From NCBI RefSeq assembly GCF_029873635.1, contig NC_080420.1, positions 55,513,457 through 55,577,456 of the forward strand: DNA of 64,000 bases. Direction: 5' to 3'. The position numbers were made by a program, and so were the translations under genes. The notes under the pieces were generated by a model. The model was not told the DNA's origin and searched no databases. It saw only the letters and a list, made by a program, of their open reading frames with translations. Origin of the DNA: Malania oleifera (taxonomy: Eukaryota > Streptophyta > Magnoliopsida > Santalales > Ximeniaceae). Positions 1-64,000 of the stretch are shown in pieces. Numbering within the stretch: the stretch's first letter is position 1; every line of letters starts with the position of its first letter.

Positions 1-288
1 AAGCAATGAATGTCTTTTTTTATTTTTTTCCCTTCTCTCTTTTGTAAGTTTTCATTTGTTGGAGGAAGATTTAATATTCTGAAAGGTCATCATTGTCACC
101 ATAATCATCATGATTATTCATAATACCATTATGGCTTTGGGTAACAAGAGCTGCAAGAAGTTTATTCTTATGTATGACAGTTTCTTCATTTTGTTTTATT
201 GGGACCAAATGAATATGCGAAAATTCAAGTTATTTGTAAGTCTGTAATCAAGCCCATTTAGCGAAGAAATGTTTGCTGGTTTCTGCAG

Positions 289-430
289 GTTAGGATTGAT
301 GGTTGCAGGAGGCATAGTTTTAGCATCTTTTATGACATATGCTTCAGAGCACCTTGCCATCAGATCATTCTTGAGAGGTGCTGAAGATCGAGACATGCCA
401 CGGATTAGGAGCACTTGTTTCTTCTGTTGA
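289..430 (+). CDS. Terminal exon of a truncated host gene (unidentified membrane-type protein C-terminus)
   Basis: A pyrimidine-rich stretch followed by ttctgcag ends at 288 and looks like a 3' splice site. It opens a reading frame of about 46 codons ending at TGA 428-430. The first half of the peptide is hydrophobic (GLMVAGGIVLASFM) and could be a membrane segment. It is followed by a charged tail rich in Arg and Asp that ends in CFFC. The last residues are cysteines at -4 and -1, so the tail could be lipid-modified or metal-binding; this is only a guess. Bases 1-288 look like intron, with the rest of the gene left of the window. I do not recognise the family. The call rests on splice site, open frame and composition, not on homology. 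The frame on the opposite strand over the same bases has no supporting feature. Confidence 0.5.
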
Positions 431-2605
431 TTGTTGGGTTAAAATGATGAGATATGAGCACCGGTTCTTCCTCCAAATTGTAATGAGTTGTAAATTATAG
501 AAGAGCATTTTGACAGATTAGATTCATTAGAAATGCCTTTGTCCAAACAGTGCTGCAATTGTAATTGAATATATCTCAACATAAAATGAAAGGGAGCAAG
601 GTTTGAATGGTTTTGAGATTTGTGATGTAGCGGAATATTCGTGCACCGAAGTTCTGGGTTTCTTTTGGCTACTTATTTTTGCTTTAAGTGGCTGGTGATC
701 AGAATTTCATGGATGATCTCTGTTGCATTTCATGGAGTTTAAATATTGTATTGATTATTTCATTTCAAGTAATTATGGGATGTTTCTAACTCCCTTGTGG
801 CACTTTGGATTTTTTTGGCCTACCTCATACACTAGACACTATAATACTTCATCTGTTTCAAGATATGCTTGTGTCTGGCATTTTATAATTTATCAGCTGC
901 ATGTTCCATGGTTTTATCGAGTAAATTTATACATATTTAGGAAAAAGGAGGATTAGCGTGTAATTTTATATTTATGACATTTATGTTTCTTCATCTTGAG
1001 CTTGTGTTTGCAAGTTTTCATTTGCTAGATGTTACATGACAACTTGATTTATGAATGATGCTTCTCTTCTCTGTACTCCCCAAAACAGGATCAATCCATT
1101 TTATTAAGTTTGCTGTGTTTCTTACATTTGCTTGGATGGAGAGCTTCTTGTCTGAATTGTGCAATCAATTATCTTACCAACTATTTTCATACTACTGAAG
1201 ATCATGGTTCCAACATTCTGTACAGCACTTCATTTGCTTGTTTGTGTGCCAGTACTCAAATATGTCGGGCATAAGGAGGGCTGTTAGAAACTGGTTGAAT
1301 TAGGCATACTAGCAGGGGAGAGCTCAACCATTCCTCGTCGCTAATCATAAATGATCGGCAGCTGTTTTCATGGAAAACTTTTCTATTTTTTATTTCAGCT
1401 TTTCACATATTTTAACTTATCTTTTAAATTTTTTTTTAAAAAATTGAAAAATACTTGCTCTAATGACAACTTGGTGATAGCAGCTGTATGGTTATTCTCC
1501 AATGACCTTGGTAAACAGGTAAACTTCCATTGAGAGGACAAATGGAATATTGAAAATGATAATTTTGTTATTTCAAAAGCCCAGCGCTTTTGAGAAAAGA
1601 TCTTGATACTCGACTGCAAGAGGTAGAGAAAAGTACACTCTTTAGATTACTGAAGCAAGCAAGGGTGGTGTCTTTAACTAGCAACAACATAGATTGTTGG
1701 GCTTTAACTTGGGGAAAGCAAATTCATAATGCAACGACCAAACATTTTGTAAGGACATGCATATACATAGATTGATTTTAGTTATTGCTTCCTAAGCAAC
1801 TTGTATTTATTCGCAAAGGCACTTAAGCAAAATAGTGTCTAAATGTAAGATTAGTATTTGGCAAAGTATATATTTTATCATCATCCGATATGCTGAGGTC
1901 TAACTTTATAAGTATGTATATATCACAAACAGCAACTTCACCCTACAAATCAATATTTTATATATTCCTCTAAAAATGTTGCACTTGAAAAATGTAAACA
2001 AAACAAAGTGTTTTTGTGGGTCTTCTTTTGTTTGGAAGATTCTTTTATTTTTTTTTAGTTTAAAAATTTTGGATAAATTTTATGCAGTTCACATTTTAAA
2101 TTTATTTTGAAGCTGTAAAATTTTTTCCATACATCATTAGAAATTTTACTTGCATTAAAATAATTAAAGAAAGATTGATATCGACATATTTTTACAACGT
2201 ATTTTTTAGGACCATGTAATAATGATAATATAGTTGAATTGTGAACAAGAAATAAAAAGTTGTGCATATCAGCACATGTTAGCACCATTGAGATAATGTG
2301 CATTTTTCATGTATGTCTTGAGATTTTTTGCTTCTGATGCGAATTTCATTTTTCACGTTGTCTTTTGACCTCGATTCGAGACTAGATGTGACAAAACTAC
2401 AACAAGAATTCCCTACTTTTTTTTTTTTTAATTATTATATAAACTACTAAAATTTAATCTAAATTATTTGTTTCTTGGAAACATTCTTTTGCTACATGTG
2501 ATATGTATAAATGAGTTATTGGACTTTCCAACGTGGGACTTATTTTTATTCCATTACAAAAAATAATTAATATTTTCTTAGATAAAAAGAATCAAATTTT
2601 TTGTA
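431..2605. other. 3' UTR and intergenic AT-rich sequence
   Basis: This follows the terminal exon. The first few hundred bases are probably its 3' UTR, but I cannot fix a poly(A) site. The rest is AT-rich, with T runs near 2411-2421 and several short chance ORFs of 60-82 codons that lack recognisable motifs. I see no transposon ends, RNA gene or promoter that I can defend. Confidence 0.5.
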
Positions 2606-2849
2606 AATTATCTACTATTATTTTTTTTTTAGATTATGCACCAGGTATCCACGTGTTCGTTTTATGGTCCACGTGACTAATCCTGCTTCCCTTGAAGTTG
2701 ACCCCACAACTCTAAAGGGAAGGTAAATTCAGGAGTCTAGGGGTGGAAACGAGTTCGGGAGGGTTTGAACACCTGACCTCGTGAGAGGCATTCCTGCAGT
2801 CCGTACTACCACCTGAACCACACCCTGGGGGTAATTATCTACTATTATT
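2606..2849 (-). mobile_element. tRNA-derived SINE with perfect 17-bp target-site duplication
   Basis: The insert occupies about 2623-2832 (roughly 210 bp). It is flanked by identical 17-bp repeats aattatctactattatt at 2606-2622 and 2833-2849. On the minus strand the head begins near 2832 with an RNA polymerase III A box TGGTTCAGGTGG (2809-2820). A B box follows about 38 bp later (GTTCAAACC, 2762-2770), the spacing of a tRNA gene. The element ends in an A tail, seen as a T run at 2623-2630 on the plus strand. A/B boxes, A tail and a long TSD together are diagnostic of a SINE mobilised by LINE target-primed reverse transcription. No second copy was seen in the window. Confidence 0.88.
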
Positions 2850-3059
2850 GTTAACACAATAAGATGTAAATTTGAACTATTGAAAATAATAATTTAAGCA
2901 ATAAAAATTTTACAACTTGTATAATTAATCATTATAATGATAAGGAAAAACATGATATGCAAAGAATAATTAATTCTTTGATGACAAAGTACCATGTCCA
3001 AATGGTTTTTATGTAAATTATTACGAGGTATGCTGCAAGATTGTAGGAAAGGATATATT

Positions 3060-4925
3060 AGATGCTGTTCTTTTTGTATCTTTCTTTACAAACTCCAAAC
3101 TACTAAGATAGGCAAATGTTCCCACACTGGTGGTCAAGATAAGGAATCTCATTGAAGCCAAGGATCCAGACCTATAGTCTCTTGCATCTTGATATACAAA
3201 TTCATCACCAAAATAATGGCAAATAGACTACAAAAATGCTTTGGTTCATTCATTAGCCCAACCAAAATACATTTATCTCAAAAATTCTTCTGCCAATCTG
3301 ACCTAAATTCAAAGCCTCCAAAATTTGCTTTTAAAATTGACATAATGAAAGCCTTCAATTTTGTCTACAGGAATTTTCTAATACCACTCCATGAGAAAAT
3401 AGACATTGGAATGGGTAAAAAAATTTTATCACCACGCCCTAGATTAATAGCCATAAAATGGACTTATGAAGAAGGGGAGAAGGGTATCAGGGGAGGGATC
3501 CCATCTCCCCTTATCTCTTAGTAATGATAATAGACTAGGCTACTTATATATACAATAATAAATGGAGAATTAGCAAATCAACCTAAATGCAACAAGCTAA
3601 AAGTGGTGATCCTTTATTTTGCTAATTATCCTAACCCACATCTATAGCTAGTATAAAAGAAGTACTCTCTCTATCTTCTACTCACAAGGTTGAAATTCCA
3701 TGGTGAGAAATCTAAGGTCTTTAATTCTGGTATCCTAAAAACATTGCCAAGGCCACAACTCAAATCCTAAGACTCTCTAAGGGGTAGCTACTGATCAAGT
3801 ATCTAGTAGTACTACCGCGAGTCACAAAATGAGTTAACGAACAAGACTATGAAATGCTTATTGAAAAAATCTTCACCCTAGAATACACTCTTGAAATCAC
3901 AAATATATTTTTATGCTAGGAGGTAGCAACTTATTAGGACTATTTTACAAAGTATACATTGCTATTAGTTTACAACACTCTTCCTCCCTTGAAAAGAGAT
4001 TTAAAGATTTTTATGAAACAAAATAAATAGAACACTGAAAATTGCAGGGTTAAAGTGTCAAGATGTGTGTAATACTCATGAAGAAAGGGGTCTTGGATTA
4101 AAATTTTTCTTAGATTGGAGTATTGAAGCATCTACAATAAAGCTCATTTGGAATTTATGCACATCAAAAGCCTTTCAATAGGTTATTAGGATTCACACTA
4201 TAAACTCAAAGGTAGGAGCTTATGGGCTATCCATGCTACATTAGGAAGCACATGGACATGGTAGAGGATAGGAAATGTCAACACTCATGCTTACTCTGAC
4301 ACTAACATGAAATTGGAACGAGAAATCTACATTTATGTGCTTTGATAACTAGCTCCCACACAATCCATTAGTTGAATATTATGGGCCTCGCATATTTTTT
4401 AAACTCAAACTCCTTAAACAAGCAAGAATAGCTTAAATGCTCCAAGATCTAGTTGCTTGGATATTATCTGCAAAAATTTTTCATATCAAATCCAATATCA
4501 GCAACTTACCAAATAACTCTTTTAAAGATAATGAGTACTAGGCTCTCACATCTACAAGTATCTTCTCCTTTTCCTTGGCAAAACTCTATAATAAGTAGAA
4601 GAGACCATGTCAAATGGGCTGATGTTATTTGAACTAAACAAAACATATTAAAGCAATCTTTTGTTAATGCTTGGCTAGCATTGCAAAACTGACTAATTGC
4701 ACTTGATTAACTAGCATCTTGGGGGAAAAACCTCAAATAAAACTTGCAAATTATGTGAAATAAAAGCAAAGATAACGGATCATATATAATTTTTTTTTTC
4801 AACTCAAAAATCTAGTAGGTTTTCTCAAAAACAACTTATGCCTTTAAAATATAAGACGACCCTTCAAAATGGGAGGGATTTTGGATTGATTTGAAATGAA
4901 TTATTATACAATTGAATACAATAAT
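3060..4925 (+). pseudogene. Decayed L1-type LINE ORF2, reverse transcriptase to zinc-knuckle C-terminus
   Basis: Translated plus-strand fragments match the order of a plant L1-type ORF2. The residues YKFITKIMANRL with FKIDIMKAF (3189-3370) correspond to RT palm motifs. RGGIPSPL (about 3490-3515) replaces the usual RQGDPLSPLLF, and ILYFANYP (about 3610-3635) replaces the FADD catalytic region, so the active site is lost. Later pieces resemble the domain after RT, including AWLALQN...LASWG (about 4665-4720) and the start of a Cys-rich zf-RVT motif (about 4745-4775). Many stops and frameshifts are present, and the 5' half (ORF1, endonuclease) is absent. The right end is cut by the gypsy LTR starting at 4928. 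The left boundary is approximate. Confidence 0.75.
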
Positions 4926-5231
4926 ATTGTAGGAACCTGAACCCGGAAAATAAAAGAAAATAAATAAGGAAGAGATAAATAAGGGAAAAAAAAGGAAAAA
5001 GAAGGAAATTGGTTTTGTAGGACCCAAACCGTTAACAATTTCACTGAGCTGGGAAAAAACTATCAATGATTTCAATTAACTAAGGAAGTCAACTGCCAAA
5101 TCGTTGACGGTTTTGTTAAGGCAGGGAAAATCGTTGACGATTTTCTTGTGAGCCTGCTTACTTAAGTGTTAAGCAAGGCATATTTTTCATAACTCAAACA
5201 TTCCTTTTTCTCTAAAAAGACTTTTGGGGCT

Positions 5232-5232
<1 letters not shown>

Positions 5233-5272
<40 letters not shown>
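5233..5272 (+). repeat. (CT)n microsatellite in LTR A
   Basis: An almost pure CT tract lies in the sense strand of the LTR, probably in its transcribed leader. Its translation gives a spurious Leu/Ser-rich frame. Confidence 0.9.
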
Positions 5273-5278
<6 letters not shown>

Positions 5279-5814
5279 ATGACCCTCTCTCTCCCGTAGG
5301 CTCACCCGGATCCCGTGATCACTCTCCAATCACTTTCCTCTTCTTTCTCGGTTTGCTGGTTTGTTTTCGGCGACGGATCGGAAAGATAGGGTTTTGGATT
5401 TTCGAAGTGTTAGCGGTCTATTTTTCAAAAACAGGTAAGGGGATTAAGTTAAGTCAGGTTTTTATTAAGTTTGAACTGATTAAAATGTGTTATATGTATG
5501 TATATACTTGATTTCAAAGGTTATTTCGAAAACTGACCATTCAAAATGGACTTTACAAATATAAGATATATGATACGGTATTTTGAATAAAATGAACGAT
5601 GTAAAACTTGGTTTTATCATATGAACTTCATATATTATGTTTTCTTGGTTGTTTAAATGGTTATGTTCAAAATACTAAAAATCGTGTGGTACGCGAATAA
5701 TCGGTATGGATATTCTATAATCGAATTTGTGTACGGTTGTTAAAATACTGAACTGTTTGTGAAACATACTGAAACTGCCTTTACAAAACACTAGTATTTG
5801 ATGTGACAATTGAG

Positions 5815-5945
5815 GGTCGGGGGTCGGGTTTTATTTAATGGTGAGCTAGGTTTTATTTAACGACTATGAACCAGGTTTTATTTAACGACTATGAGCCGGG
5901 TTTTATTTTGACGGCCGGGGGCCTAGTTTTATTAAATGACAGGTT
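5815..5945 (+). repeat. Degenerate minisatellite in LTR A
   Basis: About four units share the core ggttttatttaa followed by cgactatgagcc-like sequence, period roughly 30 bp. The array lies 0.9-1.0 kb into the LTR, the same relative position as differently worded arrays in the other gypsy LTRs. Confidence 0.7.
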
Positions 5946-7146
5946 TTATATGAAATGAGTTTATACTACATTTTTTATTACTTAAATTGCATGATATGAT
6001 TTAAGAACCCTGAGGACCGGTTGTATTGTGAGCACAGTACCGTTACTAGGGAATTACTATTTGGCTATGTGCACCCACACTGTACTAAGAGGTGTAGGGT
6101 GGTTTCAGCCGATTAGCTTGCGTAAGGGTTAAGTACCTTCCTTAGGGTTTGGACCAGGAAGTTGTAAGACAATCGAACCTGCAACTGAGTTGTGGATGCC
6201 TGTAGACGCACTTGGACATGGTTACTTTGATTGTATTTGGGTTAATTCCCCAGGGCATAAGTCCAGCCTTTGGGCCGCACAACTCGTACCATAGGGGAAG
6301 TAAATGGTGTGTTAGTCATAGGGAGTGTCTTTTAAGCATATATGTTGATTTATGTAAATAGTGTTATTATTTATTGAACCGGTTTATACTAGGGAAGCAA
6401 ATGCATATCTTTCAACTGTAAATGTGTGAGTACATGTATATGAATTAAAATGCATGAATGTTTATGGCGAAGTAAAACTCTCCATCCGAGGGCTTACTGA
6501 GTAAGATGAGTGCTCTGATAAGTATCAGTTGTAACCTCACCCGATTAAAAAGGGTAAGATTACAAACAATAGCAGAGTAAAGATGCGTTACATGTATGGG
6601 CGTGTAATCTCCCCTATTGTCGGGAACTCTTGTTTATAAATGTTTATGTGTGTGTAATTATATAGTCTGCACGTGTTTTCTCAGTTGATGTTGATTTACA
6701 AACAGCTATATTTTGTTTATATTAAAACTCATGTTGGCCACACAATGATATTAAATTAATTTGCCTTATTGAGAAGTGTCTCACCCCAATATACAAATCA
6801 TTTTTCAAGACCATCTCGAGATCGAGCTTAGCAAGCTCCGGGGCGGGGTGATAGCTAGTTTCTGTTTGTGAGTGTCTGTTAAGAACTCTAACGTATTTAA
6901 GTTATGTTTGAAGTCCGTAGATTTGTAATATGGTCGTATGGACTAAGTTAATTTTCTTTCTTTTGGTTGAGATATAATATGGATATTGGGAGACTTCTAT
7001 GTATGTTAGCAGTTTAGAACTCTGATAATGTATTTGGAGGATGTATCATTTATTTCTGCTATTTTTATATAATGAATATGGTATCAGGAACACAGAGGTT
7101 ACTAAAGTAACACCTCGGACCCCACATGGCGGGTTGAGGCGTTACA

Positions 7147-7440
7147 GGTGGTATTAGAGCCTAGGTTTGTTAGGTTCTGCAGACTTTGATAGTGGATGAT
7201 TACCAGAGTATAGGTTGAGATAAGATAAGGATAAAAGTGGGTAGATTAGACGAGTCTTGATCTGGAAGCTTAGAGACGGTGATCCTTTGACGGTCTTCTG
7301 TGTTCTTCCTGAAATTACAATTTCAGGAAAACCACGGTAAATTCATCAATGGTTTTGTTTCTAAGTTGAGAAACTGGAACTTGGAAATTTAAGTGGAAAC
7401 GTTAGGTCGATTAAGTATGTGTGTAGTGCCTGTGTCGAGA
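7147..7440 (+). mobile_element. PBS and untranslated leader of gypsy element A
   Basis: TGGTATTAGAGCC (7149-7161) matches the initiator-Met tRNA primer site (TGGTATCAGAGCC) with one difference. The following 250-280 bp align by eye with the minus-strand leader at 52237-52516: both read taggttgttagrwtctg-agactt, later aaaacyayggtaaa, then atggttttgtttctaa. The element stops near 7440 and unrelated sequence follows. No gag is present. Confidence 0.75.
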
Positions 7441-7980
7441 GTAGAGGCCGACACTTTGTGAATTTAGTCACTCCCATGACCTTAATTGCTTAAATTCAGC
7501 GTGCACGCGCACACACACACACAAGCTCATGATGACAAGCCTCAAGCCTATCCTTTCAATATATATACACAGATAGCTATATCATTTTGCTTGGAACCAC
7601 TTCATTGATTGTTGTAGGTTTAGTTCATCAGGGGATTGAATTAATAAAAAATTAGAGAAGGTTGGTTTGTATGGCGAAGGTGAAAGAATAAGCTTTAGGG
7701 TTATGGAGGATGAAGACAATGAGAACATGGCAGCAATGGACATGCCACACAAATAACAACCTCCATTTGTTGGGGAAGGCGGGGTTAAATATGTCTGGTT
7801 TGCGCAAATGGTGGCGTAGGCAGAGCTGGCTAAATTTTTTTTTTTATTATTTTTTTTTTATTTTAATTTTTTTATTTTAATATGGGGGGCAAGCCCTGTC
7901 GCACGTATATGGGCTTAGCCCCTCTTTAGCCAGTCCCATTCTAATGTATTGCACCAAACATGAGCTTAAGGTCCCTTAGT
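7441..7980. other. Intergenic sequence between gypsy leader and PPR pseudogene
   Basis: This contains a short CA microsatellite (about 7503-7522) and T-rich runs (7830-7880). No gene or transposon end is visible. Confidence 0.5.
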
Positions 7981-9890
7981 CTAGCCTAGCAAAGCCATCG
8001 AACCAAATGCACACTGCATGAACTCGCGATCTGAATGGTTTGCTTGAATCGAGCTGAGACCTGGTTCTTTTAAGAACCCTGAATCCTTCATCCCTTTTCT
8101 CACCCTTGCAACCTCATTCCATCTGTTTGTTGCTGCATAAAAGTTTGAATTATAACCACATTTTGGAGATTCCATTTCAAGAAGCTGTCTTGCTGCCATT
8201 TCCCCTAATCAAGAATTTTTATAAAGCTCACAGGATGCCAGGAAGGCTCCCAATACTATGTGGTTGGGTCGCATAGGCATACTACGAACCATCTCATGAG
8301 CCTCATCAAGCAGTCCAGCTCGTCCAAGAAGATCCACCATGCACCCATAGTGCTCCATCTTTGGAGCCAAACCAAAGTCATGAAACATTTTCTCAAAATG
8401 CCTTTTTTCCTTCAGCAACCATTTCAGCATGACTACAAGCATGAATAACTCCGATAAATGTGATGTCATTTGGTTCAACAGCTTGCCGCTCCATTTCTGA
8501 GAAGAGTTCCAGAGCTTCCTGACCACATCCATGCATTGCAAATCCAGGGACCAGACATCATGGCATTCCACATGCAGATATCACGTTGCTTGGCTTCACT
8601 GAACACCTTACAGGCCCCATTTATTTCCCCACACTTTGCATACATGTCGACCAGTGCAGTCTCCAGGATCACATCGGATTCAATTGCCTGCTTTTCCACA
8701 TAACCATGCATCCACCTTCCGAAATCCAGGGCCCCTGCTTCTCTGCAAAGGGAAAGGAGACTGATCATTGTCACTTCATTCAGCTTCAATCCAGCACTCC
8801 TCATACAAACAAAGAGATTGACAGCCTCATCAATGCAGTTGGCTTTTGCACAAGCTGGGATCATAGCTTACCAAATCATGACATCTCCATTCTCCATGCC
8901 ATAGAAGAGAGTTCTTGCAGATCTTATCTCACTGCATTTTCCATATCAACAAGAGCTGTGCCCAAATCCAAAGACATCTGAAACCCATTTCTCAGAATGC
9001 AGGCATGTAGCTGCTTTCCCAGTTCCAAAGCCCCAGCAAATCTGCACTCGATAATCAGACTCAGCATCGTAATCTCATTTGGGCGTGTGTGCTCTTCCAA
9101 CATTTGTCCAAAGAGTTTGGCTCCCTCTCCTATTTCACTACATCTTATGTAGCCAGCAATCGTGGCAGTCCATGAAACAATGCTTTTCTCTGGCAACCCG
9201 TCAAAGAGGCTCGGGGTAGAAGCTGAATTTCCGCACTTGGCATACATGTCTATCAGAGCAGTAGTAATCGGAACTCCCATTTTCTCAGTCTTGATATTCC
9301 TTATGACATAGGCATGCAGTGATTTTCCCGTTTGCGCGTTTGCAAGGCCTGTAAAAAGATTGACCATGCCAATCATTGCAGCTTCACTGGGCTTTACTTG
9401 CAGGAAAACCATTTCTTTGATGATATACAAGGCTTCTCCGAATAGTCCATTCCAGCTATAAACCCAAATCATTGTGCTCCAAGAACGGCATCTCTGTCAG
9501 CCATTTCATCAAACACGAAGCGCGCTGACTTGGCGATGAAACCGTGCATCTCTTTTCCTAATTTGGCCCAGAAGATTTGGACACATGCTTTTAGGATCGA
9601 GGGGATCGTAAAACTATCGACTTTGGCGCCCGATTTGCGCATTTGAATATGATGTCAAGCGCATTGTTTGGCTTGTTGTTCTTGATGTAAGAGCTTATTA
9701 TGAAATTGTAATGGGCTGATGTGCTCGAACGGCAGCCAAAAAAATCCTGAAGAATGGGGATGGTGTAATTGAAATGGGGATTTGATTAAGGAGGCGTGGA
9801 TTTGTTTTGTTTGATCCAAGTTGGTGTGTTTACGATGTGTGACAGAAACGTTTGGAGGTTGTGAGTGGTGGGTTTTTTATGGTTGTTCTT
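7981..9890 (-). pseudogene. PPR protein pseudogene (PLS class with E-type C-terminus)
   Basis: Minus-strand frames read as one organelle-RNA-binding pentatricopeptide protein. PLS signatures run in order: TKQIHASLIKS-like N-terminus (about 9800), DSFTIPSILKAC (about 9610), TTALIDMYAKCG (about 9235), SIVSWTATIAGYI (about 9155), NEVTMISLLS (about 8780), TALVDMYAKCGEI (about 8640) and DICMWNAMMSG (about 8560). They are followed by EHYGCMVDLLGRAG (about 8325) and the E-type tail CGYN...GLSSIQ, ending at 7981. Breaks are frame changes near 9810, 9650, 9485, 8930, 8545 and 8400, a TAA near 8871 and a TGA near 8206. PPR proteins usually act in plastid or mitochondrial RNA editing and processing. With at least six lesions this copy cannot make the full protein. 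No DYW domain is seen. The N-terminal limit is uncertain. Confidence 0.85.
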
Positions 9891-10249
9891 TTTGTGGGGT
9901 TTTACAGAAGTTGAATGCGTTTTGGAGTTGTAGAATTGTGAGACGGGTGAGAAGGAAGAGGCTTGCTCGCCAGTAGTATCATTGGTTATATGATCTTTGA
10001 GCTTTAAAATGCGTTTAGGTAAACTGTCATTCATAAATAATTCAATAGAGTAACGACAATTCATATACAAGATCACACCAGCAAAATATAATTAATTTTC
10101 TTTTTAAAACAAAAAAAAATATTTAAAATTCATTTTCCTTCCCATGAAAATTACAAAAAAAAAAAAAAAAAAAAGGTTATAGTCAATTTCTTTCCAAAGT
10201 AAATTACAAAGAAATCCATGGTTAATTCATGGTTCAAAAACCATATTTA

Positions 10250-10280
<31 letters not shown>

Positions 10281-12066
10281 TTTTTTTCTATTATTAATTT
10301 TTGCTCATTTAAATTTTTATTAAAAAATAAAATGTGATATTATCTAATGATTGTTTTCTTCACCGTGTTATTATTTTTTAGAGTGAAATATATTATTCTG
10401 TACTAAAAGTACAACATTATTATTTATCTATATATTATAAAATTTTATAGTTGGATCAAAGATATTCTAGAATATATTTCAAAAATCGAATAACTTGATG
10501 AATATCCAAAATTAAGTAAATCCATTAATTTGTCTATGAAAAATTAGCTTAGTAATTTTATAGCATTTTGTATTAAATAAAATATAAATGTTTCTATTGC
10601 ACAACAATGAAACTCAATTCTTTTATTAAATAACTATATGAATTATGGGGTTTTTTTTTTTTTTTTTGTAATTTTTAACCATGAGTATGGATTTCTTTGT
10701 AATTTGCTTTGGGAAGAAAAAAATAATTATCGTTTTTTTTGTTGTAATTTTTATAGAAAGAGAAATAAATCATGGGTTTTTTTTCTTTGTTTTGGAAAGA
10801 AAGTTATGTTTTGCTTATGTAATTTAGTGTACTGAGTTGTCACACCTTGAGCATCATTGCCTTATTAGGTTAGTCTATAAATGATGTGGTAGACTCGGTC
10901 TACCTAATAATTTCTCATTTGTCAACTACTTTACCCAATGAAAAAGATCTTTGTTTAAGCATTGATTGGAGAAGCGGGATTTAGATTTCTTTGGTTTTTA
11001 AGTTAGTGTTTGAGTATGAATTTGAAACCTCATACATGAATTTGTGTAAATTTATGTTGCGTTTAGGAGTATATATAGATTTTCAGTTTTAAATTTGGAT
11101 TTCAATAACTTTGGATAAATTTTAATCTAATTTTATATTACATTTTATCTAAATATACACAAATCTAAAGTCAAGACCTTTCCTAGGCTTACCTTTAAAG
11201 AAACTTAATATAATTTTATGTTACATTTAGTCTAAATCTATATAAATTTAAATTTAAATTCCAAAATCCATAAATGGATGGTAAGGGAAGTCAATATAAT
11301 TTTATATTATATTCTTTTGCACGAGATTATAGTCCAAAGATCATCTAAACTTTTAAACATGGAATTATAGTCTAAACATTTCTAGGATGATTGCTTTATA
11401 TAGTTAATATTTGTGCTAAAATATGCCATTACGAAATAAAAGATGCCTAAATTTTCATTTGATTTTCTTTCCTGTTGTTTTGTACTTTTAATTTATTTTT
11501 TAAATATAAATTATTTAATAGTATATTCCAAAAAAATTATGAAAGACATTGGAAGAGAAGTGAAAGATGATTAAATCAATATGATAAAGAAATGCAAATA
11601 AAGGAAACTAAAATATAAAGAGTTTGAGGCTTTGAGGTTAATTGATCAACTCAAATCAAAAGTTGTGGCTGCACTCAAAGCCATATGACCACAGTTGATA
11701 TGTAAGAATAATATATGAAAATGAGAATGAATCCAATATTTGAGATTTGTATGTTGAAAATCATTTCTAATGAATCCAACTATTAAGCTTAGATTGTTAG
11801 TTCTAAACTTTTAAATTGGAAAATCTAAGAGCAAGTGAAAATATTTAAATTGGAAAATCTAAGAGCAAGTGAAAATATCAACCCAAGAGGAATATAATTT
11901 AATGCCTTAAAATGACAATATTACTCTTTTATTATCCCCCCCAAAAAAAACTTTATACTCTCTAACAAGATTGATTTTTCTACTTAGATCAATTTGACCA
12001 CTTCTTTTTAGGATGATTTTATTTTTTGTTTTTATTTTCATTTGAAAGTAAAAGTTAGGTGCAACA
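9891..12066. other. AT-rich intergenic region with simple repeats
   Basis: This holds an A run (10154-10173), an (AT)n tract (about 10254-10280) and T runs near 10649-10668. There is also a small inverted repeat around 10865-10910 (attaggt...acctaat) and a 34-bp tandem duplication (separate entry). No protein-like frame or transposon end was recognised. The frame at 9786-10076 on the minus strand overlaps the PPR N-terminal region and is not a separate gene. Confidence 0.5.
11811..11878. repeat. 34-bp tandem duplication
   Basis: Two adjacent copies of taaattggaaaatctaagag plus 14 further bases (11812-11845 and 11846-11878), essentially identical. It looks like a recent local duplication in noncoding DNA. 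Confidence 0.85.
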
Positions 12067-12925
12067 TGTTAGCTCCCAAGGTTTCATCAATTTGATTTTG
12101 ATGATAACAAAATATTTTGTACTAATGGTTTTGGGATTAAATATGTTTTGCAAGTCAAGCCATTAGAGTGGAAAATAAAGAGAACTCGATGAGCTTGCTA
12201 CTTGTATTTTTGCAATTGTTATTTTAATTTGTATATCTTTAAGAATATGACAACCATGACCAAAAAACAACTAAAACAAGAAAAACAAAAAAAAATTAAG
12301 AGATAGTTCCAAGTTGCCTTGCCTAGGCGGTCGACTTGCCAAGAAGGGTAGTTGACTCATCCAAACAAAAGACTGGTCCAAGCAAAATGCCAAAAAGGTA
12401 AATTACCCCTTGTGGCAGATTGACTAACCAAGGTGAAAGATTAAGCAGTCGATCGGCCCAAGAAATTGGTCAACTGGTCTTACTTTTTAGAGACTCCAAC
12501 AATTATTAGTTTTGCACTCTAACAGCTAGTGTTAAGTTGACCAAGTTGAGACAGGTAGACCAGTCTAAATAGTAGATTGACTCTAACTGCAGGCTAAAAC
12601 GACTAGTTTGACCAAGATCTCTAGAATATGCCTTCTTAAGCCCATTGAACATTAAAGAAGCTATTTATATTGATTTTCTAAGTTCCTAAATTCTTTTTTC
12701 TCTTCTAATCTTTCTTATTCCTCAATTTTCTCAATCTTGAGAGAACTCTCCAAAACTATGGTGTCATCACTTGCATATTTCTTAGTCTCCAATCCCTAAA
12801 ACAAACTATGCAATGTACTTTATCTGCTGGGTTATGGGTGGGCATTTTACCAGAGGTTTCTATTGTATCAATCTACCTTTGTGTGATTCTTGTTGAAACA
12901 TATACTCGGGAGGTGGGTGTAGGGC
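12067..12925 (+). mobile_element. Ty1/copia LTR, 5' portion only
   Basis: It begins TGTTAGCTCCCAAGG and soon reads gattttgatgataacaaa, the same opening style as the copia LTRs elsewhere (for example 30305). A block of GTCGAC-like motifs follows (tcgacttgcc, agtcgatcgg, gttgaccaag; 12328-12615), then a TATA-like tatttatattg (about 12662). The 3' part is missing; the sequence passes into a gypsy LTR near 12925. Confidence 0.6.
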
Positions 12926-12929
12926 ACAT

Positions 12930-13641
12930 GATTTCAAAACATTTATATAATATTTCTATAAATTCCTGACATAACCTATCCCCTTACCTGTTTATTGAGA
13001 ATGTGCCTGCAAGGATCCTAAACTGACGCCCGCAACGTTCGCATAAATCCTTGTATTCAGATGCCTAAGTTTAATTAACTCAACCCCAAAATTATAATTA
13101 TTTTAACATTTCCTAGGCTCACGTATAACCGGTTAGATTCTAAAATAACAACCAACCTGATATCCATATACCCATATTCTCCAATTTAATCGATTAATTT
13201 TTAAAAACAACAGACATAATTTGTACTCCTTACCTTAGCATTGGAGTGGTGCCTAGGATCCCCAAATCAAAAATCTGCTCTGATTAAAATGACGAGAATT
13301 GAAACTAGGACCCCGTGGTGGTGTTCGTTCTTCACTTTGCTCGGGAAACGAGGGAGAACTATAGAGAGAGAAAGGGATGGGCGAGGGAGAGAGAGAGAGA
13401 GAGTTTGAGTGCAGAGACGTCTCAGGGGGGGTCTTCTGTGGATTGTGAATTGGAAATCTCCAGAGAGTGGAAAGCTTAAATCTTAAGCTTACTTTAAGAT
13501 CCATTATTATATACATATATATACCCATCATATTATTTAATTAATTCAATTAATTCAAATTTTTTTAATACTATTCATTTTATTTGTTTAATTAATTAAT
13601 ATAATATAATAATAATAAATTTTTTTTAAAGGGTCATTCCA
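12930..13641 (-). mobile_element. Ty3/gypsy LTR, 5' portion (element H)
   Basis: On the minus strand it starts TGGAATGACCC at 13641 (expected TGTAATGACCC). It then runs through an AT-rich part, a CT tract (GA at 13386-13403 on plus) and two GGTAAGG sites (plus ccttacc near 13230 and 12984). It closely resembles 49440-50060 over about 600 bp. It stops near 12930, so the inner half of the LTR is lost. It follows the pol relic at 14032-15655 as its 3' LTR. Confidence 0.75.
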
Positions 13642-13682
13642 CTAATCTTGTATAACTATTTTTGAGGTTGTCCTCAAAAATT

Positions 13683-13917
13683 TGCTAACCTACTCTTATC
13701 ACAATCTCCTCTAGGAATCACTGAAATGTTTATCCGACTCTAGGAAGAGCCGGCGGCCACCCGCATAGCAGCTCCGTCCCAAATTTATTAATAACTCTCA
13801 CTTGTGGCGGAGGAATACCATGGTTACATATATAGGCTCTGGGAGATTACAATTAAACAAAGAAAACTCTCCCAAAACCACTTTAATAATTTAAAGACAA
13901 CTAAGCCACAACCAACA
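13683..13917 (-). mobile_element. Possible short copia-type LTR between pol and 3' LTR of element H
   Basis: Read on the minus strand, the stretch begins TGTTGGTTGTGG and ends GGTTAGCA. It contains tatatatgtaacc and a structure reminiscent of short copia LTRs (promoter, then a G+C-richer end). The 5-bp flanks do not match (aaatt and atttt), so the boundaries and even the nature of the insert are unsure. It may simply be noncoding tail of the gypsy element. Confidence 0.3.
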
Positions 13918-14031
13918 ATTTTAATTATATATTTATCTAAACTATCATATTGAACTAAACAACTTGCGCTTACCTAAACTGTCATCTTTATTTGAACTGT
14001 TATACTGACTTGAATTGTTATATTGAACCGT

Positions 14032-15655
14032 CTAGTGCTGGGACTCGCTAAATAGTTGTGGGTACCTCCAATGCATCTCCTCTTCTAATTCCCATGATGC
14101 TTCCTCAACTGTGTGATTACGCCAGAGTACCTTAACCAGTGGGATTTTCTTAGTACGCAACTCCTGGTTTTTTTGGTCTAAGATCTGTACAGGCATTTCA
14201 TCATATATTAGAGTATCTTTGAGTTCCAGTGCCTCATAACTTATTATATGTGATGGATCTGGGATGTATTTCTTTAACATTGACACATGAAATACATCGT
14301 GGATTCTTAATAATGCTAGGGATAATGCTAACCTGTAGGCAACTTGACCAATTTTTTCTAATACCTCAAATGACCCAATATACCTAGGGCTTATCTTACC
14401 CCTCTTACTAAATCTCATCACTCCTTTCATTGGGGCAACTTTCAAAAACATGTGACCCCTCACCAAACTCCAGTTTCCTCTGCCGAGTATCTACATAACT
14501 CTTCTGTTTACTCTGAGCTGCTTTAATTCTTTCCTAGATAAGATTGATTTTCTCAGAAGTTGGTTGTACTATCTCTGGTCCCAAAATCTATCTTTCACCA
14601 ATTTCATTCCAATATAATGGAGATCGGAACCTCCAACCAAACAATGCCTTATACGGTGCCATCCCGATACTGGCCTAATAGATGTTATTATAAGCAAATT
14701 CAACCAGTGGTAAATACTGGATCCAACCACCTCCAAAGTTCAGCACGCAAGTTCACAACATATCCTCCAATATTTGTATAGTCCTCTCTGTCTGTCCATC
14801 GGTCTAAGGATGAAAGGCTATTCTTAATGTTAGTTGTGTACCCATAGCACTTTGCAAACTTTTCCAAAATTGAGATGTGAACCATGGGTCTTGATCTGAA
14901 ATGATGGACACTGGTACTCCATGGATTCTAACTATCTCTTGTATATATAGCTCCGCTAACCTGCTCATGGAGTAGTTAACTCTGATGGGAAGAAAAGGGG
15001 CAGTCTTTGTCAATCGATCAACAACTACCCAGATAGCGTCCTGTCCATGAAGTGCCGATGGTAACCCAGTGACGAAGTCCATAGAAATATGTTCCCATTT
15101 CCACTCAAGAATGTGGAGTGGTTGTAACTGTCTCATCGATCTCTGATGCTCAGCTTTCACTTGCTGACATGTCAAACATTACTTTACATATCAGACTATC
15201 TCTCTTTTCATATTGCTCCACCAGAAGGATTCCTGCAAATCTATGTACATTTTCGTTCTTCCTAGATGTACCGTATATAAGGAACAATGTGCCTCTTCCA
15301 ATATTGTCTTTTTAATTTCAGAGTCATCAGGTACGTATAATCTTTTCTAATACCATTTCGCACTTTATCCATAATCTTTACTAATCCCATATCCTTCATC
15401 TGAGCAGCTTTAATTCTTTTTTGTAAGGTGGTCTAAAGTACCTGATTAGCAATGAGTGCCTGGTGATTTCCCTCAACCAACTCCACACCAAGCCTTTCTA
15501 AATCTATCTTGATCGGATGTTGAGTCACTATTGCTAATACTGATGCATTCCCTGATTTCCAACTTAAAGCATCAGCTACCACATTAGCTTTCCTTGGGTG
15601 GTGACTGATGGTGTAGTTGTAATCAACTTCAGGGGACACAGACTTTCTCCAAAAT
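14032..15655 (-). pseudogene. Gypsy (Tekay/Del-like) pol relic H: RNase H end, integrase, chromodomain-like end
   Basis: Minus-strand order: end of RNase H with [14 protein letters not shown] (about 15585), spacer, HHCC zinc-finger remnant ending CLTCQQVK (about 15165), integrase core with MDFVTGLP (about 15070), [12 protein letters not shown] (about 15000) and [13 protein letters not shown] (about 14885). Then come TAFHPQTDGQ-like residues split by a frame change near 14800, RYIGSFEVLEKIGQVAYRL (about 14365) and a chromo-like end VLWRNHTVEEASWE (about 14110). The last frame stops at 14032. Frameshifts and stops occur between 15430 and 15180 and between 14800 and 14470. PR and RT are absent because the fragment ends at 15655, where the plus-strand gypsy element starts. 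The retained C-terminal end is useful because it is deleted in the plus-strand copy. Confidence 0.85.
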
Positions 15656-18600
15656 TGATCTTAGATCCAGGTACCATTAAGTGAAGTTCAAGGTAGAGGA
15701 TGTGAAAACTAAGGTGTAGTCTCAAGAGGGGGGGGGGGTGAATTGGATTTAAAAATTTTATTTTAATTTCTTTTATGACTTCTTAACCTCTTTTACTTAT
15801 TTTAATGTATTCTAGACTTCTTGTTAATTTATTCAATACATAAAAAAAATTTAAGCCTTCATAAAATTCACAACCACACAATTATTTAATCAATCAAGTA
15901 AACAACTAATCAACCAAACCAATAAACCACAATGTGAGATTCAGCTTATATGCAAGTTTCAGCTTTTGTTTGTTTGCAACCCTGTATATATGATTTTGAT
16001 TTCTCAATATGAAGTTTAATATAAAATCCAATACTCTTTCCAAAAGCCTTAGACTTTAAATAAACTTTCAGTTAAAGAGTCTTTGGGTGTTCTTTGGGTT
16101 TTTAACCAATCAACGTACTTCCTTACGGTTTTCGCAAAGTATGGATAAACCAACATACTTCCTTTTGGTTTCCGCAAGCCCAAAAATAATTTAAACTTCA
16201 ATTGATTTAATTTCCAAACTCCATAGTATTTATGATTAAGAATTTAAAACATCCATGCCATTTATATGTATGCTGAAAGTAAAGAGAGTAAGGGAAAGAG
16301 AGAGACACCGGGTTTTTATGAGGTTCGGCTTATCCCCAGCCTACGTCCTCACCTTTGGTAAACCACCAAAGGATTCCACTAAACCAATTCCTTTCCGGGT
16401 GGAACAACACCATTACAAATGATACCCCACACTTAACACTCCTTTAATAGGCTAGAGTAGTCACCTCTCCAAGAGATACCCCAAGCTTGGTCCAACAACA
16501 ATTCAAGAACCAGAACCGTCTACAAAACAAAAACAATATTCGGTGTACAAAGGCACTCTCAAACAGAGCAAATTAGTACAACAATTCGGCACTATAATAT
16601 ACTTCAAAGTAAATAACAATATGAAATGAAATTGAAGCTCAATATAAATCTATCACCGGTATAACCTTTCAATGATTGAAAGATTTAGATTTGGTTGCTC
16701 AATTTCAGTGGAAGAAGATTAGCAAAAACTCAGTTGAGAGAATAGCAAGATGTGAGCAAGATAGCCTTTTAGAATTGAGAGCACTTGAGAGTATTTAATT
16801 ATTGAATAATTTCTTGGTGTGTTTGATCCTTGGGTTTAATCATGTATTTATAGAGTTAAAAAACATATTTTCGTATTTCCCAAGTTTCTTGGAGTGTCCC
16901 CCAAGTTTTCACAAAGTTTGGAGCTTAAGAAACCAATTTTAGAAACTTTTCCCGGCTGTTAAAATTTCAAATTTTTCGAAGGTTAGTTGCCTATCAAAAA
17001 TGATTAGGCTATTGCCCAACTTTTTTTAAAGAGGCAATAGGGTGTCAGGAACCTAGTAGAACATGGACAGGCTTCTCAGATTGCATAGTCAGGCTTTTGG
17101 GAGAACATGGTCAGACTCCTGTCCTGCTGTCAGTTTTAAGCACCCTTCAGGTTTTTTGTCATAAGGTTTTATATATAACTCCAAATTTGACATTCTTGAT
17201 ATCAACATAAAGTTAAGAGAAAATTCCACAACTTTCATGTTGAACACTTTTTAAAATAAGGAGTTTTTGATAGATAAAAATGCCTATCAATGTGGATATA
17301 TAAAAAATAACAGCATTTGGAAAATCCTCTTTTTGATGCTTTTCATTCCAAAAATGATTTTAACCTTTTTGAAATAATTTTTGATCGCATAAAAATATCT
17401 TTCAAGTATTTTAAAAGTTATCTAGGTCCAAGTAATTAACCTAAGAGGTTCATGCATTTATATTGAAATTATTTGAAATACTTACATAAAACTTCCTTAA
17501 GATTCTAAATCCTTCAACTCTTGAAGTTGTCATGTATGTCCTTGCTTTGAGTCCATCTTTATTTTAAAGTTTTCAATGTACTTTAAGCTTTTAGCAAGTT
17601 CGATTTAATATGCATGTTCTCATAATCTTCAAGTTTTATTAAATCATCTTTGAATCCATGCCTTAAGTTTCATATGATCATCCTTTTTGAAGTATAAACT
17701 TTCAATGGATCCTTGTGAATACTTGACCTTACATTTTCATAGTTGAGTCCTGAAATGTCATCACTTAACTAGATATGTTAAGTTCCTTTTGTTTGTTATC
17801 ATCAGAACAAGATTTTAAGCCTTGCAAGGTCAATAAGATGTTCTAAAAACAGTGTTCCGAACTCGGTATGGCCATTGTGAGTTCCTAGTTATGCCGTTCA
17901 GACTGACGAATGCTCCTGCTATATTCAGGGACTTGATGAATAAATTTTTCCATCAGTACCTAGATCAGTTTGTCATATTTTTTATTGATGACATTATGGT
18001 ATATTCAAAGAACCCTGAGGAACATTAGGAACATTAAGAATAGTTCTTTAGGTGTTGAGAGAAAGAAAGTCGCATGCAAAATTCAAGAAGTATGAATTCT
18101 AGTTGAAACAAGTCACCTTCCTTGGACACGTGATAACCAGGGGTGACATTTCTGTGGAACTGAGCAAGATTGAAGTGGTAGTGGACTGGGAAAGACCAAA
18201 AAATATGCAGGAAGTCAGGAGTTTCTTGAGATTGGCCAGATACTATCGCCAGTTTGTAGAGGGATTTTCTAAATTGTTAGGAGCATTGACAAAGCTGACT
18301 AGGAAGAGTGAAGTTTGAATGGAAATATGAATGTGAATAGAGCTTCCAGGAATTAAAGTAGCGACTCATCATTGCACCTGTTCTGAGGATTCCTTCGGGA
18401 GAAGAGGGTTTTGTAATTTACAGTGATGTGTCACACAAAGGGCTTAGGTATGTTCTGATATAGCGAGAGAGAGTTGTAGCTTATGCTTCACAACAGCTCA
18501 AAGAATATAAAAAGAATTACCCTACCCATGATCTGGAGTTAGCAACGATTGTTTATGCTTTGAAAATTTGGAGAAATTATTTGTATGGGGGTAGGTGCGA

Positions 18601-19625
18601 GACCTTCATAGACCACAAGAGTTTGAAGTACTTTTTCACACAGAAAGAATTAAATATGAGGCAGAGGAGGTGGCTAGAGCTAATTAAATATTATGACTGT
18701 ACCATCAGTTACCACCCAAGAAAAGCTAATGTGGTAGCTGATGCTTTGAACTAGAAATCGGTGTGATCAACAGTATAAACAGTAGTGACCTAGCATCCAA
18801 TTCAGATGGATTTAGAAAGGTTTGGTGTGGAATCAGTAGAGGGAAATCACTAGGCACTCATTGCTAATCTGGTACTTCAGCCCACCTTATAAGAAAGAGT
18901 TAAGGTTGCTCAGATGAAGGATGTGGAATTAGTAAAGATTATGGATAAAGTGCAGAATGGTCAAGGAGCAGAGTTTAATATCTCAAATGATGGAGCTTTG
19001 AGGTTCCGTACCAGACTACGCATACCTGCTGATGCTGAGATTAAAAGAACCATTCTGGAGGAGGCGCATCGATCCCTTTATACAGTGCATTCAGGATGTA
19101 CTAAGATGTACAAGGATATACATGAGTCTTTTTGGTGGGGCAATATGAAGAAGGAAATTGTTGTATATGTAGAGCAGTGTTTGACATGCCAACAGGTGAA
19201 AAATGAGCATCAGAGATTGGCAGATATATTACGGGCTTGTGTGGTGAACTTTGGGGGTAGCAGGATTCAGTATTTGTCACTAGTGCAGTTTTCTTACAAC
19301 AATAGCTACTAGATTAGTATTGAAATGGTACCATATGAAGCACTATATGGTCGGGGGTGCAGAACTCCACTCTATTGGGACGAAGTTGGTGAAAGACAAA
19401 TTTTTGGGCCAAAGATTGTACAGCAGACTTATGAGAAAATCATACTTATCTGAGAAAGGATCAAAACAACCCAGAGTCGACAAGAAAAGTTATGCTGACA
19501 CTCGCCTATGAGAGCTGGAGTTTGGTGTGGGGGATCAAGTATTCTTGAGAATTACATCAATGAAAAGAGTTATGAGATTTGGGAAAAAAGTATAAGTTAG
19601 CAAATTTTGAGGAAGAAATTTTTAT
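15655..19625 (+). pseudogene. Gypsy (Tekay/Del-like) pol relic I: RT, RNase H, partial integrase
   Basis: RT starts at 15655 with KIDLRS and VKFKVED, is interrupted by the solo LTR at 15703-17835, and resumes with FRTRYGH (about 17855). Next come [11 protein letters not shown], the catalytic FIDDIMVYS (about 17980), LGHVI (about 18125) and VRSFLRLARYYRQF (about 18215). RNase H shows VIYSDVSHKG (about 18415), DHKSLKYFF (about 18615) and [13 protein letters not shown] (about 18710). The integrase zinc finger (HRSLYTVH with CLTC) lies at 19070-19185. About 125 residues carrying the integrase catalytic core are then deleted (junction near 19214). A second deletion near 19588 removes the RYIG and chromodomain-like region still present in relic H. 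Several stops occur (for example near 18028 and 18318). It leads into a PPT (19626-19638) and the 3' LTR. Confidence 0.87.
15703..17835 (-). mobile_element. Solo Ty1/copia LTR inserted in gypsy RT
   Basis: The terminal sequences are tgaaaacta... on the plus strand and ...aggtcaata at the far end, equivalent to TATTGACC...TTTTCA on the minus strand. Flanks are ggatg (15698-15702) and agatg (17836-17840), a TSD with one mismatch. Removing the LTR restores a continuous RT region across the junction. It belongs to the same LTR family as 20840-22973 and 42774-46938 (shared tgaaaactaaggtgtagt, gtgaattgg, and atcaacgtacttccttacgg near 16112). With no internal sequence on either side, it is a solo LTR produced by LTR-LTR recombination. 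Confidence 0.85.
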
Positions 19626-19732
19626 GAGGAGGGGAGGATGTAATGATGCTTAAAAAAAATTAAAATTAAAATTAAAATAAATAATTAATAAAATTATTAT
19701 TATTATTATTAATTAAATAATATAATATAATA

Positions 19733-19772
<40 letters not shown>

Positions 19773-20839
19773 AAACCTAAAACCTCTAGAGGCTTCAGAT
19801 TCAATTACATTTCAAACCTCCAGAGGCTTCAAATTCAATTACATTTCAATTTCAAGCACCCCCTTACGCCAACTCTCACTCTCTCTTCGTTGCTCTCATC
19901 TCTCTCTCATCAATTTCTCGGTGAATTCTTGGTTGATTGAAGAACGGAAAATACCATTGGGTTCCATTCTCGGCCACCAACATTTTAACTAGAGTGGATT
20001 CGTGATTAGGGTATCGTAGGCACCACTCTTGGGATAAGTTAAACACTCTCTCTCTCTCTCTCTCCTCAATTTCTCTCAAATTTTTAGTCAAATCGATGGT
20101 TGGACACCACAACAGGGTCCTAGGTTCGATCCTCGTCATTTTAATCGGAGTGAATTTTAGGTTTGGGCTTCCTAGACACCACTCTTGGGATAAGGTAAGG
20201 GGAATAAAATTATGGTTTATTTATTAAATTGTAGTATTTGATTAAATTAAATTTCTGGGAATATTTTTGAATTAAGTTAAACTGCAGGGATTGGATTAAA
20301 TTAGATTTCTGGGAATATGTTAGAATTAGATTAAACTGTGGGGATTTGATCATATTAGTGTTTTTAAATATGCTAGAAAATACATTTAAATATGAGAATT
20401 GGATCATACCCGCATTTTCTTTAGAATTTAATCGGTTAATTGGAGTACGTGGGCCTAGAAAATGTTAAAATAATTATTATTCTGTGGCTGAGCTGATTAA
20501 ACTAGGGTATATGAATACAGGGTTTTGTGCGAATGCCCAAAGCATTGTTATAGGATCCATGCAGACATTTCTTTAGGAAACAGGTAAGGAGAATAGATTA
20601 TGCTAGGTGTTTTTACAAAGTTAACTGCTAAAATTATAATATGTGATTTCAGAAATGATATCTGAGTTTTTTTGGGTACACAGACATATGAGATAAGAGT
20701 TTTGAAATGATATACACTTTAAGTTGGGTTAGGTTGAGTAAAACCCTAAAGATAACTATATTAATATTTTTCACAGTATATTAAAGTACAGATTATTAGA
20801 GAAAATGTGTGGCATGAGTTGAATATTATGCATAAATAA
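19626..20839 (+). mobile_element. PPT and first part of the 3' LTR of gypsy element I
   Basis: The purine tract GAGGAGGGGAGGA (19626-19638) is followed by TGTAATGATGC, the LTR start. The AT-rich beginning and (AT)n (about 19735-19770) lead to a CT tract (20046-20063). GGTAAGG appears near 20195 and 20584. The block actctyggbataag occurs twice (about 20020 and 20180), suggesting a local duplication. The LTR breaks at 20839, where the copia element with TSD aataa inserts. It resumes at 46944 in the same orientation. Confidence 0.85.
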
Positions 20840-22973
20840 TGAAAAACTAAGATGTAGTCCTAAAAGCGGGAGTGAATTGGGTTTATAAAATTTTTCTTTT
20901 AATTCTTTTTATAAATTTCCAACTTATTTTATATTTAACAATCACTCAAGAATAATTAGATATTCAATGCTTGTATAGGCCAATCACAAATCACACTCAA
21001 TTAAGGAATTGATTTAATATCAACACAAAGTAATGATTCTTAATGAAAATCAACCAATTGATTTACCAAATACAAATTAATGTATGAACTACAGCACTAT
21101 CAAGATTTGGTGATTAAATAGCAAAGTTTGAATATGAATGCTTGTAGAGATTAAGCCCTGTATTAATGAAATTGGTCTTTCAAGATGATAAGTAATATAA
21201 CATCCAACACTCTTTCCAAAAATTCAGATTTCAAATAAACCTTCAATTAATAGGTTTTTTATGTTAACCAATCAACGTACTCTCTTATGGTTTTCGCAAT
21301 TTATATTGATCAACCAACATACTTCCTTTCGATTTTCGTAAGTCCTAAAAACAAATTAATCTTTAGTTTATTTAAAGTCCAATCTACATAGTATTTATGA
21401 TCAAGAAATTTAAATCAACCACGCAGTTAATAAGTATGCTAGAAATTAAAGAGTAAGGGAAAGAGAGTGAGACCGAGTTTTTTTACGAGATTCGGCTTAT
21501 ACCCAGCCTACATCATCGCCTTAGGCAACAACCTAAGGATTCCACTAACACGTTCCTTTATGGGCGGAACACACCGATACAATCCCTTCTTCTTTAGGGT
21601 GGAGCTCTCTCTCCAAGTGATACCCGACGCTCGGTTACAATGATCCAATAGCCCTGACCCGTCAAGAAACAAGAAACAAGAAGAAGAGTTTGTGTACAAG
21701 AATCACTCTTAGATAGAGCAAGTTAGTACAAGTGTAAGTACAAAATATACTTCAACATAAGTCTCAATATAATGAAATTGAAGCTCAATGTAAATCTATC
21801 ACCAGTATAATCTTTCTATAATTGAAAGATTCATACTTGATGCTCAATTTCGGTGTGAGAAGTTCAGCAAAAACTCAATTGAAAGGTCAGCAAGATGTGA
21901 GCAAGATAGCCTTTGAGAATTGAGAGCACTTGAGAGTGTGTTGATTGTTGAAAATATTTCTTGGTAATGAAAATTTTTGCCTTGGGGGCTATATATAGAG
22001 TTTAAAAAGTTAATTCCTTATTCCCCAAATTTACTTGGAGTGTTTCTCAAGTTTGCACAAAATTTGGCGCCCAAGAAACCAATTTTTGAAACTTTCCCGT
22101 TTGTAATTTTTAAAAGACTCTCAAATGACAGTCACCTATCTCAGTTTAATTTTGAAAGTCAGTGTGCTAGAAAGCTCCTATCCAAACACAATTAGTCACC
22201 TCAATTGACAAGGCAGGCGCCTGTCTGGTTATGCTGAGGCGCTTGTCACCATTCTGTCTACTTCGCGGATCCTTTAGTATTGTTATCATAACTTTTTTTA
22301 TACAACTCCAAATTTGACGTTCTTAGTATCAATAGAAAGTTAAGAGAAAATTCCACAACTTTTATGTTGAATACTTTTTAAGTTAAGGAGCGTTTTGATA
22401 GAAAAAATGCTCATCAATGCGGATATAGAAAAAATAACAAAATTTGGAAAATCCTGTTTTGGTGCTTTTCATTCCAAAAATAATTTTGACATTTTTGAAA
22501 TAAATTTTGGCCTTATAAAAATATTTTCCAAGTATTTTAAAAAGTATCTAGGTCCAAGTAATTAACCTAAGAGTTTCAATGCATTTATATTGACTTTAAC
22601 TTGAAGTACTCACATAAAACTTCCTTAAGACTCTAAATCCTTTAATTCTTGAGGTCTTCATGTATGTCCTTGATTTGAGTCCATCTTGTCATCAACATTC
22701 TTTGAGCTTCAATGATATTTGTCAAACTTTGAGCTTTGATAGTATTTTTCAAACTTTGAGCTTTGTAACACTTTGATCTGAGCTTTGCTTGAATTACTTG
22801 TTTGTATGTTTTCATTGTACTCTTGTGATTACTTGATCTTGAGCTTTACTTAAACTTAAACATGAGCCTCAAATACCTGTTATCTGAAGATTAATACTCA
22901 CAACTCAAACATGTTAAATAACATTTTATTTGTTATCATCAAAACAAGATTCGTAAGTCATGTTAGGCCAATA
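20840..22973 (-). mobile_element. 3' LTR of copia element C/G
   Basis: This is a 2.13-kb LTR. Its beginning on the plus strand, tgaaaaactaagatgtagtc, matches that of 42774 with few differences, and long stretches align by eye. Its far end reads ggccaata, where the 5' LTR has ggccaaca, so one terminal base has decayed. The PPT lies just beyond it. Confidence 0.87.
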
Positions 22974-24062
22974 ATCTCCCCTTTTTGATGATAACAAATA
23001 AGGAGCAAAAAATAAGTAAGCCTTAAAAAGGCCCCCCCCCCCCTCTTACAATTAAGCATCAACTTAACAATATTTGCAATATCAAAATCAATTTCAATAT
23101 TAATTTCAATATCATGCTCAAATTTTGCCCAAAACTTCTCCCCCTTTTGACATCAATAAAAAAGAGTAAGATATTAAGAAAAATATATAAATACGAAGGC
23201 AATGAACAACCATAAGAAAAAGTATAGATTTAGTGAAGGCTCGAAATAGAAACTTTGCATTTATCATGCATATAAAAGATTAATAATTAGTCCCAAAATA
23301 ATACAAAAGATTGTATATCAAAATTCGCAAAAATCTCCATAAATCATGATTTCATAGCTTAACAAATCTAACTCCCTCTGGATGAAGTATATTTCATATT
23401 CAATAAATTAAGACTTTCATTCGTGACTTATAAACTATGTATTCAAAAGGGTGTCAAAATTACCAATCATGCTTTTAAATTTATCATGCTATGCTCAAAT
23501 ATCAATTAATTTCATGTAAGAATAATACCAATGTCCTATTAATATCATCACTATCATAACATGCTTATGTTTAGCAAATTATTTCAATTTTGCAATAAAT
23601 TGGATTTATCATTTTATCAATCTTCAAATGACTTTCTAAATTAGATTTTTGAAGCAAATGACTTCCTTGATTTCGAAGATAAGCCTTGTACAATCAAGCT
23701 TTCTTGATTTATGGCCAACAATACCATTTTCATTTGTTTTCATATGAAAAACATCAATAAGCTCGAAAATTTATCCTTAAGTATTTATAAAAATTCAACT
23801 AAGGTTCTGCTTTTTCATCCCTCATGATATGCATACTTAATATAGACTTTCAGTTTATGCATTAGATCTTCAAGGTCTCTAATATAGTAGACATATCTAT
23901 TAATATTTTACGAGTTAAGCATGTCTATTTTTAGTGCATAATTATAATTATCACTTTATCTCTTTTAGGATTAGCTAACTTAAACTCTATAGGCTGTTGA
24001 GTCATCACTAACCCATTTTAATATAAATTTAGCTTTCTTAATTCCTAATAAGAGAATCCCTA
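22974..24062 (-). mobile_element. PPT and 3' noncoding tail of copia element C/G
   Basis: On the minus strand AAAAAGGGGAGAT abuts the 3' LTR and is the PPT. A second purine block, CAAAAGGGGGAGAAG, lies near 23130-23145. A C run of 13-14 bases is at about 23028-23041. The rest is AT-rich with no open frame of note. The tail is cut at 24063 by the LTR of the nested gag-only element. Confidence 0.75.
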
Positions 24063-24926
24063 TGTTAGCTTTGGTGCAATCCCAAGAAGGGGGGGGGGGT
24101 GAATTGGAGATTTAAAAATTTCCTTCTAGGTTCAACTAATCTAATAATAATATTACTCAACCTAGGGGCAGACTAAATGTATATGAAATTACAAATACGA
24201 TATATTAATCACATTTCAATACATACAACGTAACTCCAGCATTTCCCAATCAATATGAAATATATTCAGTAAGAAAATTAAATCAAGCACATAATTGAAT
24301 ATAATGCACGAAATATAAAAGCGACACCGAATATGATATTGGGGTTCGACCAATACTGCCTACGTCCCCGCCTTGGCTTACTAGCACAAGGATTCCACTA
24401 TAAGGCTCACTTCACGGGTGGAGCGACACCGATTACAACCAGATCAATTAACGGGACTGACATCAACCTATGCCTTACTAGGATGGTACACCTAGCTTTC
24501 CTAACCGGCTCTAAGCCAATTTGAGACTATTCAATAGGGCTAGTCTCCATCTTCAGGCCCACTCCTAGAATACAAAGGATATAAAGATTTGCGTACAAAC
24601 AAATGCTTCTTACCTAAGTAGACTATGTACTACAATTCAGCACAGTATAATCAATGCACACCAATGATGTAAGAACTATAAGCTCAATGGTGTATATGTG
24701 CAAACAACACTTAGTATAATGTATCATCTCAAATATGCACAAGAGTGTTCAAACAAGCTATTCTTTGAAACAAGATATACTAAATCTTAATGTTAGATTA
24801 GGGTTTCAAAGATGCTAGCAATAATATTCAAACACACTCAAAAATATTTTTTTCATTGTAGCAAGCACAAGAGTTGTTTGAAATCAAGCTTGTAAAAGTA
24901 TTTTGCACATAAAAATATTGCTTAAG

Positions 24927-27092
24927 TGTTGGAATTGGTGTGATCCCAAGAGGGGGGTGAATTGAGGTTTAAAACTTTTCAGCTAATTTAAAACATTTCA
25001 CCGATTCACCACGTATCATATCCCATTCAACATATATACGTGTGTGTGTAAAATGATTTTAACACTGAAAGCAAACATACACGTGCGCAGTATCTTATTT
25101 AAATCAAATGTGTGTATGAGAATAATTTTGATATTAAATAAACATTCATATACATGCTGAAATTAAAGTGCAGGAATTTAAATAAGATAGAAAGAGTGAC
25201 ACCAGATTTGTTATCGAGGTTCGGCCAAACTAGCCTACATCCCCACCTTGAGCATACCCCCAAGGATTCCACTATACTTGCTCACTTAACCGATGGTAGC
25301 AAAAGCCTTTTACATCCTCTCCTTACGGGGCGAGGCAAACCCCAGCTCAATTATTAGGCTGAGCCAAACTAGTCTTACTTATGGGGCTGAGACTCCCCAG
25401 TTCAATTCTGGGCTGAACCAAACCAGTCTTATTTACGGGGCTGAGACTCCTCAGTTCAATTCATGGGCTGAACCCAATCAATACATTAAAACTATTTTTG
25501 TACATGAAAATGCTTCTAAAAATACAAGTTGAGGTGTACACCTTTAAGCTCAAATAAATGCACTCTAATATGATATGCAATAATGCTCAGTAGAGTAAAG
25601 GGTTCTTACCTAAATAATATTTGCAGAAATGAAATGTATATGAAAAATGAGTATTATTGTTTTCCTATAAATATTTTTGCAAGTAAATAATATTTGGAGA
25701 AACTAGGAATTTTAAACTAAAAAGAATTTGTGCAATAAATAATTTTTCTTCCAAGAATATTTATCAAAGAAAGAACCGGGAGAAATGCAAGCAATACTCT
25801 CAAAGATTGATTTTCAAAAAGTAAATAACAAGTGAGAGTATATGCATGTAAATACAAATAAAATGCCCAAAATAAAATACTCTCTTTAAAAATGATTTTG
25901 AGATAAAACAAGTGAAAGAGAGTTGGAGAGATTTGTTTAAAATATTTTGCCCCAAAAGAATGATTTAAACAACAAAAACCTTTTTGGGGGAACTTTGATT
26001 AACAATAAATTAGAGAGAAGATTTGGGTTAATCAAAGTTGCTAATCTGGAGTTATGAGGGGGTGTTTATAGATTTTCAACAAATCTGACCGTTGAGGGAC
26101 ACGCTCGATATTTTGAAAAGGTTTAATTAAGTTTTAATGACGTTTTAGCACTTAAAAAATATTCCAACCCGAGAGCACCGGTCGACTAGGACAAGTTCGG
26201 TCAATCTAAGTTCTTGGGGTTCGGTTGACTGAGCCAAAAATGAACTGCTCATTCGATCGACCAGACATGTAAGTTTGAAGGTGATTTTTCAGTTTTGTGA
26301 GGTTCGGTCGATCGGGAATATTTGAACTAGATTTTTTGGTCAACCATGGCGTTAGGATGTCCCCCGAGGACCCTCGGTCGACCAGAGTGTTGGAGTACAT
26401 TTTGGGCTTGGTCGACCAGGTGGTCAAAAAGTGGACTCATAGGAGGTTCGGTCGACTGAGTGTATTTGAACTAAGTGAGTTCGGTCCGAATTCGGTCGAC
26501 CGAGAACTTTTGAGCTAGCAAGTTCGGTCAACCGAATCTGCACATTTAGTGCATTTCGGTCCTATTTTAAGCATTCAATCACCCATTTCAAATGATCATT
26601 CATATACGTGCATGAGTGAGTGTCTTAGGGTTATTTTTAGGTCCTTTTGAAGACACCGAAAAAATCCGGTGTCAGTCAACTGAAGTTTTCGTAAACTTTG
26701 TTTTAGCCCCGATTTTTACCCTAAAGCTATTCCAAAAACTTTGTATGATTTTAGTCTATTTAGAAAAATGTTTTTGGTGAGATGTGATGGTCCCTAGAGT
26801 CTATCTACGGTCGTTTTGAGCATTCAAACACATCATAAAGATGCATGCATTATTGCAAACCAAAGATATAGAAATTAAATGCAATTATAACAGATAAACG
26901 TCTTCTTCATCTTTTTGCTCTTTTGACTTCATGGAATGCGCTTGAGTGTATAGTCATTAAGTCTTGCAAGAATCTATCGCCGTTTCCTTATGTGTGTGTT
27001 AAATAAATGACCCTATTTACATGCTAAATACACACATAAGAAACATGTGCTTTGTCAGCATCAAAATAGAGATTAGACTCAAAAAGTCAACA
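24927..27092 (-). mobile_element. Solo copia LTR nested in the 3' LTR of D/F
   Basis: It starts TGTTGACTTTTTGAG at 27092 (minus) and ends CCAATTCCAACA at 24927. Flanks are ttaag (24922-24926) and ttagg (27093-27097). The paralogous LTR at 38130 reads straight through this point, giving an unoccupied-site comparison. GTCGAC-type motifs occupy 26175-26540. The array lies inward of the LTR start and upstream, in minus sense, of tataaac near 26066. It is the same family as the solo LTR 50199-52236. Confidence 0.87.
26175..26540 (-). promoter_or_regulatory. GTCGAC palindrome array in U3 of the solo copia LTR
   Basis: About eleven variants of cggtcgaccga lie at irregular spacing, including exact ggtcgac cores near 26180, 26377, 26411, 26448 and 26493. 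Proposed as promoter-proximal repeats from position only. Confidence 0.55.
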
Positions 27093-27414
27093 TTAGGGAA
27101 TCTTACAATATCAATGCAAAGACTCTAAAGCCAATGAGTTTTCCCACACAAGATTTATTTATTCAAATAAGTGGGAAAAACTCTAGCCTAACTCTCAAGA
27201 TAAAAATCAATTAACACAAATTTCAAATGAGAGTTAATGGCTATTTAAAATGGACCACAACTAATTTAAACACTCTTTCTAGGCTTGAATAATCAAGGAA
27301 TATGAAATAGGAGAGTATTTGGGAGTAGTATGAGCAAAATCAGATTGGAAAAATTTAGAGAGTTTTGCTTAATGATTTTTGCTAATCCACCCTTAATTAG
27401 GACAAATGAATGTG

Positions 27415-27905
27415 TATATATAGACAAGGGGGAAAAATTAGTCATTGGGGACATGCTGGTAACTTTAAAAAATGTTTTAATTATGCTTAAGAAAATTAAC
27501 CATGTTGAACTGCTCTTAACCGTTGTAAAAAATAAAATAACCCGAGAGTTTCGGGTGCCTGATCCATAGTTTGGTCGCCCGAACAGACACACTTAGAAAA
27601 GTTCTTTTTGAAGTTCTGGTGCTCGAATATGGGCTCGGTTTGCTAAACCAAAGGCGATTTCAAAAGACTGCGGTTTGGGTGCCAGGTCCTGAGTTCAGTT
27701 TGTTGAAATGCATGTATTCGGTAGCCTATGTTCGGGCTGTTGAGTTGGTGGGAAAAGTCACAATCAAGGTTCGGTCGCCCGTGAACGCTACGATCATATA
27801 GGTTCGGTCGCCCGAAGCCTAAGTCAAGTTTCTGATTTTTCCACAGTTCAGTCAACCGAGGCAAATATACTTGCCAAGTTTGGTCGCCCGAAACCTCATA
27901 GATTT
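27415..27905 (-). promoter_or_regulatory. TATA box and ggtcgcccgaac array, D/F 3' LTR
   Basis: TATATATA (27415-27422) reads the same in minus sense. Upstream of it in that sense are repeated variants of ttcgggcgaccgaac (plus: ggtcgcccgaac) near 27573, 27772, 27807 and 27884, plus weaker ones. Promoter function is inferred. Confidence 0.55.
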
Positions 27906-28216
27906 TGGGCTAAGGTCCTATATTCATGTGCATTCAAGTGTAGGGACCTAAGGGCCATTCTAGGGTCATCTGAGCTTACTTACTCTTACATGCATGATAT
28001 GCAGTGATTATTACAGACCCATTTGAAATGAAATTATTACAAACTCTATAATATTACAACAAATAATATATGTGTCGGAGTCTTCATATTTCTTCAAGTT
28101 GCTGCATGTTATAGATGTGATCCAACTTGGTATAATCCTGCACACAAACTTGATAGTCATCAAATACCAAGAGTATTTGTCATTATCAAAATCGGGAACG
28201 ATCTATAAGGTCAACA

Positions 28217-30304
28217 TTCTCCCCATTTTTTATGATTTCAAATACACCATGCAAAAGTGGGTACAACCAAGAAAGACTCTCCTTGACAATATGCATAATG
28301 TTAAAGATTTAATGGTGTAAACATTTTTCAAGTATCCAATTTTGCCTCTTCTCCCCCTTTTGGCAACAGCAAAAATGGCTATGATATATATAAAGTCATA
28401 GGCATTGAGTATAATTCATTTAGATACAAGATAGGTTTGGGAAACGTTTTAGAAATTTCAGTAGCATGCCATTTGAAAATAGAGCATTTTCCCAAAAATA
28501 CATGTATAGAATTGACCTGATTGAGTTTTAGATTAACAGTTTATCCACAACTACCAACTCGAACAGTCTAGTGTGATCAAGACATAAAATAGAAGTATAA
28601 CTTTCAATCATTCAAGAAATATAATAGCCATACAATGCAAAATGAATGACAAAGATAACCTCAGCAATTAAGCACACAAACAATAAAACTGATCATTTAA
28701 ATGATTTAAATGACATGAAAATAAGACTAGACCATAAATATACACAAACCATTGCAATTGAAACATATCATAAGACCCGTAGAAGATTTGAGTTTAAAGC
28801 ACACGACATATGATATCAAATAGTTGGTTTGAGTACAAACACAGTCTAACAAATTCGCATGCATTTACATGTGAAGTTATTGAACCATTTATGCAATTAA
28901 AAATATATGTATATAATAATAAATATATACCCCCCTTATGATATTTTCATGAAGTACTGGGGGTGCTTGCTAAAAAAGAAACTTTAATTTAAAACAAGCA
29001 AGCAACATTTTTCTAATTTGTCAATTAAGCACATACTAAAATATAACTAGAATGTGACAACCATATGGATCTTAATAATTTAACAAACAAATACAAGATC
29101 ATATGGTGACACAAGTGATAGTGGTAAACAACATATTTCACATTAAGATCTTCAATGAAGTCAATACATTTTAGCACATGCCACAAAAAGTATATCCAAG
29201 ATCTAAGCTAAACATATTGGTGAGCATATTAAGATGTCAGTATTGTCGTTCCTATAGGCCATAGATGCATAAGAGAATATATATCAAGGCATGCTATGTA
29301 GTTCATGACCCAAGAACATTCCATATCAAGTAATATTCAAGGATATTAGAAGAGCCTCAATATTTTGATACACGAAAGTGATGCATGAAGATCATTTATG
29401 CTTTTTCTATAAGGATTGAGCTTAGCTCCCCTAAACATTTTTGATAATTATGTAAGGATGAAATTTAATATTCAATTAGTTTTCACTCATATTTTCAAAA
29501 ATATTTTAACTTTTATTTTATTATAATAATCTTTAGACAAGGTTTTACTTGGGAAAATTCTAACAAAAATTCGGCAGCATGTCGTCTATAAATTGGATAT
29601 TTTCCCATAAAACATATTCCTGATAGGTTCATATAAGCAATTTATAGTTCAGTTCAAGGCACACGGGAACCTATATCTACTAATAGCATGCAATACACAT
29701 CAACTGCATCAGCCATGTAGGAGGCTTTCAATAACAAGCATGCAATCCAGTAGTAATCAACAATTCATAAATATAAAAACCATCCATAAAAAAAAATTAA
29801 TCATTCAGTACATTATGGATAGTAGTCTATAATGCTGATTTCATAAAGGCATATGAGCATAAAAGGTATAATATCAAGAGAGCATTTTAATTTATAAAAC
29901 CACGAAGAATAAAAGCTCCCCCTGAGTTATGCACTCAAATCATTTTATGTCTTTTTCATAATTTTCAAATTCTTTAGCAAAGTATTTTAATTTTTTCAAT
30001 GATTTAAACTTGGCGTTGAATGCTTTAGGCTTTAACGGACCAAAAAGTTAAAAGGAATATTCATTAAGATGATAAACCTATGTCTGCCTCTTTTCTTATG
30101 AATCTAATACATGTGAGAGACATAAGTTCAAATGGGTTTGAATTTTAAGGTTCATGCATAGGTTTCTATGAATTTTGTTCTATCATCTAGATTGAAACCT
30201 ATAACAATCATTTTTGCCTTTAAACTTATTCTGATCATGTGAAGCTCTAAATGATTTGATTGAAGTTTGAGAGCTTGGAGGAAAATTGAATACTCTTAAG
30301 AAAT
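28217..30304 (-). mobile_element. 3' noncoding spacer of gag-only copia element D/F
   Basis: The minus-strand spacer aligns with the plus-strand spacer of element E (about 34440-35540). Shared landmarks are tgcataactcagggggagc (29914-29934 here, 34802-34822 in E), gcatgcttgttattgaaagc and tggaatgttcttgggtcatg. A PPT-like run, CAAAAGGGGGAGAAGAGG, lies near 28345-28362 (minus). No open frame of size is present. The spacer stops at 30304, where element E begins in opposite orientation. Confidence 0.78.
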
Positions 30305-30599
30305 TGTTGACCTTATAGGTCACACCCAATTTTGATAATGACAAATACTTAGGTATTTAATGGTTTTCAAGTGTTTATGCAGGCTTAGATGAACATCCCA
30401 AGGAAGGACACTTGAAGCAACTAGATCACCCTGAAGACCTGTTATATTTGTAATCGTAAAGTCAATATTTGTAATATGGGTCTGTAAAAGAAACTTAGGA
30501 TGCGGTCTTTATTACCTTACCTGCACATAATGCATATTGGATATATTGTAAGCTCAAAATGACGGTAGAATGACCATAGGGGCTAAATGACCTTAGGGC

Positions 30600-31130
30600 A
30601 GTCGACCGACGCCGAATTTTTGGGACTATCTCAAAACGGCCCTTGAAAAGACCCTAGTAAGACCTTAGGTCCCAACACTCACACACATATCATATAATAT
30701 AAAGGAGTGTTGAATTTGTGCTTAAATTGAAAAATATTAGGGATTTTGTGAGAGCACGAGCGATCGAACCCTAGGAGTACAAAACTCCTCGGGCGCCCAA
30801 ATGTTGACAAGTCAACATGTTGACCAGGCTCTCGGGTGACCGACCTATAAATACACATACCTTCCCCGGGTGTTCGAACCCCTCGAAAGGGACATACCAC
30901 TTAATTGGGCGACCGAACTGTTTAGTTCAAAATGAGGCTCGGGCGACCGAACTCACGAGTTTGGGCCACCGAACGTTTGACCGGGCACCCGAAGTTATGA
31001 AGCTTTGCTACTAACTTTGATTCGGGTTGCCGAAGGGTAATACGGGCAACCAAACTATATTAAACTCCTTTTATTATTGAGTCAGGTCAGGCGATCGAAC
31101 TGAGGTTCAGCCACCTGAATCCCAGCTGGT
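30600..31130 (+). promoter_or_regulatory. Array of cgggcgaccgaac motifs in U3 of element E
   Basis: About a dozen variants lie at irregular spacing, e.g. near 30600 (gtcgaccgac), 30906 (gggcgaccgaac), 30941 (cgggcgaccgaac), 30964 and 31089. The array ends about 120 bp before the TATA box. Confidence 0.55.
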
Positions 31131-31247
31131 TAAAATTAATTTAACCATGGTAAAATAGGGTTAACTCGGACTAATTGAATTTTAATCATTTGGGACTTTT
31201 TTAATTATTCCCATTATATCCCAAATGGTTATATTTTTACCCCTGAC

Positions 31248-31255
31248 TATAAATA
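31248..31255 (+). promoter_or_regulatory. TATA box of LTR E
   Basis: TATAAATA in the middle of the LTR, downstream of the motif array and about 1.1 kb before the LTR end. A standard core promoter position for a 2-kb LTR. Confidence 0.6.
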
Positions 31256-32381
31256 TGAGTTCATTTGCATGATTAAGGTGAGATTAGCAAATTGATTAGC
31301 CAAAATATTCTCTCTTTTCAAAATACTCTTTTTGGCTAAATACTCTCAAAATCTCCACTTCCTTGATATATTTTGAGATTGTGAGAACATTTTTAGAGTG
31401 TTTGTGATTGCTATAGATTGCTAGAAACTCCCATTTGTTTGATTAATTGTTATATTTTTATTGGGGAGTTTTAGCTTAGGTTTATCCTACAGATTTGCTC
31501 ATTATAAATCTTGTGTGAGGATAAACCAAGTAAGCTTAGGATATTTGCATCTTTGTTGCAAGTGTTTAATAGCTAGATTTTTGTTGTGCAAAGATTTCTC
31601 AAACAAACAAGCAAGTATTTTCAAACTAGTATTGTGCATCTTTCATTGAGGAAAATCTTATTGAACTAGTTTGATTATCTAATTAGTATACTTGGAATAT
31701 TGATGTGCTATTGAAATACCTTGTTTAGATTCCAAGATATTGCTTGTGTTGAATACTTTTAAGCATCATTCTGATTATATTGCGATTGAGTGTTGTTTGC
31801 ACAAAACTAGCATCACTGAACTTACACTATATCCATATCATTGATGTGTATGTGAATGTGCATATTTGGGTACATATCTGCTTTACGTGAAAGCACTATT
31901 TTTATACCATCTGTTTGAGCGAATACTATTATATTTCCAGGCGTGGCCTGTGGGGGTGGTAATGTAGCCCGGTAAGGATTGTGTAGGTTGAGGTCAGCCC
32001 TGTGTTAATTGACCTAGTTGTAAAGGTTGAGTTCAGCCCTGTGCTAATTAACCTGGTTTGTTTAGGTGCCGCTCCACCCATTTATGTGAGCAATTATAGT
32101 GGTAATCCTTGTAGTTGTTAGCCAAGTCGGGGACGTAGGCACAGTTGGCTGAACCTCGATAACATATCGTGTATGTACTTTATATTCTTCACATTTTACA
32201 TTTTTACAAGTGTATGTTATAATGCACGATTTAATTTTCGCATATTATCTGTGCATTTGGGTGTGTATATATAGAAATACCCTAGGTTGAGAAATACTGT
32301 TGTTGGTTTAGCTAAACTTAGGTGATTAATTTTTAAATACCCAATTCACCCCCCTCTTGGGAATACACCAAAGCTATCAAT

Positions 32382-32394
32382 TAGTATCAGAGCC
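32382..32394 (+). other. Primer binding site of element E (initiator-Met tRNA type)
   Basis: TAGTATCAGAGCC lies two bases after the LTR end and differs from the iMet site TGGTATCAGAGCC by one base. Confidence 0.8.
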
Positions 32395-32435
32395 TCGTTG
32401 CACTAGACTTAAACGTTTTTTGCAAAAAGATCGCA

Positions 32436-33677
32436 ATGGCTCAATTTGGTGTATCCCCATTCGGTAAGGGACAGTCACCTTCTAGGCCTCTTGTATTTTT
32501 TGGAGTCAATTACACCACTTGGAAAATTAGAATGAGCATATTTATAAAATCAATGAATTGGATGGTTTGGCAGGTGATTGTTAATGGGATTTGTATGCCT
32601 TTTGATGAACATGATATTAGGATAATGCATGCGAATTCATATGCCATGGACATATTATATCTTGCATTAGATTCTGATATTTTTTTTGAGTTTATGGCAT
32701 GTCAGACTGCAAAGGATATCTGGGATGAACTCAAAAGAAAATACGGAGAATCCTAGGAGAATGAAACCACCACTCAGGATGTGGTAAATGACGGGGTTAG
32801 TGCATTAACAGAACATGAGGTATATGATTCTATCTCTGCCTCTATTGATGATTCTTGTGTTGAATGCTGTAATGTGTGTTATATTGAATCATCTATTGTA
32901 TATCATGATAATTCTGTCAGTGATGCATGCGATGATTCTCGTGAAAAATATTGCAATATATTGTATGATGAATCATCTTGTATTCCTTGTGAAAATACTG
33001 CTGTTGTGGCATGCAATGATTCATGTGAAAATTATTGTGTTAATTCATTTGATGAATCATTCGATATTCCTTGTGATAATCCTGTTGACAAAGCATGCAA
33101 TGATTCATGCAATAATTATGATATATCTTATGATGAATCATGTATTGAATTTACTGTTGAAAGCATGCCTTCCATCGTAGAACTAGAAAAGGCCTTATTT
33201 AAAATGCACAAATTTCTAGTTAGGGTGTCAAATTAGAAGACATTCTTGAAAAAGGAAAACAAAAGGTTGGCTAAACAACTAGGAGATTTAAAAGAATATC
33301 ATGCCATCCTAGAAAAGAGAAAAATTAGGAAGGTCCTGAAAATCACTTGCTTAGAAGGGAAAATGGAAAATGATTTTGAATCAACATCCAAGGTTGTAAG
33401 TGAAAAGATTAGTTTAATTAAACCCTTAGAAGTCAAAAGAAATAAATCTTTCAAAAAGGGTTCATATTATAAGTCCCACAGTCATACGTCGTCAAATAAA
33501 AATAAAACAAGTGAGCATAATCTATCACATGCATATAAATTTCGCTTATCTTGTAAAATGAAAGGGCGTATCCAACTTAGAAATGATAGAATTATAGACA
33601 AAGAAATGATGTGGGTTATTATGAAGGCAAACCCCTTAGGATCTAAGAAAGATTGGATTCTAATAGAAATTGTATAA
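32436..33677 (+). pseudogene. gag of element E, single frame with two in-frame TAG codons
   Basis: The frame opens at ATG 32436 (MAQFGVSPFGKG) and stays in register to TAA 33675-33677, about 413 codons. It is interrupted only by TAG at 32754 and TAG at 33234. Residues 25-106 fit the copia UBN2-type gag domain (ENYTTWKIRM-like start; MACQTAKDIWDELKRKYG). A 28-residue acidic, Cys-rich unit is then repeated about four times (32829-33155). The segment ELEKALFKMHKFLVRV matches a coiled-coil start also present in gag of D. The zinc knuckle expected near codons 365-375 has lost most ligands (LSCKMKGRIQLRND; compare CVLCKKKGHVKFDC in D). No protease motif follows. The gag stop and the sequence after it align with those of D. 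Confidence 0.85.
32829..33155 (+). repeat. 84-bp (28-codon) tandem repeat inside gag E
   Basis: Four units (32829-32912, 32913-32996, 32997-33080, 33081 to about 33155) encode related peptides with shared DSC/DDS...YDES...C-DN features. The exact 28-codon period keeps the frame open. The equivalent stretch of gag D is a single, non-repeated acidic segment. Confidence 0.82.
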
Positions 33678-35540
33678 ATATTTTAATCTTCCCTTAGTTC
33701 CTAGGTTTAGGGGTCGTGATGACTGTAGGCTTGGGAAGTGATTGTTGCTTAAAATGAAATTCTTAGTATACACACTCACTAAACTATCTTGTTATACTAA
33801 GACACTTTATCCACTTCCAAATGGACATGACATCTATGCCTACTACTTAATTCTAAATGTTTAACCCACACAAATATGAAAATCTTTAGTTAAGCACACA
33901 TTGTCAATTGCACAAGCTTGTGGTTTAGAGAATCCATCTCACGCTATATATCATTTAATCCTATACCCATCCTTGAACTTTATAGCCTTGAACAAGCAGC
34001 AGTCATCACTCTAGGTGTAAGCACTAGTTATTAGAAATTCCTAATATGATAAGTGCTTATTATAAGATATCCTCTTAGAATCAAAATTAGAGGCATCCAC
34101 TAGGGAATTCATATTTTATTGTTAAATCAAATTATTCCCTTTAAGTTTAAGATTTAAATCCTCTAATCTTGATTCACTTATCCCCTTCCTAGGAAATCCT
34201 TACCAAACCACGTTCATATTCGGTAAGGTCCCTTCTCTCACCAGTTGTATCCTTGCTTCATAATTATAATTATATCTAAAGGATACATACCACTGTTCAA
34301 AGAGCTGTTTTCAAAATTCATACTCTCCTAGATGCTCTTTGCACATACCTGGACATCATTACTAAGAAAGAAAACATTTTTGAAAATGTCCACTCATAAT
34401 GAATACTCTTCAAACTTAACATAAATTTTAATCCTTGAGAGTATTTAATCTACTTCATCTCACAAGCTCTCAAATCATTAAGTCATATCCTTTAGAGCTT
34501 TATGTACTTAGAGATGAGTTGAATGGCTAATATGATCGCCTAAGTCTTAATCTAGATGAATGCATAAACTTCAAGGAGACCTATGCACATGCGTTTGAAA
34601 TTCATAACCATTTCGAACTCGTGCCTCTCACACTTCATATCAATAGAGGCAATATTGGCTTATAGCTCACTTAAAGAAATATTTATTGTGACTTTTTGGT
34701 CCTCTAAGCCTATTCATCTACCGCCAAGATATAATAACTGAAAATCTTAAAACACTTGGTTAAAGAACTTGAACTATAAGAAAAAGCATAAAATGATGAA
34801 GTGCATAACTCAGGGGGAGCATCCTTCTTTGATTGTTATATTAACTAAATGCTCTCATAATCATACTACATGTTTGAATGCCTAAATGAATATCAATATT
34901 GCACTGGACTCATTCTATCCTCTGTTCTTACTGTGCATATTCTTTGATGGATAGATTATGTTTTATAAATTGTTTATACTACCTGATTGCATGCTTGTTA
35001 TTGAAAGCCTCCTACATGGCGGATGAAGTTGATGAGAATTGCATGTTGGTAGTGGATTATAGGTTCTCTCATGCTCAAATTGAATCATTTTGAATTGATT
35101 GCTTGAATCTATCAGGTTTTGGTGCATGAAAATTTGAAAAATGTCCGATTTACAGACGACATGTTGTTGAAATTTCGATAGGATTTTTCTTAAACCAAAA
35201 CCTTTTTTCAAAGATGATTATGATAATAAAAATGTTAAAATGTTTTTGAAAGGATGAGTGAAAACTTAAATAGAAATATCACACTTTCATCCTTACAGAA
35301 TCATCACATAGTTAGGGGAGCTCAGTTCCATCCCTATAGAAAGCTCATAAATGACTTATATGCATCACTTCACTTTTTGAAATATTGAGGCTTTTCTGAA
35401 AATCTCTGAGCATTATATCCCGTGCTTAAAGTTCTATGATTTGATATGGAATGTTCTTGGGTCATGAACATTATTGCATGCCTTAATATATATACTTTTA
35501 TGATGCATCTATGGTCTATAGAGACAACTATACTGATAGG
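33678..35540 (+). mobile_element. Noncoding spacer of gag-only element E
   Basis: This replaces the pol gene expected after gag. The first part aligns with the sequence after gag in D (cacttccaaatggacatgac near 33810). The later part aligns with the D/F tail (cataactcagggggagc near 34805; gaaagcctcctacatggc near 35001). Short frames of 64-82 codons exist but are not shared as frames between copies. The 3' LTR is missing: homology to E ends near 35540, where D sequence begins in the opposite orientation. Confidence 0.75.
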
Positions 35541-35877
35541 GGTAAGTAGAGTTGATTAATCAGAGTATGCTTAACGCTAGATTTTCATAATTAAGTATGA
35601 GTTAAGCATTTAAAATTAAATACTAGAAAAACATGCCAAGTCCATTTGGAAGTGGATTTTAATTAAGCTATAGCCAATGATTTCATCTTTAACCGATGAA
35701 TATATGCATTAAGTTCAGATTTGTTATATACTTGGATTTGTAGATTGACTTGATTCTCAAATGATCTTAGTATACTAAAGGTGGAATGAATATGCTAAGA
35801 TTTGACATTTTAGTGATGAACCACTTTGTAGGCCAATAGACATCACTCCCCCAAAACCTAGAACCTAAGGAAAGCAT
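35541..35877 (-). mobile_element. Start of the noncoding spacer after gag D
   Basis: On the minus strand this follows the gag stop directly. It contains cacttccaaatggac, then ttctagtatttaa and ttaactcatac, parallel to E at about 33810-33870. It breaks off at the tail-to-tail junction with E. Confidence 0.75.
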
Positions 35878-37217
35878 TTATGTAACTCCAATTGGAATTT
35901 GTTCCTCCTTAAGTTCTAATGAGTTTCCTTTCTTTACAACCCATACCATTTTTCTATCTTTGAGTCTTGATGGGTTAGGATTAGGTGGTACTTTGACTCT
36001 CTAGACCTGTTTGCATTTTACACCTTTCCTTTTAAACGGACAGTCAAATTTTACGTGTCCCTTCTTTTTACATAAGACGCATATGGTGTGAGTATACGGA
36101 CTAGAGGAGGTAGTAGCATAATGTTTAGATTCTCTTACGAAGTACCCCATGTATAGGTTCTTCCTTTTCTTATTTTTAATCCCATTAAAACCTATACCTT
36201 CTTTGTCTAAGGTCATCTTTTGTGAGCGTAGAAGCTTGTGTAAGTTTTCTTTGCCCCTAGTAAATGTATGAATGATTTTGGCTTGGTCCTCAATTTTTCT
36301 TTCTAGGCCTTGAGTTTTTGAATCTTTCTAGTCTTTGAAAACACCTTGTAATTTTATGAATTCATTGGATATTGTGTTTGGTTTACACTCAAGTTCTGAA
36401 ATGAGAAGATTTTTTTTATTACCACTTGAAATTTGAGATCTTAAGGCATTCAACTCTTTTTCCAATTTTTCATTCTTGTTTACTAAATATTTGATTTTGA
36501 AATCATTTTCCCTTTCAACAAGAATTTTTTATTCAAGTTCTTTCAACGATGCCTTATTCTTTTTTTTTTTCAACACAGTATAGCGTTAAAGTACTTTAAC
36601 AAGAAACTTATGAGTTCTAACATATTCAACTTGCAATTCCTCATAAGGTTGCATGCTTTCACTACCATAACTATCACATGATTCAGTATCAGATGCATCA
36701 TTCAAATCAACACAGGAATCATTACCAGGTTTATGTAATAAAATATAAGGAGACAAGTTTACCTCATCATCAGTTAGAGCTACGAAGCACAGTTTACCTC
36801 TTTCAAGATCTGTAGAGCTTGAGTCACAAGGAGTGATCACCTTTTCCTGCGTAGTTGCTCCATATGTTCTTTCAAGTTCCTCCCATATCTCCTTTGCACT
36901 ATTACATGCCATAACCTTATAGAGAATATTAGTATCTAAAGCATGTAGTAAGGTGTTCCTGGCATCAAAGTTTACTTGCATTAGGTTCCAATCATTATCA
37001 TTCAGATCAAATTCAGACTTAGGAACATCAATACAATCAATGATTTTTACAAGCACAATATTTCCATGGTTAATAACTTTCTAGAACCTCCAATTTAAGG
37101 CTTTAACAAATATGGTCATCCTAAATTTCCATATAGCAAAAATTTCACCACAAAACACTAGAGGGTTCGTAACTAACCTTCCCTCACATGAAGGGGATGC
37201 ACCAACACAAGCATCAT
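35878..37217 (-). pseudogene. gag of gag-only copia element D/F
   Basis: The minus-strand relic begins near ATG 37217-37212 and ends at TAA 35880-35878. Recognisable parts in order are FAIWKFRMTIF (about 37125), a UBN2-type region ending MACNSAKEIWEELERTYG (about 36865), and an acidic linker with DDEVN and SDTESCDS (36700-36650). Then come YEELQVEYVRTHKFLVKV (about 36630-36590), a coiled-coil-like stretch with frameshifts (36560-36240), and an intact zinc knuckle CVLCKKKGHVKFDC (about 36095-36050; CX2CX4HX4C). The C-terminus ends QIPIGVT. At least three frame breaks lie between 37217 and 36200. No protease, integrase or RT sequence follows. The layout matches SIRE/Maximus-type gag. Confidence 0.82.
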
Positions 37218-37260
37218 GATCTTTTTACTAACTAACTGTTAAGTCTAAGTGACAGGGTTT

Positions 37261-37270
37261 TGATACCAAT
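37261..37270 (-). other. PBS of element D/F
   Basis: On the minus strand the bases after the LTR end read TTGGTATCA, the initiator-Met tRNA site. Confidence 0.7.
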
Positions 37271-38446
37271 TGTTAGCTTTGGTTCAATCCCAAAAGGGGG
37301 GAGGGTGAATTGGAGATTTAAAAATTTCCTCCTAGGTTCAACTAATCTAACAACATTATTACTCAACCTAGGGGTAGACTAAATGTATATGAAATTGTAG
37401 ATATGATATATTAATCACCTTTCAGTGCATAAAACACAATTCTAGTATTTCCCAATCAATATACAATATATTCAGCAAGAAAAATAAATCAAGTAGAGAG
37501 TAGAAGATAATGTAGGAAATATAAAAGCAACATCGAATATGATATCAGGGTTCGGTCAATACTGCTTACATCCCTGCCTTAGCTTACTAGCATGAGGATT
37601 CCACTATAATGCTCACTTGACGGGTGGAGCGGCACAGATTACAACCAGATCAATTAATGAGGCTGACCTCAACCTACACCTTACCGGGATGGTGCACCTA
37701 GCTTTCCTAACCGGGTCTAAGTTAATCCGGGACTATTCAACAGGATTAGTCTCCCTCTTTAGCCACATGCCTGGAATACAAAGGATATAAAGATTTGCAT
37801 ACAAACAAATGCTTCTTACCTAAGCAGACTATGTACTACAATTCAGTACAATATAATCAATGCACACCAATGATGTAAGAACTATAAGCTCAATGGTGTA
37901 TATGTGCAAACAACATTTAGTATAATGTATAATCTCAAATATGCATAAGAGTGTTCAAACAAGCTATTCTTTGAAACAAGATATACTAAATTTCAATGTC
38001 AGATTAGGGTTTCAAAGATGCTAGCAAAAATATTCAAACAAACTCAAAAATATTTTTCGATGTAGCAAGCACAAGAGTTTTTTGAAATCAAGCTTGTAAA
38101 AATATTTTGCACACAAAAATATTGCTTAAGTAATCTTGCAATATCAATGCAAAGACCCTAAAGCCAATGAGTTTTCCCACACAAGATTTATTTATTCAAA
38201 TTAATGGGAAAAACTCTAGCCTAACTCTCAAGATAAAAATCAATCAACACAAATTTCAAATGAGAGTTAAGGGCTATTTAAAATGGACCACAAATAATTT
38301 AAACACTCTCTCTAAGCTTGAATAATCAAGGAATATGAAGTAGGAGAGTATTTGGGAGTAGTATGACCAAAATAGGATTGGAAAAATTTAGAGAGTTTTT
38401 GCTTAATGATTTTTGCTAATCCACCTTTAATCAGAACAAATGAATG

Positions 38447-38454
38447 TATATATA
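38447..38454 (-). promoter_or_regulatory. TATA box of D/F 5' LTR
   Basis: TATATATA, matching 27415-27422 in the partner LTR. The ggtcgcccgaac-type array lies at 38600-38960. Confidence 0.5.
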
Positions 38455-38588
38455 CAGACAAAGGGGAAAAATTAGCCGTTGGGGACACGTTGGTAATTTT
38501 AAAAAATGTTTTAATTATGCTTAAGAAAATTAACCATGTTTAACTGCTCTTAACCTTGGTAAAAAATAAAGCAACCCAAGAGTTTTGG

Positions 38589-38716
38589 GTGCTCGATCCA
38601 TAGTTTGGTCGCCCGAACAAACACACTCAAAAAAGTTCTTTTTGAAGTTCAGGTGCTCGATCCATAGTTTGGTCGCCCAAACAAACACACTCAAAAAAGT
38701 TCTTTTTGAAGTTCAG
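38589..38716. repeat. 64-bp tandem duplication in the D/F 5' LTR motif array
   Basis: The segment beginning gtgctcgatccatagtttgg is present twice (38589 and 38653), and a third partial start lies at 38717. The partner LTR has one copy (about 27558). The duplication also doubles one ggtcgcc(c)gaac motif. Confidence 0.88.
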
Positions 38717-39068
38717 GTGCTCGAATATGGGCTCGGTTTGCTGAACCAAAGGCGATTTCAAAAGACCACAATTTGGATGCTAGGTCCTGAGTTCAGTTTG
38801 TTGAACACATGTATTCGGTAGCCTGAGGCAAATTTGAACGTGATGTTCGGGCTGTTGAGTTGGTGGGAAAAGTCATAATCAAGGTTCAGTTGCCCGTGAA
38901 TGCTACGATCATTTAGGTTCGGTCACCTGAAGCCTAAGTCAACTTTCTTACTTTTCCACGGTTCGGTCGACTAAGGCAAATATACTTGCCAAGTTTGTTT
39001 GCCCAAAACCTCATGGATTTTGGGCTAAGGTCCTATATTCATGTGCATTTAAGTGTAGGGACCTAACG

Positions 39069-40983
39069 TGTAGTGACTTGAAGAATAATGTTATTCAAAT
39101 AATTAAGAGGGAGAGAAATGGAAGCAGTAACAGAAGGAGGTAGCAAAGTTCGTCGACGACATTGCATTTTGAATATAATAACCCCAAAAATTTTCCAAGC
39201 ACTCGTTGACAAACACAGGGGTTTCGTCGACGAGGGTTCTTCAAGACCTTGTCGATGAGGACCCGTTTTGTCGATGAGAAGATACCGAGAAAGGATTATT
39301 GGGATATCTGAAATTTGTCGATGAGGGGGTAGGTTCATCGATGAACTTTTTATAGGACTCGTCGACGAGGTGACGTGGCTCGTTGACGAATCCCGCAGTA
39401 TAAATAGCCCTAAACTCAGTTAATCGCAGAAAAAACGATGACAAACCTTCTCCTTTCTCTCTCCTATGGCCTCCCCTCCATCTCTCTTCGATTTCGGCCC
39501 TATCAGTTGTTGGATCGACAATCTGAGGCCACCACGATGCTCCTGGCGGAGTTCTTTTTAAGTCTGTTGGTGCGGATCGTCAGTGGGATTGAGTCGAGTT
39601 TCTCCCTAGAATCAGGGTAAGTTCTTTTATTCAGTTTTTGACCTTCTGGTAGTTGTTCAAAATGATGTAGGCTAGGAAATATTGATATTTGGTTATGAAA
39701 AATGTGATTTTCAGGGTGTGGAATAGGAAACCCTGTGGGTGTAGGACCAATATACGATGGGGGCTTTTCAACAGTTTGGTAAGGGAAACATGCTATGCTA
39801 GGAAAACCTAGTATGATTTCAGTATGAAGTTTATGTTTTACCAGATTATTATTCAGAGCAGAAATTTATGCAATTTATTATTGACGTTAAAATATTTTAA
39901 ATTATGGTGTGGCATAAGAGTATGAAAATAGTATAGAAACATGTTTTTACAGCATTTTCAGGAATATGTTTTACAGAATATACAGACAATGAAATGCTTT
40001 TACAGTATCTTTCAGAATACCATGATTTTACAATTTTATAGTACCATAATAGGTAGATTTACAGTGTATCTCAGAGAAATACAGTTGATATAGTTACAGA
40101 ATATTAAAGTATCATGGTAAAATAGTTGGTGTATATAGAAACATATTATATTGTATCATACCTTGATGGATCAGACAGTAGAGCACGATACTGTAGCTAT
40201 AGATATACAGATATTCAATTCAGAGTGCAACCACTTAACTCAGATAGTAAGTGGTATGAGGTCGATCGTGCCTAGTTGTGGACAGGCTCCCCATCAGATA
40301 TGGGTTGAGGAGGGCTGATCTGACCGATGAGTAGAGTGGTTTACCCTGGTCGGCCAGCCATGATAGATCCAGCCTTCGGGCCGCACAACCCTGTCATGAG
40401 GGGTTAAATCATGACATACAACCATCTAGGGAAATATTCTCAGATATTATGGTATTATCAGATTTTTTTCGAAATAGTATTATTATTATGAAAAGTAATT
40501 TCATACAGTTTGACATGTTAAATTATATAGCTAAAGGTTTTATAATATGTTATGTAGTATCAACATTTTCAGTTTTAGTTATTTGTACTACTCTTAACTC
40601 GGATTAATTTTTATAGATCCACATCTTAGTAGCCACACACTAGTGATAGCATGTTTCGTCTTACTGAGCTTTGGCTCATCCTAGTGTTGAATTATTTTTC
40701 AAGTGAGCCAGTTGGGCGAGCCAAGCAGACTCGCAGATAGAGGAGCTATTAGTCTACCCTTTTTGAGGGTGAGTGTTTTTGGGATTCAATTTTGTTAGTC
40801 CTAGTAGTAGTAAGAGTAGTTCTTAAGAGTACAGTGAAATATGTAATATTTGTGTAATATTTAGACACTCTGGTATTGTATTATTATATATGGTTATGTT
40901 TATTTGACTTCCACTTCTCGATGCTTAGGTTGATGGTTGAAAAAAAAAAAAAAAAAAACCCTAGTTAAATAGTAGGTTGTTAC
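39069..40983 (+). mobile_element. Solo gypsy LTR inserted in the D/F 5' LTR
   Basis: It starts TGTAGTGACTTGAAG and ends near GTAGGTTGTTAC. The partner LTR at 27948 reads acctaagggcc without the insert; here acctaa and ttaagggcc flank it, so the TSD is imperfect by a base or two. Content: TCGTCGACGA array (39149-39390), TATAAATA (39399-39406), GGTAAG sites (about 39615, 39778), the GCACGATACTGTAGC core (40182-40196) and the ccagccttcgggccgcac block (about 40370). A near-pure A run of 19 lies at about 40940-40958. It is the same family as 43362-45418 and 56755-58826. Confidence 0.85.
39149..39406 (+). promoter_or_regulatory. TCGTCGACGA array and TATA box (solo LTR 39069)
   Basis: About nine variants of TCGTYGAYGA occur, with perfect palindromes TCGTCGACGA near 39150, 39224 and 39360. 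The last copy lies within 20 bp of TATAAATA (39399-39406). Confidence 0.6.
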
Positions 40984-41220
40984 TTAAGGGCCACTCTAGG
41001 GTCATTTGAGCTTACTTACTCCTACATGCATGATATGCAGTGATTATTATAGACCCATTTGAAATGAAATTATTACAGACCCAATAATATTACAACAAAT
41101 AATAAATGTTTCGGGGTCTTCATATTTATTTAAGTTGTTGCATGCTATCAATGTGATCCAGCTTGGTATGATCCTGCACACAAACTTGAAAGTCATCAAA
41201 TATCAAGAGTATTTGTCATT

Positions 41221-42716
41221 TAGTGAAGTTGTAGATGATTTTGTTTGATTCTCAAATTTTCTCTTAAGATCATAGATTTCTGAATTTTCTTTTTTACCCT
41301 TTTCTTGACGTTGAGACATTTTGCTGATTTGGTTTTCTAGTTCAAATATATATAAATCTTTCTTATTTTCCATAGAAGATTGGGATATTAGATCTTCTGT
41401 TTCTTTCATCACTTTTTCATTCTTATTTTCTAATCTTTTAATTTTTAAATCCTTTTCATTTTCAAAAATATTTTTAGATTCTAATTTTTTTATTACAGTT
41501 TCATTCTTATTTTTCAATGAAGTATATTGTTTAGTAACTTTAACTAAAATCTTATGAGCTTTGAATAATTCACTTTGCAGTTCTTCATAAGATGACATAC
41601 TCTTATCATTGGATTCATTAGATGAATCATCACTATAATCATTAAATAATTTGGATGAGGAGTTTTGTTCTTCATCATCGTACCATGCCATAAAGCAAGC
41701 AACCTCTTGGTCACTTGATTCACTATATGAACTACTTGTACTAATATTATCCCATGTAGTGGCTTTCATTGCCCTTTTATTTTTCTTCTTAGAATTCCTC
41801 TTAAGTTGTGGACAATCCCATTTTATGTGTCCAACTTTCTTGCAATTATAGCATGTAGGAGGTTCTTTCTTTGTTTCTTTCTTATTAGTTTCTTCATCAT
41901 CTGATTTGAGTCTCGGAATTTTCTTTTATTCTTCTTTCTAAGGATTTTTGTAAGTTTCTTGGTTATGAAGGCTAGTTCATCTTATTCATCTTCATCACTA
42001 AAGCTTTCGTTTGAGGCTTTAAATGCAATGGATTCTTGGGCTTTAGATTTTCCACTTCTTTCATTAATTGCCATCTCATAGGTGAGAAGTGATCCTATGA
42101 GTTCATCTAGTGAGGTGTTTTTAAGATTTCTTCCTTCCGTTATAGCAGTGGTTTTTGGTTCTCAAACGGGTGGAAGTCCTCTAAGGATTTTACGTATCAT
42201 CTTATAAGTGGAATAATTTTTCCCTAAGGCGTTTAATAAGTTTATGATATGCGTAAACCTAGTATACATGTTTGTGATGGATTCGTCCAGATTCATCCTA
42301 AAGGCTTCGTATTGTCTAGTCAACATATCAATTCTATTTTCTTTAACATCAACGGTACCTTCATAGGTTACTTCTAGTTTGTCCCATATTTCTTTGACTG
42401 TTTTGCATGCCATGACCCTATTAAATTCATTTATATCAAGGGCACAATATAATGCGTTTATAGCTCTTGAGTTAACTTGCAACATTTTATTATCATTCTC
42501 ATTCATGTCTTTTTCTTCATTGGGTACTTCTTTTCCATCTACAAGTTTGGTAGGGATAAGATCACCATGTGTGACAACCCTCCATACTTTCCAATCCATA
42601 GTTTGAAGGTAGATTCTCATTCTTTGTTTCCAAAATGTATAGTTAAGTCAACAAAAGATAGGAGGCCTAGTTGAGGATTGACCCTCGATAAAGGGAGCTA
42701 TGCCTAGGTGTGCCAT
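41221..42716 (-). pseudogene. gag of copia element C/G (SIRE/Maximus-like)
   Basis: It begins at ATG 42716 (MAHLGIAPF). An in-frame TGA precedes LNYTFWKQ, and the same frame runs to TGA near 42162 through a UBN2 domain (DWKVWRVV, INALYCALD, MACKTVKEIWDKLEVTYEG, LDESITNMYTRF, ILRGLPP). It continues as TSLDELIGSLLTYEM (about 42105-42060). A frame change near 41950 leads to an intact zinc knuckle CYNCKKVGHIKWDC (about 41855-41815), an acidic Ser-rich linker, SYEELQ and a Lys/Glu-rich coiled coil (about 41560-41250). The frame ends only because it runs into the truncated D/F LTR at 41220. Gag is larger and better kept than in D and E, consistent with descent from an autonomous-type element, but pol is not present. 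Confidence 0.85.
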
Positions 42717-42761
42717 TTAGATATTTATATAAATTCTAATTAATATTTGCTATAATCCCTC

Positions 42762-42773
42762 TCTAATACCAAT
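42762..42773 (-). other. PBS of element C/G
   Basis: On the minus strand the LTR end is followed by TTGGTATTAGAG, the initiator-Met tRNA site with one change. Confidence 0.75.
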
Positions 42774-43361
42774 TGAAAAACTAAGGTGTAGTCCCAAGGG
42801 GGGTGAATTGGGTTTATAAAATTTTTCTTTTAATTCCTTTTATAATTTCCCAACTTATTTTATATTTAGCAATCACTCAAGAATAATTAGATATTTAATG
42901 CTTGTATAGGCCAATCAAAAATCACACTCAATTAATGAATTGATTTAATATCAACACAAAGTAATGATTCTTAATGAAAATCAACCAGTTGATTTACCAA
43001 ACACAAATTAATGTATAAACTGCAGCACTGTCAAGATTTGGTGATTAAATAGCAAATTTTGAATATGAATGCTTGCAGAGTTAAGCCATGTATTAATGAA
43101 ATTGGTCTTTCAAGATGATAAGTAATATAACATCCAACACTCTTTCCAAAATTCAGATTTCAAATAAACCTTCAGTTAATACGTTTTGGGTGTTAACCAA
43201 TCAATGTACTCTCTTATGGTTTCCGCAATTTATATTGATCAACCATCATACTTCCTTACGGTTTTCGCAAGTCCCAAAAACAAATTAATCTTTAGTTTAT
43301 TTAAAGTCCAATCTACGTAGTATTTATGATCAAGAAATTTAAATCAACCACGCAGTTAATA

Positions 43362-45418
43362 TGTAACATCCTGCTAAATTAATTGAGATTTCCCCTACTT
43401 TTCTTAATAATAATTACTGTGAAATTCCACTGCTCTGATACCAAATTGTAACGTTCTGCTAATAAATAAAATCTTTTCTCCTATTTTAATATCAAAACAT
43501 TAACCTAAATAGCGGGAAGCCACATACATAAACATAACCACATAAGTTACAATACCAGAGTGTCTAAATATCTCATAAATTATACAAAAATCACTGTTTT
43601 TCTCAAAACTATTCCCTACTGAAGTCGGGGCATACAAAAATACTACCCAAAAATACTACTCACCCTTAACAAGGTAGACTAACAACCCCTATACCTGCGA
43701 GCCTGATCCACTTGCCTAACTGGTTCACCGGAAAAATAATTCAACATTGGGGTCAGTCGACGCTCAGTAAGACGAAACATGTTATTACTAGTGTGTGGCT
43801 ACTGAGTTATATTTCTGTGTAAATAATCTGATTTAAAAATAATATCATGGATAACTGAAATTGTAAATGCTAGTATAAATAACATATATTAAAACTATAT
43901 AAATTTATTTTTCATAATACTACCACTATTTCTAGAAATCTACTTATACTTATTATATCTGAGAAAATTTTCGTGGATGGCTGTATGTCATGATTTAACC
44001 CCTCATGATAGGGTTGTGCTACCCGAAGGAGAGACCTATCTTGGCTGGTTGACCAGGGTAAGTCAACTAAGCTCCGACAGTCTGATCGACCCCCTTAATC
44101 CATATCTGATGGAGAGCTTATCCCGAACTGGGCACGATCGACCTCATACCACTTATTGTTTGAGTAAAGTGGTTACACTCTGAATTGAATGTCTGTAGCT
44201 ACGGTATCGTCCTCTACTGAATCTGATCCATCTAGGTTTGATACTATATAGGTAGCTGATATCTTTAACATACTGTTTTACCATGATCTCTGAATAACCA
44301 TAACCCCATAGAATTTATTTGAAATTCTAAATTAACTAACTGAAAAAATGATTTCTGTATAACTGAACTGTTGTCTGTATAACTAAATATTGGGGCATTA
44401 TGGTACTGAAAAGCTGATTATTCTAAAATTACTGAGAATATATTTTTCAGAGTATAATGTATACTGAAATTCTTTTATTCTATAAGCGTATAAATATCAT
44501 GGTATTTCTATTTATAAACTGTAAACATGGTATTCATGGTTTGTATAAATATGGTACTGTACTCTAATCAACTCAAGCCACACTAATAAATATTATTATA
44601 ACTAGGCTCTGAAAACCGTATATATAATTTGAATAATAATTTGATAATAACCTATATTTTGTACTGAAATCATACCTAGCATAACATGTTTCCCTTACCT
44701 GATTACTGGAAAGCCCTAACTATCCGCAAGGTTTCCCACTCAACTCCCTAAAACCAACATTCACCAGAACAAAACATCATTATTTCTTTGTCTACTTCAT
44801 TTTCTACAACTGCTGGAAAGCTTAATTTCGAATAAAAGACCTTACCTTGAACCTCGGGAGAAAATCAACTCAATCCCACCGACGATCCACCCCAGTAAAC
44901 TTGGAGAGAATTTCACCAGGAGCATCGTGGTGGCCTCAAATCGTCGATTTGACGACTAATAGGGCTGAAATCGAAGAGAGATGGAGGAGAGGCTGTAGAG
45001 AGAGAAGAGAGAGAGAGTTTTTGTTGAAAATCCTGCATAAAAATCTTAGGGTTACACTATTTATACTGCGGCCTTCTTCGACGAGCCACGTCATCTCATC
45101 GACGAGTCTAAGAAGCAATTCATCGATGAACTCTCCCCTTCGTCGAAAAAATTCAGAATCGCCCAAAACATCCTTTCGGTATCTTCTCGTTGATGAAACG
45201 TGCCTTCGTCGATGAGACCCTTTTGTACCCTTTTCGACGAATCCCATGTGTTTGTCGACAAGGCCATGAGAAAATTCCTTGGGTTATTACATCCAAAAGT
45301 GCAATGTTGTCAACAAACGCGAAGCATTCGTCCACGAAGTCGGCTGCCTCCTTCTGTTACTGTTTCCATTTCCCTCCCTCTTTATTATTTAAATACCATT
45401 ATTCTTTAGGTCATTACA
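43362..45418 (-). mobile_element. Solo gypsy LTR inserted in the 5' LTR of C/G
   Basis: It starts TGTAATGACCTAAAG at 45418 (minus) and ends GCAGGATGTTACA at 43362. Perfect 5-bp TSD taata is at 43357-43361 and 45419-45423. The partner LTR at about 21437 reads ttaataagt without an insert. It contains the TCGTCGACGA-type array, TATAAATA, the GACGATACCGTAGCT core (44196-44210) and two GGTAAGG sites (plus ccttacc near 44694 and 44841). Confidence 0.93.
45058..45350 (-). promoter_or_regulatory. TATA box and TCGTCGACGA-type array (solo LTR 43362)
   Basis: TATAAATA in minus sense lies at 45058-45065. About nine TCGTYGAYGA variants follow upstream in that sense (45068-45340). Confidence 0.6.
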
Positions 45419-46943
45419 TAATAAGTGTGCTAAAATTAAAGAGTAAGGGAAAGAGAGTGAGACTGAGTTTTTTATGAGGTTCGACTTATACCCAGTCTAC
45501 GTCCTCACCTTAGGCGACAACCTAAGGATTCCACTGACACGTTCCTTTATGGGCAGAACACACCATTACAATCCCTCCTTCAAAAGGGTGGAGCTCCCTC
45601 TCCAAGAGATACCCCATGCTCAGTTACAACGATCCAATAGCCCTGAACCGTCAAGAAACAAGAAATAAGAAGAACAGTTTATGTACAAGAATCACTCTCA
45701 GATAGAGCAAGTTAGTACAAGGGTAAGCACAAAATATACTTCAACGTAAATCTTAATATAATGAAATTGAAGCTCAATGTAAATATATCACCGGTATAAT
45801 CTTTCTATGATTGAAAAATTTGACTTGACGGTCAATTTTGGTGTGAGGAGTTCAGAAAAAACTCAGTTAAAAGATCAGCAAGATGTGAGCAAGATAGCTT
45901 TTGAGAATTGAGAGCACTTGAGAGTGTGTTGATTGCTGAAAATATTTCTTGGTAATGAAAATATTTTCCTTGGAGGCTATATATAGAGTTTAAAAAGTTA
46001 ATTCCCTATTCCCCAAGTTTACTTGGAGTGTTACTCAAGTTTGCACAAAATTTGGAGCGCAAGAACCCAATTTTTGAAACTTTCCCATTTGTAATTTTTA
46101 AAAGACTCTCGAATGGCAGTCGTCTGTATTAGTTTAATTTTGAAAGTCAATGTACTAGCAGGCTCTGTCCAAACACAGTCAGTCACCTTAGTTGACAAAG
46201 CAAGCGTTTGTCACCATTCTGTCTGCATCGAGCACCCTTCAGTATTTTGGTCATAACTTTTTTTATACAACTCCCAAATTTGACGTTATTGGTATCAACA
46301 GAAAGCTAAGAGAAAATCCCACAACTTTCATGTTGAATACCTTTTAAGATAAGGAGTGTTTTATAGAAAACAATGCTCATCAATGCGGATATAGAAAAAA
46401 TAACAAAATTTTGAAAATCGTGTTTTGGTGCTTTTCATCCCAAAAATAATTTTAACCTTTTTGAATTAACTTTTGGCCTTATAAAAATATTTTCCAAGTA
46501 TTTTAAAAAGTATCTAGATCCAAGTAATTAACCTAAGAGTTTCAATGCATTTATATTGACTTTTACTTGAAGTACTCACATAAAACTTCCTTAAGACTCT
46601 AAATCCTTCAATTCTTGAAGTCTTCATGTGTGTCCTTGATTTGAGTCCATCTTGTCATCAACATTCTTTGAGCTTCCATGATATTTGTCAAACTTTGAGA
46701 TTTCATAGTATTTGTCAAACTTTGAGCTTTGTAACACTTTTTTTCTGAGCTTTGCTTGAATCACTTGTTTGTATGTTTTCATTGTACTCTTGTGATTATT
46801 TGATCTTGAGCTTTACTGAAACTTAAGGTTGAGCTTTAAATACCTGTTACTTGAAGATTAATACTCACAACTCAAACATGATAAATAACATTTTATGTTA
46901 TCATCAAAACAAGATTAGTAAGTCATGTTAGGCCAACAAATAA

Positions 46944-48431
46944 CTTTAATAATTTATGGAAAAGTATATATATAGACAGAGATATGATTTTTATACAGTA
47001 CCATAGTATGAATGTGTCTTTATATATATATATATATATATATATAAAGTTACAGTATAACTGAGATTATATAGAATTTTATACATATATTTTATACAGT
47101 AATATAGTGTTCTATATAGAACTATAGTGTTCCTTAAGGAAGTACAGTACAAACATTTATACAGAGATATATCATTCCCTAAGTGGAACTATAGCGTTTC
47201 TTATGGAACTATAGCATTCCCTAAGTGGAACTACAACACAGATATTTTATATAGAGATACAACATTCCTTATGGAACTACAATATAGTATCTTATATAGA
47301 GTTACAGTGATTTGAAATACAATTTCACAATATAACAATTTTATGCAGAAATGTGTATATGAAATCATATTATGTTATTGTTTAGGAAATCACATTATAT
47401 GGTTTAAGAACCCTGATGGACCATAGCTAGGCACGGTACCGTAGCCCCAAAGTTGTCAGTGTAGTGACACTTGTTTGATAGGGTGTTGGTGGCATAGTCG
47501 ATTCTACCATTGAAGTTTAGAGTTACCCCTGGAGTCCGGACCAGTTGGGTAGGTGAATCATACTTATAGTTACAGATATAGTTATTGATACAGACATAGT
47601 TGATCTAGTCTGGTTAGGCCAACCATGGCAAGGTGCAACCTTTGGGCCCAGAAACTAGATCGTACAGGGTTAATTCATGATGTTATAGTATTATCCATCC
47701 GAGGCAGTTCTTTTATACATATATGCGCATTTATTTGTACAGAGATGCTTATTTTATACAGAGTATGATTTGAGATATATTTTATTTATAGCACAATTTG
47801 AAAGAAAGGTATGTAATATGAAAAGTATTTTTTTATGGGCATGTATATAGTTCTATATGAGTTCACAGAGTAAGAAGAAGATAGACAATGAAAGTGTATT
47901 TGAAACATTAAAACTCATGTTGCCACACATTGATAATAATCTATTATGTCTTACTGAGAGGTATCTCACTCTTATAATTTCATCTTTACAGGAAACCCAG
48001 GTAGATAGGCCTAGAGTTCTTCAGAGCAGAGATTAAGAATACTGTTCAGAGTAAGTAATGTTGAGACACTGTGTTGTACAGGAAAGTATTGTGTATTTTT
48101 GCAAAATGTTTATGGATGGACAGACTTTGGGAAATTATGTATAGTTATGGTGATGAATAGAACTCTGGTATTGCTATTGGATGTGTATGTATATAGATCC
48201 TACTGTTGAGTTTTATGACTGTTGAGGACTGTTGTACCTAGTGCCACTTTAGGCAACACACGCTACTATAGTGCATTTGCTATAGGGATTATGTATAGAA
48301 TTTTACATAGGTTATTGTAGTCTGGTACCAGAGTTGTCATGATGACAGTATTACTCTTGTATCGGAGCAAAATTATTTTATAAATATATATACAGATGGA
48401 AAAAAATTGGTAGAAAATTAGGGCGTTACAT
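46944..48431 (+). mobile_element. Second part of the 3' LTR of gypsy element I
   Basis: This continues the LTR interrupted at 20839, in the same orientation, and ends GGGCGTTACA at 48431. It has an (AT)n tract (about 47022-47045), a local minisatellite built on gttccttatggaacta (47105-47330), and the GCACGGTACCGTAGC core (47431-47445). A degenerate cagcctttgggcc-type block lies near 47635. The TSD of the inserted copia element makes the join secure. Total LTR length is about 2.7 kb, longer than the others because of the repeat expansions. Confidence 0.83.
47105..47330 (+). repeat. Minisatellite in LTR I
   Basis: Imperfect units of about 20-30 bp contain gttccttatggaactaca or gttccctaagtggaacta. 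Each unit is itself a partial inverted repeat (ggaac/gttcc). Confidence 0.7.
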
Positions 48432-50060
48432 TACTTTTCTCAAAACATGTTCAATTTCAATAAAATTCCTCCATGTAAATAAACCAACATATATTCATAA
48501 AGAACTTCCCTCGTAGGGTTTTCCTAGCTAACGTCATGCTTCCCCCCATTATAGGCTTATGTGGCCTGAAGGCTAGACTTAACTGAGGCTGGCCACCACC
48601 AGGCTAAGTCAACTTCAACATATGTCTGTAGTACGATTGGCCTACCACAACTAGCCCAGACCTAGGGCGGTCCACATCTCTCCACAAGTCTAATTGACTG
48701 TCAATCACCAACACTACCATACCAGATCAGTGTGGTTGCACTCACCCCTTTAATTCTATAGCTATAGTACCATGCTCTATACATTAATAGTCCACCAAGG
48801 TTCTTAATTCATATATACATATATATATATATATATATTGCAATTTACATAGTGTTATGTAATATCAATATAACGAACTCCTCATATCATGCCAACATTT
48901 TATTGGTATATATATAACGAACAATATAACAAACTTTTTATTACCTGCCAACGTTATATTGCAAATTTATGCCAACATTATAACGAACTCATCATATTCT
49001 GCCAATGTTATATTGCGGTTTCCATAAAATTCATAAAATTAGACAATATAACGAACTCCTCATATCCTTCCAATGTTATATTGTGATTTTCATAACAACA
49101 GTATCAAACTCTCATTTTCATAAATCTGTAAACGGCCAGTCAAATCACATCTTATATAAAACCATCATTCTCAGGTTCAGTATAAATCAACAACCAGTTA
49201 AAACACATCTTGGTATAAAACCATCATTTTCAATTCCAGTATAAATCAATATATCATACTCGACATTATAGCCATCATATCATCACTGGTAAAATCATCA
49301 TATACAATCAAGCCATAAAAATTATCCTCATGCCTCACAAATTTTATCTAATAAATTATAACATTTTATTTTCCCATAAAAATATAGATTTTGCTGAAAT
49401 ATCATTTTCCACATGCATATATAATAAGAAAAACATTTATATAATATTTCTAAAAAATCCTGACATAACCTATCCCCTTACTTGTTTACTGAGAACATGC
49501 CTGCAAGGATCCTAAACTGACGCCCGTGACTTTCGCACAAATCCCTGTATTCAGATGCCTAAGTTTAATTAACTCAACCCCGAAATTATAATTATTTTAA
49601 CATTTCCTAGGCCCACGTATTCTAATTAACCGGTTAGATTCTAAAATAACAACCAACCTGATATCCATATACCTAAATTCTCCAATTTAATCGGTTAATT
49701 TTGAAAAACAACAGACATAATTTGTACTCCTTACCTTAGCCTTGGAGTGGTGCCTAGGATCCCCAAATCAAAATTCTGCTCCAATTAAAATGACTAGAAT
49801 CAAAGCTAGGACCCCGTGGTGGTGTTCGTTTTTCACTTTGGCCGAGAAACGAGGGAGAAATCTAGAGAGAGAAAGGGATGGGCGGAGGAGAGAGAGGGAG
49901 AGAGAATTTAAGTGCAGAGACGTTTCCGGGGGGGGGGGGGTTCTTCTGTGGATTATGAATTGGAAATCTCCAGAGAGTGGAAAACTTAAATCTTAAGCTT
50001 TCAATTCTACTTAAATCTTAAGCTTTCAATTCTGAAGCTTACTTTTAGATCCATTATTAT
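48432..50060 (-). mobile_element. Ty3/gypsy LTR J, truncated at both ends
   Basis: The sequence aligns with LTR H over 49440-50060 (for example atccatatacc, ggagtggtgcctaggatccc, accccgtggtggtgttcg). It continues inward through the GAGCATGGTACTATAGCT core (48763-48780) and the ccttcaggccacataagc block (about 48560-48580). A CT tract (GA on plus, 49877-49905) and a G run of 12 (about 49928-49940) are present. It stops against the LTR end of element I at 48431 and, on the other side, against a gag stub near 50060. Confidence 0.75.
48880..49090 (-). repeat. Minisatellite in LTR J
   Basis: Imperfect copies of gccaaygttatattgc and aacgaactcctcatat alternate about four times, at the same relative position as the arrays in the other gypsy LTRs. 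Confidence 0.75.
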
Positions 50061-50198
50061 CACCAGCGTGATCATCGCTATTCCTAGGGTCCATCATGAA
50101 AATAGAACAACATAATCTTAGAATCCAAACTCCATAACATGACTAATACATTAATCTAATTGAGAACCTTATATAACCCATTAACCTAACGTCCTTAT
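50061..50198 (-). pseudogene. Leader end and first codons of gag, gypsy element B
   Basis: On the minus strand the leader continues after the solo LTR (50199-52236) and reaches ATGATGGACCC at 50097. The short open start, MMDPRNSDDHAGD, is plausible for a gypsy gag N-terminus but too short for a homology claim. It is lost at the junction with LTR J. Confidence 0.4.
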
Positions 50199-52236
50199 TG
50201 TTAACTTTGGTGCAATCCCAAGAGGGGGGTGAATTGGATATTTAAAAATTTCTTCCTAGGTCAAACAGTCTAACAATAGTATTATGCAACCTAGGGTCTG
50301 TCTATGCAATTTTATATCCAATCGTTCACAATAAAACATACACGTGCGGTAAATAAATTGCGAAAAAGTAAATTGCACACACAATATGTTATCGAGGTTC
50401 AGCCAAAGTGCCTACGTCCTTGCCTTAGCTCACCAACACAAGGCTATAAGCTCACTTCACGGGTGGAGCGGCACTGGTTACAACTAGGTCAATTAACGAG
50501 GTTGACCTCAACCTACAACTACACCTTACTAGGATGGTGCACCTAACTTTCCTAACCGGGTCTAAGCCAATCCGAGACTATTCAATAGGGCTAGTCTCCC
50601 TCTTCAGGCCCACGCTTGGAATACAAAAAATATTTAATATAAATTTTGCGTATACGGAAATATGCTTCTCAACAAGCAGATATGTACCACAATATAGTCC
50701 AAATAATGATGCAAGCACAGATGATAGTAAATATGCTTAGTGCTTAATAATGTGTGCTAAACACTCAATCTAATGTAAATATACAATCAAGATCTATAGT
50801 GTCTTTCCAAGCAAACTTTGAAACAAATAATCAATGTAAATCAATCACCACAAGTTTCAAAGTATTTCAACAAGTATATTCAAAATATCTCAAATATGAT
50901 TTTCTAAAAAATAATAGCTCAAGAGATATTTGAAAAAATATGTAAGCTTGTGATAAAATATTTTTTTCAAATCAAAATACACAAGCTTGATGAGTCTTGC
51001 AACAAAAATGCAAAGACTCACTAGTTATGAAGATTTTTCCCACACAAAGATTTATTAGTTAAATCGGGGGAAAAATCCTAGCTAAAAACTCTCAATAAGA
51101 AATAACAATCAAAGTATGACAGAGAGAGTTTTAGCAATATGAATCACTCAATAACACTCTTAGAAAGTTGGATTTCTCAAAGGAATAGCAAAAAGTGAGT
51201 GTATGGGCTTAGTATGAGAAATATATGCTCTTTGAAAAACAGAAGATTTTTGGCCAATCAAATATATGAATCCAATCCTTAATTTTTGCAAATGAAGCCA
51301 TATATATAGACTTGGCCAAAATTATAGCAGTTGGGGAAAGATTAATTGAGTTTAATAAAAAATATCCCAGTTTAACCTCAGTAAAATTTGAGCAACCTGA
51401 GAGATTTGGTCGACCACTTTTAAGGTTCGGTCAACTGGGGTGCTCAGTTCAGTCAACCGGGAAGAATTTAATCTACGAGGATGGTCGACCAATCAAAGGT
51501 GATTTTGAACCCTCTGAGATTCGGTTAATCAAAATAAGTTCGATTGATCGAACTTTATACACTTTGGTCGACCAAGTCCTTTTGTACCCGGAGGTTCGGT
51601 CGACCAAAGCGTTGGGACTTCCCACGTGTCCATTCGGTGGGCCAGGACGTTGGTATTCATTTTAGGACGGTCAACCAAGTGGTCAACAATTTGACCCTGG
51701 GAAGGTTCGGTCGACCGAAGAACTCTGAGCATTGGAGTTCGGTCAACCGAACATGCCAACACTGTGTATTTCGGTCCTATTCCTTTTATGAAATTGTCCC
51801 TAAACACATGATACTTAATTCTAAGACAATAGGGGACTTTTTCATTCAAAACTTTGGGTCCTATGGCTGATCTAAGGCCTTTGAGCATTAAGTCCAAAAA
51901 AATCTGACGTCGGTCGACCGAAACCGTCTTGTGGTTCCCTATGGTCAAACTATGGTCATTGAGCATATAAGCCTATCATGCATGAGATGCAATTATTATA
52001 GACCATATAAGATACAGACCCAAATAAATTAAACAATAAATAAATGGGCTTCATCTCCATATGGTTGTTCGGCCTCTTTGCTATTCCAATGCCATGGTTT
52101 ATGTGATCATTGTGGTCCTTATGGCTTCCTTGCTCCCTCACCATCTATGCGTGCTAAAAGTAAGTTCCTGTTCATAAGCTCAGTGCACAGGTAAGATAGT
52201 CATAATCAAAATGAGATAGGACTAAAAAAGTCAACA
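50199..52236 (-). mobile_element. Solo copia LTR in the leader of gypsy element B
   Basis: It starts TGTTGACTTTTTTAG at 52236 (minus) and ends ACCAAAGTTAACA at 50199. Perfect TSD cttat is at 50194-50198 and 52237-52241. It is the same family as 24927-27092. GGTCGACC motifs occupy 51405-51920 and TATATATA lies at 51301-51308 (minus sense). No internal sequence is attached. Confidence 0.93.
51301..51920 (-). promoter_or_regulatory. TATA box and GGTCGACC array (solo LTR 50199)
   Basis: Exact GGTCGACC cores lie near 51407, 51482, 51566, 51597, 51707 and 51911. Several one-base variants (ggtcaacc) lie between them. TATATATA (51301-51308) is about 100 bp from the nearest core. Confidence 0.6.
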
Positions 52237-52531
52237 CTTATTCTCAATTTAAGGTTTAGCCCTGCAATTTAGAAACAAAACCCAATGATAGTTTACCATA
52301 GTTTTCTTGAAATCGTCATTGTAGAAAAATCATAGAAACCACCACAAAGTTCCTACCTCCAAACTGCGAAACAAAATCCTAAATTATTATCTTAACTTCC
52401 AACATTTACTTACTAAAATCTTGATCTACTCATTTCCTGTCTTCTTCAAGATCTATTCCTAAACTCTGGTATTGTTTTCCGTAGTGCACTAAAGTCTACA
52501 GATTCTAACAACCTAAGCTTTGATACCACAA
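52237..52531 (-). mobile_element. PBS and leader of gypsy element B
   Basis: TGGTATCAAAGC (minus, 52517-52528) is an initiator-Met-type PBS three bases after the LTR end. The leader matches 7162-7440 in element A. Confidence 0.78.
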
Positions 52532-53135
52532 TGTAATGCCCCAAAAATTCTGGCTATATTATTTTTTTTTCCATTTTACTTAATAAACTCTGATACCACA
52601 AACTGTAAACAAAGTCAACTCAGACCCAAAGTGGTTTACCAAGGATATACTTGTTCATAAATACATATCAACTGTGCAGCGAAAAACATGATATACCTAA
52701 ACCTTATACACAATACTAGAATCCTACTAACTTCATAATTATACATATACATCTCCAAAAATCCATAGAAATATTCTAAGGACTCACACAAAATCCCTCT
52801 TCCAACTCAAACACTTACCTTGCGGCTAGGGCTGTACTAAAACCTCCTCTATCTCGGAGCTTGCTCCGCTCGTCTATATGAGTTTCTTGAAATGTTTGAA
52901 TTATGGGGTGAGACACCTCTCAGTAAGTGGGATAGATTAGCATCAGTATGTGGCACATGAGTTCTATTGTGTTACTAACATATACGGTACTGTGCTATGA
53001 AACTAAACTAAGTCATCCAGGTTCTGCTATCATATAGTACATTTCATAAATAACTGTAATATAACTGTTTCACGGTTCCGTGTAAAATTTGTCATAATAA
53101 TGTTTCTGAATAAACTGTTATAAATATATCTAGTC

Positions 53136-53236
53136 ATGACATCTAGGCCGGTTGAAATATCACGGCATCTGGACCGACTGAATTATCACGGCATCTGGAT
53201 CGATTGAATTATCACGGCATCTGGGGCGGCGAAATT
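53136..53236 (-). repeat. 26-bp minisatellite in LTR B
   Basis: Three units of atcacggcatctggaycgay plus six bases lie at 53159-53184, 53185-53210 and 53211-53236. A decayed unit precedes them (about 53136). Confidence 0.88.
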
Positions 53237-53937
53237 ATCACAATATACTAGAAATATCATAAGTTCTGTACTGTTTATAGATTTTCTAAAAATTCATTAT
53301 AAAAACATGCTTGTTCTGTGTAACCATAAAATACTTTGACATGCTAATATATGCAATAAAGTCTTTATACTCATGCCACACAAGTGAGTGCTATTCTATA
53401 ATATGCTGACTTTTTGGGGAGATTATATTTTTTGAAAAATAATAATAAATCTGTTTCAAGGGTTTTCTCAGTTCAAACATCAGACTTGCCAAAAACTTAC
53501 ATTAATTCATATATACAATTTTTGAATAAAATACTATATTTTAAATGGTAAACTTTTTGAAAATACCTGACATAATCTATCCCCTTACCTATTTCCTGGA
53601 ACTATGCCTGCAGGGAATCCAATATTATGCCCGCGGCGCCCGCACAAAACTTGCATCCATAAACCCTAATTCAATCAAATTAACCCTAGAATAACAGCCA
53701 TTCAACATTCCTACACCCACATATTACCAATTATTAACTAAAATTTTAAAAATAACCTCCTTACCCTTATTTTGGAGTGGTGCCTGAAATGCCCAATTCA
53801 CAAAAGTACTCTGGTTAAATTGCATAGAATCGCCACCGGGATCTTGAAATCACGTTTATCAGCTGATTCGGGCTGAGATCAGGTGAGAAATCGAGGAGAG
53901 AAGGAGGGAGAGCCGCAACCCTTGATGTGTGTGTGTC

Positions 53938-53951
<14 letters not shown>

Positions 53952-54002
<51 letters not shown>
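53952..54002. repeat. (GA)n microsatellite
   Basis: A pure GA tract with a GT stretch before it (about 53924-53950); CT in the sense of LTR B. Confidence 0.95.
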
Positions 54003-54008
<6 letters not shown>

Positions 54009-54249
54009 ATTTCCTTTAAAAAATGAGCTGCAGGACCTCACATATAAACTATTGCCAAACAAAACCGTCAATGGTTTGGCTTTTAACCAAACCTTTTCAC
54101 CATTTTACCTTTAACAGTGCCACTGTAATTACAAAACTGTCGATGGTTTTCTACTCCCCCACCAAACCATCGACGGTTTGGTCTGCACCAAACCAAATTC
54201 CTTCTTTTCCTTTGTTTTTGTTATTATTCCTATTTTTCAGGTCTCTACA

Positions 54250-54360
54250 TGGAGGGCCGTAAGTTTAACCTTTCTACTCAATACATTTGCAACTTAGTTT
54301 ATAGGCTTTTGCTTGAAGAAGAAATTAAATTCTACTAAGACTTCTTTTTGATGAACCTCA
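54250..54360 (-). pseudogene. Gypsy pol relic M, RNase H end (continues from 63246)
   Basis: The minus strand encodes VLVEFNFFFKQKP followed after a stop by VANVLSRK, the end of RNase H in many plant gypsy elements. It is the continuation of 63246-64000 across element L. The TSD cctca at 54356-54360 and 63241-63245 proves the split. LTR B cuts it at 54249. Confidence 0.8.
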
Positions 54361-55160
54361 TGACTCACTCAAAAAATGAGCAGCTCGGAAGCTATCCCAA
54401 ATATAGGAGTTCAGTCGTATACTAGTTAGCCCAAGGGCCAGATCGTCTCTTCCAGGAATGCAGTTTAATTCCAAATTTTGTGTAATTCAAAAAGAAATTA
54501 AAACAGGACAAATTATTGAACATAATTCAGATTCGGTTTTTAGGAATTTTGAGATTTTTGCAAGGAAACTTAAACTTAATCTAAAAATTAAACATGCAAG
54601 AAGATAACTAAATGAACGCCGGATTCAATACCAGAATAAAGAAGTAAGTAAACCCTGCAATCATCCAATTGAATAAAAATTCTAACTTTAAGTACAAGCC
54701 GAAACAAGATTAAATCCTAACAAGATAGAACCACTAACTTTAATGATAAAAACACCTAAGAACGATTTAAATTCTAATAAAAACTCCAAATAAGAGAAAC
54801 AATTGATTTTTTATAATAAACAATAACCCAAATGAATATTTAAGATTCAAAAGGGAACTTAAAAAAAAAAAAAGACAATCTAAACTCAATAATTCAAAAT
54901 AACTCAACCAAATTGAAATTCCAACAATGACTTTGAATAAAAAAAAAAGACAAATAAATATAACCCAATCAAAACAAATAAACTTAGTACCTTAACAACT
55001 TCAATGGAAAATAATAAACTAAAACAAATAATAACTAAGATTTTGAAGAAACTGGAATTAAAAATAAATACAATCCAATAACTATTAAAATTCCAAAGAA
55101 ATACTTTAAATAAACAAAACTGAAATTATCATTAAAAATAACTTGAACAAGTATTAAAGA

Positions 55161-55231
<71 letters not shown>

Positions 55232-55956
55232 GAGAGAGAGAGAGAGAGGAGAGAGGAGAGATGAGAGGAGAGAGAGAGAGAGAGAGAGAGGGGAAGAGAG
55301 AGAGAGAGAGAGAGAGATGAGGTCGAAGGAGGCAGGCTTCACGGCTACACAGCTACTGCCCAAAAAGAACCCCTTTTGTTCTCGCACAACTCCCCACACA
55401 AAGGCTCTCCTCCTCCCAAAGAAAACTTAGCTACCCAAAAGAAAAACTACAAAAGCCTACCAAACCCTACATGCCTCTCTCTCTAAAGAAACTTGCCCTT
55501 CCTTTAAATTCAATACCCAGTGCCTCTTTGTTGCATAGGCGGGTCAAATCAAGGGTATATGGGTTTTTTTTTTCTTTTTTTCTATTCATCTCAATTCGGC
55601 TCCAGTTACCCTTAACTTTCAACCCAATTTTGACCTTCCTACAGCTCGTAGCTCTCAAACTCAAAGCACAAAAGTTGTATAGCATCTTCTTGGATTTCCA
55701 CAACATTTTGAATCATCTTGATTAGAACTCACATGAGGGAGTTATACCCAGATTACGAAGTAATGTCGATTTTAATGTCCATAAATTACCCTGTAATAAT
55801 AAAATACCAAAAATTCACAAATTATTGAATAAAAATCCAAATATTATAAATTGAGTGCAATGTTAAAATATTGAACATAATTAGGTACTTAATTAAAATT
55901 ATAATTTTTAATGCATGAATTTAAACGCCTAATTACGCAACTTTGACGCGTAATCA
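54361..55956 (-). mobile_element. 3' LTR of element L
   Basis: 1.6 kb. It aligns with 61754-63240 along its whole length. The main length difference is in the GA tract (55165-55320 here, 62563-62612 in the partner). Confidence 0.92.
55165..55320. repeat. Long (GA)n tract in 3' LTR of L
   Basis: About 155 bp of GA with scattered GG interruptions. The partner LTR has only about 50 bp. Confidence 0.95.
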
Positions 55957-56754
55957 CACTCCCCAACTAAAGTTTTGCTAGTCCCTAGGAAATAATAAAA
56001 AAAAACAAAGAAAACTCCCAAATCCTATCTACCTCTTCTTTCGCGGGAAACACAACTACATTTACCAAATGCAATAAGGCTTTAAACCCTTAGGTCAATC
56101 CTAGTGGATGAGTTGTAGTCTCGTGAAGGTTTCCAGGGTGACATCCACAAACACCAATTCCAATGAATATTAAATGAATGCACATGCAACACAAATACAC
56201 CATTTCACCTATAGGAATATCACCAGATTACACACAAGCTCGTTCATACACAATTCACGCAACTCTGAGGCAAGTTATTCATGCAAGTTTTATCATTATA
56301 TAGCCATTAAAAATAGTATACTCACATAGATTTAACCGGTAATTACAATTTAGAGTTAATGTAGTCGTATAAATTCAAGCATAAATAGGCAAATCTCGAG
56401 GCATGTGTAATGTGCGTAACTCGTCACACCCAAGATACCAGTGGATACCTACAGAACGATCATTTTGACTCGGCCTAATTGGTATACCCTAAAAAACACT
56501 CAAAAAGGATGAGTTCACTTGTCATATGTAAGGAGGAGTGTCATGATCAAACATCCCACATATTGCAAGGAACAACGCTAAATGTACGGAGTGAACTAGT
56601 ATGAAAAGGATCCAGCCTATTTGTGAGGTGTCGGGTCCTTCACCCTATCATCTTCTCACCTACTTGCTATGTCCAACCAAGACCACCCTAGATCAACTTA
56701 TTCACAAACTAGGTGTGAATACATCTGAAGCATTAGGCGATTGAAGAGTCTTTA
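55957..56754 (-). mobile_element. PPT and distal interior of element L
   Basis: TTTAGTTGGGGAGTG (minus, 55957-55971) immediately precedes the 3' LTR and is the PPT. The rest is noncoding, with no frame resembling pol. A similar purine block, TTTAGTTGGGGGGG, is repeated near 59611-59630. Confidence 0.7.
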
Positions 56755-57724
56755 TGTAATGACCTACTTAATTTATCATATAGATTTTTTTCCCACATAA
56801 TATCCTTATAAACCATCCACCTGGACCCAAGGGTACCAAGGGTAACCTGAAATTCAACACCATTACCTAAGCAACAAGAAACGTGAAATCATATACAATC
56901 AGAATACCATACAACCCAATACCAGAGTTTACTACAACCGTCATTTAATATACACATCTCAAAAATATCCAAAATAGTCCTAGGATCGCTACCCAAAAAT
57001 CCGTCTGAGCCTAACAAGTACTTACCCTTTAGGTAAGGCAGGACTACCAAACGCTAGCACTGTGGAGCTTTATCTGCTCTTCTATCTGGGGCTCCTGAAA
57101 CGTCATATAAGTTGGGGCAAGACACCTCTCAGTAAGGGAAGATAAACTAATACCAGTGTGTGGCAACATGAGTATTTCCGTGTTATACATATAATCATAC
57201 ATAACCATACTTGGTACAATTATCTATTTCATATATGGGAAAAACATGTATATAATCATATCATGGTGGAATATACTGAATTTCCATAAACATATTTCAT
57301 CTCACATAATAATAATACAAAAACACCTTGGAAGGTTAGCTGGCTGGTGTCATGTATTACCCCCACATGACTGGGTTGTGCGGCCTGAAGGCGGGATCCG
57401 ACAACGGTTGGCCGACCACTGCCGAATCAAAAGCAAAAGTCTGTAAGTACAATGGGTATGCCTCTACTAGTCCATACACCAAGGGCGCCAACACTACACT
57501 AACCACATCGACTACCATTCTCCCGCTGCCCCGTACGGCTAGCGGTTACACTAACATATCATGATTGTGATCATATAACTACGGTACCGTGCTCGTGTAA
57601 GCCTAAACCAAGCCAACCAGGTTATGATAACATATAACATATTTCCAAATTGTGATACATGATTATTTCATAATAATAATTATCAAATCAATATCATCAT
57701 ATCATTTCATAACATAATATGAAA

Positions 57725-57960
57725 ATCTTCGGCCCTTACGCTGGCATTTCGTATTTTATCAATCATGGCCCGTACGCCGTATCACATGTCAGATAAAATC
57801 CTCGGCCTATACGCTGACATATCATATAAGAGGCTCAACCTGTACACCAGCATATCATATAAGAAAACCCTTGGCCTGTACATCGGTATATTATATAAAT
57901 GGCTCAGCCCGTACGCCGACATATCATATAAAAACTCTTGGCCCGTACGCTGGTGTATTA
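57725..57960 (-). repeat. Minisatellite in solo LTR 56755
   Basis: About six units of roughly 34-37 bp contain ggcccgtacgcyggyatatc and atataa. Because the period is near a multiple of three, a spurious frame with repeated ISYK peptides appears. Confidence 0.85.
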
Positions 57961-58538
57961 TAGTAAAACTTTGTATCATTTAACATTTTCCTAGAAAATA
58001 GTAAATCATAATAAATTCTACTCATGCCACACAAAATGGGTATTACACATATTTAAAACATATCATTATTTACAGCAGTATTTTCCCAAACATAATGCTA
58101 ATATATATGCTATAAAATTATACATATATTTTTCATGAAAACAACTAGCTTAGTTTATCCCCTTACCTGATTCCTGAAGAGCCCCTAAAATATACCAGTC
58201 TTGCACTCGCAGGGTTCCCTGTTCAACACCTTGAAACCAACATCTCTTAGAACAAAACTTTAGTATTTTCTTGACTACTACAATTTCTACAACTACAGGA
58301 AAGTCAAATACTAAATAAAATGCCTTACCCTAAACTTGGGATGAAATCCAAGCTAGCCCCACCGACAATCCACTCTAACAGACTTGTAAAGAACTTCCCC
58401 AAGAGTGTCGTGGCGACTTTGGATCATTGATCTAGCGAAAAACAGACCCAGAAACTTAGAGAGAAGGGTGGGAAACCGAAGTGGAGAGATAAAGAGAGGT
58501 TTGTGCGTGAAATTTAAGCCAAAAATGAAGTTTAAACC

Positions 58539-58745
58539 TATTTATACACTGGCCTTCGTTGACGAGTCACATCACTACGTAGACGAGGTCAAGAAGAAAA
58601 TTCATCGACGAATACTTACCCTCACCGACGAAATTCAGAACTGAGCTATATCCTCTTGGTATGTTCTCATCAACGAGACATGTCCCCATCGACGAGCCCC
58701 TCATATGTGCTCGTTGACGAATCCCTTGTGTTCGTCGATGAGACC
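58539..58745 (-). promoter_or_regulatory. TATA box and TCGTCGACGA-type array (solo LTR 56755)
   Basis: TATAAATA in minus sense lies at 58539-58546. About eight variants of TCGTYGAYGA (e.g. near 58557, 58603, 58689, 58733) lie upstream of it in that sense. Confidence 0.6.
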
Positions 58746-58831
58746 TTGTTTAAATATTAAATTTATAATTTCTTTTTTCTCCCTTATTTCATTATTTAAA
58801 TACGATAATTTCTCTGGGTCACTACACTTTA

Positions 58832-60019
58832 TATATGGAGAATATGTGTCACGTTCCTGACTTTTTATTGTAGTTGTGTGGAGCAGATATTAATCTTTCA
58901 CTTCATTCTTGTGCATTTCTATTTCTTTTTTTTTTTTTCTTTCTTCTGCTCATTCTTTAATTTCTGTCTTTTCATGGTCAATCAGGACAATTATTACACT
59001 TATTTTCTTGTCTTCATACCAACCATGTGAATTAAGCTCAAACAGTAGTCTATGAACTAAGTCTATTTCTAAGGATGGCTCAACCTTCACATCTTGAGCA
59101 GGCTACAAGACCTAGGTTTCTATCTCCCTACTAGATGTCACCTCTAATCTAGCAAGTCAAAAATCAAGACTAGTGTACAAAGAGTATTCAGGAAAGAAAA
59201 AGAAATTTGAGTTTCATGAACTCCAAGCTGACGTCAAAAACTCAAAAGAACAATAAATGACTCAACAGTACCTCACAAGGTGTCATAGTCGTCACGGGCG
59301 CTCCCTAAGTGCTCACAAGGAAGCCTAAGTGCTACAAGTCACGTGAACATGTATTTTCAATCTCATGAGATACCATGTAAATACAAGAGTTTATATAACT
59401 AGATTAATACAAATGAACTACTAGTCAACTTACATAGAGTTACAATTCCTAGATTAGCCATATAAAGAGAAACAACAAATAAATAACCCACTATACAACT
59501 TAAGTGTGTAACTCCTAGGTTATATGCAAGTATGTAAAGGGTATAAGTCAGTGTTAATCATGGTCTAATCATCCATATTCAATATTTTTTTTTTCAATGT
59601 GTTTTCTTACCCCCCCCCCCCAACTAAAGTGGAACATTGTCCTCAATGTGAAAGCATAGGGGAAATAGAAAAGATGTGCATAGGGGAAGTAGAGCGTACC
59701 TAGGTGGAGAAGTAAGGGAAAATAAAAATTGAAACTAAAGAAAAATGTGCCTGAAAATAAACTAAAAATAAAACAAGGTAAAACAAAATGAAAAGAAAGG
59801 AAAGAAAAACATCATAGTCTATTTGGCAGAGGCTCTAGAGGAATTTCATCTAGTGGGTGCAGGTCTATAAATTGAACTAGTGAGTCTCCAAATTTAAGTC
59901 TCCACAATGAATCAGTCTTGTTACCTGCACAAAAGTTAGCCTAAAATAAATCAATATGTTCTAAGGTACTAGAAAAAATATGTGTAGACTGCCTTCCTTG
60001 TTTTAACAAGAAAGGACCT
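58832..60019 (-). mobile_element. Noncoding interior of element L after gag
   Basis: This occupies the place of pol. On the minus strand it includes cattgaggacaatgttccac, then TTTAGTTGGGG (59611-59655), a motif usually seen after pol in plant gypsy elements. A C run of 12 lies at about 59611-59622. No protease or polymerase motif was found in any frame. Confidence 0.7.
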
Positions 60020-61649
60020 TTATTCAGTATATTTTTTTAGGAAATTCACTTCTTTAAGAACCGGTCTTTGAGGTAAAGTTGTCTGAGCAGTTACCTTTGG
60101 TTCTTTAGAAGCATCAACATTAAAATTTTTACCTGGTTCCTTTAGACGTTCACCATTCTGCTCACCCTTTTTATCAGGTGTACCCATCACCATACCACTG
60201 CGGGGATTTGCTTTGGCATTGCACTCCTTGAAATTTACTTTAGTAGGGAATGATGGTTCCACGACTATCAATCTCCAAGGGTAAGGTACCACAGGTTGGT
60301 ATCCTTACTGGTCTCGGTCTCCATGTTAACTAACTTCTTCAATTCTGGGCTCGCTTCCTCTGATTTTTCTTTGACCTCATCCATCTCAGTTATAACTTCA
60401 AGTGTAGGGACAACTGTTGGTCTATCGATGAGTATCTTAGGTTGGGAAGCTTCTTTTCCACTTCTCGAAGTAATAACAGCCTCCGCTGTCTCAAGAGAAA
60501 CATTATGTATTTGTTGCTATTGGTGCTCGTATTCTTGAGGATTAGGTTGAGGTTCTACCGAAAAGTTCCCTTTTTCTAAGATATTCAACTGAGTGCTCAT
60601 CTCATTAATGGTGTCCCAAAATTCATTTATGGCCTAAGTGTACTGATTATTAGTTGTGACTTGAATATGCATGAAATGCTAAAGAGCATCCTTAAGAGAC
60701 TTCTCCGGCGGAGCAGGTGTTGCATTAGATTGAAATCCTGAAGGTGCATAACTCTAAGAGATCTGTTATGACTAATACTGATGCTGAAACGTAGTTTGAT
60801 GATATGACGGCTAATAAGGGGGTGCATATGACTGGGAGGATTGATTCCAAAGTTGCTCTGTACTATTCTCCTTTTTCATCACTATAGCCTCCACTCTTCT
60901 AGTGAGTTCAGCCATACATGCCTTAACATAAAAATTATCTTTCAGTTCATACCACTCTTCACCATGTATTGCTCTTAATGGTTGATCTGCAATTGGTCTT
61001 CTGTCAATCCTAGTGTTCCACTGCTGAGCATAGTTAGTTAAATAATTCAGAAAATCCAATGTCTTATCCGGCTCCTTGTCGAAGAAATATCCCGAACACA
61101 TAGTATGAATGAATTGTTTCAATTCAGGAGTCAATGCAGTGTATAAATAGTTGACCAGGTGCCATAATTCAAATCCATGGTGGGGACACATGTTAACCAG
61201 ATCTCTAAATCTCTCTCAGCTTTCATGAAATGTCTCATCAACTCCTTGCATGAATCGACTGATATGTTTTTGTAAAAATTGAGTTCTCTGTAAGGGAAAA
61301 AATTTATGTAGAAATTCATTTTGCATATCATCCCAACTAGAGATAGAATTATGCCTAAGAGAATTAAAACATGTCTTAGCCTTGTCTTTCAATGAAAAAG
61401 GAAATAGACGCAATCTATTTGCCTGATTAGTAGCAACCCCATCTATGAATGTAACACATGCAAGCTCAAAATCAGTTAAATGCTGATACGAATTTTCACA
61501 CTCCATCCCATAAAATTGAGGTATTATAGATATCATTCCAGGCTTAATATTAAAGTTTGTACATTCTCAAGCAATATGATGAAAGATGGTTGTGTGGTTC
61601 TAGTGGGCTGCAAAAATTCCATAAGCGTGCGTGGTGTAGGTGCAGTCAT
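60020..61649 (-). pseudogene. gag of element L
   Basis: ATG at 61649 opens MTAPTPRTLMEFL. A frameshift near 61560 leads to the main frame (61536): FYGMECENSYQHLTDFE, LRLFPFSLKDKAKTCFNSL, WDDMQNEFLHKFFP and FMQGVDETFHES. One in-frame TGA follows at 61216 where Trp is expected, then ERFRDLVNMCPHHGFE, LYTALTPELKQFIHTMCSGYF, FLNYLTNYAQQW and AELTRRVEAI (to about 60870). Further breaks follow. The linker AVITSRSGKE (about 60480) corresponds to the ITLRSGK motif that normally precedes the protease. The last frame (60292-60020) ends LKKYTE. This is a plant gypsy Retrotrans_gag capsid protein. The damage is light compared with the pol relics around it. Confidence 0.85.
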
Positions 61650-61729
61650 ATTTTATTCAAAACTTATTCTTTTTCATGAGAAAAATTAAAATAACGGAAA
61701 AAACACTAGTTTGAAACTAAAACTGACAT

Positions 61730-61747
61730 TCCTCGGCAATGACGTCA
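61730..61747 (-). other. PBS of element L, tRNA-Asp type (decayed)
   Basis: TGACGTCATTGCCGAGGA lies six bases after the LTR end. It matches the tRNA-Asp site TGGCGCCGTTGCCGGGGA at 14 of 18 positions, and all four differences are transitions of the kind left by methyl-C decay. Confidence 0.75.
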
Positions 61748-61753
61748 AAAACT

Positions 61754-62556
61754 TGACTCACTCGAAAAATGAGTAGTTCGAAAGCTATCCCAAATATAGG
61801 AGTTCAGTCGTGTAATAGTTAGCCCAAGAGTCAGATCGTCTCATTGGGGAATGCAGTTTAATTCTAAATTTTGTGTAATTTCAAAAGAAATTAAGAAAGG
61901 AGAAATTACTGAACACAATTCAAATTCGGTTTCTGAGAATTTTGAGATTTTTGCACAGAAACTTAATCCTTAACTAAAAGTTAAACATGCAGGAAGATAA
62001 CTAAATGAATGCAAGATTCAATACCAGAATAACGAAGTAAGTAAACCTTGCAATCATCCAACTGAATAAAAATTCTAACTTTAAACACAAGCCCGAACAA
62101 GATAAAATCCTAACAAAATAGAACCACTAACTTAATAATAAAAACACCTAAGAACGATTTAAATTCTAATAAAAACTCCAACTAAGAGAAGCAAACTGAT
62201 TTTTTATAACAAATAATAACCCAAACGAATATTTAAGATTCAAAAGGAGACTTAAAAAAAAAGACAATCTAAACTCAATAATTCAAAATAACTCAACCAA
62301 ATTGAAATTCCAACGATGACTTTGAATAAAAAAAAGACAAATAAATATAACCCAATCAAAACAAATAAACTTAGTACCTTAACAACTTCAATGGAAAATA
62401 ATAAACTAAAACAAATAATAACTAAGATTTTGAATAAATTGGAATTAAAAATAAATACAATCCAATAACTATTTAAATTACAAAGAAACAGTTTAAATAA
62501 AAAAAACTGAAATTATCATTAAAAATAACTTGAACAAGTATTAAAGAATAATAAGG

Positions 62557-62613
<57 letters not shown>

Positions 62614-63240
62614 GCCAAAGGAGGGAGGCTTCACGGCTGCACCACTGCTGCCCAAAAAGAACCCCTTTTGTTCACGCACGGCTCCCCAGACAAGAGCTCT
62701 CATCCTCCTAAGGAAAACCTAGCTACCCAAAAAAAACTACAAAAGCTTACCAAACCCTACGCGCCTCTCTCTCAAAAGCAACCTGCCCCTCCTTTAAATT
62801 CAATACCCAGCGCCTCTTTGTTGCATGGGCGGGTCAAATCAAGAGTATATGGGTTTTTTTTTTTCTTTTCATCTCAATTCGGCTCTAGTTGCCCTTCACT
62901 TTCGAGCCCAATTTTGACATTCCTAAAGCTTGTAGCTCTCTAAACTCAAAACACAAAAGTTATAAAGCATCTCCTTGGCTTTTCACAGCATTTTGAATCA
63001 TCTCAATCAGAGTTCAGATTAGAGAGTTATACTCAGATTACAAAGTAATGTCGGCTTTAATGTAAATAAATTACCCTGCAATAATAAAATACCAAAAATT
63101 CATAAATTATTGAATAAAATCCCAAATATTATAAATTAAGTGCAATGTTAAAATATTGAACATTATTAGGCATTTAATTAAAATATAATATTTAATGCAT
63201 GAATTTAAATGTCTAATTACGCAACTTTGACGCGTAATCA
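61754..63240 (-). mobile_element. 5' LTR of element L
   Basis: 1.49 kb. It runs from TGATTACGCG (63240, minus) to GAGTGAGTCA (61754). The GA tract on plus (62563-62612) is a CT tract in sense. The TSD is at 63241-63245. Confidence 0.92.
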
Positions 63241-63245
63241 CCTCA

Positions 63246-64000
63246 TTAAGGGAGTAACTTAAGTTGTGTCAAGAAGTGGCTAACAACCAACTCAATCCAT
63301 TTTCACTATGAACTTTGACCCCTGAAAGTACTATTGCTACACTTGAAGACAATGAATCATTGCTAACATCTTCTTTTCTTAAGTTTTGTGTTTCCATTCA
63401 CTAAGCTTTCGAATCTCATACCCAAGAGGATAAGCCTTTTATAACAAGATACCATCAAGGGTATAGTTTGATGCATCCATCTATGCCTTTAAAGGTTTCA
63501 CTATGTTTAGAAGAGGATGTACGTACTAGATCCTTCATCATGACTCCCTTTAAGCTATCAAATTCTCCTTGGTACTCTTGTATCCAAATTTCACTTGTGA
63601 CCTTTCTTTGAAAAAAACTTAGTTTATGAGACAATCCTCCTCAAGAACTTCTGAATGAATTTGTGGCAATAGTTAGCGAGACCAATAAAGGAACATGACT
63701 TCTTAACTGTCGTTGGGTTCATCCGATCTTGAATGGCTCTTACCTTTACTATATTTACCTTTACTATATTTATTTAGATACAATTTTGTTCAATCACATG
63801 GTAAAGAAACTTGACACTCTTTTGTGCAAAAGAACATTTCTCCTACTTCTATTGTTCTCCTTCAGCCTACTAAATACCTTCTATAGACACGCTTAATGTC
63901 CTTTTGTAGTAGAAATAACAATATCTTTAAGATACACTGATACAAACTTTAAGATAGTCATGAAACACTTGATTCATCGATATGTGCGTCAGTAAATCAA
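63246..64000 (-). pseudogene. Gypsy pol relic M: RT and RNase H
   Basis: From the right edge the minus strand reads through a damaged RT: MNQVFHDYLK (about 63975), then a frame-shifted catalytic region, KCSFAQKSVKFL (about 63835) and KVRAIQDRMNPTTVKKS (about 63740). FIGLANYCHKFI (about 63690) follows, then RNase H remnants (FESLVNGN region, then MLAMIHCLQV about 63370 and GSKFIVKMD about 63310). Many stops and frameshifts are present. It continues at 54360 on the other side of element L. The RT type is that of common plant gypsy elements; I do not assign a clade. Confidence 0.75.

Follow-up and report, generated by a model that had tools for sequence, protein, structure and literature searches.

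The window analysed here, a stretch of 64 kb from a genome of 1.49 Gb, carries LTR retrotransposons of the copia and gypsy superfamilies whose LTRs contain arrays of short palindromic units (Table 1). Rfam (gathering threshold) and tRNA scans of the 64 kb returned no match. For the copia array at 26175, the list of TATAWAW matches holds no site within ~500 bp. Self-comparison of the window pairs the LTR of the 27545 array with 38126-39066, and the plus-strand TATA box at 31248 is homologous to that at 38454 on the minus strand. The element with the plus-strand array at 30754 also has a PBS-like TATCAGAG at 32385, adjoining copia gag.

Table 1. Palindrome arrays in the 64-kb window and the TATA boxes associated with them
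Array	Position	Strand	Unit	TATA box and context
copia (Sirevirus-like) U3	51405..51923	-	symmetric, GTTCGGTCGACCGAAC	minus strand, ~51302-51308; homologous element, L074
copia, older or different subfamily	26175..26540		symmetric, GTTCGGTCGACCGAAC	
copia	27545..27895	-	asymmetric, GGGCGACC (element orientation)	minus strand, ~27416-27422
copia, second copy of the asymmetric-unit family	38600..38976	-	asymmetric	minus strand, ~38448-38454
copia	30754..31100	+	asymmetric; element-wise same orientation as 27545 and 38600 arrays	plus strand, 31248
gypsy U3	39149..39390	+	TTCGTCGACGAA	39399, 8 bp past last unit (gap taken from array and TATA positions)
gypsy U3	45074..45338	-		minus strand, 45065, 8 bp past last unit
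gypsy U3, decayed, another subfamily	58555..58742	-		minus strand, 58546, 8 bp past last unit
second gypsy family	54063..54178	-	three units of AACCGTCGACGGTT	TATA-like TATATG, ~54043, then CT-rich leader
putative LTR	5027..5142	+	sparse, resembling those of the 54063 array	CT-rich leader follows

Elements that carry the arrays

The copia element L074 contains Retrotran_gag_2, gag_pre-integrs, SH3_retrovirus and RVT_2 in separate ORF pieces, the pol content of a Ty1/copia element. Sireviruses are recognized by a 9-bp PBS, TATCAGAGC, after CA/ATTGG (PMC2829016, in the text available), by several polypurine tracts of the form AGGGGGAG, the terminal one followed by AT/TG, and by at least eight palindromic units with a CGG-CCG core (RM boxes) that start 200-400 bp into the LTR, ahead of the TATA box. 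The PBS of L074 reads CA-ATTTG-TATCAGAGC, with an exact nonamer and one change in the 5-bp gap, and its two LTRs hold 9 and 7 unit matches (≤5 mismatches) in an array that starts ~370 bp into an LTR of ~1.83 kb and is followed by TATATA. In this old copy, the sole one examined for the polypurine tract, one exact AGGGGGAG octamer precedes the 3' LTR by ~0.5 kb. There are also three near matches, of which the terminal one, AAGGGGAG-AA-TG, departs from the AT/TG rule.

The gypsy arrays lie in the U3 of chromovirus-type Ty3 elements. L036, which carries them, has Retrotrans_gag, RVP_2, RVT_1, RT_RNaseH, Integrase_H2C2 and SH3_Tf2-1 in the Ty3 order, again in separate ORF pieces, and a Pfam Chromo match at the integrase end (E 0.019, 15.3 bits) that falls below the 25.1 cut-off. 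The array occupies ~80-345 of an LTR of ~2.0 kb and comprises 10 units (≤4 mismatches); like the RM boxes, it consists of many palindromic CpG-bearing U3 units that end before the TATA box. In the second gypsy family, one same-strand pair of matches encloses a Ty3-type gag and protease.

Enrichment and architecture of the units

The palindrome arrays are real and lie where the original prediction had placed them. With up to 4 mismatches, GTTCGGTCGACCGAAC has 25 matches in the window as against 0-1 in five dinucleotide shuffles; 24 of them start within the predicted copia intervals, and the last starts 1 bp beyond the end of 38600-38960. For TTCGTCGACGAA (≤2 mismatches) there are 16 matches, as against 0-1 in the shuffles; the three gypsy arrays hold 14, and the remaining pair lies at 5366 and 51564. 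Counting perfect 10-bp palindromes against 300 shuffles, without any motif, gave strong excesses at 51405-51920 (5 versus 0.47; 0/300 shuffles as many), 26175-26540 (3; 2/300) and 39149-39390 (4; 1/300), a weaker one at 45068-45340 (2; 12/300), none at 30600-31130 (1; 114/300), and no such palindrome at all at 27545-27895, 38600-38960 or 58556-58745. When palindromic 12-mers with one unpaired position allowed were counted against the same number of shuffles, the 30600-31130 interval stood out strongly (8; 0/300), the 27545 and 38600 arrays were borderline (15/300 and 23/300), and the 58556 gypsy array was non-significant (73/300), as was the AACCGTYGACGGTT array at 54050-54190 in both motif-free tests (47/300 and 55/300). 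Near-palindromic 12-mers are also enriched off the arrays, at the very start of the gypsy LTR (first 50 bp; 28 versus 7.6) and in A+T-rich sequence at 750-850 of the same LTR.

Genome-wide, the gypsy 12-mer TTCGTCGACGAA (≤1 mismatch) occurs 171,286 times versus 2,314 for its reversed control, the copia 16-mer (≤2 mismatches) 43,179 times versus 153, the exact copia 14-mer 3,249 times versus once, and AACCGTCGACGGTT (≤2 mismatches) 34,465 times versus 2,922. All 1,024 10-bp palindromes were also ranked (≤1 mismatch) in 68 kb of arbitrary genome sequence from 17 loci. Here, as in the window, those centred on GTCGAC come next after TA repeats: CGGTCGACCG was observed 18 times versus 0.12 expected, TCGTCGACGA 19 versus 0.24 and TGGTCGACCA 15 versus 0.87, with two TA repeats alone above them, and among 6-bp palindromes GTCGAC ranks first (30 versus 3.3). 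The TA microsatellites that head the list were put aside as simple repeats.

Of the three copia types that had been proposed, 2 and 3 share a single oriented unit with an asymmetric centre: read in element orientation, 14/14 scored units are GGGCGACC, the type 2 elements being minus-strand copies. It had also been noted that the arrays end shortly upstream of a TATA box. They are upstream of it in both superfamilies, and "shortly" describes the gypsy LTRs, where the last unit is 8 bp away in 27/30 copies, but not copia type 1, where the distance is 95-188 bp in 19/20 copies and the remaining copy has no TATA box within 300 bp. Unit spacings are 21, 55, 21, 25, 19, 47, 20, 24 and 21 in gypsy and 22, 72, 19, 24, 32, 38, 33, 41, 32 and 124 in copia, and the flanks of the hexamer are family-specific (CG-GTCGAC-CG, TC-GTCGAC-GA and CC-GTCGAC-GG).

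CpG decay and conservation between subfamilies

The arrays are CpG-rich, as had been noticed, with an observed/expected ratio of 1.55 versus 0.61 in the remaining LTR for gypsy and of 0.97 versus 0.39 in the flanks for copia. The idea that unit CpGs are shielded from decay was unsupported: over the initial 720 bp of the gypsy LTR, 62% of unit CpGs are still CG versus 58% of other CpGs, so that methylation-type decay has not spared these copies. Many copia units whose central CpG has decayed read as what we take to be W-box words (TTGACC); the corresponding gypsy product may be a TGACG word.

Divergence was counted at non-CpG sites, with gypsy units defined without the window copy under comparison. 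Between subfamilies, the 39149 array (w39) and L008 differ at 1/53 unit sites and 42/125 spacer sites (Fisher p 4.9e-7), and 0/177 circular shifts gave a value as low as the observed unit divergence. The most decayed window copy, at 58555 (w58), shows a weaker difference from L008 (6/48 units, 33/110 spacers; p 0.013; 10/157 shifts), and between it and the 45074 copy (w45) the counts are 10/53 and 40/114, the units here being taken from all six aligned copies. Within a subfamily, w45 versus L008 gave no difference (2/59 units, 5/129 spacers). In copia the effect is weaker than in gypsy: for L044 versus L074 the central 10 bp differ at 3/37 sites and the spacers at 43/129 (p 0.0013), conservation of the full 16-bp unit is weaker still (p 0.0043 to 0.26 in 10 comparisons), 4/11 copia units are absent or cut in L044, and within a subfamily the unit-spacer difference is not significant. 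The comparisons share sequences and are non-independent, and local duplication or conversion of units would likewise reduce unit divergence. Units that change less than spacers between subfamilies, more clearly in gypsy than in copia, are what the predicted role of the arrays as functional sites leads one to expect. Together with the lack of a difference within subfamilies, they fit selection while an element is active followed by neutral decay.

Candidate promoter function and its alternatives

The position of the arrays, their copy number, their genome-wide enrichment and the smaller between-subfamily divergence of units compared with spacers are directly established. The explanation we favour, and consider probable on this sequence evidence, is that each array groups short dimeric CpG-bearing sites that act as upstream activating sequences of the LTR promoter. 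The copia arrays would be the known Sirevirus RM boxes, and those of the Ty3 chromovirus type a device of like kind with a separate evolutionary origin. Each unit may bind a homodimeric host factor, and many units would sum to a strong promoter. Binding would be blocked once the central CpG is methylated, so that new copies would stay active up to that point; in silenced copies the units would then decay neutrally, chiefly through CpG loss.

Palindromes could instead act as RNA structure, since U3 lies at the 3' end of the transcript, where units could pair and the hairpins feed small RNAs or a step of replication. Folding z-scores of -2.80, -1.09, -3.77, -2.17 and -3.26 for five array segments, compared with 0.44 and -0.88 in two segments from outside the arrays, point this way, as does the excess of maize small RNAs that map to Sirevirus palindromes (as cited in the available part of PMC10760457). 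Any palindrome array gives a low folding energy, however, RNA stems would require units that pair with each other and not that each be a gapless palindrome, and the asymmetric copia units all hold one orientation (14/14); we regard a role in RNA as unlikely. Still less probable is unconstrained turnover, in which slippage or conversion in the course of reverse transcription creates and spreads units that have no function. Repeated units at irregular spacing would be its product, and spread by copying would keep them similar, but two gypsy subfamilies have the spacing run 21, 25, 19, 47, 20, 24, 21 in common while their spacers differ at about one third of non-CpG sites, which argues that units were not copied together with their surroundings, and one hexamer core recurs in three families of two superfamilies.

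The original prediction left convergence and exchange side by side and took the two superfamilies to share no LTR ancestry. The GTCGAC hexamer common to both could go back to recombination or template switching that carried a U3 piece from one superfamily to the other, or to inheritance from a common LTR, and the LTR trees in the available part of PMC3601003, whose chromovirus model derives from fish and fungal Sushi elements, do put the chromovirus part of Metaviridae with Pseudoviridae, contrary to the premise of separate ancestry. Window self-comparison (matches ≥80 bp, E ≤1e-10) gave no copia-gypsy LTR match, and the hexamer flanks, the spacings and the TATA distance (8 versus 95-188 bp) all differ. 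These family-specific features favour convergence, and exchange or shared origin seems very improbable. Beyond the promoter function favoured above, we offer only tentatively the view that a single host factor, or a set of close paralogues, activates through a GTCGAC-cored site only with an unmethylated central CpG, and that this led both LTR superfamilies, and no fewer than two gypsy families, to converge on that site. Silencing would turn dead copies into other regulatory words (W-boxes, TTGACC, in copia and TGACG in gypsy), scattering tens of thousands of potential stress-factor sites genome-wide.

The copia half of these observations was described in 2010 as RM boxes; the gypsy half, and the signs of selection in both, appear new as far as we have looked. 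No published description of gypsy or chromovirus palindrome arrays, or of palindromic motifs in Ty3 LTRs, was found among the matches listed, a search for the palindromes as literature text had no retrotransposon paper among the matches listed, and the available parts of PMC2829016, PMC10760457, PMC6911290, PMC11656987, PMC11963269, PMC3601003 and PMC9729108 hold no description of a gypsy array. RM boxes have so far been reported as a Sirevirus peculiarity, and the same plan is now seen in Ty3 chromovirus-type LTRs. With conserved units and later neutral decay, the plan looks like a solution of general use to LTR promoters that face host methylation. Intact units (GGTCGACC, CGTCGACG and CCGTCGACGG) provide concrete bait in a search for the host factor, and the decay of silenced elements offers a countable route to sites resembling those of stress regulators.

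In maize, Bousios is said to have given, in 2016, CACCGGACNNNGTCCGGTG for the Sirevirus palindromes. These resemble the present arrays in being clustered in cis-regions of copia LTRs and in their RNA-folding potential (Martin 2023, PMC10760457, in the part available). Maize Ty3 elements are there generally without an obvious peak of such structure, whereas the Ty3 unit here is very frequent (171,286 sites, compared with 43,179 copia sites counted with a pattern of other length and stringency). A close counterpart is the RM box of Bousios et al. 2010 (PMC2829016, in the text available), a CpG-rich palindrome with a CGG-CCG core that is present in at least eight copies per element upstream of the TATA box, and for which a methylation switch was already considered in copia. 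The grape Sirevirus box, CGGTCGACCG, forms the centre of the copia type 1 unit, and L074 shares the PBS. The same text compares Ty1/copia elements, among which the motif is called Sirevirus-specific; here chromovirus-type gypsy LTRs follow the same plan with other units, and copia types 2 and 3 differ in their oriented, centrally asymmetric unit. A CpG-centred palindrome in an LTR is also found in mouse IAP elements, where methylation of the CRE palindrome was shown to block CREB1 (PMC9729108, in the part available); that is an animal ERV with a known factor, whereas here the factor is a predicted one.

Palindrome arrays in the window and the genome

Palindrome arrays are present in the copia and gypsy LTRs where the original prediction had placed them, and in the window (G000:C4:55513457-55577456, from a genome of 1.49 Gb in 510 contigs) their units lie far above dinucleotide-shuffle counts. 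A motif-free palindrome test applied interval by interval was mixed, with signal at several intervals and no significance at two, an outcome that fits decayed palindromes of old copies together with central asymmetry of one copia unit. The proposed separation of copia types 2 and 3 did not hold, as all 14 scored units (4, 3 and 7 per array) are the same oriented unit, GGGCGACC, in element orientation. The LTR elements and pentatricopeptide repeats of the window suggest a plant.

Coordinates of arrays and other features (window positions unless a locus or LTR is named)
Position	Strand	Feature	Observation
51405-51920		copia array, type 1	motif-free test clear
26175-26540		copia array, type 1	clear
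27545-27895		copia array, type 2	borderline
38600-38960		copia array, type 2	borderline
30600-31130		copia array, type 3	clear only with one unpaired position permitted
39149-39390		gypsy array w39	clear
45068-45340		gypsy array w45	moderate
58556-58745		gypsy array w58	no significance
54050-54190			no significance
38454	minus	TATA box, type 2	placed by homology of both LTRs
31248	plus	TATA box, type 3	placed by homology of both LTRs
30846		additional TATAAATA	within type 3 array
8212-9496	minus	three ORF pieces matching pentatricopeptide repeats	likely PPR gene or its broken copy
G000:C6:62047449-62048714 (locus elsewhere)		three same-strand matches to gypsy U3 53960-54300, equal scores, 499 bp spacing	apparently a tandem array made from an LTR promoter piece
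gypsy LTR 750-850 (L006-L035)		second near-palindromic 12-mer zone	A+T-rich, 3' of promoter

In an arbitrary genome sample (17 loci of 4 kb, at round coordinates fixed before inspection), all 1,024 palindromic 10-mers were ranked, with at most one mismatch, by observed against expected counts. After two TA repeats the top excess was that of CGGTCGACCG (18 against 0.12 expected), followed by TCGTCGACGA (19 against 0.24) and TGGTCGACCA (15 against 0.87), and the window gave the identical order (13 against 0.06, 13 against 0.15 and 11 against 0.68). GTCGAC was the leading 6-bp palindrome by enrichment in the 17 loci and in the window (9.0- and 8.7-fold); 40 of its 51 sites in the two sets combined lie within arrays, and an array of at least three matches was found at 5 of the 17 loci. 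Across the whole genome, the copia 16-mer (at most two mismatches) had 43,179 matches against 153 for the reversed pattern, the gypsy 12-mer (at most one) 171,286 against 2,314, the pattern of a second gypsy family (at most two) 34,465 against 2,922, and the exact copia 14-mer 3,249 against 1.

Gypsy carriers and divergence of units and spacers

The gypsy array occupies positions ~80-345 of an LTR whose similarity to L018, a copy elsewhere in the genome, extends from the LTR start to ~2.0 kb in 27 of 29 other copies. Its predicted place just upstream of a TATA box was borne out, the TATA starting 8 bp past the final unit in w45, w58 and 27 of 30 genome copies, and likewise, from mapped positions, in w39. 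The gypsy element L036, with LTRs beginning TGTAA, contains gag, RVP_2, RVT_1, RNase H, Integrase_H2C2 and SH3_Tf2-1 pieces, and its chromodomain match was below threshold. Among 40 matches to the second family (AACCGTCGACGGTT units) are two same-strand pairs 7.2-7.3 kb apart, one enclosing a Ty3-type gag and protease.

Gypsy units were defined from six genome copies only, and the window copies were then scored at non-CpG sites. Between w39 and the genome copy L008, 1/53 unit sites and 42/125 spacer sites differed (p 4.9e-7; 0/177 circular shifts); the corresponding counts were 3/53 and 44/125 against L018 (3/177 shifts), 2/53 and 41/125 against w45 (0/177), and 5/48 and 46/109 against w58 (0/156). 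For w58 they were 6/48 and 33/110 against L008, and 8/48 and 36/110 against L018 (10/157 shifts each). When units were instead taken from all six aligned copies, with window copies among them, the picture was the same, the weakest pair being w45 and w58 (10/53 and 40/114). A column-based count over 30 gypsy copies, partly circular because units were picked by likeness, yielded, for non-CpG sites, 0.040 within units, 0.074 within spacers and 0.108 beyond the array. In copia, L044 against ten type 1 copies gave p 0.0043 to 0.26 with 16-bp units; with the central 10 bp, four such comparisons gave 3/37, 3/37, 6/37 and 5/37 against 36-46/129 in spacers (p 0.0013 to 0.038). Within subfamilies, units and spacers did not differ in three gypsy comparisons (2/59 and 5/129; 3/59 and 7/129; 1/52 and 6/126) or significantly in three copia pairs (p 0.11 to 0.72). 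The pattern is what one expects of units that would be required during lineage activity and drift once inserted.

Putative function of the units

The best reading is that each unit is a putative dimeric protein site and the array an enhancer before the TATA box, since the palindrome is gapless, is repeated many times before the TATA and shows conservation of its own. That the palindromes act as RNA structure remains as a rival: five array segments fold more stably than shuffles (z -1.1 to -3.8; two others, 0.4 and -0.9), but this is expected of any palindrome array. Within the dimeric-site reading, the boldest claim is that one putative factor may be common to copia and gypsy arrays. The shared hexamer favors it, whereas the differing flanks and the asymmetric copia centre argue against a single strict specificity.

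The arrays are CpG-rich, and the CpG at the unit dyad renders it plausible that methylation would block binding; such blocking has been demonstrated for CREB1 at a mouse LTR (PMC9729108). CpG sites in gypsy units are 62% CG and 34% TG or CA, against 58% and 36% for the other CpG sites of that 720 bp, so the gypsy copies were not spared CpG decay. Copia centres mix CG with TG and/or CA in 11 of 13 scored units, as predicted for independent decay, and are fixed as TG or CA in 2 of 13.

The decayed copia centre (arrays of L054-L073, ~1500-1900, and window 51405-51920) reads TTGACC, the W-box word of WRKY factors. TTGACY occurs at 13.75 per kb in copia arrays (20 copies), ~13-fold its density in their flanks (1.07), with 1.15 in arbitrary sequence and 59 of 110 in GGTTGACY context. 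Gypsy arrays contain no TTGACY and acquire TGACG, at 8.2 per kb compared with 0.5 over the remaining LTR. Genome-wide, both strands together give 33,197 matches to CGGTTGACC and 4,165 to its reversed pattern; for the exact 14-mer TTCGGTTGACCGAA the corresponding counts are 2,148 and 151. All these words are candidate factor sites.

Relation to Sirevirus RM boxes

Among the hits listed in searches of openly licensed literature, no description of gypsy palindrome arrays was found, and an earlier one may exist elsewhere. The copia arrays have been known since 2010. The copia element L074 has gag, gag_pre-integrase, SH3 and RVT_2 pieces, the Sirevirus PBS nonamer TATCAGAGC, and LTRs of ~1.83 kb (88% identity across 1.4 kb, 84% across another 0.3 kb). 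Its terminal PPT does not follow the Sirevirus rule. Its array, which starts ~370 bp from the LTR start and has TATATA after it, shows the layout of the Sirevirus RM boxes, the palindromic LTR units described in PMC2829016, and the RM unit given there for a grape Sirevirus is CGGTCGACCG.
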